Below are positions 1 through 64,000 of a stretch of 64,000 nucleotides of DNA, piece by piece. The notes under the pieces are model-generated. The model had not been told where the DNA came from, ran no database searches, and saw only the letters and a list, made by a program, of their open reading frames with translations. The stretch lies in the NCBI RefSeq assembly GCF_016900315.1, contig NZ_JACSNQ010000002.1, positions 1 to 64,000 of the forward strand. Reading direction: 5' to 3'. A program made the translations under genes and the position numbers. This DNA is from Olsenella profusa (GTDB taxonomy: Bacteria; Actinomycetota; Coriobacteriia; Coriobacteriales; Atopobiaceae). Each line of letters starts with the position of its first letter. The first letter of the stretch is position 1.

Positions 1-826
1 GGCTGGGGCTGGACGGGGCTGGGCCGGCATGGGTCGGGCCGACCGGGGACGCAACCCCCGGCGAGGGCCGCGAGGCCACCCCGAGCGCCGGGGCCGCCGC
101 CAGCTCCCCCAGCGGGACCGGGCGCACGGCGCCGCCCGCAAGCTCGAAGGCACACGTGGCGTAGTCAAGCATCGCGCGCGGGGCGTGCGTGGCCACCACC
201 ACGGTGAGCCCGAGCTCGCGGTTGGCACGGAAGAGCAGCGAGAGGAAGCCCTTCTCGGCAAGGGGGTCGAGCATCGCCGTGGGCTCGTCGAGCAGCAGCA
301 GGCGGGGGCGCAGCGCGAGCGCGGCCGCAAGGGCGAGCGTCTGGCGCTGGCCGCCGGAGAGCTCGGCGGTACGCGCGCGGAACCACGGCTCGATGCCGAG
401 GAAGTTGCAGGTCTCGGCCACGCGACGGCGCATCTCGCCCTCGTCCACGCCGAGGTTCTCCAGGCCGAAGGCCATCTCGTGCCAGACCGTGTCGCAGACG
501 ATCTGCGCGTCGGGGTCCTGGAAGACGTAGCCCACGGCGCGGGCGGAGGCCACGGGGCCGAGCGCGCGAGCGTCCTCGCCAAAGACGCGCACCGCACCCG
601 CGAGCTCGCCCGCCGGGGCGATCTCGGGCTTGGCCAGGCGCAGAAGCGTCGACTTGCCGGAGCCCGTGGCACCAACGAGCAGCGCAAACGCACCCTGCGG
701 CACCTCAAGGGAGGCATCGCGCAGCACGGGGGCGGGGCGCGGGGCGCCCTCCGGAACGGCATAGGAGAAGCTCACGCGCTCAAGGGAGAGAGCGGCCGGG
801 CCGGGGCCGCTGGGAGGGACGCCCAT
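1..826 (-). CDS. ECF transporter ATP-binding protein (CbiO/EcfA type), partial
   Basis: Energises vitamin or metal uptake by an energy-coupling-factor transporter at the inner face of the membrane. Read from ATG at 826 it carries Walker A GATGSGKST (residues about 52-60), a Q-loop in VFQDPDAQI (about 100), signature LSGGQRQ (about 155), Walker B LLLLDEPTAML and the H-loop ATHAP. After residue 240 comes a Pro/Ser/Ala-rich linker that runs off the window, so a second ATPase domain may follow, as in tandem CbiO-type proteins; this is inference. The start overlaps the stop of the upstream EcfT gene as TGATG, indicating translational coupling. The 3' end is missing. Confidence 0.85.
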   Translation of the reverse strand, partial: MGVPPSGPGPAALSLERVSFSYAVPEGAPRPAPVLRDASLEVPQGAFALLVGATGSGKSTLLRLAKPEIAPAGELAGAVRVFGEDARALGPVASARAVGYVFQDPDAQIVCDTVWHEMAFGLENLGVDEGEMRRRVAETCNFLGIEPWFRARTAELSGGQRQTLALAAALALRPRLLLLDEPTAMLDPLAEKGFLSLLFRANRELGLTVVVATHAPRAMLDYATCAFELAGGAVRPVPLGELAAAPALGVASRPSPGVASPVGPTHAGPAPSSPS

Positions 827-1752
827 CAGAGCCCCCTCTCCCGCACACGACCGGCCACCGCCACCAGCGTGGGAAGCACGGCGAGAAGCACCAACGGAAC
901 GTAGCACCACCAGGGCGCAAGGCCCGCCATGCGCGGGTAGAAGCGCCACGACGCGCAGGCCGTCCACGCGCCGACGGCCGCCAGCGCGATCAGCGCGCCA
1001 AGCGCCACGACGGCGGCCACGTCCGCGCGCCGAAGCCGCTCCGCCCGGTAGCAGGTGCGCCGGCACCCGGACTCCCAGCCGCGGGCGCGCATGGCGTCGG
1101 CGCGGTCGAGCGAGTCCTCGAGCGCCCAGCCCATGAGCAGCGTCGAGGTTCGCAGGAGCCCCTCCTTCCTGCCGGGGCGCGGGCCGGCGGCTGTGCAGGC
1201 GTCAAGCGCGGAGCGGACCGTGCGGGCCCGTCCGAGAAGCTGCGGGACGAGCTGCGCCGCCATGCCCGCCACCAGCGGCAGCGAGCGGGCGCGACGCCCG
1301 GCCAGAGCAAGGAGCCGGTCCTGGGTGAGCACCGCCGCGGCGTCCTCGAGCCACAGGACGCCGGCCACCATGAGCGCGCCCATCGTGGCACCGTAGGCGA
1401 GGCTCTCCGCGTAGACGCTGCGGGGGCCCAGCTTGAAGAGGAGCGTGGAGCCGGACGCCGAGAAGAGCGGGTTTGCCAGGCACACCAGCGCGAGCATCGG
1501 CAGCTGCCAGGCAAGGCCGCGCGCCGTGGCCCGCGCGCCGCGCGTCACGAGGGAGAACGCAAGCGCCCCGGTCAGCGAGACGCCCACGCTGACGGGCTGG
1601 ACGGCCAGCATCGAGAGCGCGGTCGCGCCCGCAAGGCAGACGGCGGGCACGACCGCGTGGCAGGTCTCGAAGGGCACGGGACGGCCGACGGCCCGGCCAG
1701 GGGCCTGGCCGGCCGCGCCGTCGACGGTCCGGCTGTCCGCGCGCCCGGTCAC
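826..1752 (-). CDS. ECF transporter transmembrane protein EcfT
   Basis: 308-residue membrane component coupling the ATPases to a substrate-binding S protein. Several hydrophobic segments occupy residues about 30-130 and 240-300. The cytoplasmic coupling region holds two Arg-containing helices typical of EcfT: the segment around LLGRARTVRSALDA and the later DSLDRADAMRARGWESG. It lies between a DUF4430 lipoprotein gene (2 bp gap) and the ATPase (1 bp overlap), so the three form one operon. No separate S component is seen inside the window; it may lie beyond position 1. The substrate is not shown by the sequence, but the lipoprotein and leader suggest cobalamin. Confidence 0.8.
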   Translation of the reverse strand: MTGRADSRTVDGAAGQAPGRAVGRPVPFETCHAVVPAVCLAGATALSMLAVQPVSVGVSLTGALAFSLVTRGARATARGLAWQLPMLALVCLANPLFSASGSTLLFKLGPRSVYAESLAYGATMGALMVAGVLWLEDAAAVLTQDRLLALAGRRARSLPLVAGMAAQLVPQLLGRARTVRSALDACTAAGPRPGRKEGLLRTSTLLMGWALEDSLDRADAMRARGWESGCRRTCYRAERLRRADVAAVVALGALIALAAVGAWTACASWRFYPRMAGLAPWWCYVPLVLLAVLPTLVAVAGRVRERGL

Positions 1753-1753
1753 G

Positions 1754-2227
1754 CTACTCCGAGACGAACTCGGTCACGTAGGTCCAGGTGACCACGTCGC
1801 CGGAGGAGAGCGTGTACTCGGAGCAGCCAACCTCGGCGGACTCGCCGTTGACCGAGTACATCCAGCCGCTCATGTCGCCGTGGTCGCCCGAGGCCAGGCC
1901 GTCGATGCCCTGGACGTACATGCCGTACTCGGAGTCCTGGGCGTTGACGTCGGCGCCGGTGGCCACCAGGGCGTCGTATGCGGTGGCGCCCTCGGGAAGC
2001 TCCACGTCGGAGGTGGTCTTCTCGCCGTCGGCGGCGGTGGCGTCGATCTCCACGGTCACGGAGAGGGCGGCCTGCTGCTCCTGGGGAGCGTCGGTGCCGG
2101 ACGTCGCGTCACCGGTCGTGGCGGGCGCGGAGCCGCACGCGGCCACCGTCAGCGCAAGCGCAAGCGCCGCCATACCGGCGCCGAGCCGCGCGAGCAGGTT
2201 CTTCTCGATGTGGTTGTTTCCGGACAT
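1754..2227 (-). CDS. DUF4430 lipoprotein, possible cobalamin-binding
   Basis: 157 residues. An N-terminal hydrophobic signal ends in the lipobox VAAC with Cys31, so it should be lipid-anchored outside the membrane. A Thr/Ala/Asp-rich spacer follows, then a compact beta-rich domain with YDALVATGADV and GWMYSVNGE, which matches the DUF4430 (transcobalamin C-terminal-like) pattern. DUF4430 proteins often accompany ECF transporters and are thought to bind corrinoids; that role here is inference, supported by the candidate cobalamin riboswitch upstream. First gene of the operon with EcfT and the ATPase. The N-terminus contains an IEKNLL version of the dispersed CGAGAAGAAC motif (2197-2206). Confidence 0.75.
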   Translation of the reverse strand: MSGNNHIEKNLLARLGAGMAALALALTVAACGSAPATTGDATSGTDAPQEQQAALSVTVEIDATAADGEKTTSDVELPEGATAYDALVATGADVNAQDSEYGMYVQGIDGLASGDHGDMSGWMYSVNGESAEVGCSEYTLSSGDVVTWTYVTEFVSE

Positions 2228-2234
2228 GTTTCCT

Positions 2235-2403
2235 CACTCTCTCCCGTTTCCGGGCGTCGGGAGGGCAAGGCAGGACAGGCGACCTGCGCGGTCGCCACCC
2301 TTGACACAGCCGTGTGCTGTTCCGGAGTCAAACCGGAATCCTTTTTTCATCTACTAGGCGTAGCAGCTCTTCGAACCGTGCCCTCTATGCTGTTGGGGGC
2401 ACC
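2235..2403 (-). promoter_or_regulatory. Candidate cobalamin riboswitch leader
   Basis: On the minus strand the leader starts with GGTGCC right after a -10-like TACACT (2404-2409). It later carries a block resembling the B12-box core: an AAGG stretch, CCGG..GACTCCGG pairing, then ACAGCACACGGCTGTG, followed by CAGGTCGCC near the end. The order GGTGCC / AGGGAA-like / CCGGTnnnnxTCCGG / CxGxxCnCGGCTGTG fits cobalamin aptamers, but several consensus positions differ. The downstream DUF4430-EcfT-ATPase operon makes the ligand plausible. A covariance search with Rfam RF00174 would decide. Confidence 0.5.
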
Positions 2404-2471
2404 AGTGTAGCAGCTTCGCGGGACCACGGACGGCGCGGCCTGGGCTTGGTGGGGGCTGCCGGAACCTGACC

Positions 2472-2755
2472 GGCGCACCTGGCGAGTGCACCTGGCGGGC
2501 GCGCCTGGTGACCGTGCTTTCGAGTGCACCTGGCCAGTACACTTGCGAGGTGCACCCCTCAAGTGCACCGACGACCCCGTCAAACAAGCGCCAAGTGCAC
2601 CCAAAAGCCGGCAAAACGTGTCAGGTGCACCGGCCGGCGGGTGCACCTGGCGACGGACCGGGTGCACCTGGCGACGGACCGGGTGCACCAGGCCCGTCGC
2701 CAGGTGCACTTAACGACGGGCCGGGTGCACCTGGCGACAACCCGGGTGCACCCGG
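2472..2755. repeat. GTGCAC array 1
   Basis: About twelve copies of the palindromic hexamer GTGCAC lie between 2486 and 2751, most in the form GGTGCACCTGGCGAC or AGTGCACC, spaced roughly 15-40 bp. Two adjacent units around 2640-2690 are identical. The array fills the gap between the oppositely bounded ECF leader and the oxidoreductase 3' end. Each hexamer is self-complementary and neighbouring units are partly inverted, so the region can fold. No open reading frame here looks real. The same word recurs in array 2 (6655-6990). Function unknown. Confidence 0.85.
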
Positions 2756-2771
2756 CATTCGCGCGGGGTCG

Positions 2772-2783
2772 GGCGAGAAGAAC
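2772..2783 (+). repeat. Dispersed 12-mer GGCGAGAAGRAC (representative copy)
   Basis: Representative of a short dispersed sequence. Plus-strand exact copies begin at 2772, 8098, 10070, 15108, 16746, 19494, 20413, 22876, 27327, 30384, 35134, 36022, 37890, 38578, 51062, 55935, 60931 and 62430. Minus-strand copies lie at 13989, 15063, 18546, 25845, 25863, 31310, 33957, 57290, 57320, 59005 and 60886. Close variants (CGAGAAGAAC or CGAGAAGGAC) lie near 2197, 2996, 7841, 8659, 9975, 10250, 12348, 13583, 16316, 16760, 18501, 20123, 23621, 27803, 32419, 38918 and 62732. Inside genes it is read as GEKN/GEKD, VLLA or ARRT according to frame. Confidence 0.9.
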
Positions 2784-2809
2784 GTGCGCCCGCCCCCGCG
2801 CCGGTCCCG

Positions 2810-4783
2810 CTACAGCTCCCGAGCGAGCGCGTACGCGGCGGCCATCGCGTCCTTGATGTTGCCGGGCTTCTCGGCGTCGCCGATCACGTGGACGCTCGCA
2901 CCCGCCGCGGCAAGCTCGTCGGCGAGCGTCGGGTCCGGACGGTAGCCCAGCGCCAGCACCATCGTGTCCGCCCCGGCGATCTCGTGCTTCTCGCCGTCCT
3001 TCTCGTAGCAGATCGTGTCCTCGGTGACATTGGTGACGCGGGCCTCCGTGAGCACGTGGACGCCCTTGGCGAGCATGCGGGTGATGAGGGCAGCGCGGCC
3101 GGCGGCACCCTCCGTTGGGTCCAGCGTGGGGCCCATCTCCACGAGCGTGACGTCGCGGTTGCCCTTGGCAAGGTCGTTCACCAGCGGCGCGAGGTAGTCG
3201 GCGACCTCGCAGCCCACCGAGCCACCGCCCACCACAACGATCCGCTTGCCCGGGAAGGCGCGGCCGGCCAGGATGTCGTCGGCGGTCACGGCCTGCTTGA
3301 AGGCGCCCGCCCAGGCCGGCACGATCGGCTCGGCGCCGGTGGCAAGGACCACCTCGTAGCCCGGGAAGTCGCGCCTCACGTCCTCGGCCGTGAGGCGCCG
3401 GTCCAGGCGCACCTCCACGCCCGCCTGCTCAAGCCGGCGTGCCTGGAACTTGATGACGCGCGCGAGGTCCTGCTTAGCGATGGGCACCGCGGCGATGCAC
3501 ATGGTGCCGCCCGGCTCGTCGGCCGCGTCCACGAGGACCACGTGGTGGCCGCGGCGCGCCGCAACGAAGGCCGCCTCCATGCCGGCGGGGCCCGCGCCGA
3601 TCACGAGCACGTCGCGCTTCTCGGCCGCAGGCCCCTGGGCGCCGTCGTCGTGCTCAACGTCCGGGTTCACCGTGCAGGCGATGGGCTTGCCGAACATGAT
3701 GCCCGTGAGGCAGCGCAGGCACCCTATGCAGGGTCGGATGTCGTCGGTCCGCCCCGCCGCGGCCTTGTTGCAGAACTCGGCGTCGCAGAGGTTGGCGCGG
3801 CCCATCATGCAGGCGTCGGCCACGCCCTCCTCGAGCAGCTCCTCGGCGATCCAGGCCTCGTTGATGCGGCCGACCGTGGCCACCGGAATGCTCACGCACG
3901 CCTTGATCTGGCGCGCGACCGCCGCGTGACTGCCCTGGCGCGTACCCGCCGCCGGGATGGCGCTGCCGCGCTTGATGGTGGTGCCGCCGGAGACGTGCAG
4001 CATGTCCACGCCGGCGCGCTCCAGCTCGCGGGCCACGTGGCACATGTCGGTGACGGTGAGGCCGCCGTCGGAGTACTCGTCGCCGGAGATGCGGACGTCG
4101 ATGATGAAGTCGTCCCCGCAGCGCTCGCGCACCTCGCGGACCACCTCGAGCGTGAGGCGCAGGCGGGCGTCGATGTCGCCGCCGTACTCGTCGGTGCGCT
4201 TGTTGTAGAGCGGCGAGAGGAAGCCGCCGAGCAGGCCGTGGGCGTGGGCCGCGTGGATCTCGACGCCGTCGGTGCCGGCGCGCCTCATGCGCTCCGCAGC
4301 GTCGCCGAACTGCCGCACGAGCACCTTGAGCTCCTCGCGCGTGACGGGACGCGGCGCCTCGCGGGCATAGTAGGGCCCCACGTTTGACGGGGCGATCAGC
4401 TGCGGGGTTCCCGGCAGCGGGAAGGCCATGTAGGCGGGGTGGAAGAGCTGTGGCAGGAGCTTGGCCCCTCCCTCGTGGACGGCCGCGGCCAGCCGGGTCC
4501 AGCCCTCCACGTAGGAGTCGTCCGCCATGCACATGTCGCCGGGCAGGTAGACGTAGGTGGGCTCCACGGTCACGACCTCCGTGACGATGAGCCCCACCCC
4601 GCCGGCCGCGCGCGAGGCGTAGTGGTCGATCAGTGCGTCGGTCACGTAGCCGTGGTCGGCCAGGTTGGTGGAGACCGGCGGCATGAAGACGCGGTTGCGC
4701 ACCTCCTGCGTGCCGACCTTGAGCGGCGAGAATAGCATCGGGTACTTCTCAGAGCTCGACGCGAGGTCCTTCGTGGTTGCCAT
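2810..4783 (-). CDS. NADH:flavin oxidoreductase, 2,4-dienoyl-CoA reductase (FadH)-like
   Basis: 657-residue three-domain oxidoreductase of the old yellow enzyme/FadH/BaiCD group that passes electrons from NAD(P)H through FAD, a [4Fe-4S] cluster and FMN to an unsaturated substrate. The N-terminal TIM barrel (about 1-340) has EIHAAHAHGLLGGFLSP and NKRTDEYGG. The cluster motif is CIGCLRC plus a later Cys in ACTVNPD. The C-terminal half has the FAD motif GAGPAGMEAA and NAD motif VVVGGGSVGCEVA. I chose the ATG at 4783, which has GGAGAGG at good spacing; the open frame extends further upstream but is low-complexity. Substrate unknown. It is transcribed alone, away from the GTGCAC array. Confidence 0.85.
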   Translation of the reverse strand: MATTKDLASSSEKYPMLFSPLKVGTQEVRNRVFMPPVSTNLADHGYVTDALIDHYASRAAGGVGLIVTEVVTVEPTYVYLPGDMCMADDSYVEGWTRLAAAVHEGGAKLLPQLFHPAYMAFPLPGTPQLIAPSNVGPYYAREAPRPVTREELKVLVRQFGDAAERMRRAGTDGVEIHAAHAHGLLGGFLSPLYNKRTDEYGGDIDARLRLTLEVVREVRERCGDDFIIDVRISGDEYSDGGLTVTDMCHVARELERAGVDMLHVSGGTTIKRGSAIPAAGTRQGSHAAVARQIKACVSIPVATVGRINEAWIAEELLEEGVADACMMGRANLCDAEFCNKAAAGRTDDIRPCIGCLRCLTGIMFGKPIACTVNPDVEHDDGAQGPAAEKRDVLVIGAGPAGMEAAFVAARRGHHVVLVDAADEPGGTMCIAAVPIAKQDLARVIKFQARRLEQAGVEVRLDRRLTAEDVRRDFPGYEVVLATGAEPIVPAWAGAFKQAVTADDILAGRAFPGKRIVVVGGGSVGCEVADYLAPLVNDLAKGNRDVTLVEMGPTLDPTEGAAGRAALITRMLAKGVHVLTEARVTNVTEDTICYEKDGEKHEIAGADTMVLALGYRPDPTLADELAAAGASVHVIGDAEKPGNIKDAMAAAYALAREL

Positions 4784-4994
4784 GGCGGTTCCTCTCCGGG
4801 CACGACGGCCCAACCGGAGGTGCATTCTCCCCACCGTACCGCCAGGCCTGGTCACGGGCGGCGCCGATTGGGCGAGCGGTCGGCGGGAGGAGGCGGGTCG
4901 GCCAGGGCGGGCAGACGTGGGAGGAGGCGACAGGGTCGCAGCGGGGCGGGCGACAAGAACCGCGGGCTCGCAACGACGCCGCGCACCCCGACCC

Positions 4995-5318
4995 CTAGTG
5001 AGACTCCCCCACGAGCTTGAGGCCGACGACGCAGGCGACAAGCCCCGTCAGCAGCACGATCTTCGCCCACGAGAAGGGCTCCGAGCCCGTCGCCATGCCA
5101 TAGGCCACCGTGATGGCCGCCCCGATGCCAACCCACACCGCATAGGCGGTCCCGATGGGAATGGTCTTCACGGCGTGGCTCAGGCCCAGCATGCTCACTA
5201 CGAGCGCCGCGAGAAAGACAATCGACGGGAGGGGCCTCGTGAACCCCTCAGCACGGTCGAGCGCCACCGCCCACACGGCCTCCATCGCGCCCGACACAAC
5301 CAGAACGACCCAGTCCAT
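4995..5318 (-). CDS. sugE: SMR family exporter, guanidinium exporter Gdx (SugE)-like
   Basis: 107 residues with four hydrophobic helices, the normal length for small multidrug resistance proteins. The conserved membrane glutamate is in SGAMEAVWAVAL (about residue 13), and GTAYAVWVGIGAA is the SMR signature in helix 3. The AVWA-type first helix fits the Gdx/SugE branch, which exports guanidinium. A guanidine-III riboswitch lies directly upstream, so the physiological substrate is very likely guanidinium. Start ATG at 5318 has AGGGAGG upstream. Monocistronic as far as visible. Confidence 0.9.
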   Translation of the reverse strand: MDWVVLVVSGAMEAVWAVALDRAEGFTRPLPSIVFLAALVVSMLGLSHAVKTIPIGTAYAVWVGIGAAITVAYGMATGSEPFSWAKIVLLTGLVACVVGLKLVGESH

Positions 5319-5344
5319 GACAGCCTCCCTGACCGTTGACTCCC

Positions 5345-5367
5345 GTGGACGCGTCCCGCGCGTCCAC
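5345..5367 (-). promoter_or_regulatory. Hairpin between riboswitch and start codon
   Basis: A perfect 9-bp stem (GTGGACGCG pairing with CGCGTCCAC) with a 5-nt loop sits between the guanidine aptamer and the ribosome-binding site of the exporter gene. No U-run follows, so it is more likely part of an expression platform acting on translation or folding than an intrinsic terminator. The mode of control is inference. Confidence 0.55.
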
Positions 5368-5371
5368 CCAA

Positions 5372-5419
5372 CGCGCCGTCTTTGCGAACCTGGTACGGCT
5401 GCCCTCGTCAGGGACCCGG
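5372..5419 (-). promoter_or_regulatory. Guanidine-III riboswitch (ykkC-III)
   Basis: On the minus strand the leader contains CCTGACGAGG, GCCGTACC and CAAAGACGGC in this order and spacing. They match the compact guanidine-III aptamer, whose known core has GACGAGG, GCCGTACC and CAAGACGGC. The GCCGT and GACGGC parts form the expected pseudoknot pairing. Guanidine-III aptamers occur mainly in Actinobacteria upstream of SMR exporters, which is the arrangement here. Rfam family RF01763 would be the confirming model. Confidence 0.88.
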
Positions 5420-5432
5420 ATGGGCCAGCTGC

Positions 5433-5438
5433 AGTGTA
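5433..5438 (-). promoter_or_regulatory. Putative -10 box of the guanidine exporter gene
   Basis: Minus-strand TACACT lies about 14 nt before the first base of the aptamer, which fits a transcript starting at the riboswitch. The -35 position (around GCGTTC with a 17-bp spacer) is weak. The same TACACT box precedes the ECF leader (2404-2409) and the ABC-F gene (12730). Confidence 0.45.
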
Positions 5439-5679
5439 GCACTGCGCGTCGCGAGGAACGCCGGTCGCGTCCGACCGGTCGCGTCCGACCGCACCGGCCC
5501 CGTCGTGGCCGCCCGCACCAGTTCTGCCGTGGCTGCCCGCACCTACGCCCGCAACCCACACCTTGCGACGTCCTCAAAGGGCGCTTATGGATTCGCTTGG
5601 GAGCCGTCCCGCCGGCTGAAGGGGCTTGATGGCCTGCCGGGCATACTAAGATCGACGTCTCCGACCCGAAAGGATCGCC

Positions 5680-6633
5680 GTGCCAACCGCCCTTCTCCTC
5701 ATCGTCATTGGTTTTGTCCTGCTCATCGTTGGTGCCGACGCGCTCGTCGAGGGTGCCCGTCGCATCGCGGCGCGCCTCGGCGTGCCCGATCGCGTGGCCG
5801 GCCTCACCATCGTGGCCATCGGCACCTCCCTGCCCGAGCTCGTGGTGAGCGTGACCTCGGCCGTAGGCGGGCACGCGGAGATGGCCTTTGGGAACGTGGT
5901 GGGAAGTTGCCTCGCCAACCTGCTGCTCATCCTGGGCCTCTCCGCCGTCGTGGCGCCCATCGCACTCTCCCGGGACACCCAACGCTTTGAGATTCCCGTA
6001 AGCGTGGCCGCCTGCGGGCTGCTCGCGCTTCTCGCCAACACGGACGGCCAGGTCACGGCGTCGGAGGGCGCGGTCCTGCTCGCCGCCTTTGTCGCCTTCC
6101 TGGCACGCACCGTCACCGTGGGGCTGCACGAGGGAGCCGGAGAGAAGGGCGAGGCCGCGGGGGACGGCGGCTCGGGGGCCGGGGCGGTCGCACTCGACCT
6201 GGCGCGCATCGTCGTTGGCGCCGTGATGCTCAAGTTCGGCGCCGACCTCGTGGTGGACAACGCCACCCTCATCGCCGCTGGGGCGGGCGTCTCCGAGCGC
6301 GTCATCGGGATCACGGTCGTGGCGCTGGGCACGTGCCTGCCCGAGCTCGTCACGAGCGTAGTGGCCGCGCTGCGCGGCAACTCCGACATCGCCGTGGGAA
6401 ACGTCGTGGGCTCCAACATCTCCAACCTGCTGCTCGTGATGGGCGCGCCCGCGCTCTTCTCGGCGGTTCCCTACGACGCCGCCTACAACCTCGACCTCGT
6501 CCTTCTCGCCGTGTTCTCGCTCGCCCTGGTGGGGTTTGCCTTCATCGGGCGACGCCACGAGATGAGCCGCGCGAACGGCGTGGCCTTCGTCGTGCTCTAC
6601 GTGGCGTACGTAGCGGTCTCCGTGCTTCGGTAG
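5680..6633 (+). CDS. Sodium/calcium exchanger family protein (CaxA/YrbG-like)
   Basis: 317-residue membrane antiporter with about ten helices in two homologous halves. Both alpha-repeats are clear: GTSLPELVVS...GNVVGSCLAN near residues 48-85 and GTCLPELVTS...GNVVGSNISN near 220-255, including the ion-binding Glu and Asn residues. A hydrophilic Gly/Glu loop (about 148-170) links the halves. Expected role is Ca2+ export in exchange for Na+. Start is GTG at 5680 preceded by GAAAGGA; no better ATG is present. The 240 bp upstream (5439-5679) holds only short direct repeats of GGTCGCGTCCGACC and no gene. Confidence 0.85.
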   Translation: MPTALLLIVIGFVLLIVGADALVEGARRIAARLGVPDRVAGLTIVAIGTSLPELVVSVTSAVGGHAEMAFGNVVGSCLANLLLILGLSAVVAPIALSRDTQRFEIPVSVAACGLLALLANTDGQVTASEGAVLLAAFVAFLARTVTVGLHEGAGEKGEAAGDGGSGAGAVALDLARIVVGAVMLKFGADLVVDNATLIAAGAGVSERVIGITVVALGTCLPELVTSVVAALRGNSDIAVGNVVGSNISNLLLVMGAPALFSAVPYDAAYNLDLVLLAVFSLALVGFAFIGRRHEMSRANGVAFVVLYVAYVAVSVLR

Positions 6634-6654
6634 CCGCGAGGCACGCGGGCGCCC

Positions 6655-6990
6655 GGCGGGTGCACTTGGCGGGCGTGTCTGGCGCACGTTGCAAGCGCCG
6701 TTGGCACTCTGGGTGCACCTGACGGGTGCACTCGAGGAGTGCACCAGCTAAGTGCACCCGTCAGGTGCACCCGCACATTGCTCGATTTGCCGTTAAGTGC
6801 ACCGAAAACGGGCTTTTTGTCGTCAAGTGCACCCGGATGGGAGTGCACTTGACGGGTACACCTAAGTAGGAAGTGCACTTGAGCGACGGGTACACCCAAG
6901 CGGGGGTACGCCTGAGCGGGGGTACGCCTGAGCGGCAGGCGCACTTGAACCGCGGGTACACCTAAGCCGCAGGCGCGCCTGAGCCCCGCG
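6655..6990. repeat. GTGCAC array 2 with GTACAC variants
   Basis: About ten GTGCAC words occur between 6660 and 6878, grading into GGGTACACC and GGGTACGCC units toward 6985. A 22-bp perfect inverted repeat (6711-6732 against 6751-6772) would give a long hairpin made of GTGCACC units. It fills the whole gap between two convergent genes (exchanger and ketopantoate reductase). A second, AT-richer patch with a T-run (6801-6820) could act as a terminator. The gradual change from GTGCAC to GTACAC links this family to the GTACGTAC elements at 15 and 60.8 kb. Confidence 0.85.
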
Positions 6991-6997
6991 CGCGGCC

Positions 6998-7915
6998 CTA
7001 CGCCCCGTAGCTCGCCTCGACCTCGCGGATGCGCTCGTAGAGCCAGCGGTTGGTGGGAACGAGGATGCCGTGCTTCTCGGCGCGACGGATCACGGTGCCC
7101 GCGAACTCCTCGACCTCGGTGGGCTTCTCGTTGATGCGGTCCTGCGCCATCGAGGGCATGCCGTCCGACTCCAGGGAGGCGATGAGCTCGGCCATCTGCG
7201 CGAGGTCGGCCTCGGTCACGTCGACGCCCTCGGCGCGCGCCACGGCCAGCGCCTCGCGCATGGCGGCCACGAAGCAGCGGTTCTGCTCGCCGGGCTCGCT
7301 CGCCGAGCCGTACGTGCCGCCAAACGCCATGCAGGTCTGGTTGATCCCCACGTTGAGCATCAGCTTCACCCACATGCGACGGCGGATGTCGGCCTCCACC
7401 ACGTGCGGGATGCCTGCGCGCTCGTAGAGGTCGGCCACAGCCTCGACCACGCCCGGCTCCGTGCCCTCGGCCGCGCCGAAGCGGATCTCGCCGGGGTGCG
7501 TGTAGGTCATGTCCGTCCCGATGAACACCGCGTCCATGCCCTGCGCCACGGAGAGCACCGTGTGCCCCCAGCCAAAGCGCTCGGCGATGCGCTCCTCGCT
7601 CGTGATGCCGTTGACCAGCGAGGCTATGGCCGTCCCCGGGCCCACCAGGCGCTCCATCGTGTCGAGCGCCGCAGCCATCCCCGGCGCCTTGATCGCAAGG
7701 ATGACCAGGTCGACAGGGGTGGCGTCGCGCGCCGCGATCGTGCGGACGCGACAGGGCTCGCCGTTGATCGTCACGACCTCGCCCTCGTGGCGGGCGTAGC
7801 GCGCGTCGTCCATCACGAACTCGACGGCGTCGGGCCCCAGGTTCTTCTCGATGAGGCTGCCGTAGAGCAGGCCCACCGCCCCGCGTCCGATGATCGCAAC
7901 CCGCTCGATGGCCAT
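6998..7915 (-). CDS. Ketopantoate reductase family protein (2-dehydropantoate 2-reductase-like)
   Basis: 305 residues. The N-terminal Rossmann motif is GRGAVGLLYGSLIE (about residues 9-22), and the conserved Lys of the family lies in MWVKLMLNVGINQTC (about 170-185), followed by the all-helical C-terminal ApbA_C domain. Family members reduce 2-dehydropantoate with NADPH in pantothenate synthesis, but many paralogs act on other 2-oxo acids, and no panB/panC neighbours are present. Start ATG at 7915 has GAGGGGAGA upstream. Contains the dispersed motif as IEKNLGP. Confidence 0.75.
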   Translation of the reverse strand: MAIERVAIIGRGAVGLLYGSLIEKNLGPDAVEFVMDDARYARHEGEVVTINGEPCRVRTIAARDATPVDLVILAIKAPGMAAALDTMERLVGPGTAIASLVNGITSEERIAERFGWGHTVLSVAQGMDAVFIGTDMTYTHPGEIRFGAAEGTEPGVVEAVADLYERAGIPHVVEADIRRRMWVKLMLNVGINQTCMAFGGTYGSASEPGEQNRCFVAAMREALAVARAEGVDVTEADLAQMAELIASLESDGMPSMAQDRINEKPTEVEEFAGTVIRRAEKHGILVPTNRWLYERIREVEASYGA

Positions 7916-8055
7916 TTCGTCTCCCCTCGCCGACAACGACGGCATTGTACCGCGCGCGGCGCGCGGCCTCGCTCAGCGCTTCTCCACAAACTCTTCGCTT
8001 ACGAGACCGCCGGGCTTCGTGATACGGTCGGAGGCACCCCGCACATACGGACCAC

Positions 8056-8089
8056 CAGGCGTCGCCGCGCGAAACGGCGCGCCTTTTTT
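8056..8089 (+). terminator. Hairpin plus T-run in the leader of the DUF2798 gene
   Basis: A G+C-rich stem (AGGCGTCGCCG pairing with CGGCGCGCCT, one bulge, loop near CGCGAAA) is followed directly by TTTTTT. No gene precedes it on the plus strand, so it may be an attenuator in the roughly 60-nt leader before the DUF2798 gene rather than a gene-end terminator. It could also be the 3' end of an unrecognised small RNA. Confidence 0.6.
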
Positions 8090-8146
8090 ATGCGCGGGCG
8101 AGAAGGACCGCGGGAAGCGGGAGCCGTCGAGAAAGGTAAGCGTTTC

Positions 8147-8659
8147 ATGCCCCAGAACAAGCGAGAGAGCCTCATCTTCACCGTCATCATGTGCTTCTGC
8201 ATGGTGCTCTGGATGTCCGTCTACAACGTCGCGCGCGTGCACGGCTGGTCGTTTGGTCTGGACGTCGTCGCCGAGGCGTGGCTGGGCTTCCCGCCGGCCT
8301 ACGTGGTCGCGATGCTCCTTGACGTGCTCGTGGCGAGCCGCTTTGCCAAGTGGTTTGCGTTCCGCTTCCTCGTGACGCCGGGTAAGAGCTCCAAGACCGC
8401 CATCACGCTGGCCATCTCCACCATGATGGTGTTCCCGATGGTGCTCTTCATGTCGCTTTACGGCGCACTCGAGGCTGCCACGCACACCGGGGAGATCGCC
8501 GCCGTGCCGATGATGTGGCTCACCAACATCCCGTTCAACTTCGTGGCCGCGCTGCCGTGGAACCTGATCATCGCCGGGCCCTTCTCGCGCTGGCTCTTCC
8601 GCCGCGTCTTCCCCGAGGGCACCGTGCTGGAGACCCCGGCCAAGGTCAAGACGGCATAG
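8147..8659 (+). CDS. DUF2798 family membrane protein
   Basis: 170 residues with four hydrophobic helices arranged as two repeats, each with helix - short loop - PAYVVAMLLDVL or PFNFVAALPWNLI. This matches DUF2798 proteins of about 150-170 residues, which have no assigned function. Start ATG at 8147 follows GAAAGG. The leader carries an intrinsic-terminator-like hairpin and a strong terminator follows the gene, so it is a single-gene unit. The gene ends beside a GCGAGAAGAAC copy. Confidence 0.75.
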   Translation: MPQNKRESLIFTVIMCFCMVLWMSVYNVARVHGWSFGLDVVAEAWLGFPPAYVVAMLLDVLVASRFAKWFAFRFLVTPGKSSKTAITLAISTMMVFPMVLFMSLYGALEAATHTGEIAAVPMMWLTNIPFNFVAALPWNLIIAGPFSRWLFRRVFPEGTVLETPAKVKTA

Positions 8660-8679
8660 CGAGAAGAACGTCGGCTCGT

Positions 8680-8721
8680 GGCCGCCGTCGGCGCAAGGGG
8701 CGCCGGTGGCGGCCTTTTTTT
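8680..8721 (+). terminator. Intrinsic terminator of the DUF2798 gene
   Basis: Long stem: GGCCGCCGTCGGCGC pairs with GCGCCGGTGGCGGCC, followed by seven T residues. It lies 20 bp after the stop codon. Confidence 0.9.
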
Positions 8722-8770
8722 GATACGAAGGCGCCACGAGGGGACGGCGGGACAGTCCCCTCGTATCATT
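8722..8770. repeat. REP-like palindrome, GATACGAA type
   Basis: GATACGA at one end pairs with TCGTATC at the other, and an inner ACGAGGGGAC pairs with GTCCCCTCGT. Same family as the elements at 29961 and 51502. It separates convergent DUF2798 and MFS genes. Confidence 0.8.
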
Positions 8771-8774
8771 CATC

Positions 8775-9989
8775 TCATGATGCGGAGAGACGCCTCTTCG
8801 CATCAAGCGCAAGCGTCACGCCTGCGAGCAGCATCGCCACAAGCGAGAGCCCGGCGCCCACGAGCCCCACGAGCGGCAGCCCCGGCCCCGACACCACGGC
8901 GCCGCCCACGGCCGTCCCAAAGGCGATCCCGCAGTTGAACGACATCGGCTCGAGCGAGCTCGCCAGCGTGAGGGCCTTGGGGTGGCGCCGCCGCGCGGCC
9001 CGCATGAAGTCGCTGATGCACGGGACCGAGACCACGTACATCGTGACGCCCACGAGCAGCACCGGCACGAGCGCGGCCGGCACGGCGGGGCCCACCAGGT
9101 AGAGCGCGAGCAAGACCGCGGCCTGCACGGGAAACGACACGAGCAGGGCCCGCAGCCCAAAGCGAGCGTCCGCCCAGCCGGAGAGCAGGTTGGAGAAGAA
9201 GCACGCCACGCCGTAGGCCATGAGCACGGCGCTCGCCGCGGCCGGACTCAGGCCCAGCACCTCCTCGAGGTAGGGCGTGACGTAGCCGTAGAACACGTAG
9301 ACCGACCCCACGCCAAAGACGAAGATCGCCATGCCGGTGAGGACCTGCGGCTCCGCGAGGAGCGCCACCTGCTCGCACACGGTCGCCGGCTCGTCCGTGG
9401 CGCCGGAGCGCGGCAGCACGAGCTGCAGCGCGGCGCTCACGAGCACGGAGAACGCCAGGGTCACGAGCATGGCGGCGTGCCACCCCAGCGCGTCGGCGAT
9501 CATCTTGCCGGCCGAGGTGGCAAGCACCATGGCCACGGAAAAGGCCGCGTACACCACCGAGATGGTCACGGAGGTGCGCTCCACGCCCACGAGTTCGGGA
9601 ATGAAGGTCACCCCCACGGCCAGAAGCGCGCCCGAAACCGCACCGAGCAGGACGCGCGCGGCGAGAAGGACCTCGAAGCCCGGGGCGAACGCCATCGCCG
9701 CGTTGGCCAGCACGAAGACCGCCGAGTAGACGGCGAGCAGCGTGTAGCGGCGAAGCCGGCCCGTGGTGACGGCGAGCACGGGCGTGCAGACGGCGTAGGC
9801 GACGGAGAAGAAGCTAATGAGCTCGCCCACGCGTGCGAGGCTCACGTCAAAGGCCCGGGAGAGCTCCGGCTCGATCCCGATGACAACGAACTCGGAGCAG
9901 CCGAGCGAGAAGCCCAGGGCCACGAGCAGCGCCACGCAGGCGAGCGTGCGCGCCCGCGACATCGCTCCCAACCCGTTCTTCTCGCTCAT
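8775..9989 (-). CDS. MFS transporter, DHA1/AraJ-like exporter
   Basis: 404 residues with twelve predicted helices in two halves separated by a charged loop near residue 195. The loop between helices 2 and 3 has TTGRLRRYTLL, the MFS motif A region. Overall look (LGCSEFVVIGIEPELSRAF near the N-terminus) fits the AraJ/SotB/YdhP group of drug or sugar exporters; substrate unknown. I chose ATG at 9989 (GGAGG five bases upstream) over the GTG two codons earlier. The N-terminal MSEKNG is another reading of the dispersed motif. The stop lies beside the REP palindrome. Confidence 0.8.
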   Translation of the reverse strand: MSEKNGLGAMSRARTLACVALLVALGFSLGCSEFVVIGIEPELSRAFDVSLARVGELISFFSVAYAVCTPVLAVTTGRLRRYTLLAVYSAVFVLANAAMAFAPGFEVLLAARVLLGAVSGALLAVGVTFIPELVGVERTSVTISVVYAAFSVAMVLATSAGKMIADALGWHAAMLVTLAFSVLVSAALQLVLPRSGATDEPATVCEQVALLAEPQVLTGMAIFVFGVGSVYVFYGYVTPYLEEVLGLSPAAASAVLMAYGVACFFSNLLSGWADARFGLRALLVSFPVQAAVLLALYLVGPAVPAALVPVLLVGVTMYVVSVPCISDFMRAARRRHPKALTLASSLEPMSFNCGIAFGTAVGGAVVSGPGLPLVGLVGAGLSLVAMLLAGVTLALDAKRRLSAS

Positions 9990-10037
9990 GCGCACCTCCG
10001 TAATCGACGTTCAGGCCGATGCGCATTGTACTCAAAA

Positions 10038-10050
10038 GGGGACGGTCCCC
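10038..10050. repeat. Short GGGGAC-G-GTCCCC palindrome
   Basis: Minimal REP-like palindrome upstream of the MFS gene and just before a GGCGAGAAGGAC copy (10070). The remaining intergenic DNA to 10241 is G+C-rich and holds no convincing gene. Confidence 0.55.
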
Positions 10051-10241
10051 TGCCCGGTCATGGTCTCCTGGCGAGAAGGACCCGCGCGCTGGTCGGGCGG
10101 GCCGCCGGCGGCGGGCGCCTGGCCGCGCGCCCGTCCGCGACCGGCTGCCAGGCGCCCGCCCACAGCCGGCGCACAAGCGACGCTCGGGCAGCCGGAGGCA
10201 CGCTCCCTTTTCTGAGGATCGGGGGCACGCCCCCAAATCCG

Positions 10242-12245
10242 TCACGCGGAGAAGAACGACGCGTCGGCCGCGCGCCACGGACGCAGGTGCGCCGGGTCCA
10301 TGGTGGTGTGCGCGTGCGCGGGAACGTCCGGCCACTTGACGGTGTGGCCCGCGCCGTGGCTGCAGAAGACGGAGTCCGGCGTGTTGGGGAGGTCGGCCTC
10401 AGGGTCGTAGGCGGCAGCGGCGACCACGGCGTCCGCGTCGTGGCACTCCCGGTAGCCCGCGAGCTCCAGCGAGAGCCGGCCGCGCCCGCCCGTGTAGCGC
10501 GCCACCTCGAGCGCGTACTCCCCCACCTCGGAGGCGGGCACCTCGCCCGCCACCTCGGCCTCATCGCCGCACGCGGCCGGGGCGTCAAAGGAGGCGGCCA
10601 TGCGCGTGAGGTCCGCGAGGGCGCGGCCCACCCGCTCGGCCGGCACCACGAGCCTGAAGCGGTACCACGGCTCGAGCAGCAGGCAGTCGCCCTTCTCGCG
10701 GGCGCACATGAGGGCCTGGCGAACCGCACGATACGTGGCCTGGCGGAAGTCCCCGCCCTCGGTGTGCTTGGCGTGGGCGCGACCGGCGAGCAGCGTCACC
10801 CGCACGTCGGTGAGCGGCGCGCCCGTGAGCACGCCCAGGTGGTCGCGCTCCATTGCGTTGGTGAGAATGAGCCGCTGCCAGTTGAGGTCGAGCTCGTCGG
10901 TGGGGCAGCGCGTACCAAGCTCCACGCCCGCGCCGCGCGGCAGGGGCTCCAGCAGCAGGCGCACCTCGGCGTAGTGGCGCAGCGGCTCGAAGTGCCCCAC
11001 GCCCTCCGCCGGCGCACGCAGGGTCTCCCTGTAGAGGATCCCGCCCGGCCCGAAGGTGACGTCGATGCCGTGGCGCTCACGCAGGAGCTCGGCCACCACG
11101 TCCTGCTGGACCTCGCCCATGAGCTGGACGTGCACCTCCTGGAGCTGCTCCTGCCACGTCACGCCAAGCAGGGGGTCCTCGTCGGCAAGCTCCCGCAGCG
11201 CCCGGACCAGGGCGGTCACGTCCGTGCCCGGCGCAGGGATCACCTGGTAGGAGAGCACGGGCGCAAGCGCCGGCCGCTCGCCGGCAGGCTCCGCGCCCAG
11301 GGCGCTGCCGGGCACCACGTGGGTGAGGCCCGTCACCGCGCAGACGCCCCCGGCGGCGACCTCGGCGACGGTCTGGTAGCTCGCCCCCTGGTAGAGGCGC
11401 ACCTCGTTGACCTTCTCCTGCCAGCTGACGCCCCGATCGCTGCCGGAGAGCTGCGCCTTGGCGCACAGGACGCCTCCCGTAACCTTGAGCCAGGCGAGCC
11501 GCTCGCCGCGCGTCGAGCGGCTCACGCGAAAGACGCGCGCCGCGAACTCGGCGGGCCACGTGTGCTCCGGCACCAGCTCGGCCAGGGCGTCCAGCAGCTC
11601 GGACACGCCCTCCCCGCGCAGCGGCGCGCCAAAGAGCACGGGGTGGATCAGGCGCGCCTGAAAGAGCCGGGAGAGGGTGGCCGGGACGAGCGCGCCCGTG
11701 TCCAGGTACTCCTCGAGCGCGGCCTCGTCGCTTGCGGCCGCCTCCTCCGTGGCCGCGGGGTCTCCCGCCCGCAGCGCGTCAGCGTCAAGGCAGCCCGGCG
11801 AGAGCCGCGCGCGCAGCTCGGCGAGAAGAGCCTCCCGCCCCGGGTTCTCCAGGTCGCACTTGCTCACGAAGACGAGCGTGGGCACGCCGCGCTGACGAAG
11901 CAGCTCCCAGAGGGTCTCGGTGTGGCCCTGGACGCCGTCGTTGGCGCCCACCACCAGGATGGCCAGGTCAAGCGCGGCGAGCGTGCGCTCGGCCTCGGCG
12001 GAGAAGTCCACATGGCCGGGCGCGTCCACCAGCGTGACGCGCGCCCCGCCCCACTCGAGCGTCGCCACGGACGAGAAGATCGTGATGCCGCGCTCTCGCT
12101 CCATCGCGTCGGTGTCCAGGTGGGACTCGCCACGGTCCACGCGGCCGGCGGAACGGATGGCCCCGGCGCGCGCGAGCAGGGCCTCCGCGAGCGTGGTCTT
12201 GCCCGCGTCAACGTGTGCCAGAAGCCCCACGACCGCCTGTCTCAC
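10242..12245 (-). CDS. EF-G-like ribosomal protection protein, Tet(M)/Tet(W)-type homolog
   Basis: 667-residue translational GTPase. G1 is AHVDAGKTTL (residues 8-17), the switch region has RERGITI, G3 is DAPGHVDF, and the G4 position reads SKCD rather than NKxD. EF-G-like domains II-V follow, and the C-terminus has PNTPDSVFCSHGAGHTV. Tet(M)-type proteins release tetracycline from the ribosome; this is a divergent member, so resistance is not assured. The open frame extends upstream but GTG at 12245, with GGGAGG five bases before it, starts exactly at the conserved RQAVVGLLAHVDAGKT. Stop region lies at a GGAGAAGAAC variant. Confidence 0.75.
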   Translation of the reverse strand: MRQAVVGLLAHVDAGKTTLAEALLARAGAIRSAGRVDRGESHLDTDAMERERGITIFSSVATLEWGGARVTLVDAPGHVDFSAEAERTLAALDLAILVVGANDGVQGHTETLWELLRQRGVPTLVFVSKCDLENPGREALLAELRARLSPGCLDADALRAGDPAATEEAAASDEAALEEYLDTGALVPATLSRLFQARLIHPVLFGAPLRGEGVSELLDALAELVPEHTWPAEFAARVFRVSRSTRGERLAWLKVTGGVLCAKAQLSGSDRGVSWQEKVNEVRLYQGASYQTVAEVAAGGVCAVTGLTHVVPGSALGAEPAGERPALAPVLSYQVIPAPGTDVTALVRALRELADEDPLLGVTWQEQLQEVHVQLMGEVQQDVVAELLRERHGIDVTFGPGGILYRETLRAPAEGVGHFEPLRHYAEVRLLLEPLPRGAGVELGTRCPTDELDLNWQRLILTNAMERDHLGVLTGAPLTDVRVTLLAGRAHAKHTEGGDFRQATYRAVRQALMCAREKGDCLLLEPWYRFRLVVPAERVGRALADLTRMAASFDAPAACGDEAEVAGEVPASEVGEYALEVARYTGGRGRLSLELAGYRECHDADAVVAAAAYDPEADLPNTPDSVFCSHGAGHTVKWPDVPAHAHTTMDPAHLRPWRAADASFFSA

Positions 12246-12379
12246 CCGAGCCTCCCCTCGCGTCTCCGCCTTGCGTCCTCGCCTCGCACCGCCGCCTTGC
12301 GCCCTCGATGCTAGCAAAGCGGCGAGAGCATGCCGGGCGGGCTGAGGTCCTTCTCGGCACTGACCGCTACCGGGCTGCT

Positions 12380-12498
12380 GTCGGTGGCGCGTTAAGAATC
12401 GGGGCATCTTTGGCTTCGATGGGCTTAAGATGGGCCAATTCCTAACCCGGAGAGGCCAAAACCCGCTAAGATGCGCCGATTCTTAACGCGCCACCGAC
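12380..12498. repeat. 119-bp palindromic element with 31-bp arms
   Basis: Left arm 12380-12410 and right arm 12468-12498 are inverted copies differing at one base (GTCGGTGGCGCGTTAAGAAT at the outer end, ending in GCATCTT). The 57-bp centre has smaller partly inverted words (CTTAAGATGGGCC, GGCCAAAACCCG). It lies just upstream of the Tet-like gene start region. The arm word TTAAGAATCGG resembles the TTAGAAATCGG end of the element at 62320. Confidence 0.85.
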
Positions 12499-12680
12499 AG
12501 AGGCTGCGGCAGGGCGCCGCTGACAGAGCCCACAGCAGGGCGCCGCCAACAGAGGCCGCAGTAGGACGTCGCCGATGGAGACTGCCGGTAGAGTTCACAG
12601 TAGAGCGTCGCAGGCAGAGGTCGCGACGGAACGCCACAGACAGAGACGGTGACGCGCGTCGGCAGAGCACAACGGAGCCG
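12496..12680. repeat. Degenerate 26-bp tandem repeat
   Basis: Six to seven decayed units beginning GACAGAG or AACAGAG with the pattern GACAGAGgCygCAGyAGGrC, the first three exactly 26 bp apart (12496, 12522, 12548). Later units carry insertions or deletions. Abuts the right arm of the 119-bp palindrome. No gene or RNA recognised. Confidence 0.75.
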
Positions 12681-12706
12681 TTGACCAACGCCAACAAACG
12701 TACCGT

Positions 12707-12735
12707 TTGACCCCGCCGCGCCGTCATGGTACACT
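12707..12735 (+). promoter_or_regulatory. Sigma-70-type promoter for the ABC-F gene
   Basis: TTGACC and TACACT separated by exactly 17 bp. Transcription would begin near 12742, giving a leader of about 170 nt before the ABC-F start codon. Long leaders on ABC-F genes can attenuate transcription, but no clear terminator hairpin was found by eye. Confidence 0.7.
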
Positions 12736-12914
12736 GAGCGCAGGCCGAGCGGGGCATGGGGCCTCGCAGCGCGGGTGGCGCCGCCATCGGACCGAGAGAG
12801 GCACGGGAAGCGTGGGCATTCGCTAGACATCCATCCTGAGAAACCGCACGCCACGGAAGGCAGGCAGCGCAACGGGCACCCCCACCGCGCCGTCTGTCAG
12901 AGAAGAGATGTCAC

Positions 12915-14408
12915 ATGCCCCAGAACCTGATGCTCTCCGGCGTCACGTACGCCTATCCCTGCTCGCCCGAACCCATCCTCGACAACGTGACTGTGACCTT
13001 CCCCCCGGGCTGGACCGCCCTCATGGGAGACAACGGCTGCGGCAAGACCACGCTCGCAAAGATTGCCTGCGCCCTCCTCGAGCCTGGCGCCGGGTCCGTC
13101 ACGCATGGGCTCGTGTGCGCCTACGTCGCCCAGGACGCCGACGAGCCGCCCGAGGCGCTCTCCGACTTCGCCCTCGACTACGGTCGGGATGCCCGAAGGC
13201 TGCGCGACGCCTTCCGCCTGACTGATGACATGCCCTGGCGCTTCTCCGAGCTCTCCTTCGGCGAGCGCAAGAAGCTGCAGGTGGCGGTTGCCCTCTGGCG
13301 GCGCCCGGACGTGCTCGTGGCAGACGAGCCCACCAACCACCTCGACGCTGACGCCCGCGCCGAGCTCGCCGCGGCGCTCGCGGACTTTGGCGGCATCGGG
13401 ATCCTCGTCTCGCACGACCGCGACCTCGTTGACGCACTCGCCACCCGCTGCGTCTCCTTCGAGCCCAAGGGCCTCGTCGTGAGGCCCGGGGGCTACACCG
13501 CCGCGCACGCCCAGGCGGAGCTCGAGCGCGCCGGCGTGGCCGACGAGCGCCGCAACGCCCGTCGCGAGCTCGCGCGCCTGTCCGCCGAGAAGGACGCCCG
13601 GGCCCACGAGGCGGCGCGAGCCGACGTCCTGCGCAGCAAGGGGCGCGTCGACCCCAAGGACCACGACGCCAAGTTCCGCATCAACCGCGCGCGCTTCACC
13701 GGAAAGGACGGGCACGCCGGGCGCGTCTCCGCCCAGATGGACGCCCACCTCGCCGCCGCCCGCGAGCGCCTGGACGCGGCGCGCACGCACAAGCGCTACG
13801 ACGGCGACCTCTGGCTCGGCGCCGAGCCCGCGCGCCGCCGCACGGTACTCCACGTGCCCGCGACGACCATCCCGTGCGGGCCGGACGCCACGCTCCAGGT
13901 CCCCGAGCTCTGGGTGGGCAACACCGACCACGTGGGCGTCGTCGGGCCCAACGGCGCCGGAAAGTCGACCCTCCTCGCCCACCTGCGCGTCCTTCTCGCC
14001 CAAGGCGCGGCGGGGCTCGGCGTGCTCGACATCCCGCAGGAGCTCGCCGTCGGGGAGCGCGACGCCGCGGTGCGACGCATTGCCAGCCTCGGCCCCACAG
14101 AGCGAGGGCGGGTGCTCTCCGCCGTGGCGCAGCTTAACTCGGAGCCCGACCGCGTGCTCGAGGGCGGGCGCACGAGCCCCGGCGAGCTCCGTAAGCTGCT
14201 GCTCGCCGAGGGGGCGCTGCGGCGGCCGGCGCTCATCCTCATGGACGAGCCCACCAACCACCTGGACCTCCACTCCACCGAGGCCCTCGAGCGCGCGCTC
14301 ACCGCCTGGCCGGGGGCGCTCGTGCTCGTGAGCCACGACCGCCGGTTCCTCTCCGCCTGCACCACGCGAACCTGGGAGGTGCGCGACGGCCGCGTCCGGG
14401 AGGCGTAG
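12915..14408 (+). CDS. ABC-F family ATPase
   Basis: 497 residues with two ABC domains and no membrane segments. Domain 1: Walker A GDNGCGKTT (about 37-45), signature SFGERKK, Walker B VLVADEPTNHLD. A charged linker (about 215-300) follows. Domain 2: Walker A GPNGAGKST, a reduced signature TSPGELRK, and LILMDEPTNHLD. ABC-F proteins act on the ribosome, and some protect it from antibiotics; this one is shorter than Lsa/Msr types and its role cannot be told from sequence. It follows a strong promoter and long leader, and an HD-domain gene follows within 45 bp. Confidence 0.85.
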   Translation: MPQNLMLSGVTYAYPCSPEPILDNVTVTFPPGWTALMGDNGCGKTTLAKIACALLEPGAGSVTHGLVCAYVAQDADEPPEALSDFALDYGRDARRLRDAFRLTDDMPWRFSELSFGERKKLQVAVALWRRPDVLVADEPTNHLDADARAELAAALADFGGIGILVSHDRDLVDALATRCVSFEPKGLVVRPGGYTAAHAQAELERAGVADERRNARRELARLSAEKDARAHEAARADVLRSKGRVDPKDHDAKFRINRARFTGKDGHAGRVSAQMDAHLAAARERLDAARTHKRYDGDLWLGAEPARRRTVLHVPATTIPCGPDATLQVPELWVGNTDHVGVVGPNGAGKSTLLAHLRVLLAQGAAGLGVLDIPQELAVGERDAAVRRIASLGPTERGRVLSAVAQLNSEPDRVLEGGRTSPGELRKLLLAEGALRRPALILMDEPTNHLDLHSTEALERALTAWPGALVLVSHDRRFLSACTTRTWEVRDGRVREA

Positions 14409-14453
14409 GATGGGCGGAGGGTCCAGGGAAGCTCCGTGGAAGGGAGCCGCACG

Positions 14454-14963
14454 ATGACGGGAAGAGACGCGCTGCTGCACGACCTCATGCTGCGGATGGT
14501 CGACTTTGACCGCGGCGACCCGCGGCGCATCCACCACCTCCTCAAGGTGCACAGCCTAGCCCGCACGATCGGGCTCGGCGAAGGCATAGCGGACCCGGCC
14601 CTCCTCACGCTGGAGGCCGCCGCCATCGTGCACGACGTCGGCATCCACCCGGCGGAGGAGAAGTACGGCCGCTGCGACGGGCGCCTCCAGGAGCAGGAGG
14701 GGCCGGCCCCCGCGCGCGAGCTGCTCGCCGCGGCGGGCTTTGCGCCCGACGTCACCGAGCGCGTGGCCTGGCTCGTGGGGCACCACCACAGCTACGCGTC
14801 GATCACCGATCCCGACCACCAGGCGCTCGTGGAGGCAGACCTCCTCGTGAACCTCTACGAGGACGACGCCAGCGAGAAGGCCGTCCGGGCGGCCGGGGAG
14901 CGCGTCTTCCGCACGGCCACCGGCACGCGCCTCCTGCACGCGATGTACGGCCTAGACGCATAG
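14454..14963 (+). CDS. HD domain phosphohydrolase
   Basis: 169 residues. The metal-binding histidines and aspartates are visible as H in HHLLKVHSLA, HD in AAIVHDVGIHPAE, H in VGHHHS and D in EADLLVN. These proteins usually hydrolyse nucleotides or nucleotide-like second messengers; the substrate is unknown. Start ATG at 14454 has AAGGGAG upstream. Same orientation as the ABC-F gene (45 bp gap), so probably co-transcribed. Confidence 0.75.
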   Translation: MTGRDALLHDLMLRMVDFDRGDPRRIHHLLKVHSLARTIGLGEGIADPALLTLEAAAIVHDVGIHPAEEKYGRCDGRLQEQEGPAPARELLAAAGFAPDVTERVAWLVGHHHSYASITDPDHQALVEADLLVNLYEDDASEKAVRAAGERVFRTATGTRLLHAMYGLDA

Positions 14964-15020
14964 CCGGGCCGCGCCCGGTCCACGCACCCGCCCCAACGCC
15001 CTGACACGTTGCTCGCGGCA

Positions 15021-15178
15021 GGGTACGTACACCCCCTGCGTAGGGTACGTACACTTCCCGACGTCCTTCTCGCCGGGCTGTCCGACGTTTCCGCAGGTAG
15101 ACGAGTTGGCGAGAAGGACGTCGGGGCCTCGGCGGTGTACGTACCCTACGCGGGGGGGTGTACGTACCCTACGCAGGG
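15021..15178. repeat. GTACGTAC inverted element 1
   Basis: Two GGGTACGTACAC units (15021, 15043) on the left face two GTGTACGTACCC units (about 15137, 15159) on the right. Inside lie an inverted pair of the dispersed 12-mer (15063 minus, 15108 plus) and a central TCCGACGTTTCCGCAGGTAG. The whole 158-bp block can form one long stem. The element at 60845-61013 has the same parts in the same order. The rest of this gap (to 15348) holds no gene. Confidence 0.88.
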
Positions 15179-15348
15179 GCGCACGCGCGGCCAAGCGGGA
15201 CCGCCCACCGCCGCCCCACGCCGCCGCCCTCGACCCCCGCCCGCAACACGGCCGTCCTCTACCGGCAACAAGCCCGTCAGACGTGCGCAACACGGACGCC
15301 GTAGGCTAGCTCGGGGGGCTGTGCCCCAAGCAACCAGAGGGAGTCGCC

Positions 15349-17558
15349 ATGATCGAAACCACCGCAGAGCGCCTTGCGGAGAGCCTCGTCACCACCAGCA
15401 GGCAATCAACCGCGAGCTCGCGCGCAACGGCGTGCGCTTTGGCGTCTACAAGGACGGCGAGTACCACGACCGCCTCTTCCCCTACGACCCCATCCCGCGC
15501 ATCATCGCCTCCGACGAGTACGACCGCCTCAAGGCCGGGCTGCGCCAGCGCGTGGACGCGCTCAACGCCTACCTGCGCGACGTCTACTCCGACAAGCGCA
15601 TCGTCCACGACGGCGTGGTGCCCGAGGAGTTCGTCTACACCTCGCCGGGCTACCTGCCGCAGGTCAACGGCGTGACCCCGCCCGCCGGCATCTTCGCCCA
15701 CATCGCGGGCGAGGACCTCGTCCAGGGCGCAGACGGCCGCTGGTGGGTGCTCGAGGACAACCTGCGCATCCCCTCCGGCGCGAGCTACCCGCTCTTCGTG
15801 CGCGACATCGAGCGCCACACCGACCCGCGCCTCTTCCGCGACCACAGCATCCGCGACAACCGCGACTACCCGCGGCTGCTCCGCAAGACCATGGACTTCG
15901 TCTCCACGCAGGGCATCGCCGTGATCCTCTCGCCGGGGCGCTACAACTCGGCCTTCTCCGAGCACGCCTATCTGGCCGAGAAGACCGGCGCCACCCTGGC
16001 CTTCCCCGACGACCTCGAGGTCGTGGACAACCAGGTCTTCCTGCGCGACTACGCCGGACGCCACCACCGCGTGGGCGTGGTCTACCGGCGCCTGTCCGAC
16101 GAGTACCTCGACCCCTTCGCCTTCAACCCCGACTCGCTCATCGGCGTGCCCGGGATCCTCGCCGCCTACCGCGCCGGCAACGTGGCCATCGTCAACGCGC
16201 CCGGCAACGGCGCCGCCGAAGACAAGGGCATCTACTACTTCGTGCCCGAGATGGTCCGCTACTACCTCCACGAGGAGCCCATCCTCCAGAACGCCCCCAC
16301 CTACCTGCCCTTCTTCGAGAAGGACCGGCGCGAGGCGCTGAGCCGCCTCGGCGAGCTCGTGATCAAGGACGTCTCCGAGGCCGGCGGCTACGGCGTGGTC
16401 TTCGGCTCTTCCCTCGGCGCGACTGAGCGCGCCGAGCGCATCGAGGCCGAGCCGCGCCGCTTCATCGCGCAGGAGGTCATCGACTTCCGCGACATCGACG
16501 TCGTGGACCCGGCCAGCGGCGAGCGCGTCCCGCGCAAGTGCGACCTGCGCGCCTTCGTGCTCACCGGCAAGCACACCCACGTCTGGTACTCCGGCCTCAC
16601 GCGCTGCTCGTTCGTCGAGGGCCAGATGATCGTCAACTCCTCGCAGGGCGGCGGCTTCAAGGACACCTGGGTGCTCTCCCCGGAGGACGACGCGCAGGCG
16701 GCGGCCGCACCGGCCGGCGGCACCCCAGGCAGCGGCGCCACGCCCGGCGAGAAGGACGTCGAGAAGGACGCGCGCGCCGCGGACCGTAGCGAGAGCGCCA
16801 CGCCGAGCCTCTTCCCCGAGGAGTCCCTGCGCACCCGCCCGCACGCGCTCTCCCTCGTGACGGCCTCGAAGTCCGAGAACCTCTACTGGTTGGGCCGCTA
16901 CACCGAGCGCGTCTACACGACGCTCGCCTTCTTCTACCCCTACTGCGACCGCATGCTCGACGCCGGGCCGGAGGCCTTCCGCCCTCTTGCCCACGCGCTC
17001 GACCTGCCCGAGGACTTCGAGGACGTCGACGCATTCGTCCACAGCCTACTCTACGACACGGGCAACCCCGGCTCGGTGAGCAGCGCGCTCACGGCTGCGT
17101 TCAACAACGCGACCATCCTGCGCCCGGAGCTCGGCACGCGCCTGCTGCAGTACCTCGAGCTCGCGATGGCCAACCTCGACGAGGCGATCCGCCTCTCCCC
17201 GGCCGCCGGCGACTTCTTCGACCACCGAAACATCGCCGACGACCTGCTCGCCTTCTGGGGCGGCATCGAGAACTCGCCGGCCGACCCCGCCTTCAAGGCG
17301 CTGCTGCTCCTGGGCAAGTACATCGAGCGCATCGACCTCTACACGCGCTTCTCGCTGCCGGCGGACCTGCTGGACGCTCCGCTGCGCAAGCTCGCGAGCT
17401 ACTCCACGGCCCTCGCCCGGGCGCCGCTGCCCGAGTGCGTGGCCGCCGGCATGCGCCTGCTCGCCGAGGAGCTGCCCGGCCGCGGCTACCCCACGGCGGA
17501 CGACCGGCTCTGCGAGATCCTCGCCTCCCCCTCCGGCGCGGGCGCCCCGACCGCGTGA
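15349..17558 (+). CDS. Circularly permuted ATP-grasp / alpha-E fusion protein, apparent 5' frameshift
   Basis: About 735 residues if joined. The first two thirds is a circularly permuted ATP-grasp (DUF404/DUF407 type; motifs VNGVTPPAGIFAHIAGEDL, WVLEDNLRIPSGASYPL, EAGGYG). The last third is an alpha-E (DUF403) domain beginning SENLYWLGRYTER. Such proteins modify peptides and pair with a transglutaminase, present downstream. The well-placed ATG at 15349 (AGAGGGAG upstream) is in a different frame from the domain; adding one base near 15388-15390 joins MIETTAERLAESL to HHQQAINRELARNG. A GTG at 15321 would also enter the main frame but lacks homologous N-terminal sequence. Motif-derived GEKDVEKD lies in the domain linker. 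Confidence 0.8.
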
Positions 17559-17628
17559 GGGCGGCGGCCCATGATCCGCAGCCCGCGCATCGCCGCCCTC
17601 GGGCGCCCCGACCGCGTGAGGGCGGCGG
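17538..17628. repeat. 28-bp direct duplication and strong hairpin
   Basis: The run GGGCGCCCCGACCGCGTGAG plus 8 further bases occurs at about 17538 and again at about 17598. The first copy contains the stop codon of the ATP-grasp gene. The second copy forms a 10-bp stem (CGCCGCCCTC with GAGGGCGGCG, 17588-17628). It may stabilise or end the upstream message. Its presence just before the transglutaminase gene may have disturbed that gene's start. Confidence 0.7.
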
Positions 17629-17722
17629 GGGCGCGCCGGCAGGGTGGCATGATGTCCCTACCACCTTACGAGTCGAATCCGGGACGGGGGTCCGCGTTAA
17701 GAAGCTCGCGTTTGACTACGAG

Positions 17723-18499
17723 ATGAGGCTGACCTTCGACGGGCCGGTGACCGAGCACCGCTTCCAGCTGCGCTGCGTACCGGCCACACGGGCACGCCAG
17801 CAGGTGGTCGACGTCAAGCTGGAGGTCGACCCACCGTGCCACCTCGACATGCAGGTCGACTCGTTCTCCTCGGTGGTCGCCACCGGCTACCTGCCGAACC
17901 CGCACGACCACTTCTCCTACGCCGTCACGGGCATCGCCTTCGTGGACGTGGCCAACGCCAAGTCGAACCCAGTAAAGCCCCTCTACCGCTTTGACACGCC
18001 GCTCACCACGCCCGGCCCGGCCGTAAGCGCGCTCGTCGAGGCCTGCCGCGCACGGATCGCCGCGCTCGGCGAGGGGGCGAGCGTCGTGGCTCGGGCGAGC
18101 GAGGTCATGCACGAGGTGTACGCGGCCTTTGCCTACACGCCCGGCTCCACCACCGTGGAGACCACCGCCGAGCAGGCCCTTGCGCAGGGGCGCGGCGTCT
18201 GCCAGGACTACGCGCACGTGATGCTGGCCGTCTGCCGCCACGTGGGGCTCACGGCGCGCTACATCGCCGGCATGCTCGACGGCGAGGGCGCCACGCACGC
18301 CTGGGTGGAGGTCTACGACGAGCGTGGCGTGTGGGTGGGCCTGGACCCCACGCACGACCGGCCGGCCGGGGACTCCTACATCGTGATTGGCCACGGGCGC
18401 GACTACCGCGACACCAAGATCGACATCGGGCTCTTCTCGGGCGCCTACGTCAACCAGACCCAGTGGGTCAACGCCTCGGTCCACGAGGTCGAACTCTAG
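17723..18499 (+). CDS. Transglutaminase-like protease family protein
   Basis: 258 residues from ATG at 17723. An N-terminal beta-rich domain (about 1-110) precedes the transglutaminase core with catalytic Cys in GRGVCQDYAHV (about residue 167), His in ATHAWVEVY and Asp in GLDPTHDRP. This is the BTA/IMP-like family that accompanies the ATP-grasp/alpha-E protein upstream. The reading frame stays open upstream and homologous-looking residues KKLAFDYE precede the chosen Met, but no ATG, GTG or TTG starts them; the true start may be lost, non-standard, or hidden by a sequence error. Only a weak ribosome-binding site is seen. Confidence 0.75.
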   Translation: MRLTFDGPVTEHRFQLRCVPATRARQQVVDVKLEVDPPCHLDMQVDSFSSVVATGYLPNPHDHFSYAVTGIAFVDVANAKSNPVKPLYRFDTPLTTPGPAVSALVEACRARIAALGEGASVVARASEVMHEVYAAFAYTPGSTTVETTAEQALAQGRGVCQDYAHVMLAVCRHVGLTARYIAGMLDGEGATHAWVEVYDERGVWVGLDPTHDRPAGDSYIVIGHGRDYRDTKIDIGLFSGAYVNQTQWVNASVHEVEL

Positions 18500-18500
18500 A

Positions 18501-18557
18501 CGAGAAGAACGCTGCCCTGACGGCATTTGCGCAGCTCTTGTGCAGGTTCTTCTCGCC
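18501..18557. repeat. Inverted pair of the dispersed motif after the transglutaminase gene
   Basis: CGAGAAGAAC at 18501 and GTTCTTCTCGCC at 18546 form a 10-bp stem with a 35-nt loop that itself contains small pairings. It begins 1 bp after the stop codon, so it may work as a gene-end hairpin. No T-run follows. Confidence 0.65.
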
Positions 18558-18575
18558 GGATCCCCCGCACCCTGT

Positions 18576-18628
18576 GGTTAAGTAACGCTCTTTTATCTAG
18601 TTTCCTCTTAGGAATGCTATACTTAACC
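18576..18628 (+). promoter_or_regulatory. Promoter and inverted-repeat operator of a TetR gene
   Basis: GGTTAAGTA (18576-18584) and TACTTAACC (18620-18628) are perfect inverted copies 35 bp apart. A -10 box TATACT (18618-18623) overlaps the second copy; the -35 is weak. The layout fits autoregulation by the TetR-type protein encoded next. Confidence 0.6.
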
Positions 18629-18650
18629 TAACAGGACACACGGAGGACCC

Positions 18651-19292
18651 ATGCCGGATTTCATCAGGGCGCGAAGCGCCGAGCAGAAGGAACAGCGCCT
18701 CGACCAGATCAAGGACGTCGCACGGCGGCAGTTCTCCGAGCACCCCTACCACGAGATCACGCTCTCGACCATCGCCGACGAGCTCGGATGGTCGCGCGCC
18801 AACCTCTACAAGTACGTGCGCACCAAGGAGGAGATCTTCCTGCTGCTCTCCTCGGACGAGTGCGTCTCCTACTACCAGGCGCTGCTCGCCGCGCTGCCCG
18901 AGGGCTGCGGCCTGGCGCCCGAGGTGGTGGCCGAGGTCTGGGCCGGGATCGCCAACGCCCACCGCGACTACTTCCGCCTGGGCGACCTGCTCTTCACCAT
19001 CGTGGAGACCAACGTCACGCTGGCCAGGCTCGTGGAGTACAAGCGCTGCTACTACGACATGGTCAGCGCGATGGCCGAGCGCCTGCCCAAGATCCTGCCG
19101 ATCGACGCCGACCGCGTGAGCTGGCTGCTGGAGACCGCCTACCACCACGCGGTGGGCCTCACAGGCACCTGCGCGAGCAATCCACTCGTGGCGCAGGCCC
19201 TCGACGAGCTGGGCGTGGAGCGGCCCGTGGTGGACTTCCGCGCCGAGATGAGTGACTTTATCGGGATGTGCCTCGCCCACTGCGCGCGCTGA
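18651..19292 (+). CDS. TetR/AcrR family transcriptional regulator
   Basis: 213 residues. The N-terminal helix-turn-helix (about 20-62) reads ITLSTIADELGWSRANLYKYV, here split as ITLSTIADELG and WSRANLYKYVRTKEEIF, the classic TetR pattern. The C-terminal ligand domain is all-helical and unassigned. ATG at 18651 is used although its ribosome-binding site (GGAGGA) is close. A decayed flavodoxin-like fragment and an intact flavodoxin-like/PhzF pair follow and may be, or have been, its targets. Confidence 0.85.
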   Translation: MPDFIRARSAEQKEQRLDQIKDVARRQFSEHPYHEITLSTIADELGWSRANLYKYVRTKEEIFLLLSSDECVSYYQALLAALPEGCGLAPEVVAEVWAGIANAHRDYFRLGDLLFTIVETNVTLARLVEYKRCYYDMVSAMAERLPKILPIDADRVSWLLETAYHHAVGLTGTCASNPLVAQALDELGVERPVVDFRAEMSDFIGMCLAHCAR

Positions 19293-19317
19293 CCGGCCGG
19301 GACAAGGGCGCCTGGAC

Positions 19318-19410
19318 CCAGCCGACGGCTGCTTCCGGACCTTCGACCAGGCTGTCTCCTACCACCGTTTCGCCGTCGTCAGCCGCCTTCTCGAGCGCGC
19401 GGTGCGTGGT
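19318..19410 (+). pseudogene. Remnant of an NADPH-dependent FMN reductase-like gene
   Basis: The translated stretch DGCFRTFDQAVSYHRFAVV matches DDYFWTFDQAVSYYRFTMV in the intact flavodoxin-like gene just downstream (near 19948-20003), at both DNA and protein level over about 60 bp. Nothing recognisable of the flavin-binding N-terminus remains upstream. I read it as the leftover of a duplicated or replaced copy. The following DNA to 19552 has no other feature except a motif copy at 19494. Confidence 0.6.
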
Positions 19411-19552
19411 GCCGTTCTTGTTGGTGCCCCCATTGACCATGACGCGTTCATGGCGTCGCCTCCCCTCCTTGTCTTAAATCCACCAGAGACAGAGGCGAGA
19501 AGAACCGTGGCGCAGGTAGAATGACGTTCAGGAAAGCGTGAGAGGGGCTCCC

Positions 19553-20158
19553 ATGAAGCACATCCTCGTCGTCCGGGGCGGTGGGCGGCCGCACGGCAAC
19601 ACCGCGCAGCTCGTTGACGCCTTTGCCGAGGGCGCGCGCGAGGCGGGCCACGACGTCGAGATAGTCTCGCTTGCACAGAGCCGGGTGAACGGCTGCCTGG
19701 GCTGCAACGCGTGCCGCTACGGCAAGCCCTGCGTGCAGAGGGACGCCTTCAACGAGCTGGCGCCCAAGGTACGCTCGGCAGATCTTCTCGCCCTGGCGAG
19801 CCCCCTCTACTTCTGGACCATATCCTCGCAGCTCAAGGCCTTCATCGAGCGCTTCTACTGCCTTGCCGAGGAGGACCCGCACCCGCCGCTCGGCCGCTAC
19901 GAGCGCTATCCGGTCCACAGCTCGGCGCTGCTCATGACCTCGGCGGACGACTATTTCTGGACCTTTGACCAGGCGGTCTCCTACTATCGCTTCACCATGG
20001 TCAACTACATCGGCTGCCGCGACCGCGGGACGTACCTTGCCGGCGGCTGCGGGGACACCAACGGCCGTCCGCGCATCGCCGAGACGGACCACCTCAGACG
20101 TGCGCGGGAGTTCGGCCGCAGCGTTCTTCTCGACGACGAGGGGGAGGCGCTCCGATGA
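19553..20158 (+). CDS. Flavodoxin family / NADPH-dependent FMN reductase-like protein
   Basis: 201 residues. The N-terminal flavin phosphate loop is GGGRPHGNT (about residues 8-16), followed by a Cys-rich segment GCLGCNACRYGKPCVQRDAF (about 50-70) as in iron-sulfur flavoproteins, and SPLYFWTISSQLKAFIERFY. Probably an FMN-dependent reductase; partner unknown. Start ATG at 19553 follows AGAGGGG. The stop overlaps the PhzF start (ATGA), so the two are translationally coupled. Confidence 0.75.
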   Translation: MKHILVVRGGGRPHGNTAQLVDAFAEGAREAGHDVEIVSLAQSRVNGCLGCNACRYGKPCVQRDAFNELAPKVRSADLLALASPLYFWTISSQLKAFIERFYCLAEEDPHPPLGRYERYPVHSSALLMTSADDYFWTFDQAVSYYRFTMVNYIGCRDRGTYLAGGCGDTNGRPRIAETDHLRRAREFGRSVLLDDEGEALR

Positions 20159-20958
20159 GGCTGCGGTACTGGGTGGTGGACGCCTTTGCCGAGCGGCCGC
20201 TCACGGGCAACCCAGCCGGCGTCTGCGTGCTGGGGGACTGGCTCGACGACGGGCTCATGTGCGCGATAGCCGCCGAGAACCGCCTCTCGGAGACCGCCTT
20301 CTGCGTGCGCCGCGACGACGGGACCTACGACCTGCGCTGGTTCACGCCGCGCGCGGAGATCGACCTCTGCGGGCACGCGACCTTCGGTACCGCCTACGTG
20401 CTCTTTCGCACTGGCGAGAAGAACGCGGACGAGATCGTCTTTCACGCCCCGATGGCGGGGCACCGGCTCGTCTGCCGGCGCGTGGGGGACCGCACCGAGA
20501 TGGACTTCCCACGCATCGTCCCCACGCCCGCACCGCCCGAGCTTGCGGGACCCGTCGCAGCTGCCTGCGGGGCGGAGCCGACGGAGCTGCTCGTCACGGA
20601 GCGCGACGTGGTCGCCGTCTTTGCCGATGAGGCGACGGTGCGTGACCTGCGGCCTGACACGGCGGCCGTGGAGCGCCTCGAGCACGGGCTCTCGCTCTAC
20701 GTGACCGCGCCTGCCGCGGGCTATGACTACGTGGCCCGCGCCTTCTGGCCCAAGCTCGGCATCCCGGAGGACCCGGTCTGCGGGTCCATGCAGTCGGCTC
20801 TTGTCCCGTACTGGTCTGGCCGGCTCGGCCGCGCGGAGCTCACCTGCTTCGAGCCCTCCGAGCGCACGGGCACGGTGTGGTGCCGCGACTGCGGGGACTC
20901 CGTTCGCATCTCCGGCCACGGGGCGCTCTACCTGGAGGGGACGATCGAGGTCGGCTGA
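20155..20958 (+). CDS. PhzF family isomerase/epimerase-like protein
   Basis: 267 residues, normal family length. The catalytic Glu is in ENRLSETAFCV (about residue 46), and GHATFGTAYVLF and DPVCGSMQSAL are the two conserved Gly-rich loops of the duplicated diaminopimelate-epimerase fold. PhzF relatives isomerise trans-2,3-dihydro-3-hydroxyanthranilate, but lone PhzF-like genes usually have unknown substrates, and no phenazine genes are present. The dispersed motif is read as RTGEKNADE in a surface loop. Confidence 0.8.
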   Translation: MRLRYWVVDAFAERPLTGNPAGVCVLGDWLDDGLMCAIAAENRLSETAFCVRRDDGTYDLRWFTPRAEIDLCGHATFGTAYVLFRTGEKNADEIVFHAPMAGHRLVCRRVGDRTEMDFPRIVPTPAPPELAGPVAAACGAEPTELLVTERDVVAVFADEATVRDLRPDTAAVERLEHGLSLYVTAPAAGYDYVARAFWPKLGIPEDPVCGSMQSALVPYWSGRLGRAELTCFEPSERTGTVWCRDCGDSVRISGHGALYLEGTIEVG

Positions 20959-21065
20959 GGCGCCCTGGGGGCTACGCGCCGGCAGCTATCCGGCGCTCCT
21001 CCACCACAGAGACCGAGACGCCCTCGCGCTCCGCGGGCGTCCCCGCGAGGAATGCCCCCTTGCCC

Positions 21066-21833
21066 TTACAGGTAGAGCTCGCAGCCTTTGCGCTCGGAGC
21101 AGGCCTTGCGGAGGGCGAGGCCCGCGGCCTTGAGCAGGGCGCCGCTGACCTTGCGGGCCCCCTGCGGGCACTCGCTCACGCAGCGCATGCAGCCGATGCA
21201 GCGCTCGGGGTCGGTCTTGCGCGGGCTGGCCGGGTCGATCGCCTGCGCGGGGCAGCGGCGCGCGCAGAGGCCGCACGCCACGCAGGAGGAGTCTCCCTTG
21301 GGCACCATCGCCGAGCCGCCGGCCTGCTTGTACGGGCGGTTGCCCGGGACGCCCGTCGGCGCCGCGTCGGCGTTCTGGCCCGCGAGCTTCTCGGCGATTC
21401 GGCGCGCAAAGCCCTCGAGCTCGGCACGGTCGGCGCTGTCCGGCCGGCCCGTGGCGTACTGATGCAGAATCGAGTGCTCGGCCACCGCCGCCACGGCCGC
21501 GACCTCGTGGAACCCCGCCGCGCTCGCAACGTCCTCAAGCTCGACGAGCGTGTCCTCGTAGGCGCGGTTGCCGTACACGCACACGAGCACCGCGCGGGCC
21601 CCGTGCCCGCGCACCTGCGCGAGGCGCTCCGCCGCAAGCGCCGGCACGCGCCCGCCGTACGAGGGCACGGCAATGACGACCAGGTCCTCCTCGTCCAGGT
21701 GCACCGAGGAGAAGCCGGCGGTCGGGCTGGTAAGGTCAACCCGCTCCGCCGGCTTCCCGAGCGCGCCCGCTATGATGTCCGCAACGCGCTGTGTGCCGCC
21801 CGTCGGACTAAAAACAATCTGAACAACCTGCAT
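21066..21833 (-). CDS. EFR1 family ferredoxin-flavodoxin protein
   Basis: 255 residues. The N-terminal flavodoxin-like domain has SPTGGTQRVAD (about 9-19) and VPSYGGRVPALA. The C-terminal domain carries two [4Fe-4S] motifs: CVACGLCARRCP and CIGCMRCVSECP. This domain order defines the EFR1 group found in anaerobes, likely an electron-transfer protein; partners unknown. Convergent with PhzF. The C-terminus adds ACSERKGCELYL with two more Cys. Upstream 21834-21977 is AT-richer and holds no gene. Confidence 0.85.
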   Translation of the reverse strand: MQVVQIVFSPTGGTQRVADIIAGALGKPAERVDLTSPTAGFSSVHLDEEDLVVIAVPSYGGRVPALAAERLAQVRGHGARAVLVCVYGNRAYEDTLVELEDVASAAGFHEVAAVAAVAEHSILHQYATGRPDSADRAELEGFARRIAEKLAGQNADAAPTGVPGNRPYKQAGGSAMVPKGDSSCVACGLCARRCPAQAIDPASPRKTDPERCIGCMRCVSECPQGARKVSGALLKAAGLALRKACSERKGCELYL

Positions 21834-21977
21834 GCCAAGCCCCTCTCCACGACGTCACCTAATTTCATTGTTTCCGTCGCACGGGGCCGTCAGACGCACG
21901 GTTCCAAATTCACTCGCCAAATCGCCGCCGGTCGAGCGTGCGCAGCAGGGTCGCCGGCACATCCCGGGCCGCAGCCC

Positions 21978-22834
21978 CTAGTCCGCCGGGGTGAAGGCGG
22001 AGAGGGCCGCCTCCTGCTCCTCGAGGCCGAGCGTGAAGTAGCGCTGCCCCCGGTCGAGCGCGCGAACCTGTGCCATCTCCTCGTCGGTGAGCTCGAAGTC
22101 AAAGATGTCGATGTTGTCGGCCATGTGCGCGGGGTTGGTGGTCTTGGGGAAGACGATCGTGCCCTCCTGGATGTGCCAGCGCAGAATCACCTGAGCCGGG
22201 CTCTTGCCGTACTTCTCGCCCAGCTTTGAGAAGAGCGGCTCGGCAAGAAGCCCCGCGTCGCCGTGGCCCAGCGGGTACCAGGCCTCGAGCACCGTCCCGT
22301 ACGGGGCCAGGTGCTTCTTGAGCTCCCCCTGCTGGTAGTAGGGGTGGCACTCCACCTGCAGTACGGACGGCTTGATCGTGGCGGCACCAAGCACCTCCTC
22401 CAGACGGTCGCTCTCGAAGTTGGAGAGGCCGATCGAGCGGACCTTGCCGGCCGCAACGGCGCGCTCCATGTCGCGCCAGGCGCCGAGGTAGTCACCGAAC
22501 TGCTGGTGAAGGAGCACCAGGTCAATGTGGTCGGTTCCCAGGCGGCGAGCATCTTGTCGATGGCCTCCGCCGTGACGCCCTCGCCGTACTCGCTCGGCCA
22601 GAGCTTGGAGGTAATCCACACCTCGTCGCGCGGGACGCCGCTCTCGCGGACCGCCTTGCCCACGCTGCGCTCGTTCTGGTAGGCGTGGGCGGTGTCGATG
22701 TGACGATACCCCAGGTCAAGGGCGGTGCGCACCGCGGTCTCGGTCTCCGTGCCCTCGGGCACCATGTACACCCCCAAGCCAAACTGCGGAATCTTGTTGC
22801 CGTCGTTCAGGGTGACGTAGGTCTGCTCGCTCAT
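21978..22834 (-). pseudogene. Aldo/keto reductase with single-base frameshift
   Basis: The 5' part (from ATG 22834, GGAAAGGAG upstream) encodes the AKR start with GLGVYMVPEGTETETA, the catalytic Asp and Tyr in DTAHAYQNE and Lys in ITSKLW. The frame then shifts at 22541-22548; the next frame continues RLGTDHIDLVLLHQQFGDY through SNFESDRLEEV and PKTTNP to the end. One missing base after the codons for IDKMLA accounts for everything (total length is 3n+2). Intact, it would be a 285-residue 2,5-diketo-gluconate-reductase-like AKR, much like the gene at 51607. It is either inactive or a sequence error. Confidence 0.75.
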
Positions 22835-22921
22835 GGCGCGCTCCTTTCCCGAGCTCCTTCTCAGCCTCATTTAACGGCGAGAAGAACCTCAGGTCGATGG
22901 GCACTTCTGACGCAGGGGTGG

Positions 22922-22955
22922 CATATGCGCCTCTTTGGCCAAAAGCGGCGCATAT
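22922..22955. repeat. CATATGCGCC hairpin
   Basis: CATATGCGCC pairs perfectly with GGCGCATATG across a 14-nt centre TCTTTGGCCAAAAG that is itself partly palindromic. A related hairpin with GCATATGCC and AAAAGCGGCGCA lies at 50516-50552. Both sit between aldo/keto reductase or esterase genes. Confidence 0.75.
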
Positions 22956-22975
22956 GGGGCCCGCGCCGCCGTATG

Positions 22976-23644
22976 TCAGGCGAGAAACCCGTCGAGCGCG
23001 GCAAGTCCTGCGGAAAGGCGCTCCGTATGGTGCTGCATGTGGTTGCCGGGGCCGACCGTGACGTCGACCGCGCAGCCGCGCCCGCGCAGGATTTCCGCGC
23101 ACGCCTCCATGTCGTCCTGTACCGTGCGCATGACGGGCGGGCCGGCCTTGCGCTCCTTCTTTCCTATCGAGAAGTACACATAGCGGCCGGCGCCCTCTAG
23201 GGGCAGGCCCCGCAGATGGTCGACCCAGCCCGGATACCAGAGCGATCCCGAGAGACACGCGCAGGCGGAGAAGTACGAGCTCTGCGCGAACGCGTACAGC
23301 GAGAAGAGCCCACCGAGCGAGTAGCCACAGACGGCGCGTCGCGCGGGGGAGAGCTCGTGGCGTGCCTCGACCTGTGGAATCGTCTCCTCAGTGAGCTCGC
23401 GCAGCGTGGACGCGGCGTTGCCGCCGAAGTCGGGCTCTCCCGGTCGCAGCCCCGGCGCGGGCCACGGCGTCAGGCTGTCGTCCCAGTTGCGCACCGGCAC
23501 GCGCACGACCGTCGCGGAAAGGCCCTGTGCCGCAGCCACCACGTCGAACGGGTGCTCCGGCAAGTCGACCACGTAGATTGCCGGGGCCGCGGGACCGGCG
23601 GTACCCAAGAACAGCTCGAGGTTCTTCTCGTCAACGTATGTCAT
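22976..23644 (-). CDS. Alpha/beta hydrolase, putative esterase (Fes/IroE-like)
   Basis: 222 residues. The nucleophile elbow is GYSLGGLFSL (about residues 108-117), and the C-terminal His is in GPGNHMQHH. The family includes enterochelin-esterase and S-formylglutathione-hydrolase-like enzymes; the substrate is not known here. The start overlaps the stop of the TetR gene (ATGA), so regulator and esterase form one operon. A fragment closely similar to this protein survives at 53646-53830. Confidence 0.75.
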   Translation of the reverse strand: MTYVDEKNLELFLGTAGPAAPAIYVVDLPEHPFDVVAAAQGLSATVVRVPVRNWDDSLTPWPAPGLRPGEPDFGGNAASTLRELTEETIPQVEARHELSPARRAVCGYSLGGLFSLYAFAQSSYFSACACLSGSLWYPGWVDHLRGLPLEGAGRYVYFSIGKKERKAGPPVMRTVQDDMEACAEILRGRGCAVDVTVGPGNHMQHHTERLSAGLAALDGFLA

Positions 23645-24225
23645 CGCGCACCTCCCCCACGCGCCAGCCCGTGCATCCCGCCCAGCACGAGCGTACAGGC
23701 GATGTCGGCCAGGCGCTCGGGTGCGAGGGGCTTGCCGTCGGCCACCCAGCGCCGGTAGAGCGTGAGCGGCACCGTCTGGACGAACGTGACCAGCAGGCTC
23801 GCCTCGCCCTCGGGAACGCCCGAGAAGGCCGACTCGTCAAAGCGGCGCGACGCGAGCACGCCCTCGGTCATGGCGCGCTGGATGCGCGCGAGCGAGGGGT
23901 CGCAGGTGATGCGCTCGTAGACCTCGTCCTGCCCGCAGGAGAACAGGACGAACTCGTGGGTGATGGCCTCGGTGTCCTCGGGCACGCGCAGGTCGCGCGT
24001 CCGCGCGAGGTAGGCGTCGCGATACGTCCCCTGTAGCTCGGCAAGCAGGTAGTCGAGCGTCTCGTAGTAGCGGTAGAACGTCTTCTTGTTGATGCGCGCC
24101 CGCTCGCAGAGCTCGCGTACCGTGATCTTCTCATAGGGCTTCTCAAGCAGCAGCTGCTTGAAGGTCTCCTGTATGGCGCCCACGGTCTTCTGCACGCGCA
24201 GGTCCTCTGTGCCGGTGAGTACCAC
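23641..24225 (-). CDS. TetR/AcrR family transcriptional regulator
   Basis: 194 residues from GTG at 24225, which has a strong AGAGGGGGG upstream; the open frame continues upstream without family sequence. The HTH is at about residues 26-60: ITVRELCERARINKKTFYRYY. The C-terminal part fits the TetR_C domains of regulators with helical ligand pockets. It is translationally coupled to the downstream esterase, so it probably controls that operon. Confidence 0.85.
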   Translation of the reverse strand: MVLTGTEDLRVQKTVGAIQETFKQLLLEKPYEKITVRELCERARINKKTFYRYYETLDYLLAELQGTYRDAYLARTRDLRVPEDTEAITHEFVLFSCGQDEVYERITCDPSLARIQRAMTEGVLASRRFDESAFSGVPEGEASLLVTFVQTVPLTLYRRWVADGKPLAPERLADIACTLVLGGMHGLARGGGAR

Positions 24226-24406
24226 GGAAGCCCCCCCTCTCTCTACCTTGCCGACATGATACGCCGGCGGTTCGGCAGCGTCTTTGGAAGAAGGCCGGCC
24301 ATCCTCGGGGGGCGTTCCGTCAGCTTCCTGTAAGGCCTGCGTCATGGACGCGGGCGCGCCGCGCGAGGCGGGTATCTTGAGACCAGACACCCGCGAAGGA
24401 GCCGCC

Positions 24407-24970
24407 ATGGACGCACTCGTCGTGTACTGTTCGCAGACCGGATCGGCCAAGACCTACGCCGCCTGGCTCGCCGAGGACCTTGCCTGCCCCGTCGCGCCGC
24501 TCGAGGAGCTGGACGCTCGTGGGACAGACTGCGACCTCGTCGTCTTCTGCAGCTGGTTCCACGCGGCGTCGCTGGTGGGTGTCAAGCGGTTCCAAGCCTA
24601 CATGGCCGCGCATCCCCAGAAGCGCTACGCCGTGGTCGCGGTGGGCGCCACGCCCATGCCGGGTCCGGACTACCCTGCATCGGAGCACGAGGAGGCGTTC
24701 CGTCGCTCCTTTCCCGCCGAGCGCTACCCCGACCTCCCGTGGTGCTACTGCCAGGGTAACTTCCACTTTGAGCAGCTCAGCCTCGCGGACCGCCTCATGA
24801 TGCGCGCCTACTTCGCTATGCTCAGAAAGAGCGCGCGCGAGGGAAACACGCGCGACGGCGTGGCGCTTGAGAGCATGCGCGCGGGCTTCGACGGATGTCG
24901 GCGCGCATACCTGGAGCCCCTGCATGAGACGTTGGGGACAGGTTCTTTTGTCTCATTTAAAATTAAATGA
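24407..24970 (+). CDS. Flavodoxin domain protein
   Basis: 187 residues. The FMN phosphate loop is SQTGSAKTYAAWLA (about residues 9-22), and FCSWFHAASLVG and GATPMPGPDYP follow as the other flavin loops, fitting the flavodoxin_5-type proteins. Start ATG at 24407 follows GAAGGA. Oddly, the last 15 residues (from HETLGTGSF) are encoded by the left arm of a REP palindrome, and the stop codon lies in the middle of that element. The natural C-terminus was probably lost when the element arrived. Convergent with the P-type ATPase gene. Confidence 0.75.
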   Translation: MDALVVYCSQTGSAKTYAAWLAEDLACPVAPLEELDARGTDCDLVVFCSWFHAASLVGVKRFQAYMAAHPQKRYAVVAVGATPMPGPDYPASEHEEAFRRSFPAERYPDLPWCYCQGNFHFEQLSLADRLMMRAYFAMLRKSAREGNTRDGVALESMRAGFDGCRRAYLEPLHETLGTGSFVSFKIK

Positions 24971-24998
24971 GACAAAAGAACCTGTCCCCGTTGTCTCA
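24925..24998. repeat. REP palindrome, TGAGAC/GGGGACAGG type, copy 1
   Basis: Nearly perfect 74-bp palindrome: TGAGACGTTGGGGACAGG on the left and CCTGTCCCCGTTGTCTCA on the right, with inner arms TTCTTTTGTCTCATTT and an AT-rich centre. Both convergent genes end inside it: the flavodoxin at 24970 and the P-type ATPase with its stop at 24996-24998. It could act as a two-way terminator. Such GGGGACAGG palindromes occur in many bacteria and are usually linked to REP-type mobilisation; no RAYT transposase gene is in the window. Confidence 0.88.
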
Positions 24999-26912
24999 CT
25001 CGAACTTGCGGTCGTAGAGCAGCGCGGCGATGAGAACCACGATCACCGAGCCCGCGTTGTGCCAGAGCGCGCCGGTGACGGGCGTGAGCACGCCCAGGAG
25101 CGACAGCACGATGGCGATCGCGTTCAGGCACATCGAGAGTGTGATGCCAAACTTGATGGTAGCCACGCAGGCGCATGCGAGGCGCTTGAGGTAGGGGATC
25201 TTGGAGATGTCGTCGCTCATGAGGGCCACGTCGGCGGCGTCGACCGCGATGTCGGAGCCCATCTCGCCCATGGCCACGCTCACGTCGGCGGTCGCGAGCG
25301 CCGGGGCGTCGTTCACGCCGTCGCCCACCATGCACACCACGCGCCCCTCCGCCTGGAGCGCCTCCACGGAGGCGACCTTCTCCTCGGGCAGCAGCTCGGC
25401 GCGGACCTCGGAGACGCCGGCCTTGCCGGCAAAGTACGTCGCCGCGGCCTCGGAGTCGCCCGTCAGCAGCACCGTGCGGACCCCCATGCCGGAGAGGCGC
25501 TCGCACATGCTCGCCGAGTCCGGGCGCAGCACGTCGGAGAGGGCGATGACGCCGACGAGCGCTCCGCCCGAGGCCACGAGCACGGTCGCCTTTCCCTCGG
25601 CGCGCAGGCTGGCAAGCACGCCCTCGGCCGCCGCGCAGTCCACGCCGCGCCCGGAGAGGTAGGTGACGCTGCCGCAGACCACCTCGGCCCCGCCGACCTC
25701 GGCGCGCACGCCGCGCCCGGCGTCCATCGAGAAGCCTGCGGGCTCGGCGAGGGCAAGCCCCCGCTCACGGGCGCGCTCCACGACCGCGCGGCCGAGCGGG
25801 TGCTCGCTCAGGGACTCGGCGGAGGCGACCAGGGCAAGCAGCGCGTCCTTCTCGCCCGCGCCGTCCTTCTCGCCGGAGGCTGCGCCGCCCAGCGGGAGCA
25901 CGTCGCTCACCTCGAGACGCCCGTAGGTGAGGGTGCCCGTCTTGTCAAAGGCCACGGTGTCGACCTTGCCCATGCGCTCGAGCGCCTCGCCGCTCTTGAT
26001 GATGACGCCGTGCCTGGTGGCCTGGCCGATTGCCGCCATGATGGCCGTGGGCGTGGCGAGCACGAGCGCGCACGGGCAGAAGACCACGAGCACCGTGACC
26101 GCCTTCACGAGGTCGCCCGTCACGAGGTAGGAGACCACGGCGATGCCCAGCGCCACCGGCACGAGCCAGCTCGCCACGCGGTCGGCGATGCGCTGCATGG
26201 GTGCCTGCTTGTTCTCGGCGTCCTCGACCATGCGGATGAGGCGCGAGAGCGAGCTGTCCTCGCCGACCTTGGTGGCCGTCAGGTCGATGGAACCGAAGCG
26301 GTTGATGGTGCCGCTGAAGACGTCGTCGCCGGGGCCCTTGTCCTGCGGCAGGGACTCGCCAGTCATGACCGACTGGTCCACGGAGGTCTCGCCCTCGAGG
26401 ATGCGCCCGTCCACGGGGATGGTCTCGCCGGGGCGCACGCGCAGCACGTCGCCCACGCGCACCTGCTCGGCGGGGATCTCCTCCTCGACGCCGTCCGTGA
26501 CGCGGCACGCCATCGTGGGCGCGAGCGCGATGAGGTTCTTGAGGCCCTTCTTGGCGCGCTCGGTGGTCGCGTCCTCCAGGATCGCGCCGAGGGCCATGAT
26601 GAAGGCGACCTCGCCGGCCGCGAAGAGCTCGTCGATGGCGATGGCCGCGACCATGGCCACGTCGATCAGCAGCGCCGAGGAGATCTTGGAGATGCCCTTG
26701 TTGTGGCGGATGCGCCACAGGCCCAGGTACACCAAGGGAATGCCGCTGATGAAGATCGTGACCCACGCGGGGTCAAAGGGCAGCGGCAGCTCAAGCGCAG
26801 CCGTGCCCGTGAACTCCTCCGTAAGGTGCGGGACAAGGTCGAGCAGCAGGAACACGCCTGCCACGATGGTCATGGGCGCGCCTGCCAGGAAGTCCGTGAA
26901 TCGCTTGAGCAT
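24996..26912 (-). CDS. Heavy-metal-translocating P1B-type ATPase
   Basis: 638 residues. Metal-binding CPC is in VVFCPCALVLATPTA, the phosphorylated Asp in DKTGTLTYG, the TGES loop is present as MTGESLPQ, and the hinge is GDGVNDAPALA. The final helix region HNAGSVIVV fits Zn2+/Cd2+/Pb2+ or related pumps; the exact metal is uncertain. No N-terminal HMA domain is present. Between DKTGT and the nucleotide domain lies GGAASGEKDGAGEKDA, made by two adjacent copies of the dispersed 12-mer. The divergent TetR gene and shared palindromes point to metal-responsive control. Stop codon lies at the REP edge. Confidence 0.88.
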   Translation of the reverse strand: MLKRFTDFLAGAPMTIVAGVFLLLDLVPHLTEEFTGTAALELPLPFDPAWVTIFISGIPLVYLGLWRIRHNKGISKISSALLIDVAMVAAIAIDELFAAGEVAFIMALGAILEDATTERAKKGLKNLIALAPTMACRVTDGVEEEIPAEQVRVGDVLRVRPGETIPVDGRILEGETSVDQSVMTGESLPQDKGPGDDVFSGTINRFGSIDLTATKVGEDSSLSRLIRMVEDAENKQAPMQRIADRVASWLVPVALGIAVVSYLVTGDLVKAVTVLVVFCPCALVLATPTAIMAAIGQATRHGVIIKSGEALERMGKVDTVAFDKTGTLTYGRLEVSDVLPLGGAASGEKDGAGEKDALLALVASAESLSEHPLGRAVVERARERGLALAEPAGFSMDAGRGVRAEVGGAEVVCGSVTYLSGRGVDCAAAEGVLASLRAEGKATVLVASGGALVGVIALSDVLRPDSASMCERLSGMGVRTVLLTGDSEAAATYFAGKAGVSEVRAELLPEEKVASVEALQAEGRVVCMVGDGVNDAPALATADVSVAMGEMGSDIAVDAADVALMSDDISKIPYLKRLACACVATIKFGITLSMCLNAIAIVLSLLGVLTPVTGALWHNAGSVIVVLIAALLYDRKFE

Positions 26913-26943
26913 CTTCTCCCCTCTTCCGGCACGATAACGGCTT

Positions 26944-26990
26944 ATAGCCGAACAATATGCCTGTTAGCGAACAACTTGTTCGGTTATGAT
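26944..26990. promoter_or_regulatory. Divergent operator/promoter between P-type ATPase and TetR genes
   Basis: A perfect dyad CGAACAACTTGTTCG (26968-26982, symmetric about the central C) and a further half-site CCGAACAA (26948-26955) lie between the divergent genes. The half-site GAACAA occurs three times. A plus-strand -10 box TATGAT (26985-26990) touches the dyad, so binding should repress the regulator gene, and probably the pump gene. Confidence 0.65.
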
Positions 26991-27095
26991 TCTAGAAGGG
27001 GCGCCGGGGACGACCAAGGGGCAACACGGCCCCGGCGTTCGCTACCGGTCACTGGCGTCACGTTTATACGGAAGTTTGTGCGGAAAGGGGAGCCC

Positions 27096-27647
27096 ATGGA
27101 CCGCAGGCGCAGAAAGACGAGGGCGGCAATCTTCTCGGCCTTTGAGGGGCTTCTCGCCGAGCAGCCCTACGCCTCGATCACGGTGCGCCAGATCATCGAA
27201 CGCGCCGACGTGGGGCGCACCACGTTCTACGACAACTTCGAGACCAAGGACGACCTGCTGCGCGTGCTCTGCGACGACCTCTTTGGCCACGTCGAGGCGG
27301 CCGCGGCCGAGCATGCCGGCGCAGCTGGCGAGAAGGACGTGGGCTCGGTCTTCTGCCACCTGCTCTGGCACCTGCGCGAGGGCAGGCGCCCCGTACTGCG
27401 TCTCCTGGCGGGCGAGAACAGCGAGGTGCTCACGCGCGCCTTCGTGGAGAGCCTCCGCGACCTGGTGGCCACGCAGGTCTCGGGCGCATGGGCGCAGGAG
27501 AACGACGTGCCGACGGAGTTCCTGGTCAGCCAGGTGGCGGGCGGCTTCGTGGAGATGGTGCGCTGGTGGGCGCGCGGCGGCTGTGCGGTCGAGCCCGAGG
27601 AGCTCGACCGGTGGTTCCGCACCCTCATGGGCCCGGCACTCGCATGA
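27096..27647 (+). CDS. TetR/AcrR family regulator, divergent from metal ATPase
   Basis: 183 residues. The HTH is at about residues 24-58: ITVRQIIERADVGRTTFYDNF. ATG at 27096 has AAAGGGG upstream. The segment AGAAGEKDVGSV (about 75-86) is encoded by a copy of the dispersed 12-mer between helices of the ligand domain. Divergent arrangement with the P-type ATPase and the dyad operator suggest it represses the pump until metal binds; the metal ligand is not evident. Its TGA stop is the first triplet of a REP palindrome. Confidence 0.82.
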   Translation: MDRRRRKTRAAIFSAFEGLLAEQPYASITVRQIIERADVGRTTFYDNFETKDDLLRVLCDDLFGHVEAAAAEHAGAAGEKDVGSVFCHLLWHLREGRRPVLRLLAGENSEVLTRAFVESLRDLVATQVSGAWAQENDVPTEFLVSQVAGGFVEMVRWWARGGCAVEPEELDRWFRTLMGPALA

Positions 27648-27734
27648 GACGTTGGGGACAGGTTCGTTTGTCTCATTTCAGAATTAATGAGACAAACGAA
27701 CCTGTCCCCATTGTCTATTGTCCCCATTGTCTCA
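27645..27734. repeat. REP palindrome, TGAGAC/GGGGACAGG type, copy 2
   Basis: Same family as 24925-24998, with GTTCGTTTGTCTCATTT inner arms and an extra partial repeat (ATTGTCTATTGTCCCC) on the right. The left TGA is the stop of the TetR gene and the right TCA is the stop of the opposing ABC permease gene. So both convergent genes end exactly at the element ends. Confidence 0.88.
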
Positions 27735-28997
27735 CGCCACCTGGTGGCGGCTGAACGAGACCGCAGCCACGGGGGTCGCCACGACCACAAGCGCCCCGTA
27801 GACGAGAAGGACCATGCCGATCAGGTCAAGCACCACCGGTCCGAGCGGGTAGGACTCGAGCGCCGAGAAGAGCATGCTGAAGTTCGCGAAGTTGATGGGA
27901 AAGACGGCCAGAGCGCGCTCGAGGATGCCAATGCCGCCCGCGGGGACCAGGCTCGTGAGCAGGACGAGCACCACGTCCGTGAGGAAGACCGCAAGCGTCG
28001 AGCGGGTGCGCGAGGACAGGGCGAGCGTGAGGCAGGCAAATCCCAGGCACGCCGCGTACATGAGCCCGACCGCGATGAGCGCCGCCTGCCCCGCCGTGAG
28101 CGGATACGGGGACGAGAGCGCCATGCTCTGGATTGAGAGGGCAAATCCGTCCGCGCCGTAGAAGGCGAGTGAGACACCCACGATGACGACCGCACAGAGC
28201 GCGAAGTAGACCGTGGCGTAGGTGAGCGCGGCCACGACCTTGGCGGCAACGAGCGTCGAGCGTCCGCGCCTCGTGGCGAGCACCACCGCGTCCGCACCGG
28301 ACTGGTACTCAAAGGCAAACGTGGGCGCCAGCGTCACGCACACCGCAAGGATCGCAAAGACGAGAAACGCCGCGCAGTTGACGATGTTGTCCCAGCCGCC
28401 GGAGTAGTCGTACGTAAGAGGGACCGTCACCGACGCCTGCTTGTCCGTCCAGTACGCGCGCTCGGCTTGGCTGTACTCCCACATGCCGCCCTGCCCGTCG
28501 TCGAGGGCGTCCTGGGTGAGCTGCGCCACGCCGCCGTACCAGTCCGCCGCCATCTCGGGCGTCACGCGGGCGGCCGTCTGCGCGGGCTCCTCGCTCGCGA
28601 TGCGCCAGGGGCGCAGCAGCCAGGACCAGTAGGAGTTGTAGAGCTCGTAGACCTTCTCGTCGGAGAAGCTCTGGAACATGAGGTCGTAGACGGCCGACCC
28701 CGTCATGTCGCCCACCGCGTCGCGGTCAATCTTCTCGAACAGAACCTCCTGGTAGGCGGCGATGTCCGCGGCGGCTCGCTCGGCGGTGACCGTCCCGGCG
28801 TACTTCTCGGCCTCCGCACGTGCCTGCGCGATGGCCTCCGTGCCGGAGACGATCTCCCCCTGGGCGTTGGCCGCCTTGTTCTGCACCACGTTGAGCGCCA
28901 TGATTCCCACCAGGAACACGATGACGCCGACGTTCGCCACGAGCGCCACACGGCGCGTGAGCATCTTCTTGAGCTCGAAGAGAATGAGCCTAGCCAT
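27732..28997 (-). CDS. ABC-2-type transporter permease
   Basis: 421 residues. One N-terminal helix (about 15-38) after LFELKKMLTRR, a large extracytoplasmic region (about 40-215), then five hydrophobic segments from residue about 225 to the end. This is the standard form of ABC-2 exporter permeases. It follows its ATPase with an 8-bp overlap, so the two form one operon. Substrate unknown. Start ATG at 28997 has GGAGGAT upstream. Its stop codon is formed by the REP element. Confidence 0.78.
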   Translation of the reverse strand: MARLILFELKKMLTRRVALVANVGVIVFLVGIMALNVVQNKAANAQGEIVSGTEAIAQARAEAEKYAGTVTAERAAADIAAYQEVLFEKIDRDAVGDMTGSAVYDLMFQSFSDEKVYELYNSYWSWLLRPWRIASEEPAQTAARVTPEMAADWYGGVAQLTQDALDDGQGGMWEYSQAERAYWTDKQASVTVPLTYDYSGGWDNIVNCAAFLVFAILAVCVTLAPTFAFEYQSGADAVVLATRRGRSTLVAAKVVAALTYATVYFALCAVVIVGVSLAFYGADGFALSIQSMALSSPYPLTAGQAALIAVGLMYAACLGFACLTLALSSRTRSTLAVFLTDVVLVLLTSLVPAGGIGILERALAVFPINFANFSMLFSALESYPLGPVVLDLIGMVLLVYGALVVVATPVAAVSFSRHQVA

Positions 28998-29943
28998 TGC
29001 GATCCTCCTTGAGGTGGGCGCCGCGGCGGGCGCGGGCGACCTGCGAGCGGGCGGCGGGATGCGAGCCCGCCCCGGCCGCACCGTCGCGGAACACGTACAG
29101 GTACAAGTCCTCCAACGTGGGCTCCGCGGACACGGACCCCGGGACGACCGGTTCGTCAGAGACGTAGCGCACGAGGGCCTGCCCGCCGTCCAGGTGGCGC
29201 ACGTTGCCCACCGTGAGCGTGGCCTCGAGCTCCTCGGCGCGCACGGCCGAAACCGTCGCCTCCCAGACCTTGCCCCTGGCCTCGGCCACGAGCTCGTCCG
29301 GCGGCCCCGAGAGCACCACGGAGCCGGCCCGCATCACAAGAATCTCGTCGGCGATGTGCTCCACGTCGGAGACGATGTGGGTGGAGAGCAGGACGACCTT
29401 GTCCTGGGAGAAGCCGGAGATGAGGTTGCGGAAGCGCACGCGCTCCTTGGGGTCGAGACCGGCCGTGGGCTCGTCGAGCACGAGCACCTCCGGGTCGTTG
29501 AGGACGGCCTGCGCGATGCCGAGTCGCTGCCTCATGCCGCCCGAGAAGGTACGGATGCGCCGGCGCTCCTCTCCGGCAAGCCCCACGCGATTGAGCAGCG
29601 CGAGCGAGCGGTCGCGGGCGTCACGACGGCCCAGGCCCTTGAGGGCCGCCATGTACTCCATGAAGTCGAGCGCCGTGAACTCTGGGTAGTAGCCAAAGTC
29701 CTGCGGCAGGTAGCCGAGCAGGGCGCGGTAAGCGTCTCCCATGTGAGAGATCGACGTGCCGTCAAAGCGCACCTCCCCGGAGGTCGGGCGCAGCACGCCG
29801 CATACCATCCGCATGAGCGTGGTCTTGCCGGCGCCGTTGGCGCCAAGCAGCCCGTAGACGCCGGGCGCGAGCGTCGCGCTCACGCGGTCCACGGCAATCT
29901 TGGGGCCAAACTCCCTGGTCAGTCGGTCGAGCGTCAGTTCCAT
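28990..29943 (-). CDS. ABC transporter ATP-binding protein
   Basis: 317 residues from ATG at 29943, preferred over ATG at 29952 because GAGAGG then stands at normal spacing. Walker A GANGAGKTT (about 36-44), Q-loop YLPQDFGYYP, signature FSGGMRQR, Walker B VLVLDEPTAGLD and H-loop STHIVSD. The C-terminal 80 residues form the extra domain common in ABC-2 export ATPases. Partner is the permease overlapping its 3' end. A GATACGAA palindrome lies 18 bp upstream of the start. Confidence 0.85.
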   Translation of the reverse strand: MELTLDRLTREFGPKIAVDRVSATLAPGVYGLLGANGAGKTTLMRMVCGVLRPTSGEVRFDGTSISHMGDAYRALLGYLPQDFGYYPEFTALDFMEYMAALKGLGRRDARDRSLALLNRVGLAGEERRRIRTFSGGMRQRLGIAQAVLNDPEVLVLDEPTAGLDPKERVRFRNLISGFSQDKVVLLSTHIVSDVEHIADEILVMRAGSVVLSGPPDELVAEARGKVWEATVSAVRAEELEATLTVGNVRHLDGGQALVRYVSDEPVVPGSVSAEPTLEDLYLYVFRDGAAGAGSHPAARSQVARARRGAHLKEDRNG

Positions 29944-29960
29944 GTTCGCCATCCTCTCTT

Positions 29961-29991
29961 ATGATACGAAGAGACAGTTCCTTCGTATCAT
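29961..29991. repeat. REP-like palindrome, GATACGAA type
   Basis: ATGATACGAAG pairs with CTTCGTATCAT around GAGACAGTTC. It lies just upstream of the ABC ATPase start. An AT-rich run TTTTTGATAAAAAGCAGCCCCTTTTTG follows on the far side (split here: TTTTTGATAAAAAG then CAGCCCC then TTTTTG) and could end transcription of the upstream sigma operon. Confidence 0.8.
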
Positions 29992-30053
29992 TCCGTTTTT
30001 GATAAAAAGCAGCCCCTTTTTGTCAGATCCCTCTCGCTAGCCGTTCGTCATTG

Positions 30054-30815
30054 CTAGGACAGCGCGGCGGGAGAGGCAGCGTCCGCGAAGCCCGATGCCG
30101 CCGCTCGGAGCCACGCGCGCACCTCGGTCGCCGCAAAGGCAAGCGCAACTGCTGCGGCAACCCACCAGGCAAGCGCCGCGGCAGAGCCAAACGCCGTCGG
30201 GCAGATGGTACGTGCCAGGACGCAGGCGCCGCACACCGCGCCAGCAGCGGCAACCGCGGCGACGGTCGCGTCGGGGGTCGCAGCCCTCCGCGCGGCAAGC
30301 AGCCCCGCCCCCAGCGCGACGAGGTAGGGCGCAAGCCCCTGGGCGAGCACGGCCCACGGTGCAGACGAAGCACCCGCAAGCACGGCGAGAAGAACGACGA
30401 CAAGCGCGTCGGCACAACAGAGGACCAGGGCTCGCGCACAGGCCGCCGCCTGGGCGTTCACGGGGCAGGCGGCTTCGAGCTCCGCCATGCCGCAAGAGCG
30501 CGAGCGCGTGATCCCCATGAGCGTGGCGAGGGCGAGAGCCGCTCCGAGGACGGCCGCGACCACGCCGGACCCGAGCCCGGAGAGGGCTGCGGGCACGGCG
30601 GCGGCAGCAAGGACGCCGTGGAGCGCCCACGTTCCCGTCCCTATGCGGCGTGCCTGCTCGGCAAGTACCTCGCCGGCGCGCGGGCGCACGGGACGGGCCA
30701 TCTCGGCGGCGACCGCCTCTACGAGCGCGTGCGGCGCGGCGCCGACGGCTCCGGGGCCCGCCTGGTAGTGCTCCCGCAGCACGCCCTCCAGGGCGCGTCT
30801 CTCCCGTGTTCTCAT
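30054..30815 (-). CDS. Membrane protein coupled to an ECF sigma factor
   Basis: 253 residues. A cytoplasmic N-terminal part (about 1-60, Arg/Glu-rich, MRTRERRALEGVLREHYQAG) is followed by six hydrophobic helices. The start overlaps the sigma factor stop as ATGA, so it is likely an anti-sigma or sensor partner by position. No ZAS zinc motif (HxxxCxxC) is seen, so this is inference from context only. Very high Ala content. Confidence 0.6.
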   Translation of the reverse strand: MRTRERRALEGVLREHYQAGPGAVGAAPHALVEAVAAEMARPVRPRAGEVLAEQARRIGTGTWALHGVLAAAAVPAALSGLGSGVVAAVLGAALALATLMGITRSRSCGMAELEAACPVNAQAAACARALVLCCADALVVVLLAVLAGASSAPWAVLAQGLAPYLVALGAGLLAARRAATPDATVAAVAAAGAVCGACVLARTICPTAFGSAAALAWWVAAAVALAFAATEVRAWLRAAASGFADAASPAALS

Positions 30816-31345
30816 CTCCGGCCTCCCTGCTTCTTCTCGTCGGATGCGCCCAGGCTTGCCCGCAGCGCCTCAAGTGCGGACGAGAGGGTCCGTGCGGCGG
30901 CAAACCTGCTCACGCCGAGCACCGAGGCAACCTCGCCCACCTTGAGCCCCTGGCCGTAGCGGAGCTCCAGCGCCTCGCGCTGGGTTCGGGGCAGCCGCGC
31001 GAGGGCCGCGGCAAGGTCGAGCCCGCCGTCGGCGTCAGCTGGGTCTCCCCCGCCAGGCAGCGACTCGGGGAGCTCGTCCCACCCGCCAGCCCTCCCGCGG
31101 GTCAGGTCGGCGCATACGTTGCGCGCGATGGTGACGAGGTAGGCGCGGGCGCGCCCTCGCTCCCGGTAATGCGAGCGAGCGCGGACGAAGCGCAGGAACG
31201 TCTCCTGAGCGGCGTCCTCGGCAAGCCCCGCCGGCGCGTGAGCGCGGCAGTACCGCAGCACGTCCGCGTAGTGAGCGCCAACCAGGCGCTCCGCCTCCTC
31301 GGTCCGCGCGTTCTTCTCGCCGATGCGTCTGCGCTTCTCGCCCAC
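30812..31345 (-). CDS. RNA polymerase sigma factor, ECF type
   Basis: 177 residues from GTG at 31345 (GGGAGGT upstream). Region 2 reads HYADVLRYCRAHAPAGLAED followed by AAQETFLRFVRA, and region 4 reads LPRTQREALELRYGQGLKVG followed by EVASVLGVSR, the normal ECF sigma order. The N-terminus has two motif-derived pieces (GEKRRR and IGEKNART). Translationally coupled to a membrane protein gene. Target promoters unknown. Confidence 0.85.
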   Translation of the reverse strand: MGEKRRRIGEKNARTEEAERLVGAHYADVLRYCRAHAPAGLAEDAAQETFLRFVRARSHYRERGRARAYLVTIARNVCADLTRGRAGGWDELPESLPGGGDPADADGGLDLAAALARLPRTQREALELRYGQGLKVGEVASVLGVSRFAAARTLSSALEALRASLGASDEKKQGGRR

Positions 31346-31448
31346 GCCGTCACCTCCCTCTATCCCTAATAACGGTTTTTCGCTCAAAGATGAGCGGTCG
31401 AGTTGGGGAAGGGTCGCCCTCTGCGGCCCCCTCGCGTAATGTCCTCGG

Positions 31449-31522
31449 ATTTCTAAGCGGCCATCTACCTGCTGAAACGCGAGAACCCGCAGGTAGACGG
31501 CCTGATTTTGGTGCTTAGAAAT
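31449..31522. repeat. TTTCTAAGC hairpin element 1
   Basis: Outer arms TTTCTAAGC and GCTTAGAAA; inner arms CATCTACCTGC and GCAGGTAG; the loop is CTGAAACGCGAGAACCC. The right half contains GATTTTGGTGCTTAGAAA. Same family as 36682, 41212 and 62320. It lies in the 345-bp gap before the LanF-like operon; the rest of that gap shows no gene. Confidence 0.85.
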
Positions 31523-31690
31523 GCACGGTTGTTGTAGGGGCCTTGGGGAGTGACGGCGATTCTGTCGGGTCCCGCACCCGCCCGCAGGCGATTCCGGTGC
31601 CGTTACCGCTTCGTTAGGAACGCCCCGCACCATGGAAGGCGACCTGAGGAAGGCGCGCCGCCCGGCGTGCCCCAAGAGAGAGGACGTCCC

Positions 31691-32419
31691 ATGGGCAACC
31701 TGCTTGAGACGTGCGGGCTCACCAAGCGCTTCGGCAGCGGCGCGGACGCGCAGACGGCCGTTTCCAACGTGAGCCTGCACTTGCGCGAGGGCGAGGTGTA
31801 CGGGCTGCTGGGCCCCAACGGCGCCGGCAAGTCCACCACCCTCAAGATGATCTGCGGCATGCTCCGCCCGACGTCCGGCGAGGTCGTCTTTGCCGGGCAC
31901 CCCTGGCGCCGCGAGGACCTCTACCAGATCGGTTCCCTTATCGAGGAGCCCCCGCTCTATCCCAACCTTACCGCGCGCGAGAACCTCCGCGTGCGCACCA
32001 CGCTGCTGGGGCTGCCCGAGTCCCGCATCGACGAGGCGCTTCAAACCGTCGGCCTCACCGACACGGGCCGCAAGCGTGCCGGACGCTTCTCGATGGGCAT
32101 GCGGCAGCGTCTGGGGCTCGCGCTGGCGCTTCTCTCCCGGCCGCGCCTGCTCGTGCTGGACGAGCCCACCAACGGGCTCGACCCCATCGGCATCGAGGAG
32201 CTGCGCGACCAGGTCCGCAGCTTTGCGGCGGTGGGCACCACGGTGCTCGTCTCGAGCCACATCCTCTCCGAGGTCCAGCAGATGGCGGACACGGTGGGCA
32301 TCATCTACCGGGGACGCCTCGCCTACGAGGACGCTCTGCGACCCGGGCAGGACCTCGAGGAGCTCTTCATGTCCGTCTGCCGAGAGGGACGCCGCGTCCG
32401 CGGGGAGGTGGCGGCATGA
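31691..32419 (+). CDS. Lantibiotic-immunity-type ABC ATPase (LanF-like)
   Basis: 242 residues. Walker A GPNGAGKST (about 43-51), Q-loop region IGSLIEEPPLYPNLTARENL, signature FSMGMRQRLG, Walker B LVLDEPTNGLD, H-loop SSHILSE. The E-loop-like LIEEPP and FSMGMRQR are typical of LanF/BcrA ATPases that expel antimicrobial peptides. First gene of an operon with two permeases, overlapping the next by ATGA. ATG at 31691 has GAGAGAGGA upstream. Confidence 0.85.
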   Translation: MGNLLETCGLTKRFGSGADAQTAVSNVSLHLREGEVYGLLGPNGAGKSTTLKMICGMLRPTSGEVVFAGHPWRREDLYQIGSLIEEPPLYPNLTARENLRVRTTLLGLPESRIDEALQTVGLTDTGRKRAGRFSMGMRQRLGLALALLSRPRLLVLDEPTNGLDPIGIEELRDQVRSFAAVGTTVLVSSHILSEVQQMADTVGIIYRGRLAYEDALRPGQDLEELFMSVCREGRRVRGEVAA

Positions 32420-33192
32420 GCGAGAAGAACCTCCCGCCGGCGCCGCTCGCGTGCCTGCGCGCCGAGGCGCTGAAGTCACGGCATGCGGCCCCGATGCGCC
32501 TGGCCGTGCTCATGGCGCTGCCGATGCCGCTCCTGGGCGCCATGCCCTACCTGGGCCACCAGTCCTTCTCGGCCTGGAACTACTGGTACACGCTCTTCCT
32601 ACCCGTGACGCTCGCTCTTGTGGTGGCGTGCGTGGCGCAGGCGGACGCGCGCCTCAGGATGCGCGGGGTGCGGAGCCTGGGCGTCCCGCCGGCCCGCTCG
32701 TGGTGGGCGAAGGCGCTCTGGTGCCTCGCGCTGCTTGCGCTCTCCAACCTCATCGTGTGCGCGATCTACCTCGTGGGGTCGGCGTTCACCGAGCAGGGTG
32801 TCACGGCGGCGGGCACGCTCACGATGCTCTGCTGCGCCGGAGTGAACACGCTGACCGCCGCGTGGATGATTCCCGCGGGACTCTTCCTCACGGTGCGTCT
32901 CGGCATGCTCGCGGGAATCTTCCTGCCGCTGGCGGTGCAGATCGTCGGCGCCTTTGCGTGGTCAGTGATTCCGCTGCCGCAGCTCTTCCCGCCCTCGGCG
33001 TCCACGGTCATCCCCACGAGCTTCATCCCCGTGCTACCGAGCGGCGAGCCGCTCGCGGCAGACACGGCGCTCGGCGGGGCGCTTGCCGCGGACGGGGTAC
33101 TCACGCTGGCGGGGCTTGTCGTCTGCGCCGCCACGTTCGTCGCGCTCACGGCGGCTACGGCCGCATGGTTCGCGCGCTCCGAGGAGAGGTGA
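32416..33192 (+). CDS. Lantibiotic-immunity-type ABC permease (LanE-like)
   Basis: 258 residues with six hydrophobic helices and no large loops, as in LanE/MutE permeases. The starting residues MSEKNLPPAP come from a GCGAGAAGAAC copy. Its start overlaps the LanF stop. The next permease follows 5 bp downstream. Works with the ATPase and second permease to remove peptides from the membrane; peptide unknown. Confidence 0.75.
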   Translation: MSEKNLPPAPLACLRAEALKSRHAAPMRLAVLMALPMPLLGAMPYLGHQSFSAWNYWYTLFLPVTLALVVACVAQADARLRMRGVRSLGVPPARSWWAKALWCLALLALSNLIVCAIYLVGSAFTEQGVTAAGTLTMLCCAGVNTLTAAWMIPAGLFLTVRLGMLAGIFLPLAVQIVGAFAWSVIPLPQLFPPSASTVIPTSFIPVLPSGEPLAADTALGGALAADGVLTLAGLVVCAATFVALTAATAAWFARSEER

Positions 33193-33197
33193 TCTGC

Positions 33198-34007
33198 ATG
33201 GCACGATTCGCCGACCCGGCGCCGCGCATGACGCTACCGCACGCCCTGCGCTCCGAGCTCATGCGGCTGTCCCGCTCGCCTCTCACGGCAGTGCACCTTG
33301 TCTGCGGCGTTGTGGGCGGGCTCGCCTGCGGCGCGTACTTCGCTGTCGCCGTTTGGGACCCGGCGATGGGCGCCGACGCCTTCGCGCAGTTCCTCGGCGC
33401 GCTCATGCCGCTCATGTCTTGCATCGTCTGCGGGCTTGCCGTGGACGAGGAGCGTGCGGCGGGCGGACTTGCCAACCTCACGAGCGTGCCCGCACGCGGG
33501 CGTGCCGTCATCGCCAAGCTGCTTGCGCTTGCCCTCATGGGGACCCTTGCGCTCGCCGTGGCGTTTGGCGTCTTCGGGGTCGTGCTTGCCGCTGCCGGAC
33601 GCCTGACGCTCGGGGCGCTCCCGCTCGCGCTTGCGTGGGCGGGTACGGTCCTCGGGAGTCTCCCGCTCTACGAGCTGGGGCTTGCGCTCGCGCTGCGCCT
33701 TGGACGCAACGTCGCGATCGGTGTTGGCGCGGCGGGGATGCTCGTCGCGTTCTTCAGCGTGGGCGGCCTCGCGCACGGCCTCATGACGGGGGAGCTCACC
33801 GGGGCCGCGTCAAGCGTTCTGGGATGGGTGCCCCTGTCGTGGCCGGCACGGCTCGCCTCGCTTGGCGTCGAGCTCTTCATCGATGCGACGCAGGTGACTG
33901 GAGCCCTGCTCGGCTGCGCGTCTACCTGCGCTGCGCTTACGCTTGCCAGCATCGTCGTTCTTCTCGCCTGGTTCCGGCGGTTTGAGGGAGGGAAGGCCGA
34001 TGCGTAG
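33198..34007 (+). CDS. Lantibiotic-immunity-type ABC permease (LanG-like)
   Basis: 269 residues with six helices. The N-terminal TLPHALRSELMRLSRSPLTA and the ELTGAASSVLGWVPLSWPARL loop resemble LanG/MutG proteins. Start ATG at 33198 follows GAGGTGA. Overlaps the following YxeA-like gene by 8 bp. Completes a LanFEG-like exporter. Confidence 0.75.
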   Translation: MARFADPAPRMTLPHALRSELMRLSRSPLTAVHLVCGVVGGLACGAYFAVAVWDPAMGADAFAQFLGALMPLMSCIVCGLAVDEERAAGGLANLTSVPARGRAVIAKLLALALMGTLALAVAFGVFGVVLAAAGRLTLGALPLALAWAGTVLGSLPLYELGLALALRLGRNVAIGVGAAGMLVAFFSVGGLAHGLMTGELTGAASSVLGWVPLSWPARLASLGVELFIDATQVTGALLGCASTCAALTLASIVVLLAWFRRFEGGKADA

Positions 34008-34425
34008 GGCAAGGGCGGGAGTCGCCGTTGCACTTGCCCTTCTTGCCGTGGCGCTTCTCCTGGGCGGCCGCGTTCTGCTCGACGCCGGGTGGGGTCCCGC
34101 TCTGCGCTCCGTGGCGGACCGCGTGCTGCCCTACCCGGAGGACACCCTGTGGGCGCCTACGCCGGAGCCGGGCAGCCACACGAGCTCCTACGCAGACGCC
34201 ACGGGCGCGGGCGAGAACTACGTCCACCTCGTCAGGGCGGCGGATAAGGACGGTAACGTCCGCGAGCTCCAGCTCATCTTCTTTGGGAGGGAGTCTGATG
34301 GCGAGGGCTGGCTTGAGATTGAGGCGCGAGGCGGCTCCGGGGTGCGGTATGGGGCCGTTGATGTCGACGCCGTGCCCGTTGCGGCCCTTGAGAGTCTGGT
34401 CGGCCGTGACGGGAGCCACGTATAA
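34000..34425 (+). CDS. YxeA (DUF1093)-like secreted or membrane-anchored protein
   Basis: 141 residues with one N-terminal hydrophobic helix (about 6-27). The rest is extracytoplasmic: AGENYVHLVRAADKDGNVRE and GEGWLEIEARGGSGVRYGAV look like the small beta-barrel of YxeA-family proteins, which often accompany peptide-resistance ABC systems. Family match is by eye and uncertain. Start ATG at 34000 has GAGGGAGGG upstream and overlaps LanG. A response regulator follows in 25 bp. Confidence 0.55.
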   Translation: MRRARAGVAVALALLAVALLLGGRVLLDAGWGPALRSVADRVLPYPEDTLWAPTPEPGSHTSSYADATGAGENYVHLVRAADKDGNVRELQLIFFGRESDGEGWLEIEARGGSGVRYGAVDVDAVPVAALESLVGRDGSHV

Positions 34426-34450
34426 TCTGCCCACGACGGAAGGGACGGAC

Positions 34451-35113
34451 ATGGCGCGCATTCTGGCGATAGACGACGAGCAGGCGATCCTCGACGCCCT
34501 CGCGCGCGTGCTCTCGCGCGAGGGCCACGACGTCGTCAAGGCCACGGACCCTCTGGCCGTGCCGGACATGGACCTCGCGCGCTATGACCTCGTGCTCTGC
34601 GACGTCATGATGCCGGGGCTCGACGGCTTCGAGCTCGTGCGACGGATTCGCCCCGCCTTTGACGGGCCCATCGTCTTTCTCACCGCCAAGGTGGCGGAGG
34701 AGGACGCCGTCACCGGCTACGGCCTCGGTGCGGACGACTACGTGCGCAAGCCCTTCGGCGCGGCCGAGCTGCGCGCCAAGGTGGCCGCGCACCTGCGCCG
34801 GGAGCGCCGGCCGCACACGCACGCGCTGGCGTTTGGCAACGTGCGGCTGGACCTCGGGGCGCGCGAGCTTGCCGTTGGCGGCGAGACCGTGCCGCTCACG
34901 CCCACCGAGTACGCGATCTGCGAGCTGCTCGCCCGGCATCCCGGGCAGGTCATGAGCCGCGCGCAGATCCGCGAGGCCGCGCTCGGCTGGGACAGCGAGG
35001 CTGACGACGCTGCCATCTCGATGCAGGTGAGCCGCGCGCGCAGGAAGCTCGCCGACGCGAGGGCCGAGCCCATCGCGACCGTGTGGGGAATGGGGTACAA
35101 GTGGCAGCTCTAG
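34451..35113 (+). CDS. OmpR/PhoB family response regulator
   Basis: 220 residues. Receiver domain: acidic pocket DDE (about 7-9), phosphorylated Asp in LCDVMMPGLDG (about 52), Thr in FLTAK and Lys in VRKPFG. The C-terminal winged helix has LTPTEYAICELLARHPGQV and ends VWGMGYKWQL. The histidine kinase gene follows. In this context it likely senses a peptide or envelope signal and controls the LanFEG-like operon. Confidence 0.9.
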   Translation: MARILAIDDEQAILDALARVLSREGHDVVKATDPLAVPDMDLARYDLVLCDVMMPGLDGFELVRRIRPAFDGPIVFLTAKVAEEDAVTGYGLGADDYVRKPFGAAELRAKVAAHLRRERRPHTHALAFGNVRLDLGARELAVGGETVPLTPTEYAICELLARHPGQVMSRAQIREAALGWDSEADDAAISMQVSRARRKLADARAEPIATVWGMGYKWQL

Positions 35114-35169
35114 GGCAGTGTGCGTCACGCCGGGGCGAGAAGAACCTGGTGGAGAAGAGCCGGTGGGGC

Positions 35170-36627
35170 ATGAGGGGCCGGGGCGTGCAGAGCCGGGGCA
35201 TGCCGCTTTCCTTTGTGATCGCACGCTACTTCGCCTATGCGTTCGTGGCGGTGGCGGCAACGTGGCTCGTCGCGTTTGTCGCGCTCTCCGCGGCCATCAA
35301 CATGGGCTTCGTCCACGAGGCAAGCTGGGGCCCGGCCAACGTGCGCGAGGTCGCCGGGAACCTGGCACGCGAGGGCGTCCGTGGGCCGCAGGACGTTCCG
35401 ACGGCGTATCAATACCTTGTCACGGACGCCGCCGGCGAGGCGCTCATGACGGACCTTGAGGGCGCCCGCCTCGACCGCGCGTCGGAGATGGCCCGCGCGG
35501 CGCTGGGGGCCACTCCCGGGGCGGTGGAGGTCGAGGGCGGCGGCGCGGGGCTCACCTATGCGGCGTTCCCGCTTGCCGACGGTGGCGCCTGCGCGCTCGT
35601 CAGCGAGTACCTGCCACAGTGGGTCTCGCGGGACCTTGTCGAGCTTCTCCCCAACCCACAGAACCTTATGCTCGCCGCCGGCGTCGTCGGAAGCGCGGTT
35701 GCCCTCGCCCTTGTGGCGCGTCGGGCGAGCCACGTCCTCGCGCGCAAGATGGCCCCGCTCGTCGCGGTGGCGGAGCGCGTCGGGCGCGAGGAGCTTGGCT
35801 TCAAGGTGAAGCGCACCAACGTGCGGGAGGTTAACGACGTCCTTGTCGCGATGGACGCCATGCGGGCCTCCCTTGCGGACTCGCTCGAGGCCCGGTGGGA
35901 GGCGGAGCGCACCCAGCGCGAGCAGGTGGCCGCGCTCGCCCACGACCTCAAGACGCCGCTCACTGTCCTGCGCGCCAACGCAGACTTCATCGGCGAGGAG
36001 CTTGCCGACGGGAGGGCACTGGGCGAGAAGGACCGGGAGGAGCTCACCGGAGCCGCGCGCGACATCGCGGCCGGTACGGAGCGGCTTGACGGCTACGTGC
36101 GCCTGCTCATCGAGGTGTCGCGCGGAACGGCCGGTGCGGCGAGGGACTTTGTGCGCCCGGCCGAGCTCTGTTCTCAGATCGTGGCGGAGGCGGGGCCGGT
36201 TGCGCGGGCGCGTAGTGTCGAGCTGGCCGTCTCGGTCGACTCCGCGGTCGCCGCCGCACCCGCGGCCCGTCTCGACCGCGCCGCCCTCGCACGGGCCGCC
36301 GCCAACCTCGTCTCGAACGCGGCCGAGCATGCGCGCTCGCGCGTGACGCTCTCCTGTGGCATCGCAAAGGAGGACCTGGTCATCGAGGTCGCCGACGATG
36401 GGACGGGCTTCTCGCCTGCCGCCCTTGAGCATGGAAGGGAGCGCTTCTTCACCGACGACGCCTCCCGCGGTGTGCATGACGGCGAGCCGCACTACGGCAT
36501 CGGTCTCTACACCGCCGACGCGGTCGCGCGCGCCCACGGCGGCTCCCTCACCCTTGCGAACCGCACGGACGACGACGGGCCGGTTCTCGGTGCCGTTGCC
36601 ACGATCAGCGTTCCGCTTGATTGCTGA
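35170..36627 (+). CDS. Sensor histidine kinase
   Basis: About 485 residues from ATG 35170; GTG 35149 and ATG 35200 are alternatives in frame. Two transmembrane helices (about 15-40 and 160-182) bracket an extracytoplasmic domain. A HAMP-like linker follows, then the H-box ALAHDLKTPLTVLRANADF, N-box NLVSNAAEHA, and G-boxes VADDGTGFSP and HYGIGLYTADAVARAHGG. The H-box AHDLKTPL and the compact sensor are typical of kinases near lantibiotic-type immunity genes. LGEKDREEL (about 280-290) is encoded by a copy of the dispersed 12-mer in the helix between H-box and catalytic domain. Confidence 0.88.
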   Translation: MRGRGVQSRGMPLSFVIARYFAYAFVAVAATWLVAFVALSAAINMGFVHEASWGPANVREVAGNLAREGVRGPQDVPTAYQYLVTDAAGEALMTDLEGARLDRASEMARAALGATPGAVEVEGGGAGLTYAAFPLADGGACALVSEYLPQWVSRDLVELLPNPQNLMLAAGVVGSAVALALVARRASHVLARKMAPLVAVAERVGREELGFKVKRTNVREVNDVLVAMDAMRASLADSLEARWEAERTQREQVAALAHDLKTPLTVLRANADFIGEELADGRALGEKDREELTGAARDIAAGTERLDGYVRLLIEVSRGTAGAARDFVRPAELCSQIVAEAGPVARARSVELAVSVDSAVAAAPAARLDRAALARAAANLVSNAAEHARSRVTLSCGIAKEDLVIEVADDGTGFSPAALEHGRERFFTDDASRGVHDGEPHYGIGLYTADAVARAHGGSLTLANRTDDDGPVLGAVATISVPLDC

Positions 36628-36681
36628 TGGGCGGGAGGGCATCTCGGCGTTTCTCTTGTTCCTCTCCATGCAACGAGCGCG

Positions 36682-36768
36682 TTTTTCTAAGCGGCCATCT
36701 ACCTGCGACGATGCGAGTATCCGCAGGTAGATTGCCTGGTTTTGGTGCTTAGAAAATCGCGGTTGTTA
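36682..36768. repeat. TTTCTAAGC hairpin element 2
   Basis: Outer arms TTTTTCTAAGC and GCTTAGAAAA, inner arms CATCTACCTGCG and CGCAGGTAGA, loop ACGATGCGAGTATC, then TCGCGGTTGTTA. Nearly identical to element 3 at 41212, including the loop. It lies after the histidine kinase gene and may serve as its terminator. Confidence 0.88.
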
Positions 36769-37040
36769 CAGGGGGGCGTCTTCGCACTTTTCGTAAGAGC
36801 GCATCGGCTGGCTCACCTAGAACGCGACGCGGGCAAAGTCGGAAGCAGTGTGGCGCACGCGGCACATCGGCAAGGCGCTTTGCGGGCTTACCGCTCGCGC
36901 GGCGGCGCCCGCCACCCGTCTCGTTACGTACGTACGCACGGTTGTGGGCCAGGACCTCCACGAGCCGCGTGCTCGCAGCGTCCGACGACCCAACCTCACG
37001 CTCACCCATGGTGGCCCCGTTCTTCGAAACCTCAGTCATG
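36749..37040 (-). pseudogene. Possible beta-carbonic anhydrase remnant
   Basis: Minus-strand frame from ATG 37040 reads GEREVGSSDAASTRLVEVLA then HNRAYVRNETGGG, which resembles the first residues of beta-carbonic anhydrases (hydrophobic-LxHNRxFV). After about 45 residues the frame becomes Arg-rich noise and runs into the hairpin element at 36749. No zinc ligands (CxDSR, HxxC) remain. I read it as a 5' fragment of a lost gene, with modest confidence; it could also be chance coding. It fills most of the 437-bp gap. Confidence 0.35.
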
Positions 37041-37064
37041 ACTATAGCAATGAGATGACAGACG

Positions 37065-38750
37065 TTATCCCATGGGCTTCCCTGTCTCGTTCGAGCGCAC
37101 GAGCACAAGGGTTCCGGCGGAAGCAACGGCGACGGACGCGGCAAACGTCACCACCGTCGAGGCTCCCGACCCGAAGGCACCGTAGACCCAGATCGAGAGG
37201 AACCCCAGACACAGCGACCCCGCGACCGCGCCAAGAGAGCCCGCCATGACGGGCAGACCGCGCTTGATTACCTCGACCGGGGCCGTGAAGGCGAAGTTGG
37301 GACGGCGCGCGTCCAGCGAGAGCGCGAGCGACGCAAACCCCACGAGCATCCCCAGGGCGCAGACCGCGCACTCCGCCGCGAGCAGCGGTCCCACGCCGCC
37401 GACGAGCAGCAGGAGGAACGAGGCGAGAACCGCGGGCACGGCAACGGCGACGTTGGCCAAGAGCTTCGAGGCCAGGACGGTCGCGCGGTCCACCGGCAGT
37501 GTGAGCATGAGCCAGGAGGCGCGCCCCTCGAGCGAGACCGACGGGCTTGCGGTGAGCGAGATGCCGCCGCAGAAGCCGAACACCCAGGGGACGACGGCCT
37601 CGGCCTGGCCTCGCAGGGCCGCCGCTTCTTGGGCGGTAAGGCTCACGCCGTCGATGACGCCCGAGGTCAGGATGCCATCCAACCCCACAAAGGCAACCGC
37701 CCCCGCCGCAACCACCATCAGCACGAGCCCCGCGCAGTCGTTCATGGCGTAGAAGGGCATCGAGCCGATGCGCCGCAGCTCCTTGATCACAAGGGCGCAA
37801 AGCGGGCTGGACTGCCTGCCAACGGCGGCGACCTTGCCCCCATGTCGCGCGACACCGCGGGTCGCGGCGTTCACAGCCGGGTAGCACCTGGCGAGAAGAA
37901 CCGTCACGGCCACAGGCACACCAAGCGAGAGCGCCGCAAACGGCAGCATGCCCGCTGGGTCTGCGCCGGAGACCTCGCCAGCCGCCCAGGCAGCGGGCGG
38001 GTACGCGCCGGCTACCAGGGCTGACACGGCTCCCGCGGCGTCCCCCAGCGCTGTCACCGTCTCCGCGTCAGACATTCCCCCGAACGAGCCGCCCAGCGCA
38101 CCGGCGCCAACCACCACGACTGCAACAAAGACGACGGACAGGACGAGCTGCACCACACCGGCGCGCCGGAACCGGGACGCCACCTCCGTGAGCGCCAGCG
38201 AAGCCAGCATGGAGACGGCAACCGGGGCGAGGGGCGCAAGCACGGCACAGGCCACGGCCACCGGCACCACGGCAGGGCCGAGCGGCGCCGCGGGAAGATA
38301 CGACGCGTACAGCGCCGCCGTCGCAAGCAGCGAGAGCGCCACCCCACCTGCGTACAGGGGCGCCGTCCGCGCCGCAACCACCACGGGCGTCGGCACCGGC
38401 CAGGACGCCACGAGGTCAAAGTCCCGGCAGCCGAACACCGTGCCGGGCGCCTTCACGAACACCAGGGCAACCGACGCGAGCGAGCCCAGGGCCAGGGCGA
38501 GGACGGGTATTGCCCCTGCGGCACCGACCGCGGCCATGCCCGAACCTAGAAGCCACAGATACGCTGCAATCATCACGGCGAGAAGAACGCCGAGCAGAGC
38601 CACGCCCACCGCTCGCGCGCCGCCCGCTCCCCTGCGCACGCCGAGACCGTGGAGAAACGACCGCACCTGCAGGGACACGAGAGAGCGGAATCCGCGCAGA
38701 GACCCGCGCCGCCCCACGGGGGCCGTCTTTTGAATCCTCGTTGACTGCAT
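37065..38750 (-). CDS. ABC-2-type exporter permease, large
   Basis: 561 residues with about twelve hydrophobic helices and short loops. The N-terminal basic segment MQSTRIQKTAPVGRRG precedes the first helix. ATG at 38750 has GGAGGACAACC upstream, overlapping the ATPase stop region, so it is in one operon with the ATPase. Resembles the large export permeases seen next to YtrA regulators. Substrate unknown. Two motif copies are read as VLLAR and GVLLAV inside helices (37890, 38578). Confidence 0.75.
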   Translation of the reverse strand: MQSTRIQKTAPVGRRGSLRGFRSLVSLQVRSFLHGLGVRRGAGGARAVGVALLGVLLAVMIAAYLWLLGSGMAAVGAAGAIPVLALALGSLASVALVFVKAPGTVFGCRDFDLVASWPVPTPVVVAARTAPLYAGGVALSLLATAALYASYLPAAPLGPAVVPVAVACAVLAPLAPVAVSMLASLALTEVASRFRRAGVVQLVLSVVFVAVVVVGAGALGGSFGGMSDAETVTALGDAAGAVSALVAGAYPPAAWAAGEVSGADPAGMLPFAALSLGVPVAVTVLLARCYPAVNAATRGVARHGGKVAAVGRQSSPLCALVIKELRRIGSMPFYAMNDCAGLVLMVVAAGAVAFVGLDGILTSGVIDGVSLTAQEAAALRGQAEAVVPWVFGFCGGISLTASPSVSLEGRASWLMLTLPVDRATVLASKLLANVAVAVPAVLASFLLLLVGGVGPLLAAECAVCALGMLVGFASLALSLDARRPNFAFTAPVEVIKRGLPVMAGSLGAVAGSLCLGFLSIWVYGAFGSGASTVVTFAASVAVASAGTLVLVRSNETGKPMG

Positions 38751-38760
38751 GGTTGTCCTC

Positions 38761-39495
38761 CTACCTGGCTTCCCGCTCACCCGACAGCTCGAGGAACACG
38801 TCCTCGAGTGAGGAGTCGCCTCGCACCTGCTCCGTGGGACCTGCGACGACGATCTGCCCATCGCGGATGACGGCGACCTTGTTGCAGAGCCTCTCGACCA
38901 CCTCGAGCACGTGCGACGAGAAGAACACCGCGCCGCCCGCGGCCGCACGCTCGTGCAGCAGCTCCTTGAGCTCGTGGGACGCCGCCGGGTCAAGGCCCAC
39001 GAAGGGCTCGTCGAGCACGAGCAGGGCCGGGTCGTGCAGGAGCGCACCCACGAGCACGAGCTTCTGCCGCATGCCGTGCGAGTAGCCCGAAACGAGGTCT
39101 CCCAGGGCTCCGGTGAGCTCCAGACGCTCGGCAAGCATGCTTACCCGCTCGCGTCGCACGTCCACGCCCACCTCAAACACGTCGGCGATGAGGTCCAGGT
39201 ACTGCTGACCGGTGAGGAAGTCGTAGACGTCAGGGTTGTCGGGCACGTAGGCCATGAGCCGCTTGGCGGCCACGGGATCGCGCCACACGTCAACGCCACA
39301 GACGCGCACCTCACCCGAGCTGGGAGGCTGCGCCCCCACGATCGAGCGGATGAGCGTCGTCTTGCCCGCCCCGTTCCGGCCGATGAAACCGTAGATGTCC
39401 CCGGCCTCAACCGTGAGCGAGAGGTCGCGCACGGCCTCCTTCTTCCCATAGCGCTTGCTGAAGTGCCTGATGTCGAGCACTGGTCCCGTGAGCAT
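38761..39495 (-). CDS. ABC transporter ATP-binding protein
   Basis: 244 residues from ATG 39495 (AAGGGGGC upstream). Walker A GRNGAGKTT (about 41-49), Q-loop VPDNPDVYDFLT, signature YSHGMRQKL (the usual LSGG is replaced, as in many export ATPases of this group), Walker B LLVLDEPFVGLD, H-loop SSHVLEV. Pairs with the downstream 561-residue permease. Divergent from the YtrA-type regulator, which probably represses it. Confidence 0.85.
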   Translation of the reverse strand: MLTGPVLDIRHFSKRYGKKEAVRDLSLTVEAGDIYGFIGRNGAGKTTLIRSIVGAQPPSSGEVRVCGVDVWRDPVAAKRLMAYVPDNPDVYDFLTGQQYLDLIADVFEVGVDVRRERVSMLAERLELTGALGDLVSGYSHGMRQKLVLVGALLHDPALLVLDEPFVGLDPAASHELKELLHERAAAGGAVFFSSHVLEVVERLCNKVAVIRDGQIVVAGPTEQVRGDSSLEDVFLELSGEREAR

Positions 39496-39554
39496 GGCAG
39501 CCCCCTTCTCCCTTGATGCCTGCACGTTCCTCTCGCTGATACCATCTGCTCTAT

Positions 39555-39620
39555 ATCAGCTATAACAGGTCGGCACTCTATCACGTTTCTGGCATATTTG
39601 CTATAGTTCAGATAGAACAA
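39555..39620. promoter_or_regulatory. Divergent operators for the YtrA-type regulator
   Basis: Two similar sites lie between the ABC ATPase and the GntR gene: CTATATCAGCTATAAC (about 39551-39566) and CTATAGTTCAGATAGAAC (39601-39618). Each has CTATA and TATA/ATAG half-sites about 6 bp apart. A plus-strand -10 TATAGT (39602-39607) overlaps the second site, which fits autorepression. Confidence 0.55.
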
Positions 39621-39637
39621 TTTGGAAGGGGGAAGCG

Positions 39638-40015
39638 GTGGTCATAACCGTAGACAGACTCGACGAGACCCCGCTCTACCTCCAGCTCCGCAACCAGGTG
39701 GTGGCCGGCATCGCCGCAGGCGAGCTGCACCCCGGGGACGCCCTCCCCTCCGTCCGCTCGCTCGCCGAGGACCTGGGCATCAACCTGCACACCGTGAACA
39801 AGGCCTACGCCACGCTGCGTGACGAGGGCTACGTCATCATGCTCGGCCGCCGCGGAGCCTACGTGGCCGACGTCCCCGCCGACCCGACGGCCGGCATGGG
39901 CGAGGACGCGCTCACCGACGCGCTCGCCAAGCTCGCCACGGAGTTCAAGGCAAGCGGTGGCACGCGCACGGCCTTTCTCGCCGCGGCGGGACGTGCCGCC
40001 CGGAAGCTAGACTAG
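39638..40015 (+). CDS. GntR family regulator, YtrA subfamily
   Basis: 125 residues: one GntR winged helix (about 10-75; PLYLQLRNQVVAGIAAGELH, SVRSLAEDLGINLHTVNKAY) plus a short helical tail, as in YtrA proteins. Start is GTG 39638 after GGAAGGGGG. YtrA regulators normally repress a neighbouring ABC exporter, matching the divergent ATPase-permease operon. A DUF1648 membrane protein gene follows after 9 bp and is probably in the same transcript. Confidence 0.88.
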   Translation: MVITVDRLDETPLYLQLRNQVVAGIAAGELHPGDALPSVRSLAEDLGINLHTVNKAYATLRDEGYVIMLGRRGAYVADVPADPTAGMGEDALTDALAKLATEFKASGGTRTAFLAAAGRAARKLD

Positions 40016-40024
40016 GGAGCCCCC

Positions 40025-41137
40025 ATGTCACCCGACCTCATCGCGCTGACCGTAAGCGCGTCCATGGCGCTCGTCACCTTCCTCTCCGGCGCCCTCATCG
40101 CAGCCACGCCCTGGCTCACCCGCGGCCGCGAGGCCTTCGCGGTGAGCGTCCCGGAGGCCGCCCAGGCGGACCCGCGCATCAGACGCATGCGCACGGTCTT
40201 TCTCGCCAGCGTCCTTGCGGTCTCGGCCGTGGCCGCCGTGGCGACCTTCCTGCTCTCCGCCGCAAACCCGGTGGCCACGAGCGCAATCGTGTGCGTGCCG
40301 GTGGCGGCGGGCTTTGCGCTCATGCTCGTCTTTCGCGCCCGCGTGCGGCGCATCAAGCGTGCCGAGGGGTGGGAGGCGCACGCGGAGCGACGCACAGCCG
40401 TCGCCGGCGTGGCGGAGGCGAACGCGCCCCGCCCGCTGCCGCTTGCGTGGGACCTGCTGTACCTGCCCGTCATGCTGGCCACGCTCGCCCTCACGCTTGC
40501 GCTCTACCCCGCGATGCCCGACCCGGTGCCAGTGCACTTTGACGCCGCCGGCGTGCCCGACGACTACCTGGCCAAGGGCTGGCAGGTCATAGCCATGCCC
40601 CTGGCCGTGCAGGCGTTCATGGCGCTCTGTCTCACCGCCTCGCACTGGCAGATGCTCCGGAGCCGCCGGCCCGCCTCCCCCGAGCACCCCGTTGCCTCCG
40701 CGTTCGCCTATGGCACGTTCGCACGCGCCCAGAGCGCGGCGCTGCTCTTCACGGGGCTCGTGGTGTGCGCCTCGATCGCGATCATGCCGCTCGCCTTTGC
40801 CGGCGTCGTCACCTCCGAGCAGTCCGTCGTGGCGCTCGTCGTCATCGTAGTTGCCGCCATCGTCCCCACCGTCGCCGTCTCGCTCGTCTACGGCCAGGCG
40901 GGGTCGCGGCTCCTGCGCCGCATGACGGCCTCAGACGAGCTCGGCTTCGACGATGATGAGCACTGGAAGCTCGGCGTCTTCTACGTCAACCGCGAGGACC
41001 CCTCGGTGGTGCTCCCCCGGCGCTTCGGTGTGGGCTGGGCCATGAACTGGGGCAACCCCAAAGCGTGGGGGCTTACGGTGCTTCTCGTTGCCGCCGTCGT
41101 GGCGTTTGTCGTGGTGATCGAGGTCGTCCTCGCCTAG
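40025..41137 (+). CDS. DUF1648/DUF5808 membrane protein
   Basis: 370 residues with about eight hydrophobic helices. The centre holds the DUF1648 signature PDPVPVHFDAAGVPDDY (about 168-184). The C-terminal DUF5808-like segment has DDDEHWKLGVFYVNREDPSV followed by RFGVGWAMNWGNPKAWG. Such proteins are common beside YtrA regulators in Gram-positive bacteria; function unknown, possibly related to SdpI-type immunity proteins. Starts 9 bp after the regulator. Confidence 0.78.
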   Translation: MSPDLIALTVSASMALVTFLSGALIAATPWLTRGREAFAVSVPEAAQADPRIRRMRTVFLASVLAVSAVAAVATFLLSAANPVATSAIVCVPVAAGFALMLVFRARVRRIKRAEGWEAHAERRTAVAGVAEANAPRPLPLAWDLLYLPVMLATLALTLALYPAMPDPVPVHFDAAGVPDDYLAKGWQVIAMPLAVQAFMALCLTASHWQMLRSRRPASPEHPVASAFAYGTFARAQSAALLFTGLVVCASIAIMPLAFAGVVTSEQSVVALVVIVVAAIVPTVAVSLVYGQAGSRLLRRMTASDELGFDDDEHWKLGVFYVNREDPSVVLPRRFGVGWAMNWGNPKAWGLTVLLVAAVVAFVVVIEVVLA

Positions 41138-41211
41138 AAGGGCGCATCGCTGCAATCCGCCCGTCAGGGGGCGGGCCCAAAACACTGGAAGCCCTCGCGC
41201 AATACCCGCTG

Positions 41212-41296
41212 ATTTCTAAGCGGCCATCTACCTGCGACGATGCGAGTATCCGCAGGTAGATGGCGTGTTTTTGGTGCTTAGAAAATCGCGGTTGTT
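41212..41296. repeat. TTTCTAAGC hairpin element 3
   Basis: Arms TTTCTAAGC and GCTTAGAAAA, inner CATCTACCTGCG and CGCAGGTAGATGG, loop ACGATGCGAGTATC, followed by TCGCGGTTGTTA. Almost the same sequence as element 2 at 36682. Confidence 0.88.
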
Positions 41297-41315
41297 ATCG
41301 ACCATCCCGCAATCC

Positions 41316-41573
41316 CTACTTCCGACCCCTCCTTCGTCCCATCGCCCAGAACGCGAGGAGCACCACCGCTCCGCCCGCCACGGCAAGCCAGTCGCGGGGC
41401 GAGCCGAGGCCGCCCGTCACCGCGCCGAGGGCGACGGCGCCCGCGACCCAGAGCGCCGACAGGACGGCCGCCGTCCACACCGGGCGGGCGTAGGTGCATC
41501 CCTGGGACAACTCCGCCACGGTGCTCCTCGCCACCGACGACCTGGTCGGGCTCCTGCGCGCCAATGGCGTCAC
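41316..41573 (-). CDS. Hypothetical small membrane protein (uncertain)
   Basis: Possible 85-residue protein with two hydrophobic segments (TAAVLSALWVAGAVALGAV and WLAVAGGAVVLLAFWAM) and a basic end. No good ribosome-binding site precedes the GTG at 41573, so a shorter form is possible. On the opposite strand a 34-codon piece (41491-41595: HPWDNSATVLLATDD and LLRANGVTVRAVAL) looks like the tail of another protein and may be a remnant. This 450-bp gap is therefore poorly resolved: small gene, remnants or both. Confidence 0.3.
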   Translation of the reverse strand: MTPLARRSPTRSSVARSTVAELSQGCTYARPVWTAAVLSALWVAGAVALGAVTGGLGSPRDWLAVAGGAVVLLAFWAMGRRRGRK

Positions 41574-41591
41574 CGTCCGCGCGGTCGCGCT

Positions 41592-42011
41592 CTAGGCGAG
41601 GGACTTGCGCATCCAGACGTGAGGGCAGCCCTCGTCGAGGTCCTGCTCGCCGAAGCGCTCATAGCCCTGACTCTCGTAGAAGCCCGCCGCGCGAACCTGG
41701 GCGTGCAGGACGACGCTTGTGGCCCCACGACGGGCAGCCTCGTCCTCCGCGCCGGCAAGCGTCCGTGCCCCGAGATGGCTCCCCCGGTGCCCGCGCATCA
41801 CGGCGAGTCGGCCCACGACGTATTCGCCGGGTTCGCCGCTGGGAAAGAGCCTGCAGGTCGCCACCGCCTCCCCGCCGTCAAAGAGCACGATGTGGGTTGC
41901 GATGTCGTCCACCTCGTCGAACTCGTCGACGAACCCCTGCTCCTCCATGAAGACCGCCCGGCGTATGGCGCGCGCCTCCTCGGGAAGGTAGTTGTAGGCA
42001 CGAATGTCCAT
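41592..42011 (-). CDS. GNAT family N-acetyltransferase
   Basis: 139 residues. The acetyl-CoA loop is VMRGHRGSHLGARTLAGAED (about 72-91), with ATHIVLFDGGEAVATCRLF upstream and AAGFYESQGYERFGE near the end, the normal GNAT order. N-terminal AIRRAVFMEEQGFVDEFDEV resembles ElaA/PhnO-like members. Substrate unknown. It stands alone beside a REP-like palindrome. Confidence 0.85.
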   Translation of the reverse strand: MDIRAYNYLPEEARAIRRAVFMEEQGFVDEFDEVDDIATHIVLFDGGEAVATCRLFPSGEPGEYVVGRLAVMRGHRGSHLGARTLAGAEDEAARRGATSVVLHAQVRAAGFYESQGYERFGEQDLDEGCPHVWMRKSLA

Positions 42012-42044
42012 GGTCCTCCTACCGCCTGAAGTGTGAGTCGCGAA

Positions 42045-42075
42045 ATGATGAAAAGGGACTGTCCCCTCTCATCAT
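42045..42075. repeat. REP-like palindrome, ATGATG/GGGAC type
   Basis: ATGATGAAAAGGGAC pairs with GTCCCCTCTCATCAT with two mismatches. The right end contains the TGA stop (42072-42074) of the opposing aldo/keto reductase gene. Confidence 0.75.
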
Positions 42076-43184
42076 CGGCCGAAGTGCCCCACGATCTCGC
42101 TCATGCGTGCCGACTGTACCACGCCGAAGGGGCAGCGCACGTCGCAGTGCCCGCAGCCCACGCAGTCGCTGGCGTGAAGGTCGAGCTTGGCGTAGTGGTC
42201 CGCCGCGAGCACGTCGCCGGCCCGCGCGAGGTCGTAATACTTGTTGACGAGCCCGACGTTGATGCCCACGGGGCATGGCGCACAATGGTTGCAGTAGACG
42301 CAGCGTCCAGCCACCTTCTCCGGCGCCAGGCTGCTCAGCACCGAGTAGTCCCTCTCGGCGTCCGTGGCGTCGAAGAAGCCTAGGAGCTCGTGCAGGTCGG
42401 CGCGGTCGCGCACGCCCGGGACCACGCAGACCACACCCGGGGTGTCGAGCGCGTACTGGAGGCACTGGTAGCGGGTGAGCGCCCAGCCGAACGGCGACTG
42501 CGCAGCGTCGAGCAGCTGGCCGCCCGCAAAGGCCTTCATCACGGAGATGCCCACACCCTCCTCGGCGCAGCGCCGGTAGAGGGCCTGGCGCTCGGCCGAG
42601 GTGCCCAGGCCGTAGGTGCCCTCGCCGTAGTCGTAGACCGGGTTCACGCTGAACATCATGAGGTCGATCTCGCCGAGGTCGAGCACGCGGCCCGCGAGCT
42701 CGGGGCTGTGCGTGGAGAGGCCGAGGTGGCGCACCACGCCCTGGGCGCGCAGGTCACGCAGGTGGTCGAGGGCGCCCGACCTCACGAAGGCGTCGAGGTC
42801 CGAGGCCTCGTCGATGCAGTGGATGAACGCGAAGTCGATGTAGTCGGTGCCCAGGGTCTCAAGCTCCCAGGCCACCGAGCGCCGCATGTCCTCCAGGCGC
42901 GCGGTCCAGCCGTACTCCGCGTCCGGCGTCTAGTAGTTGACCCCGTAGTGCACCTGGAAGTAGAGCCCCTCGCGCGCGTGCGGCCCCAGCTCGCGCAGGG
43001 CGTCGGCGAGCGCCGAGAAGAGCGGGGCGTGGCCTGCGACGAGGTCCATGAAGTTGACGCCCGCGCGCACGGCCTCCACGTAGGTGGCCACTGCTTCGTC
43101 GTGCGGCGTGGCCCCCAGCTGTGCGGCGCCCAAGCCGATGACGCCGATTTTCTCGCCGCCGTGCGGCAGCTCTCGGTACTCCAT
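42072..43184 (-). pseudogene. Aldo/keto reductase with C-terminal 4Fe-4S domain, in-frame TAG
   Basis: 371 codons in one frame from ATG 43184 (GGGGGACC upstream), interrupted by TAG at 42930-42932 about codon 85. Upstream: GVIGLGAAQLGATPHDEAVA, FMDLVAGHAPLFSALADAL. Downstream: LETLGTDYIDFAFIHCIDEA, HLGLSTHSPELAGRVLD and two cluster motifs, CVYCNHCAPCPVGI and CVGCGHCDVRCPFG. Everything but one codon is intact (VNY-stop-TPDAEYGW), so this is a recent nonsense mutation, a sequencing error, or a read-through codon. Family members are Fe-S oxidoreductases of anaerobes. Confidence 0.75.
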
Positions 43185-43284
43185 GGTCCCCCCGCTGTTG
43201 GTGCCGGTACGCAACGTCTCGTCATCTATTGTGCACCAAACGGCTGGCTGACGGAAATGGCCCAAAAAGGGGGCTGAGCTCACG

Positions 43285-43320
43285 AAAAGGCCGGGGCCGC
43301 CGTCATCGGCAGCCCCGGCC
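43285..43320 (-). terminator. Intrinsic terminator of the PTS operon
   Basis: On the minus strand GGCCGGGGCTGCCG pairs with CGGCGGCCCCGGCC around ATGA, followed by TTTT. It lies 23 bp after the IIA stop codon. Confidence 0.85.
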
Positions 43321-43342
43321 CGTCGACCTCTTCATGCCGCGT

Positions 43343-43687
43343 CTACGCGTTGAGCTTCTCCTTAAGAGAGAGCAGCTCGCGATAGGTGTCAGCGAAGTTC
43401 AGCGCCATGAGCTTGCAGGTCTCCGCGCTTGCCATCTGGTCCTCGGCGTGGAGCAGAAGCAGCGGCAGCGTCTTCTTGCTCTCGCCGGACGCCTCGGCCT
43501 GGAGCAGCCTCATGTGAACCTCGTGACCGCCGTTGTACGCCTCGTCGCCCTGCTTGACCAGGTCGACCGCCGCGTCGAAGTCGCCTTCCTTGGCCTTGGC
43601 AATCGAGTTGACGTAGCAGGACTTGGCAGTGCCCACGTAGCTGATGATCTCAAAGCAGATCTGCTCGAGCTCGTCCATGTCTTCCAT
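43343..43687 (-). CDS. PTS lactose/cellobiose-type IIA component
   Basis: 114 residues, normal for this family. The phosphorylated His is in LLLLHAEDQMASAET (about residue 82). Three helices: one around ICFEIISYVGTAKSCYVNSI. Takes phosphate from HPr and passes it to IIB. Last gene of the operon IIC-IIB-IIA and followed by a terminator. With the upstream GH1 enzyme it should serve cellobiose or another beta-glucoside. Start ATG 43687 has AGGAGG upstream. Confidence 0.9.
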   Translation of the reverse strand: MEDMDELEQICFEIISYVGTAKSCYVNSIAKAKEGDFDAAVDLVKQGDEAYNGGHEVHMRLLQAEASGESKKTLPLLLLHAEDQMASAETCKLMALNFADTYRELLSLKEKLNA

Positions 43688-43704
43688 CGCAGCCTCCTCG
43701 CTGG

Positions 43705-44007
43705 CTAGCCGAGCATCTTCTTGACGTCGTCGAGAATCTTGGCAGCGTTCATGCGACCGTAGTCGACCATCGGGATGACGGCGACGGGAACGCGCCCCTC
43801 GACGGCCTTCTCGAAGTCGCCCTTGGCATAGCCGATCTGGGGCCCAAGGAGGATGACGTCGGCCTCGTTGATGTGGTCCATGGCCTCGTTCATCGGGCGC
43901 GCCTCAATCGCGACATCCTCGCCGCGGCTCGCTGCCTCCTTCTGCATCTTCTGCACGAGCAGGCTCGTGGACATGCCGGCGTTGCAGCAAAGCATGATCT
44001 TCTTCAT
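43705..44007 (-). CDS. PTS lactose/cellobiose-type IIB component
   Basis: 100 residues. The phosphocysteine is in IMLCCNAGMSTSLLV (Cys8 or Cys9; by family the first Cys after ML... aligned to CSAGMSTS is used). VILLGPQIGYA and VIPMVDYGRMN are the other conserved loops. Lies 17 bp upstream of the IIA gene and 240 bp after IIC, with hairpins in that gap. Start ATG 44007 has GGAAGGG upstream. Confidence 0.9.
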   Translation of the reverse strand: MKKIMLCCNAGMSTSLLVQKMQKEAASRGEDVAIEARPMNEAMDHINEADVILLGPQIGYAKGDFEKAVEGRVPVAVIPMVDYGRMNAAKILDDVKKMLG

Positions 44008-44021
44008 GGTGGTTCCCTTCC

Positions 44022-44066
44022 GGCCACCCACGGGTGGCCTTGCATTCCGGACGCTTGGGCGTCCGA
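44022..44066 (-). promoter_or_regulatory. Two hairpins between IIC and IIB genes
   Basis: GGCCACCC-ACG-GGTGGCC (44022-44039) and CGGACGC-TTGGG-CGTCCG (44048-44064) lie just upstream of the IIB ribosome-binding site. No T-run follows, so they may stabilise or partly process the message to set unequal PTS subunit levels. The remaining gap to 44250 holds no gene. Confidence 0.55.
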
Positions 44067-44250
44067 ATTGGTTTCCTGTGTCAGCATCCATTTTCGTCAT
44101 GCTGGACGACAGAGGTGGAACGGGGTGCGTGCGCGGGGGGACGGGCACTCCTGCGAGCAGCTCAAATCCGAAGGTCGCGCGGGACGCGCGTCCGGAAAGG
44201 GCTGCCGGGGGATCGCGGGGGCCCGAGAGCCCCGCGCACGCTGAGGGGGG

Positions 44251-45645
44251 TTAGTTCTCGGCGCTCTCGGAGGCCATCTCGAACTGCTTGCGCTGTGCGG
44301 TCTCGGACGCCTTCATGAAGGGCAGGTAGATCAGCGTGAAGATTACGAGCAGCACGATCTGGAGAATGCCGGCGCGGATGTCGCCGCCCGTGGACAGGAT
44401 GCCCGAGGCGATGATCGGGGTGGTCCAGGGCACCTGGATGCAGGTGGGGTTGACCAGGCCGACGGCCGTGGCGAAGTAACCGACGAGAATACCGATGATG
44501 GTGTTCAGCACGAACGGCACCATGAGCGGGATGTTGAACACGATCGGGTAGCCGTAGATGACCGGCTCGTTGATGTTGAAGATGGCGGGCAGGATGCCGA
44601 GCTTGGCCACCTCGCGGGAGGGACGCCACTTGCCCCAGATGAAGGTAGCAAGGAGCAGTGCCAGCGTGCAGCCCGAGCCGCCCATGAGCGCGTAGACGTT
44701 GATGACGTTCATGTTGAGCCACAGGTCCGGGCGGGCGATGACCGCGTCGATGCCGCCGGCGCTGTACACGCTCGTCGCCTCGACGAGCACGATGGTGAGG
44801 ATGGGCTCGACCAGCACGCCGTTGATGGTGGACTGGTGGATTCCGAGGGTGAACAGGAACACGCCGAGCGAGTAGATCAGCACGAGGCCGACGGGGTTAG
44901 TGGTGAGGGAGCGCAGCGGGGTCTGGATGAAGGTGTTGATAAGGGCGGTGACGTCGGTCTGGAAGCACGCGAAGAGAACCATCGAGAGCACGCCGAAGAC
45001 GCCCAGGGTGAGCAGCATCGGGATCAGGACGTTGAAGGACTTCTCGACCGCGGGCGGCACGCCCTCGGGCATCTTGATGCGCAGCTTCTCGATGCCCGAG
45101 ACCTTGATGAAGAGCGTGGGCGCAAACAGGCCGATGATGATGGCGGTGAACATGCCGTTGGTGCCGGTATAGTCCGTGATGAACGCGCTCGAGACCTGAG
45201 CGGTGGTCACCTCGTCAGCCACGTAGAGCGGCGAGGAGGCGGCAAGGTTGGCGGTCACCGACTGCGGCATCATGATGAAGAAGACCGCGAGCGCCACCAC
45301 CACGCACGAGACGGGGTTGTCAAAGCGCTTGTTGTTCGCGAAGCTGTAGCCCACCATGGCGCACAGCAGGATGGCCGAGATGGAGAGCGCACCCTGCGTG
45401 AGCGCGTTGCCCCAGTACTGGGCCGTGGCGAGCACGTCCGCGTTCGGGAAGAGTCCGGGGCTGCTCGGGTCCGCGCTCCACAGGAACGTAAAGACCACGT
45501 TGTTGAGCAGCGCGGCGAGGCCGGCGAGGATGAAGATCGGCATGATGGTGGCAAAGCCATCGCGAAGGCTGCGCAGGTGCACCTGGTTGCCGACCTTGGC
45601 GGAGACTTCCGCGAACTTGTCGAGGAAGCTTTGTCCGTTGGCCAT
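44251..45645 (-). CDS. PTS cellobiose-type IIC permease
   Basis: 464 residues with about ten hydrophobic helices. Conserved regions include MPIFILAGLAALLNNVVF near residue 35, GIHQSTINGVLVEP, GGSGCTLALLLATFIWGK and PAIFNINEPVIYGYPIVFN, the IIC substrate motif. Start ATG 45645 has AGGAGTGA upstream; the open frame extends further but not with family sequence. Moves a beta-glucoside in with phosphorylation. The GH1 gene lies 133 bp upstream in the same orientation. Confidence 0.9.
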   Translation of the reverse strand: MANGQSFLDKFAEVSAKVGNQVHLRSLRDGFATIMPIFILAGLAALLNNVVFTFLWSADPSSPGLFPNADVLATAQYWGNALTQGALSISAILLCAMVGYSFANNKRFDNPVSCVVVALAVFFIMMPQSVTANLAASSPLYVADEVTTAQVSSAFITDYTGTNGMFTAIIIGLFAPTLFIKVSGIEKLRIKMPEGVPPAVEKSFNVLIPMLLTLGVFGVLSMVLFACFQTDVTALINTFIQTPLRSLTTNPVGLVLIYSLGVFLFTLGIHQSTINGVLVEPILTIVLVEATSVYSAGGIDAVIARPDLWLNMNVINVYALMGGSGCTLALLLATFIWGKWRPSREVAKLGILPAIFNINEPVIYGYPIVFNIPLMVPFVLNTIIGILVGYFATAVGLVNPTCIQVPWTTPIIASGILSTGGDIRAGILQIVLLVIFTLIYLPFMKASETAQRKQFEMASESAEN

Positions 45646-45778
45646 GTCTTTCACTCCTAACTGAACTGTTGGAAACATTAGCCGTACCATCGCGCTCCCC
45701 CTCCAGGGGGACGCGTATCCGATGACCGAACCAGGGGGAGGGAGCCCGGGACCGTTCCTCCCGATCCGGACCAAGGAC

Positions 45779-47179
45779 CTACTTCACCACGTGCGTCGTG
45801 GTGACCTCCTTGAGCCAAGCGGCTGATTTCTTGGGCCTGCGCTCGTAGTTCTCCATGAGGTCGACCTCGACGAAGCCATAGCGGTTCTTGAAGGCGTTCG
45901 CCCAGGACCAGTTGTCGATGAGGCCCCAGTAGTGGTAGCCCCTGCACTTGGCACCGTCGTTGATTGCGCGGGCGATCCAGGAGAGGTGGTCACGCACGAA
46001 GTCGACACGGTAGTCGTCCTGAATCTGGCCGCTCTCGTCGCGGTTCTTGTACTCGCCCTCGATGCCGATGCCGTTCTCGGACACGAACCACTCGAGGTTG
46101 GGATACTCGTCGCGGCACTTCATGCCGAAGTCGTAGATGCCCTTTGGGTAGATCTCCCAGCCGCGGCTCTCGTTCATGACGCGCTCGGGCCAGACGTAGG
46201 GCTCGGCGAAGAGCGGGTTGCCCCACTCGTCATGATCGCGGGTCGGCGCCTGCACGCGGCAGGGCTGGTAGTAGTTGCAGCCGAGCCAGTCCACGACGCC
46301 CGAGCGCAGGACCTCCTCGTCGCCGGGGCGAGCCGGGACCGGCGTCCCAAGGCGGGCAAGGGTCTCGAGCACGTCGGCGGGCAGGCTGCCCTTGGTCGCA
46401 AGGTCGAGCCACCAGCGCGTGGTGAGGCCGTCGTTCATGCGCAGCGCCTCGAGGTCGGCCTCGCTCGGGTCCTCCTTGGTGTAGGAGGGGCTGAAGTTGC
46501 ACACGATGCCAATCCGCGCGTCCGGACGGAGCGCGCCCTCCTCGCGCGCCGCGCGGTAGCGGGCGACGCCGAGCGCGTGCGCGATCGAGATGTTGTACTG
46601 CGCCGCCACCGCCTCGCGGAAGCTGTGGTGCTGAGGATACCAGCCGCCGTGCCAATAGCGGTTCTCGGGCTCGACGCTCGGCTCGTTGAACGTGAACCAG
46701 TACCGGATCTCCTTGCCGAACTCGTGCAGCGCCTTCTCGACGTAGTTGGCGTACGCCTCGCAGGTCTCGCGGCTCTCCCAGCCGCCGCGGCGGAAGAGGA
46801 AGGTGGGGAGGTCGAAGTGGTAGAGGGTCACAAAGGGCTCGAGCCCCTCCTCGCGCGCCGCACGGAAGAGCTCGTGGTACCAGGCCGCGCCCTCGGGGTT
46901 GATGTTGCCGTCGGCATCGAGCAGGCGGCTCCACTGGATCGACGTGCGGAAGCTGTCAAGTCCGAGGCCCTTGAGGATGGCAAGGTCCTCCTTGTAGTGG
47001 TGCATGAAGTCGTTGCCCACGTAGGAGCCCACGCGGTTGTAGAACGCCTCGATGTCCTCGTTGGACCAGGTGTCCCACACGTTCTCAAGCTTGCCGCCTA
47101 CGTTCCAGCCCCCTTCCGTCTGCGGACCGGACATCGCCGCTCCGAAGAAGAAGTTCTCGGGCAGGGTCAGTTCTGCCAT
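45779..47179 (-). CDS. GH1 family 6-phospho-beta-glucosidase
   Basis: 466 residues, full family length. Acid/base Glu in WFTFNEPSVEP (about residue 166), nucleophile Glu in WFVSENGIG (about 366), N-terminal PENFFFGAAMSGPQTEGG and C-terminal HYWGLIDNWSWANAF are all present. Hydrolyses PTS-delivered 6-phospho-beta-glucosides such as cellobiose-6-phosphate. First gene of the operon GH1-IIC-IIB-IIA. Divergent from the GntR-UTRA regulator, which likely controls it. ATG 47179 has AAAGGAGG upstream. Confidence 0.92.
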   Translation of the reverse strand: MAELTLPENFFFGAAMSGPQTEGGWNVGGKLENVWDTWSNEDIEAFYNRVGSYVGNDFMHHYKEDLAILKGLGLDSFRTSIQWSRLLDADGNINPEGAAWYHELFRAAREEGLEPFVTLYHFDLPTFLFRRGGWESRETCEAYANYVEKALHEFGKEIRYWFTFNEPSVEPENRYWHGGWYPQHHSFREAVAAQYNISIAHALGVARYRAAREEGALRPDARIGIVCNFSPSYTKEDPSEADLEALRMNDGLTTRWWLDLATKGSLPADVLETLARLGTPVPARPGDEEVLRSGVVDWLGCNYYQPCRVQAPTRDHDEWGNPLFAEPYVWPERVMNESRGWEIYPKGIYDFGMKCRDEYPNLEWFVSENGIGIEGEYKNRDESGQIQDDYRVDFVRDHLSWIARAINDGAKCRGYHYWGLIDNWSWANAFKNRYGFVEVDLMENYERRPKKSAAWLKEVTTTHVVK

Positions 47180-47215
47180 GACGCCTCCTTTTCCTCGCTC
47201 CTTTTCGCGCGTCTA

Positions 47216-47285
47216 TTTGTCGCGCTTTGTTGATTGAATTGTAGCGCTTTTATTTTCTCTATGTAGCGGATTTATTGCCGACAAA
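47216..47285. promoter_or_regulatory. Divergent control region of the beta-glucoside operon
   Basis: A low-G+C island between GH1 and the GntR gene. TTTGTCG (47216) and CGACAAA (47279) are inverted copies at its ends. GTAGCGCTTTTATTT and GTAGCGGATTTATTG are direct repeats of a GTAGCG..TTTATT site. A minus-strand -10 TACAAT (47236-47241) would serve GH1. The repeats are likely binding sites for the UTRA regulator; unproven. The rest of the 309-bp gap has no gene. Confidence 0.55.
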
Positions 47286-47488
47286 GACGGAGACAAAGGA
47301 AGATAATGGATTACGTCAGACGAGAACCACGTCGATGAGCTGGGGATTCACGGACGACGAACCCGACGGGCCCTCTGGGAAACAAGCTCGCGCCCTCTTG
47401 CCTGACCGCCAAAGCAAACCGTTCGCGGCCAAAAATAGACCGTTCGCGGTGAGCGCCGAGGACCACAGAAAGCACGAGGGAGGCCGCC

Positions 47489-48259
47489 ATGCTCAAGTAC
47501 GAGACGATTGCCCAGGACATAAAGAACCGAATCGAGAGCGGCGACCTCGCGCCCAACGACAAGCTGCCGACGGTCGTGGACCTCTGCGACCGCTACGGCG
47601 TGAGCAAGATCACCGTCAAGCGCGCCTTCGAGATCCTCACCGAGAAGGGCCTCATCGCCAGCAAGCGCGGGTCGGGCACCTACGTGAAGAACACCACCGA
47701 GCTCTTTGACACGGGAACCGTCGACCCGCTGCTCGTGGGCGAGGACGGCGCGCGGGAGGACGCGTTCGGGTTCACCCGGTCCGACCAGCCGATCGGCTTC
47801 ACCGCCTCGCACAGCGCGCGCGGGAGGAGCGTGAGCTCGGTGGTCTACGACTTCTCGGTCACGAACCCGCCCGAGAGCGTCGCGCGGCACCTGAGCATCT
47901 CCCCCGACGACTTCACCTACTACTTCTGCCGGGTGCGTTGCCTTGAGAACGAGCCGATTACGATCGAGTACACCTACATGCCGATCGACGTAACGCCCGG
48001 CCTCAAGCGCGACCAGCTCTACCACTCCGTCTATGCGTTTGTGCAGGACACGCTCGGACTGAAGATCTCGAGCTTCCATCGCATCATCCGCGCCGTGGGC
48101 GCAACCGAGGAGGAGGCCGGGCGCCTGCGGCTCGATGCGGGCGCCCCCCTGCTCGAAATCTCCCAGGTCGGCTTCCTCGACGACGGGACACCCTTCGAGT
48201 TCTCTGTCGCATGCAGCAACGGCAAGCGCTCCGAGCTGCGCGACGTGAACGTCATATAG
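47489..48259 (+). CDS. GntR family regulator with UTRA domain
   Basis: 256 residues. The N-terminal winged helix (about 1-70) has YETIAQDIKNRIESGDLAPN and GVSKITVKRAFEILTEKGLI. The UTRA ligand domain (about 90-250) has EPITIEYTYMPIDVTPGL and the ending FEFSVACSNGKRSELR. By position it senses a phosphorylated beta-glucoside and controls the divergent GH1-PTS operon and the ROK kinase 26 bp downstream. ATG 47489 has GAGGGAGG upstream. Confidence 0.88.
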   Translation: MLKYETIAQDIKNRIESGDLAPNDKLPTVVDLCDRYGVSKITVKRAFEILTEKGLIASKRGSGTYVKNTTELFDTGTVDPLLVGEDGAREDAFGFTRSDQPIGFTASHSARGRSVSSVVYDFSVTNPPESVARHLSISPDDFTYYFCRVRCLENEPITIEYTYMPIDVTPGLKRDQLYHSVYAFVQDTLGLKISSFHRIIRAVGATEEEAGRLRLDAGAPLLEISQVGFLDDGTPFEFSVACSNGKRSELRDVNVI

Positions 48260-48285
48260 GCAGAAGGCGAAGGCAGGAGAAAGAC

Positions 48286-49194
48286 ATGAAGAGGCTGGCG
48301 GTTCTCGACGTAGGTGGCTCCGCAATCAAGTACTGCACCATGTGCGGTACGGATATCGAGGGTAAGGGGCAGGTGCCCACTCCCGACGGGGAAAGCCACG
48401 ACCCCGAGGCGTTCCTCGAGACCATCGAGGGCATCCTTGAGCGCATGGGAGACGTCGAGGGTCTGGCCCTCTCTATGCCCGGGGAGATCGATGCGCGCCA
48501 GAAGTACATCCGGACGGGCGGTGCGCTGCTCTACAACTATGACGTTGACGTGACGGAGTGGGAGAGGCGCTTCGGTGTCTCGATCGAGGTTGAGAACGAC
48601 GCGCGCTGCTCGGCGATCGCCGAGCTCTCTCGTGGCAACCTGCAGGGCGTCGACTGCGGCGTGGTGCTCGCGTTCGGGACGGGAATCGGTGGCGGGGTTA
48701 TCGCCGGCGGCAAGGTCCTGCGGGGGGCGCACCTCTTTGCCGGTGAGGCATCGAAGGTCCTCACCTCCTGGCCCGAGGACCCCAGGGACCCCATCACAAG
48801 TGATCAGCTCTGGTCGTCTGCCTGCTCGACGAAGTCCCTCTGCCAGCGCGTTGCCCGGGCAAAGGGGATTGACGGCTGTGACGGGCGGCAGCTGTTCGGC
48901 TGGCTCGAGGACGGTGACAAAGTCGTTGCCGACGTGTTCCGCCGGGTGTGCGACGAGATTGCCCTGCAGATCCACAACATCCAGTGCTGGCTTGACCCCG
49001 AGCGCATCTGCCTCGGTGGCGGCATCAGCCAGAACCCGCTCTTCGTGGAGGGCGTGCGGGACGCGCACAGGCGCTTCAACGCGTCGTTCGACAACGCCTT
49101 CCCCGAGACGGACATCGTAGCGTGCCGGTTCTTCAACGATGCCAACCTCATCGGCGCCTACGAGCACTTCCTCGCCATGGAGCAGACGCGCTGA
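48286..49194 (+). CDS. ROK family sugar kinase, beta-glucoside kinase-like
   Basis: 302 residues. ATP-binding DVGGSAIKYC at the N-terminus (about 8-17), catalytic Asp in VENDARCSAIAE, GFGTGIGGGVI-type loop seen as AFGTGIGGGVIAGG, and GGGISQNPLF near the C-terminus. The zinc-binding CxCGxxxCxE motif of ROK repressors is absent, fitting the BglK-like kinases that phosphorylate beta-glucosides. Cooperates with the adjacent GH1 and PTS genes. ATG 48286 follows GGAGAAAG. Confidence 0.85.
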   Translation: MKRLAVLDVGGSAIKYCTMCGTDIEGKGQVPTPDGESHDPEAFLETIEGILERMGDVEGLALSMPGEIDARQKYIRTGGALLYNYDVDVTEWERRFGVSIEVENDARCSAIAELSRGNLQGVDCGVVLAFGTGIGGGVIAGGKVLRGAHLFAGEASKVLTSWPEDPRDPITSDQLWSSACSTKSLCQRVARAKGIDGCDGRQLFGWLEDGDKVVADVFRRVCDEIALQIHNIQCWLDPERICLGGGISQNPLFVEGVRDAHRRFNASFDNAFPETDIVACRFFNDANLIGAYEHFLAMEQTR

Positions 49195-49203
49195 CGCATG
49201 TCC

Positions 49204-49276
49204 CAAAGGGACGGGCGAAGGTGGGGCACGACGGCAGCGGAGCAGTCGTGTCCCACTTTTGTCCTGCCCCCTTTTG
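49204..49276. terminator. Long hairpin after the ROK kinase gene
   Basis: Core stem AAGGTGGGGCACGAC (49218-49232) pairs with GTCGTGTCCCACTTT (49245-49259), one mismatch, followed by TTTT; the stem can extend outward with CCAAAGGGAC and CTGCCCCCTTTTGG. It stands between convergent genes and could end both transcripts. Confidence 0.8.
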
Positions 49277-49290
49277 GAACGCCTCTTTGG

Positions 49291-50065
49291 CTAGCGAGAA
49301 AAGCCGCGGTGGCCGTAGACATGCAGGCGACCGAGCTCGTCGTCGAGCTCACGGAACTCCTCGTCGGTGAGCTCCACCTGCGCGGCGTCGAGGTTCTCGA
49401 TGATGCGCTCCTTGTTCTTGGAGCCTGGGATCGGTACGACGCAGGGGTACTTGGCGAGCATCCACGCTTGCGAGATCTGTGCGGGCGTGGCGTGTTTACG
49501 CGCGGCGAATCGCTCGACGAGCTCCACGATGGGCCGGTTGCCGCGGATGTTGCGACGGCTCAGCTGCGGCACCCACGTGTGCACGTCGTCGTAGCGCTCG
49601 AACTGTGTGCGCTCGGTGACCTTGCCGGAGAGAAGGCCGCTCGCTATGGGTGAGAACGCCACGAACCCGATGCCGCGCGCCGCCGATTCGGTGCAGGTAG
49701 TAGATGTCCACCCGATCGGTCCGCAGACGCTCGAGCGAGCCCTCGAGGTGACGCCGCACCGCACCGTACACCGAGCCCGAGCGCTCGACCTCCGACCACC
49801 CCAGGAAGAGCTTGGTCCCAATGACCACATCGTCGCGCACGTCGGCGAGGGAGCGCCCCACGATGCGCTCGTTGTGCCCTATGCCCGAGAGTCCCGGGCT
49901 GTAGATCTCCGCCGTGTCGAAGAACGTGCAGCCATGGCGATACGCCCCGCGGATAGCCTCGACGCTGTAGTCCTCGGGTGGGATCTTGCCGTACCCGTGC
50001 GAGAAGGCCATGCAGCCCATGCCGACCTCCGACACGGCGATGCCCCCGAGCAGGCGCGTCCTCAT
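49291..50065 (-). pseudogene. Aldo/keto reductase with internal deletion
   Basis: The first half from ATG 50065 is normal: GGIAVSEVGMGCMAFSHGYG, GCTFFDTAEIYSPG and RLRTDRVDIYYLHRI. Then about 70-75 residues expected in the family (including the SNF/SEA cofactor region) are missing and the frame changes near 49685-49695. The other frame resumes at AARGIGFVAFSPIASGLLSG and ends normally with ATPAQISQAWMLAKYPCVVP and GSKNKERIIENL. This cannot make a complete TIM barrel. The start overlaps the stop of the fragment upstream (ATGA). Confidence 0.8.
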
Positions 50066-50414
50066 GACCTCCCCCTATCCGATTTCCACGCGCGCCGCGC
50101 GCCCGTGCGCTCGAGCGAGGTGTCGAACTGCCGCTTTGCGGCCTTCTCGGTGGGTGCCATGAGAAACGCGTTGAGCTTGGTGGCCAGCGTGTAGGACGCG
50201 CGTGGGTAGCGCTCGACGAGCGCCTTGCGGATGACGGCCTCGCTGCCCGCGTACACGAACGCCGTGTCGAAGTAGGTGAAGCCCGCCTCCATGAACAGGT
50301 CGACCATCTGCTTGACCTGCTCGACGTCGGTCAGGGGGCCCTTGTGCGGCAGGCGCATGAGGCCAAAGCCCAGAGCTTGCCGGCCCTCTCCATGGGAATG
50401 TAGTCCGTGTCCAT
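50062..50414 (-). pseudogene. Aldo/keto reductase fragment
   Basis: From ATG 50414 (GGAGGCAG upstream) the frame MDTDYIPMERAGKLWALASC is shifted relative to the AKR sequence. The correct frame then gives LGFGLMRLPHKGPLTDVEQV, FTYFDTAFVYAGSEAVIRKA and SYTLATKLNAFLM, then breaks off after about 100 residues at RAWKSDRG. Only the N-terminal third of an Fe-S-type AKR remains. One base missing near 50370 explains the first break. Confidence 0.75.
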
Positions 50415-50515
50415 GATCTGCCTCCAGTGAGTTGTCTGCGGCCGCCGCGGGCGACGCCCATGCTCTCAGCCTTGCGTTGCGGCCGGCTGTGTTCAACGGT
50501 CGGTTTTCCCGCTTC

Positions 50516-50552
50516 GGGGGCATATGCCACGCTTTCCGGAAAAGCGGCGCAC
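50516..50552. repeat. GCATATGCC / AAAAGCGGCGCA hairpin
   Basis: CGCTTTCCGGAAAAGCG is the core stem, bounded by GGGGGCATATGCCA and GCGCACTG. Related to the hairpin at 22922-22955 (shared GCATATGC, TTT..GG..AAAAGCGGCGCA). Confidence 0.65.
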
Positions 50553-50556
50553 TGCA

Positions 50557-50587
50557 TGAGACAAAGGGGCCTGTCCCCATTGACTCA
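50557..50587. repeat. REP palindrome, TGAGAC/GGGGACAGG type, short copy
   Basis: TGAGACAAAGGGGCCTGTCC on the plus strand with the reverse pattern TGAGTCAATGGGGACAGG on the other. The terminal TGA on the minus strand is the stop codon of the DUF5131 gene (50585-50587). Confidence 0.8.
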
Positions 50588-51487
50588 TGCGCAGCGGCCG
50601 CAGGCGGAGCAGCCGTTGCAGATGAGGCGCTGCCCGCACGTCTTACAGCGCTCGCGGAAGCTGGGCTGGTAGAGCTCCTCGGCGGGGATCGGCAGCCTCA
50701 GCGGGTCGTGCAGGTGCCACTCGATCGGCCGGCCGGCAAAGCTCACGCCGGACTTGAACGCCTGCTCGGACTGGAGCCGGTGGTCGCGCAGGCGGTAGGT
50801 CCGCCCGTCCTTCACAAAGACCGTGCCCGTCTCGGTGAAGGCGAACGTCACGTCATGCGCGCGGCACTGCGCGGAGAGCAGGCGCACCCAGTCGAAGTCG
50901 CACGGGCGGGCGCCTTCATAGTTCTCGCCGCCGCAGATGACCTGCTCGATGCCGCAGCCGCGCACGCCGCCCCCGCCGTGATCGCCCAGCTCCAGGTACC
51001 TCTCGATGTCCACCTGCCCGATGAGCGGGGCGCACATGACGCCCTTGTGGCGCGCCGGCGTGGCGAGAAGAACCGGAAGCCGCTCGTCGGCACGGCGCTG
51101 GTTCTCACAGGTGACGTTGAGCATGACGTTGTCCCAGCCCTCGCCCCAGTCGTCCGGGAGGCACGTGGCAAAGCGCTCCGGGCGCTTGGTGAGCAGCCAG
51201 AACCGCACGTCGGGACGCTGACGCATGACGTCCCAGGCCTCATCGCGCCAGGGGTCCGCCTCCTCCACGAAGAAGTCCGAGGTCATGCACACGCGGATGA
51301 GCTCGCCGGGGCGCACCTTGAGCGAGCCGTCGCGGCTGCGCGCCAGCGGGTAGCGAAACCCCGCCTTGTTGCGCCGCACAACGGAGCCGTCCAGCCCCCG
51401 CCAGCGGTCCATCGTGAACATGTAGCAGTTGGCGCAGCCCTCGCTCGCCTTGCGGCACCCGTGCCACGGGTTCCAGATGTCATGCAT
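50585..51487 (-). CDS. DUF5131 (phage Gp37/Gp68-like) family protein
   Basis: 300 residues. The N-terminal NPWHGCRKASEGCANCYMF (about 6-24) and later LTKRPERF, NVTCENQRRADERLP and CGGENYEGARPCDFDWVRLL are hallmarks of DUF5131 proteins, which are found in phage and bacterial genomes and have a radical-SAM-like fold but no proven activity. The C-terminus adds a Cys-rich ending CKTCGQRLICNGCSACGRC that could bind metal. Flanked on both sides by REP palindromes; the stop codon is part of one. No other phage genes are nearby. Confidence 0.78.
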   Translation of the reverse strand: MHDIWNPWHGCRKASEGCANCYMFTMDRWRGLDGSVVRRNKAGFRYPLARSRDGSLKVRPGELIRVCMTSDFFVEEADPWRDEAWDVMRQRPDVRFWLLTKRPERFATCLPDDWGEGWDNVMLNVTCENQRRADERLPVLLATPARHKGVMCAPLIGQVDIERYLELGDHGGGGVRGCGIEQVICGGENYEGARPCDFDWVRLLSAQCRAHDVTFAFTETGTVFVKDGRTYRLRDHRLQSEQAFKSGVSFAGRPIEWHLHDPLRLPIPAEELYQPSFRERCKTCGQRLICNGCSACGRCA

Positions 51488-51501
51488 GAGCAGTGCCCTC
51501 C

Positions 51502-51534
51502 AATGATACGAAGGGACAGTCCCCTCGTATCATT
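51502..51534. repeat. REP-like palindrome, GATACGAA type
   Basis: AATGATACGAAGGGAC pairs with GTCCCCTCGTATCATT around a single A, with one mismatch. Lies just upstream of the DUF5131 start and between it and the aldo/keto reductase 3' end. Same family as 8722 and 29961. Confidence 0.88.
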
Positions 51535-51606
51535 GTGCCTCAGTTCCGCTGCGTCGCGTGCCCGCCCGAGTCTAGTAGAGCGGTAGAGCGCGCCCCTTCC
51601 GCCGCC

Positions 51607-52464
51607 TTAGATCTGCTTGCTGTAGTCGTTGTGCACGAGCACGAAATCCGGCGCGTCCTCGGGCACCACGTAGTAGGGGTGCTGCGGAATCGCGTCGATG
51701 CGCGCCATCTCGTCTGCGCTGAGCTCAAAGCCAAAGACGTCGAAGTTCTCGCGCATGTGCTCGGGGTTGAGCGTCTTGGGGAACACCACGACGCCCTCCT
51801 GCAGCGCCCAGCGAAGAATCACCTGTGCCACCGACTTGCCGTGCGCCTGTGCCGCCTCGACGAGCACCGGCTCCCTCATGATCTCGGCGTCGCCGTGCCC
51901 AAAGGGATACCAGCTCTCCAGCGTCACGTCACCCAGACCGATGCGCTCCAGCTCGTGCCGCAGCTCGTGCTGGGTCCAGTACGGGTTGAGCTCCACCTGC
52001 AGCACCGCCGGCCTGATGGTGGCCACCCGCATGATCTCCTCGATCTTGTGCACCGGGAAGTTGGAGAGGCCGATCGAGCGCACCTTGCCCGCGCTCACGG
52101 CGTCCTCGAGCGCAGGCCAGGCCTCGACGTAGGCGCCATAGGGCTGGTGAAGCAGCAGCAGGTCGAGGTAGTCGGTACCCAGGCGCTCCAGGGTCGCATC
52201 GATGTCCGGGCCGGTCTGCCCGGTAGGATAGCTCTGCGGAAAGAGCTTGGAGGTGATGAACAGCTCTGCGCGCGGAACGCCCGATTCGGCGAGCGCCCTG
52301 CCGAGCGCCACCTCGTTGAAGTAGGCGTTCGCCGTGTCAAAGTGGCGATACCCCGTCTCGATCGCCGTAGGGATAAGGCGGCTCAGCTCGTCCCCGTTCA
52401 TCATGTACACGCCGCATCCGAGCTGCGGGATGGCGTGGCCGTCGTTCATGGTGATGGTCTGCAT
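51607..52464 (-). CDS. Aldo/keto reductase
   Basis: 285 residues, intact. Catalytic Asp and Tyr in FDTANAYFNE, Lys in FITSKLFPQ, His in LLLLHQPYG; SIGLSNFPVHKIEE and VVFPKTLNPEHM complete the family pattern (2,5-diketo-gluconate reductase-like). An intact relative of the frameshifted gene at 21978. ATG 52464 has GAAAGGAAG upstream and is preferred to GTG 52470. Divergent from a LysR gene that probably controls it. Confidence 0.88.
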   Translation of the reverse strand: MQTITMNDGHAIPQLGCGVYMMNGDELSRLIPTAIETGYRHFDTANAYFNEVALGRALAESGVPRAELFITSKLFPQSYPTGQTGPDIDATLERLGTDYLDLLLLHQPYGAYVEAWPALEDAVSAGKVRSIGLSNFPVHKIEEIMRVATIRPAVLQVELNPYWTQHELRHELERIGLGDVTLESWYPFGHGDAEIMREPVLVEAAQAHGKSVAQVILRWALQEGVVVFPKTLNPEHMRENFDVFGFELSADEMARIDAIPQHPYYVVPEDAPDFVLVHNDYSKQI

Positions 52465-52499
52465 GGGCACTTCCTTTCTCGCTGATGTGCTTGATGCAT

Positions 52500-52528
52500 A
52501 TTATCAGGCGCTCCAGTACTGGTGTAAA
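52500..52528 (-). promoter_or_regulatory. Promoter of the aldo/keto reductase gene
   Basis: Minus-strand TTTACA (52523-52528) and GATAAT (52500-52505) separated by exactly 17 bp, 36 bp from the start codon. Confidence 0.75.
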
Positions 52529-52549
52529 ATGCCTTTTGATAAGATGCTT

Positions 52550-52564
52550 ATGCGTAGTACGCAT
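52550..52564. promoter_or_regulatory. Palindromic operator next to the LysR gene
   Basis: ATGCGTA-G-TACGCAT is a perfect 15-bp dyad lying 22 bp before the LysR start and just behind the divergent AKR promoter. Its symmetry and place fit a LysR recognition site. Confidence 0.65.
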
Positions 52565-52586
52565 GAGGCAAGAAGGACGTGACGCC

Positions 52587-53447
52587 ATGGAGCTCGAACA
52601 GCTGCGCCAGTTGGACGCCCTCGAGCGCGAGGGCACCATGACGGCGGCCGCCCGTCGTCTGCACGTCTCGCAGCCGGCGCTCAGCCGCTCAATCCAGCGG
52701 CTCGAGGCCGAGCTCGGGCAGGCGTTGCTCAGCCGGGCGGGCCGGCGCGTGGCGCTCAACGAGGCCGGGCGCGTGGCGGTGGACTGGGCGCGCCAGATCC
52801 TGCGCGACGAGCGGCTCCTGCGCGAGGCGGTCGCTGCCGTGGGCCAACGGGCGCGGACGCTGCGCGTGGGCACGGTGGCGCCGGCGCCGCTCTGGCGCCT
52901 CACGAGCCTCATGGTGGAGCGCCTGCCGGAGGAGACCCTCACCTCGGAGACCATTCGCGGTGACGAGGCGCTGCGCGGACTTGCGGACGGCGCCCTTGAC
53001 CTAGGAATCGTTGCCGAGAAGCCCGCGGGGGCGGACCTTCTCTCCTGCAAGCTCATGCGCGAGAGCCTCTCGGTGGCGCTGCCGCCCAACCACCCGCTGG
53101 CCGCGCGACCAAACGTGACCGCCGATAACCTCGACGGGCAGACCTTCCTCATCTTCACCGAAATCGGCGTGTGGCGCGACGCCGTGGACCGGGCCCTTCC
53201 GCACGCCACCCTCATCGAGCAGCGCGACCGCTCGGTGTTCAGCCGGCTCGCGCGCACGACGCCGCACTGCGTCTTCACGACCGACGCGCCCTACCTGGAG
53301 GCGCAGGTGCCCGGCCGCGCCATCGTGCCCGTGGAGGGCGACTGGGCGCACTTCACGTTCTGGCTCGCCACGCGGGCCGACGCGCGCGACACCGTCCGCC
53401 AGCTCTTCGACTGGGTTCGGTCGCAGGGAACCGCCCGACGGGGTTGA
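52587..53447 (+). CDS. LysR family transcriptional regulator
   Basis: 286 residues. The N-terminal HTH (about 1-62) reads GTMTAAARRLHVSQPALSRS then IQRLEAELGQALLSR. The C-terminal effector domain (about 88-280) is LysR-like (GTVAPAPLWRLTSLM, ADGALDLGIVAEKP). ATG 52587 follows AGAAGGA. Divergent from an intact AKR, with a dyad operator between, so AKR control is the best guess; effector unknown. Confidence 0.88.
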   Translation: MELEQLRQLDALEREGTMTAAARRLHVSQPALSRSIQRLEAELGQALLSRAGRRVALNEAGRVAVDWARQILRDERLLREAVAAVGQRARTLRVGTVAPAPLWRLTSLMVERLPEETLTSETIRGDEALRGLADGALDLGIVAEKPAGADLLSCKLMRESLSVALPPNHPLAARPNVTADNLDGQTFLIFTEIGVWRDAVDRALPHATLIEQRDRSVFSRLARTTPHCVFTTDAPYLEAQVPGRAIVPVEGDWAHFTFWLATRADARDTVRQLFDWVRSQGTARRG

Positions 53448-53645
53448 GCGACCCACCACCAAGCATCCGGGGCTCGCAAGCGTCGAGGTGCCCGGCAGCA
53501 GCCCGAGCATCCTCTTCGAGTCCCGGACGCCGGGCGCGCCCAGCCCACGAGCCCCTGATGCTCGTCGGCCCCGCCGGACACAACTGCCATACCCATGGTG
53601 CCTCCCCTTGTAGGCACGCCCACATAATAAGGGGAGGTCGCGACG

Positions 53646-53830
53646 TCACCCGGGAAACGCGGGGCCGCGTAGGTAGCCCATCCATCCCTCGTACCAGACC
53701 GATCCCGAGACGCACGCGCACGCCGCGAGCCGCCCGTCGCGCGTGAACGCATACAGCGAGAAGAGCCCGCCGAGCGAGCAGCCGCAGATAGCGCGCCGCG
53801 CTGGCGCCAGGCCAGCGGAGCGCTCGAGCG
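53646..53830 (-). pseudogene. Remnant of an esterase gene
   Basis: Minus-strand frame reads LAPARRAICGCSLGGLFSLY then AFTRDGRLAACACVSGSVWY, matching SPARRAVCGYSLGGLFSLYA and SGSLWYPGW in the intact esterase at 22976. It starts abruptly at the flavodoxin stop and ends after about 60 residues. The remaining DNA to 53448 contains no clear gene; a minus-strand ATG at 53599 with GGGGAGG upstream opens a 45-codon frame I do not recognise. Confidence 0.7.
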
Positions 53831-54376
53831 CTAGATCTTCTCGGCCAGCTCCGCCGCCTGGGCACATCCGTCGGTCTTCTCGATGTCGCCCTTGTTGAGC
53901 ACGCCCGGCACGAGCACCTCGCCGACCATCTCCCACTTGTTGAGGGCCGCTGTGCGCTCCATCGGAACACGCACGCCGTCGAGGACCGTGGGATCCTCCT
54001 CCTCGCAGCAGGCGATGAGCGCGCACTCCTTGCCGGCGATGTCCTTGCCGCCCACCACGAGCGAATAGATGCGGTCGATCACGGCCTTGATCTGCGCGGG
54101 GAACGAGTACCAGTACACCGGCGTCGCAAAGACGAGCGCGTCGGCCTCAAGGATGGTCGGGGCCATGGCGTTGAAGTCGTCGTCAAAGCTGCACGCCTTA
54201 CCGGTGCTGTAGCAGGTCTCGCACGCGTGGCATCCGCCCACCTTCATGAACGCAGCGTCAAAGCGCGTGACCTCGTGCCCGAGCGAGCGCGCTGCGTCGA
54301 CGAACGCGTCGACCATCGACGCGCTGTTGCCGCCCTTGCGCGGGCTCCCGGTGATGACGACGACCTTCTTGCCCAT
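53831..54376 (-). CDS. Flavodoxin family NAD(P)H reductase / iron-sulfur flavoprotein-like
   Basis: 181 residues. FMN loop GSPRKGGNSASMVDAF (about 10-25), Cys segment GGCHACETCYSTGKACSFDD (about 47-66) and TPVYWYSFPAQIKAVIDRIY. Cys spacing CxxCxxxxxxxC is near the iron-sulfur flavoprotein motif but not identical. Divergent from an HxlR regulator with GTACTT palindromes between, so it is a likely HxlR target. ATG 54376 has GGAGAGGAG upstream. Confidence 0.8.
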   Translation of the reverse strand: MGKKVVVITGSPRKGGNSASMVDAFVDAARSLGHEVTRFDAAFMKVGGCHACETCYSTGKACSFDDDFNAMAPTILEADALVFATPVYWYSFPAQIKAVIDRIYSLVVGGKDIAGKECALIACCEEEDPTVLDGVRVPMERTAALNKWEMVGEVLVPGVLNKGDIEKTDGCAQAAELAEKI

Positions 54377-54446
54377 AGTTGCTCCTCTCCGTACGGACGG
54401 CCCCTTGCCGTCTCAGGACAATCGTAGGAAACTGCTCTCATAGTGA

Positions 54447-54477
54447 TAAGTACGCACATTAAGGTTTAGTACTTACC
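54447..54477. promoter_or_regulatory. HxlR operator between flavodoxin and HxlR genes
   Basis: TAAGTAC (54447-54453) and GTACTTACC (54469-54477) are inverted half-sites 15 bp apart in the divergent intergenic region. The same 9-mer appears inverted as GGTAAGTAC at 55242-55250 upstream of the flavin-reductase-like gene. Confidence 0.65.
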
Positions 54478-54502
54478 TTTTGGAAAGTGCTAAGGAGACC
54501 GG

Positions 54503-54838
54503 ATGACCGACCGCTGCATATCCGACGAGTGCCTGGGCGAGACGGGCTTCTCGTACACGCTCTCGCTCATCAACGGCAAGTACAAGATGACCGTGCTCTA
54601 CGCGCTCATGGAGTTCGGCGTGGTGCGCTTCAACGAGCTGCAGCGCTACATCGGCACCATCTCGTACAAGACGCTCTCCTCCACGCTCAAGCAGCTGGAG
54701 GCCGACGAGCTCGTCCACCGCGAGGAGTACCCGCAGATCCCGCCCAAGGTGGAGTACAGCCTCACCGAGCGCGGCCGCTCGCTCGTGCCCGTGCTCGACC
54801 TCATGTGCGAGTGGGGCAGCCAGCACCGTCCCGCGTAA
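54503..54838 (+). CDS. HxlR family transcriptional regulator
   Basis: 111 residues, the normal size. Winged helix: GKYKMTVLYALMEFGVVRFN, ELQRYIGTISYKTLSSTLKQ, then the wing YPQIPPKVEYSLTERGRSLV. An early Cys pair (CISDEC) could sense redox or electrophile stress as in other HxlR proteins; inference. Divergent from the flavodoxin gene. ATG 54503 follows AAGGAG. Confidence 0.9.
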   Translation: MTDRCISDECLGETGFSYTLSLINGKYKMTVLYALMEFGVVRFNELQRYIGTISYKTLSSTLKQLEADELVHREEYPQIPPKVEYSLTERGRSLVPVLDLMCEWGSQHRPA

Positions 54839-54883
54839 TGCAGGGGTGCGGGGGGCGGAGCGCCCGGGCCGGGACGCGCGGAC

Positions 54884-55165
54884 CGCTTACGAAGTGACGG
54901 ACGTTGCGGGCGCTGTCCCGTCGCGCGCTTACGAAATCACGGTCGTTGCGGCCTCGGGGTGCCGAACCGCTTAGAGAATCACGGTCGTTGCGGCCTCTGA
55001 GCGTTCAGTCGCTTAGAAAATCATGGGCGACGCGTCTGCCGGACCTCCCTGGGACGCATCAACCTCAATTCCGTAAGCCCACAACCGGGAAACTCGAGCA
55101 ACACCTAGCGTTTTCTAAGCACACGCCGGAACAAAGAGCGCAACAGCTGCGTTTTCGTAAGCAGA
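54884..55165. repeat. GCTTAsGAAATCACGG inverted array
   Basis: Four direct units start near 54884, 54927, 54968 and 55011 (pattern CGCTTACGAAATCACGGTCG with TTGCGG after it). Three opposite-facing units follow near 55060, 55108 and 55150 (TTCCGTAAGC, TTTTCTAAGC, TTTTCGTAAGC). The units share GCTTAGAAAATC with the TTTCTAAGC hairpin elements. This fills the 509-bp gap between HxlR and the flavin reductase gene. Confidence 0.82.
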
Positions 55166-55241
55166 AGGACGACCATCTCGATGGCACGACAGCGCGGTTA
55201 GAGCGGAGGGGGGGCGAGAGCCGCCTGAGCACTTTCCCTTT

Positions 55242-55272
55242 GGTAAGTACCAGTCCGCAAAGCCAGTACTGG
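55242..55272 (+). promoter_or_regulatory. Second HxlR-type operator upstream of flavin reductase gene
   Basis: GGTAAGTAC (55242-55250) followed by CAGTACTGG about 14 bp later. The first word is the exact reverse complement of the half-site at 54469. It lies about 100 bp before the start of the flavin-reductase-like gene. Confidence 0.55.
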
Positions 55273-55347
55273 CCGAGCCAATCGCGCAGGCGGATACTAC
55301 GGGTAACCGGTATCGAGCGGCGCACGGCGCCGGAAAGGAGGGCCCTC

Positions 55348-55908
55348 ATGAAGAAGAGCCTGGGAGACGCGGGCGAGCTGTTCCCGCAGTCGGTGTTCAT
55401 CATCGCGAGCTACGACGAGAACGGCGTGCCCAACGCGATGAACGCCGCGTGGGCCGGCGAGTGCACCCGTCACGAGGTCTGCTTCAACATCGGCGACCAC
55501 AAGACCACGGCCAACATCGTCAAGAAGGGCGCCTTCACCGTGGCGCCGGCCAACCGCGCCAACGTGGTCTCCGCGGACTACTTTGGCATCGAGAGCGGCA
55601 CCAAGGTCAACAAGGCCGAGAAGAGCGGCCTCACCTTCACCCGCTCCGAGCACGTGGATGCGCCCGTGATCGAGGAGTACCCGCTCACGATGGAGTGCGA
55701 GGTCACCTCCGTCGACGGTGACGAGCACGGCGCCCGCATCGTGGGCAAGGTCGTAAACGTGCTCGTGGACGAGAGCATCTTGGACGAGGACGGCAAGGTC
55801 GACTTTGGCAAGTGGCAGCCACTCGTCTACGACAGCTCGCACATGACCTACCGCGTGGTCGGCGAGGAGGTCGGCGGCGCTTGGAAGGTGGGCAAGGAGC
55901 TCATGTAG
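55348..55908 (+). CDS. Flavin reductase-like (FMN-binding split barrel) protein
   Basis: 186 residues. PQSVFIIASYDENGVPNAMN (about 12-31), FNIGDHKTTANIVKKGAFTV and SADYFGIESGTKVNKAEKSG are the FMN-binding loops of the flavin reductase/ferric-reductase-like barrel. Probably reduces or binds FMN; electron partner may be a local flavodoxin. ATG 55348 has GGAAAGGAGGG upstream. Operator words suggest control by the nearby HxlR. Confidence 0.85.
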   Translation: MKKSLGDAGELFPQSVFIIASYDENGVPNAMNAAWAGECTRHEVCFNIGDHKTTANIVKKGAFTVAPANRANVVSADYFGIESGTKVNKAEKSGLTFTRSEHVDAPVIEEYPLTMECEVTSVDGDEHGARIVGKVVNVLVDESILDEDGKVDFGKWQPLVYDSSHMTYRVVGEEVGGAWKVGKELM

Positions 55909-55950
55909 CTCCGGAGTCGGACGACGGGCAAATTGGCGAGAAGAACCATC

Positions 55951-55982
55951 GGGGGGCACACGTCATCCGACGCGTGCCCCCC
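55951..55982. terminator. Hairpin between convergent flavin reductase and SNF2 genes
   Basis: GGGGGGCACACGT pairs with ACGCGTGCCCCCC around CATCCG, one mismatch. No T-run on either side. A dispersed 12-mer copy (55935) lies just before it. Confidence 0.6.
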
Positions 55983-55996
55983 GCCTGTCAGCTGCC

Positions 55997-58900
55997 CTAC
56001 GCACCCTGCAGCAGTGCCAGCACGTCGTCGCGACTGAGCCTGGCAGAGCGCACGCCCTCTCCGGAGATCAGGCGCTCGGCAAGTTCGCGCTTGGACTCCT
56101 GCATCGCCACGATACGCTCCTCGATGGTATTTGCGCAGATGAGCTTGAAGACCGTGACCGCGCGCTCCTGCCCGATGCGGTAGGCGCGGTCTGTGGCCTG
56201 GTTCTGCGCGGCGAGGTTCCACCACGGGTCATAATGAATCACCACGTCGGCGGCCGTAAGGTTGAGCCCCACGCCGCCGGCTCGCAGCGAGATGAGAAAC
56301 AGGGGCGCCTCCCCCGCCTGAAAGCGCGCCACCAGCCGTCGACGCTCCTCCTTGGTCGTGGAGCCGGTGAGCTCAAAGTGGGCAATCCCCCGCGCGTCAA
56401 GCCTCTGCGCGATGATGCCAAGCATCGTGGTGAACTGCGAGAACAGCAGCACCTGATGCCCACCGTCAACTGCGCCAGCAATGAGCTCCAGACAGGTGTC
56501 AAGCTTGGCGCTGCCTCCTGTGTAGTCCTCGAACGCAAGCGACGGGTCGCAGCAGATCTGTCGCAGCTTCGTGAGCTCGGCAAGTACCTGGAGCTTGTTC
56601 TTCCTGAACTCGACGGGCAGCTCTCGGGCGATCTGACGCGCCAGGAGCTCCTCGCTCGCCCGGTAGAGCCTCTCCTGCTCCCCGCTCATGCGCGCCGTGA
56701 CCACGCTCTCCGTCTTCTCCGGGAGGTCGGCAAGCACGTCGGCCTTGAGGCGCCTCAGGATGAAGGGGGAGACCAGGCAGCGCAGCCGCTCCGCGGCACG
56801 TTCGTCGCCGCCCTCCACGGGACCCTCGTAGGTCTTTGCGAACTCGTCCCGACTCCCGAGCACGCCCGGCATCAGGAAATCGAAGATGCTCCAGAGCTCG
56901 GACGCGCGATTCTCGACGGGCGTCCCCGTAAGCGCCAGCCGCGTCCGCGCGGGAAGGAGCCTTGCGGCACGGGCAACCTTGGTCAGCGGATTCTTGATGT
57001 ACTGGGCCTCGTCAAGGACCACGCGAGAGAAGCGCTGGCCAGCGTAGGCGTCGACGTCACGGCGCATGAGGTCGTACGAGGTCACGAGCACGTCGTGGTC
57101 CGCCGCTGCCGCTATCACCTTTCCGCGCGCCGGCTTGGTGCCGAGGACGGCCACGGCGTCGAGCTCGGGCGCAAAGCGTTCGAGCTCGGACATCCAGTTG
57201 TAGACGAGCGATGCCGGACACACCACGAGCGTCGTGGCGAGAAGGGCCCCGGGACTCGCGGCCCCATCGCCCAAAGCACCCGACTCGGCGTTCTTCTCGC
57301 CGACAGCCGCTCCCCCGACGTTCTTCTCGCCGGCCTGCTTGCAGGCCAGAAGGTGGGCTATCACCTGGAGCGTCTTGCCGAGCCCCATGTCGTCCGCGAG
57401 GATGCCGCCAAAGCCAAGACGGTCGAGCAGCTGGAGCCAGCGGAAGCCGTCGAGCTGGTAGGGTCGCAGCACGCCCGCAAGCGTGGGCGGAACCTCCACG
57501 TCCGCGTCAGAGAAGGTGTCCAGCTCACGCACGATGGCACGGAAGGCGTCGTTGCGCGAGAGGCGCAGGCCGCCCGCTCGCTTGAGCAGGCCATCCACGA
57601 AGGGCACGCGATAGACGGGCAGGTTGGACACACCCTCGGCGAGCTCCTCCACGGAGACGCCCAGACCCGTCGCGAGGTCGTCGACGGCGGCCGCGCCCTC
57701 CCCCAGCCGCATGATGTCTCCACTGGTCAGGCGCACGAACTTCTGGCGGCGCCGGTACGCGGAGAGACAGGCGTCCAGGTCCTGCGGGCAGAGGCCGCTC
57801 GCATCCAGCGCCACGTCCAGAAGGCCGCTCGTGACCGTGGCACGCACGGTGAGGCTGGGGCTGTCGCGCACCTCGATGCGGCGCAGGCGCTCGGAGAGCA
57901 GGACCTCGCCGAGGGCGTCAAGCTCCGCGAGACCACGCGTGAGCAGGTCAAAGAGCAGATCGTCGTCATCCTCGTCAAAGCCGGGAAGCTCACCTGCCTC
58001 AAGGCGCCCCCCGGGGAAGTACGCCTCCACCACGTCCATGACGCGATACTCCGACACAAGGTCGCGCGCTGGGACGCGACGGTCCGCCAAGCGCGGTGAC
58101 CAGCGGGCGCGTTCGTCCTCCAGACGGTCCGGCCCGTAGAGCCCGTGCTCCCAGGCACCGTAGGCCACGGTGACGCCGCAGGTCACACGCCCGTCGTCAA
58201 GGCCCACAGCAAACGTGAAGGCCGCCTCGGGCGGGACGAGCTCATCAAGCTCAGCCGGCGCGTCGAGGCCCGTTGCCGCCCGCAGGACGGGCAGGACGTC
58301 CCGACAGAAGGCCGAAACGTCCGCAGGTGCGACGTGCATGCCCCGACCTGCGGGAAGGAGTGCGCCGAGAAGCCCCGCGGCACGGAGGGCGTAGTCCGAG
58401 GAGCAGCTCAGGGCCCGCCCCTCGTCTAGGACGTATAGGCGACCAGCCGCGGCAAAGCTGCAGAGCGCCCCGGAAACGAGCAGGTCATAGCCTCCGTCGC
58501 CGGCACGCTCCAGACGGGTGCGGACCTCTGGATCTCCCCTGCCTACCACAAGCTGGCGCGTCGGCCCTCGTGACCCGTAGGGGCCGTCACTGAGCTCAAG
58601 GGAGACCGTGGACCCCTGGAGCGCGTCCAGCAGATCGATGACGTCGGCGTCCGAGACGGGCAGCTCCTTGACGTCAGCGCCCCGCCCGACCTGCTGATAC
58701 TTCCATCGCGAGGCAAAGAGCGCCCCCTGGCTGGCCGTCACGCGGGAGAGGACGGCCACGACGGCACGAGAGCGCTCCGAAAACGCCGCGCCCACGTGGG
58801 CAAAGGAGAGCCCCTTGCCATAAGTGACCGTAGCCCCGGTCCGGCATGCCTCCACCAGCGCAGAGATGCTCTTCACCACGTACGAGGCGCTCCCGCGACG

Positions 58901-59491
58901 GACGCGCAGCTTCACGCACCAGGCAGGGTCATCGTAGTAGGCGTCCCGAGCGGGCAGAAGCGTGGCAAGAAGCTCGACGGGCTCAGGCGGAGCAGCGGGG
59001 GCACGTCCTTCTCGCCGGCAACCGGGGGTCGAGGCCTCCGTGGCACGCAGCCGACGCTCGGTAAGGTCCTCCATGAGATGGCGGATTGCCGGGCTCGTGG
59101 GCAAGGCACGCACGGGAGGGAGCGTGGGCGCGGTCCTGGCGGGCGGACGACGTGCGGCGGCGGCAACGAGCCCCAGCCCCCTGCGCGCAAGAAACTCGAG
59201 GACGAGAGCCACCTCGTGCTTGCACATGCCCGCGTAGCTGGATGCGGCGACGCACTCGCAGCTGTAGTCCAGCAGCTCCGCCTCGGACTCGTCAACCTGC
59301 ACCTCAACGTGATAGCTGCTACCGCGCAACCCTCTGACCAGCCCCGTTATGGACGTCGTGGAGCCAAGGGCGCCGACGGACGCCTCGCAGCTGATGACAC
59401 CGCCGTCGCGCGCCAGCGCAAGCCCCCTCCCGTAGGTGGAGGGGAGCGCCGCCTCGTTCTGAACCAGCTCTATCAAGCGGTTCTCATCCAT
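55997..59491 (-). CDS. SNF2 family helicase with SWIM zinc finger
   Basis: 1164 residues from ATG 59491. The N-terminal SWIM motif has CEC and CKH about 10 residues apart (around residues 78-91). A long middle region (about 150-640) is bacterial SNF2_N-like. The ATPase core shows DDMGLGKTLQV, LVVCPASLVYNW, VVLDEAQYIKN and LTGTPVENR, then LLFSQFTTMLG and the final helicase motif TDRAYRIGQERAV. These swivelling ATPases move on DNA; role in bacteria is unclear. Just after motif I lies AGEKNVGGAAVGEKNAESG, from two adjacent 12-mer copies in an exposed loop. Single gene, convergent with the flavin reductase gene. Confidence 0.9.
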   Translation of the reverse strand: MDENRLIELVQNEAALPSTYGRGLALARDGGVISCEASVGALGSTTSITGLVRGLRGSSYHVEVQVDESEAELLDYSCECVAASSYAGMCKHEVALVLEFLARRGLGLVAAAARRPPARTAPTLPPVRALPTSPAIRHLMEDLTERRLRATEASTPGCRREGRAPAAPPEPVELLATLLPARDAYYDDPAWCVKLRVRRGSASYVVKSISALVEACRTGATVTYGKGLSFAHVGAAFSERSRAVVAVLSRVTASQGALFASRWKYQQVGRGADVKELPVSDADVIDLLDALQGSTVSLELSDGPYGSRGPTRQLVVGRGDPEVRTRLERAGDGGYDLLVSGALCSFAAAGRLYVLDEGRALSCSSDYALRAAGLLGALLPAGRGMHVAPADVSAFCRDVLPVLRAATGLDAPAELDELVPPEAAFTFAVGLDDGRVTCGVTVAYGAWEHGLYGPDRLEDERARWSPRLADRRVPARDLVSEYRVMDVVEAYFPGGRLEAGELPGFDEDDDDLLFDLLTRGLAELDALGEVLLSERLRRIEVRDSPSLTVRATVTSGLLDVALDASGLCPQDLDACLSAYRRRQKFVRLTSGDIMRLGEGAAAVDDLATGLGVSVEELAEGVSNLPVYRVPFVDGLLKRAGGLRLSRNDAFRAIVRELDTFSDADVEVPPTLAGVLRPYQLDGFRWLQLLDRLGFGGILADDMGLGKTLQVIAHLLACKQAGEKNVGGAAVGEKNAESGALGDGAASPGALLATTLVVCPASLVYNWMSELERFAPELDAVAVLGTKPARGKVIAAAADHDVLVTSYDLMRRDVDAYAGQRFSRVVLDEAQYIKNPLTKVARAARLLPARTRLALTGTPVENRASELWSIFDFLMPGVLGSRDEFAKTYEGPVEGGDERAAERLRCLVSPFILRRLKADVLADLPEKTESVVTARMSGEQERLYRASEELLARQIARELPVEFRKNKLQVLAELTKLRQICCDPSLAFEDYTGGSAKLDTCLELIAGAVDGGHQVLLFSQFTTMLGIIAQRLDARGIAHFELTGSTTKEERRRLVARFQAGEAPLFLISLRAGGVGLNLTAADVVIHYDPWWNLAAQNQATDRAYRIGQERAVTVFKLICANTIEERIVAMQESKRELAERLISGEGVRSARLSRDDVLALLQGA

Positions 59492-59681
59492 GCGCCCATC
59501 CCGTGGTTGCGTCTTGTGTTGAGGCAACTATAGCCGCTCGACGGGCAATGACGCACGGGGTGCCAAACGGCCAGAGGGCCCCTGCGGCAGAGCATCAGCA
59601 ATAGAAGCTGATCTCGTCCACCAAGAAGAGCTCCCGCCTCATCGGACCAGATGAACACGTGATAGCCGCCTATGAAAAAAG

Positions 59682-59954
59682 CTAAGCAACCTTCACTCCC
59701 CCATTAGGGGCATAGCGATAGATGAGGCGGGCATTATCGCTCAGGAAGGCCCCGAACTCCGCGTGCCCCTCTGCAATGAAATGCCCCTCCCACTCAGTCC
59801 ACATATACAAGGGAAGCTCACAACGCGCCGAATCAAATCCGTCTCCCGTCGGACGCTCAAAATGAACGAACACCTTATCAACACCATTGTCATGAATGAG
59901 CTCTGAGTGAACGACCTCCACGTTGTCGGCCATGGTCAGGTACGGATACGTCAT
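59682..59954 (-). CDS. Hypothetical small protein
   Basis: 90 residues from ATG 59954, AGGGGTGG upstream. Acidic and aromatic-rich: VVHSELIHDNGVDKVFVHFE, LYMWTEWEGHFIAEGHAEFG and ARLIYRYAPNGGVKVA. Soluble, no signal or helix of membrane type. I do not recognise the family. Base composition is clearly less G+C-rich than neighbours, hinting at transfer. The 3' side (59528-59681) has a T-run and a short piece FIWSDEAGALLGGRDQLLLL, perhaps another remnant. Confidence 0.55.
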   Translation of the reverse strand: MTYPYLTMADNVEVVHSELIHDNGVDKVFVHFERPTGDGFDSARCELPLYMWTEWEGHFIAEGHAEFGAFLSDNARLIYRYAPNGGVKVA

Positions 59955-60128
59955 CGCGACCACCCCTTGGCCTGGCACTGCCGCCTTTTCATGGTCCACC
60001 CCGAACACGAGCCACCTACATGCGCCTCGGTGGCGCACGCCAGGAGAAGGCTCTCGCGTCAAAAAGCGAGCATGTGGGAGAATAATGGAGTCACTTGATT
60101 CGGGACGCGTCCAGAGGGAGGGGGACCT

Positions 60129-60836
60129 GTGATCCGTGACGAGCTCGCGGCGCTGGCGGACTCCGCCTACCGCGACTTCCAGGCAAAGCTCATACCAACC
60201 GTGGCACCCGAGCGCGTCCTGGGAGTACGTCTGCCCGAGCTGCGCCGCTACGCCCGCGACCTCGCGCGCCGTCGCCCCGACGAGGCTCGGGCCTTCATGG
60301 CGGCCCCGCTGCCGCACGTCACCTACGACGAGATGAACCTCCACGGCGAGCTCATAGGGCTGCTTGCGGGCTCGGCAGACGAGGCCTTCGCGCTGCTCGA
60401 CCGCTTCCTGCCGTACGTGGACAACTGGGCCACGAGCGACCTCATCCGCGTGCCGGCCTTCCGGAGCGCGCTTCCCGCCGTGCTGGGGAAGATCCGCCTA
60501 TGGGCGGCCGCCGAGGGCCCGCGCACCGAGTACGTGGTGCGCTTCGGCGTGACCCAACTCATGGAGCTCTTCCTGGACGACGCCTTCGAGCCCGCGCAGC
60601 TTGAGGTGGTCGCCGCGATCAGCCGCCCGGAGTACTACGTCAACATGGCGCGGGCGTGGTACTTCTCGTTTGCGCTGATAAAGCAGGCCGAGGCAACGCT
60701 GCCGCTCTTTGAGGCGCGACCGCCGCGGCTGGACGCGTGGACGCACAACAAGGCCCTGCAGAAGGCGCGCGAGAGCCGCCGCGTCACGCCGGAGCAGAAG
60801 GCGTACCTGCAGTCGCTCAAGGTGCGCTCACGGTAG
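60129..60836 (+). CDS. DNA alkylation repair protein, AlkD-like
   Basis: 235 residues, all-helical HEAT-like repeats. VRLPELRRYARDLAR (about 36-50), HVTYDEMNLHGELIGLL, YVDNWATSDLI and the C-terminal AWYFSFALIK then LDAWTHNKALQKARESRRVT are the typical conserved blocks. WATSD holds the catalytic-type Asp of this family. Removes alkylated bases from DNA. Start is GTG 60129 after GGGAGGGG. Confidence 0.88.
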   Translation: MIRDELAALADSAYRDFQAKLIPTVAPERVLGVRLPELRRYARDLARRRPDEARAFMAAPLPHVTYDEMNLHGELIGLLAGSADEAFALLDRFLPYVDNWATSDLIRVPAFRSALPAVLGKIRLWAAAEGPRTEYVVRFGVTQLMELFLDDAFEPAQLEVVAAISRPEYYVNMARAWYFSFALIKQAEATLPLFEARPPRLDAWTHNKALQKARESRRVTPEQKAYLQSLKVRSR

Positions 60837-60844
60837 CCTTTTGA

Positions 60845-61013
60845 GGGTACGTACACTCCCCTTTAGGTTACGTACACTCCCCAACGTTCTTCTCGCCAGG
60901 TCGTCCGACGTTTCCGCAGGTAGTTGAGGTGGCGAGAAGAACATCAACGTTGCAATAGTGTACGTACCCGGTGGGCGGGTGTACGTACCCGGGGGGGCGG
61001 GTGTACGTACCCC
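60845..61013. repeat. GTACGTAC inverted element 2
   Basis: GGGTACGTACAC and GGTTACGTACAC on the left, three GTGTACGTACCC units on the right, with an inverted pair of the 12-mer (60886 minus, 60931 plus) and the central TCCGACGTTTCCGCAGGTAG shared exactly with the element at 15021. The flanking genes are unrelated (AlkD and universal stress protein here), so this is a dispersed element. The remaining gap to 61194 holds no gene. Confidence 0.88.
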
Positions 61014-61194
61014 GTTGCGGACGGGCGGGCGTGCGCCCAGCCAAGCCGCTGCCTTCGCACAGACCCGTCGCGACGGTGGCCCCATGCCATCCCCGGGCTT
61101 CTCGCCCTCGTTCACCGACCGGACGGCTCCCCGCCGCGAGCACGGGTATAACGCAGGTAAGCGCATCGGCCCGCGACGTTCGAAGGAGGTCGCC

Positions 61195-61668
61195 ATGTTC
61201 TTCAAGAACATTCTGGTTCCCTATGACGAGTCCGACCATGCCAAGAGCGCCCTGCACGTCGCGCTGGGCATGGCGGGCCAGTACCCGGAGGCGAAGGTGC
61301 ACGTGGTGACCGTCATCCCGTCCGCGGCGCTCCCCAACCCAACGCTTCTGGGCGAGGGCTTTGAGACGCCGTACGCGATCGCCGACCCCTCGAGCTACGA
61401 GCGCATCATGGACACGGCGGTCAAGCGCGCGGTGGCAGATGCCGAGGAGGTCGTCGACCAGTCGCGCGACGACGCCCAGTGCAAGATCGTGGCGGACGCG
61501 GTAATCGCGGGCTCTCCGGTGGAGGGCATCGCCGACTACGTGGAGAGCCACGACATCGACCTGGTCGTGATGGGCAGGCGCGGCCTCGGCGCGCTGCGCG
61601 GCATGCTCGGCAGCGTCAGCTTCGGCGTGCTTCGCTCCGTGGACGTGCCGGTCATGACGGTCCGGTAG
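61195..61668 (+). CDS. Universal stress protein, UspA family
   Basis: 157 residues. N-terminal ILVPYDESDHAKSALHVA (about 6-23) and the ATP-binding loop VMGRRGLGALRGMLGSVS (about 128-145, G2xG9xGS pattern) are clear. So this is an ATP-binding Usp. ATG 61195 has AAGGAGGT upstream. Single gene. Confidence 0.92.
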   Translation: MFFKNILVPYDESDHAKSALHVALGMAGQYPEAKVHVVTVIPSAALPNPTLLGEGFETPYAIADPSSYERIMDTAVKRAVADAEEVVDQSRDDAQCKIVADAVIAGSPVEGIADYVESHDIDLVVMGRRGLGALRGMLGSVSFGVLRSVDVPVMTVR

Positions 61669-61740
61669 CGCGACTGCAGGTGCGTCTCGGGGCGCGGGCC
61701 TACGGCCCGGATTCAGGACCCCAGCCCCGGGGCGCGCACC

Positions 61741-62241
61741 CTAACCCAGCGAGAAGAGCGCGCGGGACGTCCCCGCCTCGCGCCACGCGAGCAGCGCGGC
61801 AAAACGCTCCCGCGTTGACGCGGCCAGGGGCTCCGGCAGCTCGTCCAGGGAGAACCAGCCCACCGCGAGGCTCTCGTCGTCGGCCACGCGCGGTTCGGAG
61901 CAGCCGCCCTCCGCAAGCCGGCAGGTGAACATGAGGTCAAGGTACTGAGTCTGGTCTCCGTTTGCGTAGACGGTGAGCTCGCGGGCTGCCTTCACGCGCA
62001 CGAGGTCGGTGGGCACCACGTCCACGCCGGTCTCCTCCCGAACCTCGCGTACCACCGTGGCGGCCGGCTCCTCGCCGGGCTCGTTGATGCCGTAGACGAG
62101 CGCCCACTCGCCCGTGTCCGCCCGGCGGCCGAGCAGCACGCGGCCCGCGCCGTCCTCCACGTAGGCCGTCACGCCAACAAGCCAGAGTGGGTCGTGGCCG
62201 ATCTTCTTGCGCAGGGCGAGGATGAAGTCAGGCGTTGCCAT
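61741..62241 (-). CDS. NUDIX hydrolase
   Basis: 166 residues. The Nudix box is complete: GINEPGEEPAATVVREVREE then TGV (about 52-74; pattern Gx5Ex7REVxEETGV). Substrate unknown; typical of broad nucleotide-diphosphate hydrolases. ATG 62241 has AAGGAGG upstream. Convergent with the universal stress protein gene. Confidence 0.92.
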   Translation of the reverse strand: MATPDFILALRKKIGHDPLWLVGVTAYVEDGAGRVLLGRRADTGEWALVYGINEPGEEPAATVVREVREETGVDVVPTDLVRVKAARELTVYANGDQTQYLDLMFTCRLAEGGCSEPRVADDESLAVGWFSLDELPEPLAASTRERFAALLAWREAGTSRALFSLG

Positions 62242-62319
62242 GGGGCCTCCTTGGATGCGTCTCCTTGGGATGAATGATAGCGGGCCGCGCGCCCGGCGGC
62301 CGCGCGGCTGCGCGGCCAC

Positions 62320-62415
62320 TAACAACCAGCCATTTCTAAACACCAAAACCAAGCCGTCTACCTGCGCTTTTCTGCAAATCCGCAGCTAGGAGCCCCGTTA
62401 GAAATCGGCGCATTT
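62320..62415. repeat. TTTCTAAGC hairpin element 4, opposite orientation
   Basis: AACAACCAGCCATTTCTAAA, then CACCAAAACCAAGCCGTCTA and CCTGCG form the left arm, the reverse complement pattern of the right halves of elements 1-3. The right part GTTAGAAATCGGCGCATTTT resembles the arm of the palindrome at 12380. More diverged than the others. Confidence 0.75.
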
Positions 62416-62485
62416 TACCCAGCAAGCGAGGCGAGAAGAACCCCGGGCGGTATAACAGGAGCCATCAGCGCAGAAAGGGGGAGAC

Positions 62486-63295
62486 ATGACCGACATCGCC
62501 ATCGTGACCGGGGCCTCCTCGGGACTCGGCAGGGAGATCGTGCGCCAGCTCGACGCGGGCGCGTTCGGCCGGCTCGACCAGATCTGGGCGGTTGCCAGAA
62601 GCGCCGGCACCCTCGCCGAGCTCGCGGACGCCTGCGCCACGCCGGTGCGCCCGCTCGCGCTCGACCTCACGGACCCGGCCTCCTTCGACGTGCTCGAGGA
62701 CGCGCTCGCGGAGCGGCCCGACACGCGGGTGGTCCTTCTCGTCAACAACGCCGGGTTCGGGACCTTCGGCGCGTTCGCGGACCAGCCGGCCGGCGCGGCG
62801 GCGGACATGGTGCGCCTGCTCATGCTGGCGCCCGTGGAGCTCACGTACCGCTCGCTGCCCCACATGCGGGTGGGCTCGCGCGTCCTCAACGTGGCGAGCG
62901 TGGCCGCCTTCGTGCCGCAGCCCGAGCTCGCCGTCTACTCGGCGGCAAAGCGCTTCGTGCTGGACTTCTCCCGCGCGCTCAACGAGGAGCTCGGGCCCGT
63001 GGGCATCCACGTGACCGCGCTCTGCCCCAAGTTCATGCGCACCGGCTTTCTCGACCACGCGGGCGCCGGCGACGTGGCGGCCGACATGGCGCGCCTCACC
63101 GGCTTCGAGGACGTGGGGCGCGTGGCCCGGCGCGGCCTCGCCGCGGCGCGGGCGGGACGGGCGCTCTGCGTGCCCTCGCTCTACATGCGCGCGTTCTACG
63201 TGCTGGCCAAGCTCATGCCCTACCCCGTCTTCATCGGGCTCGAGCGCGCCCTCATGGGCCGCTTCGACGCCCGGGTGACACGGCGCGAGGACTAG
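62486..63295 (+). CDS. Short-chain dehydrogenase/reductase
   Basis: 269 residues. Cofactor loop TGASSGLGREIV (about 8-19), NNAGFGTFG (about 91), catalytic Ser in NVASVAAFV and YxxxK as YSAAKRF, C-terminal CPKFMRTGF. Classical SDR. The C-terminal extension (about 220-269) has two hydrophobic stretches (RAFYVLAKLMPYPVFIGLE), as in membrane-associated SDRs. Substrate unknown. ATG 62486 has AAAGGGGG upstream. Confidence 0.9.
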   Translation: MTDIAIVTGASSGLGREIVRQLDAGAFGRLDQIWAVARSAGTLAELADACATPVRPLALDLTDPASFDVLEDALAERPDTRVVLLVNNAGFGTFGAFADQPAGAAADMVRLLMLAPVELTYRSLPHMRVGSRVLNVASVAAFVPQPELAVYSAAKRFVLDFSRALNEELGPVGIHVTALCPKFMRTGFLDHAGAGDVAADMARLTGFEDVGRVARRGLAAARAGRALCVPSLYMRAFYVLAKLMPYPVFIGLERALMGRFDARVTRRED

Positions 63296-63357
63296 AATCG
63301 AGGTATCGCGGCCGTGACTTGCCGCAGGCCCGTCGCCGTCCGGGAGAGGAGAGCGCC

Positions 63358-64000
63358 ATGCCCGAGAAGACCCTCGACAACGTCCGCGTGTTCACCCAGA
63401 GCGCCATCCGCATCGAGGGGCCGGGCGGCACCGTCGTCTACCTCGACCCCTTCCACCTCACCGACGCCGAGGCCGCGCACGACGCGGACTACCTGCTGAT
63501 CACCCACACCCACTACGACCACCTCTCGCCCGAGGACGCGGCCCGCGTCATGAGCGAGCAGACCGTGCTCGTGGCGCCCGCCAGCATGGCTGCCGAAGTG
63601 GCGGGCCTGGGCGCGGCGGCGACCCACCTCATGCACGCCGGCGAGAGACTCGAGCTGCCGGGGCTCACCGTGGAGGCCGTGGCGGCCTACAACGTGGAGC
63701 CCGAGCGCCTGGGCATGCACCCGCAGACCAACGGCTGGCTCGGCTACGTGCTCACCCTGGACGGCGACCCCACGCGCTACTACTGCGCCGGGGACACGGA
63801 CCAGAACCCGGACAACGAGACCGTGAGCTGCGACGTTGCGCTCGTGCCCATCGGCGGCACCTACACGATGGACCCACGCCAGGCGGCCGTCTTCGTGGGC
63901 GCCCTGCGCCCGCGCGTCGCGGTGCCCATCCACTACGGCAGCATCGTCGGCACCTATGCCGACTTCGACACGTTTGCGTCCACCGTGAACCCCACGATCG
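63358..64000 (+). CDS. Metallo-beta-lactamase-fold metal-dependent hydrolase, partial
   Basis: 214 residues to the window end, 3' end missing. The metal motif HxHxDH is THTHYDH (about 49-55). A later His/Asp pair is seen as AGDTDQN (about 143) and PIHYGSIVG (about 200). Size and motifs fit the UlaG/UPF0173-like group. Substrate unknown. ATG 63358 has GGAGAGGAG upstream. Follows the SDR gene by 62 bp in the same direction. Confidence 0.88.
   Translation, partial: MPEKTLDNVRVFTQSAIRIEGPGGTVVYLDPFHLTDAEAAHDADYLLITHTHYDHLSPEDAARVMSEQTVLVAPASMAAEVAGLGAAATHLMHAGERLELPGLTVEAVAAYNVEPERLGMHPQTNGWLGYVLTLDGDPTRYYCAGDTDQNPDNETVSCDVALVPIGGTYTMDPRQAAVFVGALRPRVAVPIHYGSIVGTYADFDTFASTVNPTI

What the first reader, a model, noticed from the sequence alone, without database searches (positions are those of the whole stretch)
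2772..62441. Dispersed 12-mer GGCGAGAAGRAC, about 29 exact copies in 64 kb
Seen directly: the 12-mer occurs about every 2.2 kb on both strands (18 plus, 11 minus by my count), in genes and between genes, and in several reading frames (GEKN/GEKD, VLLA, ARRT). Random expectation on two strands is far below one. Density, use of both strands and tolerance of any frame resemble DNA uptake sequences, known from Neisseriaceae and Pasteurellaceae; other chromosome-organising or short mobile words are also possible. I know of no such word described for this group.
Basis: partly seen in the sequence, partly recalled or inferred. Interest (0 to 1): 0.92.

Follow-up and report, generated by a model that had tools for sequence, protein, structure and literature searches.

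The report
Genus-wide DNA uptake-like word in Thermophilibacter
A 12-letter DNA word is scattered hundreds of times, on both strands and in any reading frame, through the genomes of a genus of gut actinobacteria, and it looks like a tag for recognising DNA of one's own kind during uptake, something so far known only from two families of Gram-negative bacteria.

Summary
The window has 31 exact GGCGAGAAGRAC (19 plus, 12 minus; chance 0.02). The whole genome (2.07 Mb, Thermophilibacter-like, Atopobiaceae) has 855 (413/442) against 1 for the reversed pattern. The 30 congeners counted carry 40 to 673 copies; 23 genomes of other families of the order carry 0 to 14. The excess survives 5th-order Markov and codon-shuffle nulls and is strongest between genes (core 9-mer 165 seen, 3.4 expected) and antisense in genes (76 vs 9). 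The word is not strand-polar, its flanks are not shared, close inverted pairs fold as terminator-like hairpins, and some sites arose in place by substitution. A second genus uses a one-base dialect (G instead of C before the word). The genome has ComEC, DprA and one Tad/Flp pilus locus; Tad pili serve transformation in the actinobacterium Micrococcus luteus. Best reading: a third, independent DNA uptake sequence, the first in a Gram-positive phylum, probably read by a Tad-pilus machine. Against it: uptake is untested, no receptor was found, individual sites are poorly conserved between species, and one congener with the same machinery has only 40 words. No paper in the searched library joins 'uptake sequence' with Coriobacteria.

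The parts
2772..2783 (+). word GGCGAGAAGAAC, between called genes
6499..6510 (-). word GGCGAGAAGGAC, antisense in a gene (sense strand codes VLLA); congeners G020 and G007 differ at 6 and 4 of 12 positions within conserved flanks, no gap
8097..8108 (+). word GGCGAGAAGGAC, between called genes
9660..9671 (+). word GGCGAGAAGGAC, antisense in a gene
10070..10081 (+). word GGCGAGAAGGAC, between called genes
13989..14000 (-). word GGCGAGAAGGAC, antisense in a gene; present in congener G007, absent in G022 and G020, which are shorter here
15063..15074 (-). word GGCGAGAAGGAC, left arm of the pair in the first array element
15108..15119 (+). word GGCGAGAAGGAC, right arm of the pair in the first array element
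16746..16757 (+). word GGCGAGAAGGAC, codes GEKD
18546..18557 (-). word GGCGAGAAGAAC, between called genes
19494..19505 (+). word GGCGAGAAGAAC, between called genes
20413..20424 (+). word GGCGAGAAGAAC, codes GEKN
22876..22887 (+). word GGCGAGAAGAAC, between called genes
25845..25856 (-). word GGCGAGAAGGAC, codes GEKD in the P-type ATPase gene 24996-26912; direct pair with the next
25863..25874 (-). word GGCGAGAAGGAC, codes GEKD, direct pair
27327..27338 (+). word GGCGAGAAGGAC, between called genes
30384..30395 (+). word GGCGAGAAGAAC, in a stretch without a called gene
31310..31321 (-). word GGCGAGAAGAAC, in a stretch without a called gene
33957..33968 (-). word GGCGAGAAGAAC, in a stretch without a called gene
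35134..35145 (+). word GGCGAGAAGAAC, codes GEKN near the start of a sensor histidine kinase frame
36022..36033 (+). word GGCGAGAAGGAC, codes GEKD in the same histidine kinase
37890..37901 (+). word GGCGAGAAGAAC, in a stretch without a called gene
38577..38588 (+). word GGCGAGAAGAAC, in a stretch without a called gene
51062..51073 (+). word GGCGAGAAGAAC, antisense in a gene
55935..55946 (+). word GGCGAGAAGAAC, between convergent genes
57290..57301 (-). word GGCGAGAAGAAC, codes GEKN in the SNF2 helicase gene; direct pair
57320..57331 (-). word GGCGAGAAGAAC, codes GEKN, direct pair
59005..59016 (-). word GGCGAGAAGGAC, another reading frame of the same gene
60886..60897 (-). word GGCGAGAAGAAC, left arm of the pair in the second array element
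60931..60942 (+). word GGCGAGAAGAAC, right arm of the pair in the second array element
62430..62441 (+). word GGCGAGAAGAAC, between called genes
15009..15180 (.). array element: inverted GGGTACGTACAC repeats around a core that holds two inverted words (16 of 202 sampled words lie in such elements)
60833..61023 (.). second array element of the same kind

Best explanation
GGCGAGAAGRAC (soft at positions 2 and 11, most often preceded by C or T) is the DNA uptake sequence of this genus. Inferred mechanism: an extracellular part of the Tad/Flp pilus, or a surface protein working with it, binds double-stranded DNA that carries the word; pilus retraction brings it to ComEA; ComEC passes one strand; DprA and RecA recombine it. 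Alleles that gain a word are transferred more often, so words build up by drive wherever they are tolerated, between genes above all, on either strand and in any frame. Shown here: the genomic pattern, the dialect difference and the genes (RecA was not looked for). Not shown: that the word raises uptake, which protein reads it, and that these bacteria are transformable.
For: Genome-wide excess: 855 against 1, robust to Markov and codon nulls. Core 9-mer GGCGAGAAG between genes 165 vs 3.4 expected, antisense in genes 76 vs 9.1, sense 104 vs 64.8; the same direction in congeners G022, G020 and G007, where one or other form of CGAGAAGRAC is the top-ranked 10-mer of the sample in an unbiased ranking. 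The word shapes proteins: GEK[ND] occurs 43 times in the called genes of the sample, all 43 encoded by the word, while reversed [ND]KEG occurs 3 times; VLLA is encoded by the word in 18 of 32 cases. Not polar: C22 has 49/49 with more alternation than chance; in genus g47 (G110) 93 sites make 42 runs, 47 expected. No shared flanks; sites 6499, 84692 and 152492 differ from congeners by substitutions with no gap at the word. Close inverted pairs fold strongly (z -4.3 to -5.3, 3 of 3 folded), two followed by T runs. 30 of 30 congeners counted have 40-673 copies. Dialect: CGGCGAGAAG 168 and GGGCGAGAAG 64 in 477 kb here, but 3 and 75 in 220 kb of genus g46. ComEC in 58 of 60 genomes, own included, DprA, SLBB+HHH ComEA beside ComEC in L070, one T2SSE-family ATPase in the own genome in a locus cpaB-tadZ-tadA-tadB-tadC-flp-like-...-tadE, no type IV pilin (N_methyl) hit. 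Tad genes are required for transformation in Micrococcus luteus (PMC4322843, abstract).
Against: Uptake was not measured. No receptor: the Tad minor pilins have relatives in genera without the word; most are acidic, unlike ComP (the small o128 is pI 8.8 here and in G022); congener G008 has 333 words but no hit to the minor-pilin genes in the 8.9 kb beyond its flp. Individual sites are poorly conserved between species: of 98 sites on C22, 22 align to G022 (2 intact), 7 to G020 (2 intact) and 9 to G007 (2 intact), whereas of 1,518 random 12-mers aligned to G022 403 are identical. Congener G027 keeps ComEC and Tad but has only 40 words. ComEC and Tad-type ATPases occur across the order, mostly without the word, so they do not explain it by themselves; 7 of 30 congeners have more than one T2SSE match. 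The absence of N_methyl pilins rests on one short model that also misses 4 of 14 control genomes. Depletion from foreign DNA rests on few islands and a weak GC trend.
Confidence: 0.72

Rival explanations
1. The word is a Chi- or KOPS-like chromosome signal that steers recombination or segregation enzymes.
For: Short, frequent and genome-wide; recombination would also be its context.
Against: Such signals are polar along replichores (recalled knowledge). The word is strand-neutral within single contigs (49/49 in 250 kb; runs tests) and along the 2.09-Mb contig of G110. It prefers intergenic DNA and inverted pairs.
Confidence: 0.06
2. The word is the binding site of a nucleoid-organising or global regulatory protein, with no role in DNA uptake.
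For: Both strands, dispersed, intergenic excess; no surface receptor was found.
Against: Acceptance in any frame at a cost to proteins, terminator-like pairs, fast turnover of sites and a genus dialect are the known behaviour of uptake words (PMC3630211 and PMC2397512 passages). I recall no such protein with about 850 asymmetric 12-mers.
Confidence: 0.13
3. The word is part of a short mobile repeat (REP- or MITE-like) that spreads by insertion.
For: 16 of 202 sampled words lie in ten 150-190-bp inverted array elements of this genome.
Against: The other 186 lie outside them; flanks of the 202 are not shared, and several sites arose without insertion. In 937 kb of congener stretches only one such array was seen (G022), with degenerate words, though these congeners have the word.
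Confidence: 0.05
4. Codon usage and a favoured GEKN/GEKD peptide make the word common.
For: 43 of 85 coding copies read GEK[ND].
Against: The excess is largest between genes and antisense; codon shuffling reaches at most 35 of the 85 coding copies.
Confidence: 0.01

Closest known systems
DNA uptake sequence (DUS) of Neisseriaceae
   Same: 10-12 bases, many copies, both genes and intergenic permissive places, inverted pairs as terminators, dialects between related taxa (PMC3630211 and PMC2397512, passages seen).
   Different: Unrelated sequence; monoderm Actinomycetota host; only a Tad pilus and no type IV pilin or ComP relative found; lower density (0.41 per kb); function unproved; individual sites not conserved between species at the distance tested.
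Uptake signal sequence (USS) of Pasteurellaceae
   Same: Short over-represented word tied to competence; two dialect types (PMC12616744, passages).
   Different: Different sequence (AAGTGCGGT in Haemophilus), Gram-negative host, type IV pilus machinery.
Tad/Flp-dependent transformation of Micrococcus luteus
   Same: An actinobacterium with comEA, comEC and Tad pili and without a comG cluster (PMC4322843 abstract; PMC6370729 passages).
   Different: No uptake word is mentioned for it in what I saw of these papers.
Chi and KOPS
   Same: Frequent short chromosomal signals.
   Different: Polar along replichores (recalled); this word is not.

Membership tests
DNA uptake sequences (DUS/USS kind) | Short word far over expectation genome-wide, both strands | tested here: met
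DNA uptake sequences (DUS/USS kind) | Not polar along the chromosome | tested here: met
   (no complete own-species chromosome was available)
DNA uptake sequences (DUS/USS kind) | Concentrated in permissive places; inverted pairs at terminators | tested here: met
   9-mer 1.48 per kb between genes, 0.49 in genes; 18 of 27 close pairs are inverted, 7 of these 18 being the 33-base pairs of array elements; hairpins, 3 of 3 folded
DNA uptake sequences (DUS/USS kind) | Dialects that follow phylogeny | tested here: inconclusive
   One-base dialect between g1 and g46, softer variants in g40 and g47; the backbone of the ComEC tree is poorly resolved
[quoted passage not shown]
   Nine gaps over 8 kb, one a low-GC defence-like island; GC trend rho 0.29 over 92 windows, confounded by the word's own GC
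DNA uptake sequences (DUS/USS kind) | The words themselves conserved between related genomes | tested here: not met
   2 of 22, 2 of 7 and 2 of 9 aligned sites intact in G022, G020 and G007. The published tests compare closer genomes (PMC2397512, passages), so this is not the same test
DNA uptake sequences (DUS/USS kind) | Competence machinery in the genome | tested here: met
   ComEC, DprA and Tad locus in the own genome; comEA seen only in relative L070, because the own contig begins just before comEC
DNA uptake sequences (DUS/USS kind) | DNA with the word is preferentially taken up | not testable with these tools
   needs an uptake assay
DNA uptake sequences (DUS/USS kind) | Dedicated receptor that binds the word (ComP type) | tested here: inconclusive
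   no N_methyl pilin; Tad minor pilins mostly acidic and not confined to word-bearing genera
Chi/KOPS | Orientation bias relative to replication | tested here: not met
REP/MITE elements | Shared flanks, inverted termini, insertion | tested here: not met
   186 of 202 words lie outside array elements, flanks not shared, substitution origin of some sites

The most novel reading that the evidence does not exclude
A third, independently evolved self-DNA recognition system for transformation, in Gram-positive gut Actinomycetota, in which a Tad/Flp pilus with an unknown kind of receptor reads a 12-bp word and has split into genus dialects.
Probability: 0.6. Interest if true: 0.93.

Novelty: new variant of a known kind. 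Interest (0 to 1): 0.87.

Why it matters
[quoted passage not shown] A convergent case in a monoderm phylum would show that sequence-selective uptake needs neither an outer membrane nor a ComP-type pilin, predicts that Thermophilibacter and its kin are naturally transformable, gives a handle for the genetics of hard-to-modify gut anaerobes (donor DNA with the word), and makes the drive-versus-benefit debate about uptake words testable in a new lineage.

Tried and rejected
Polarity: listings of the genome search seemed to show 22 of 22 plus sites on one G078 contig and 57 of 57 listed in G007. I take this for a listing artefact, since truncated lists appear to give forward sites first and the whole counts are 43/43 and 120/136; I discarded it. 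The 20 stretches, chosen from that list, were then used only to see frames (21 sites, in several frames and both gene orientations).

Lower-count genera: for g35 (G078) the sample was only 40 kb and I claim little. Sister genera G032, G034 and G035 have other repeated words, but these sit in arrays or palindromes, not as dispersed single words, and were not counted as dialects. G034 is not flat: 8 antisense copies of the 9-mer against 2.1 expected.

Receptor search: Tad-locus genes do not separate word-bearing from word-free relatives (21 loci, of which L157 and L168 end at contig ends). Charges of minor pilins used 17 of those 21 loci, and many cells are empty because my patterns were strict.

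Viral contigs: a 14-mer form of the word gave one hit in each of the 80 contigs listed (120 found, scan stopped at its limit); uninformative. The k-mer ranking on the ten ComEC loci at the end reflects orthology and was ignored. The genic and intergenic counts depend on my own ORF callers, not on an annotation; over-long starts push some upstream words into 'coding' (first fifth of genes: 38 of 84).

ComEC tree: 34 rows; left out were loci with a stop or short or split frames (L391, L397, L398, L399, L400) and further congeners for economy.

My first claim that the array elements are absent from congeners was wrong: one search had not covered L171-L190; (49 stretches, 937,211 bp) found one in G022.

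Literature: searches. The 40 rows seen matched pairs of taxon names and are no test; searches returned 0 papers. The library holds open-licence papers only. Papers seen: abstract and outline of PMC4322843; passages of PMC12616744, PMC3630211, PMC2397512 and PMC6370729; no paper was read whole.
Full report
Observation. GGCGAGAAGRAC occurs 31 times in the window, 19 on plus and 12 on minus; shuffles give 0.02. GGCGAGAAGAAC and GGCGAGAAGGAC are the two commonest 12-mers of the window (18 and 13 copies). In the whole genome (2,072,646 bases, 56 contigs) there are 855 copies, 413 and 442, against 0 and 1 for the reversed pattern.

Organism. The closest ComEC in the named collection is 75% identical, from an uncultured Atopobiaceae bacterium (L070). 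I therefore call the genus Thermophilibacter-like, family Atopobiaceae, class Coriobacteriia; the label rests on these matches, and the class and phylum on recalled taxonomy.

More than chance. I took 476,772 bp of the genome (window included), with 202 exact words. A 5th-order Markov model, which already contains parts of the word, expects 13.0 and 9.1 copies of GCGAGAAGAAC and GCGAGAAGGAC; 133 and 87 are seen. Synonymous codon shuffling of 332 called genes expects 27.9 words in coding sequence (maximum 35 of 100 shuffles); 85 are seen. GEK[ND] occurs 43 times and is spelled by the word all 43 times; the reversed peptide occurs 3 times; VLLA is spelled by the word in 18 of 32 cases. So the DNA word, not the peptide, seems to be what is selected or driven.

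Anatomy. Outside the 12 bases the information is at most 0.39 bit per position and mostly below 0.1: C or T before the word, C or G and then often T after it, and no shared flank. One-mismatch copies (216, reversed control 14) concentrate at positions 2 and 11 (138 of 216). By my gene of 202 words lie between genes, which make up 23% of the sample. The 9-mer GGCGAGAAG has a density of 1.48 per kb between genes and 0.49 per kb in genes; between genes 165 are seen and 3.4 expected, antisense 76 and 9.1, sense 104 and 64.8. Word density is highest between convergent genes (27 in 20.1 kb) and lowest between divergent ones (28 in 35.1 kb). Of 27 close pairs 18 are inverted; 7 of these are the 33-base pairs of the array elements described under Noticed in passing, which leaves 11 of 20. 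Three close inverted pairs that I folded all fold far better than shuffles, and two are followed by runs of T as in intrinsic terminators.

Strand. Within single contigs the word is strand-neutral and alternates slightly more than chance (C22: 62 runs, 50 expected). In G110, whose 93 copies were all listed on one 2.09-Mb contig, there are 42 runs against 47 expected. This speaks against Chi- or KOPS-like signals.

Origin of sites. Aligned with congeners, words at 6499, 84692 and 152492 of contig C22 sit in conserved alignments with no gap at the word and differ from the relatives by substitutions only; at 84692 G007 has the word and G022 has lost or never had it. Others lie where alignment fails or next to gaps (13989, 97247, 112842): of 98 C22 words, 22 align to G022 (84% identical overall) and 2 of these are intact, 7 to G020 (2 intact), 9 to G007 (2 intact), whereas of 1,518 random 12-mers aligned to G022 403 are identical. 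So sites turn over fast and sit in permissive places. In Neisseria, DUS neighbourhoods are also more divergent and many new DUS differ from homologues by more than point mutation explains (PMC2397512, passages); there, however, the words themselves are highly conserved, which I did not find at this larger distance.

Distribution and dialects. In one search, 140 genomes of the family were counted, own included: the 30 congeners have 40 to 673 copies; of 109 genomes of other genera, 24 have 38 or more (genus g46: 484, 291, 305) and 85 have 29 or fewer. Of 23 genomes of other families of the order none exceeds 14. In sampled DNA of g46 (G107, 220 kb), g40 (G091, 84 kb) and g47 (G110, 100 kb) the 9-mer is 16- to 32-fold over expectation between genes (27, 8 and 16 copies); in G034, G032, G035 and G037 there are 2, 0, 0 and 1 copies between genes. 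The base before the core is C in the own genome (168 CGG against 64 GGG) but G in g46 (3 against 75). G027, basal in the genus on the ComEC tree, has only 40 copies: an early or eroded state. The tree's backbone is poorly resolved, so one origin with losses and several origins both remain possible.

Machinery. The own genome has ComEC (779-aa frame), DprA, no N_methyl pilin (the model rings in 10 of 14 controls) and exactly one T2SSE-family ATPase, which lies in a Tad/Flp locus on the window's own contig: cpaB, tadZ, tadA, tadB, tadC, flp-like, pilin-like, TadE-like, a 797-aa pilin-like frame, TadE-like (below Pfam's cut-off), DUF192, FHA. ComEA is seen beside ComEC in the nearest named record (L070); the own contig begins about 220 bases before comEC. 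ComEC is in 58 of 60 genomes and a T2SSE match in 60 of 60 (58 over the cut-off), own included; 7 of 30 congeners have more than one T2SSE match. In Micrococcus luteus the tad genes are needed for transformation (PMC4322843 abstract).

Foreign DNA. Nine gaps over 8 kb in the sample lack the word. One, C2:14471-25093 at 60.7% GC, carries a Schlafen-type helicase, AAA/DUF4143 ATPases and sub-threshold GmrSD-C and AbiEi matches and looks acquired; the window's own gap holds a PTS and GH1 sugar operon. This fits but is thin.

Reading. The pattern matches a DNA uptake sequence in most respects; it fails on site conservation, tested only at a large distance, and direct function was not testable. I give 0.72 to the uptake reading and 0.6 to the full novel case with a Tad pilus.

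Literature. PMC12616744 (passages) names Neisseriaceae and Pasteurellaceae as the only families known. No paper in the searched library holds both 'uptake sequence' and 'Coriobacteri', none prints the 12-mer or its complement as a whole word, and none holds 'uptake sequences', 'Actinobacteria', 'overrepresented' and 'transformation' together.

Noticed in passing
window 15009-15180 and 60833-61023; also L108 8604-8793 and 11194-11363, L112 near 9367, L113 near 15073, L116 near 14372, L120 15633, L122 12362, L127 12720; in congeners L175 5555-5690 (G022): A 150-190-bp element, 10 copies in 477 kb of the own genome: direct repeats GGGTACGTACAC spaced 21-22 bp in two inverted arrays about 92 bp apart, around a core like CGTTTCCGCAGGTAGACGAG; two exact inverted words in 7 copies, one exact and one degenerate in 2, none in 1. 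One copy, with degenerate words, in 937 kb of congener stretches. Function unknown.
   Followed up: partly
L188 near 12553 (G007); L150 3600-3790 and 4975-5160 (G035): Elements with a similar core (CTACCTGCGGAAA in L188, GCAGGTAGA in L150) but different flanking repeats (GGGTACTTTTT and AGTCGTTCGC; 93 bp apart in L150): possibly one element family with changing repeat words.
   Followed up: partly
L142 16340-17480, L143 6140-6290 (G032): 33-bp repeats of the type GTGGACAAATGGCTCTCTCCGAAGCGTCCA in tandem and inverted arrays.
   Followed up: no
L110, L136-L139 (G034): GGGGAGTACCC-type palindromic words, many flanked by AAACACGGG-type repeats, 17 copies in 100 kb.
   Followed up: no
window 5370-5431 -: Guanidine-III riboswitch, 38.5 bits against a gathering score of 36.
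   Followed up: no
window 10242-12407 -: EF-G-like translational GTPase whose best match is the tetracycline ribosomal protection family, well below that family's cut-off (391 against 775 bits): a distant paralogue.
   Followed up: no
window 55997-59527 -: SNF2 helicase, best match 'pilus expression-regulating Snf2 family helicase', below its cut-off (504 against 1100 bits).
   Followed up: no
L391 (G112), L397 (G096), L398 (G060), L399 (G097): ComEC with an internal stop (G112) or short or split frames (G096, G060, G097) in some relatives, which have few words (3, 29, 10 and 16 copies): possible loss of competence alongside loss of the word; many relatives with intact ComEC have as few.
   Followed up: no
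G000:C2:14471-25093 (L124, L125): Low-GC (60.7%) island without the word, with a Schlafen-type helicase, AAA/DUF4143 ATPases and sub-threshold GmrSD-C and AbiEi matches.
   Followed up: partly
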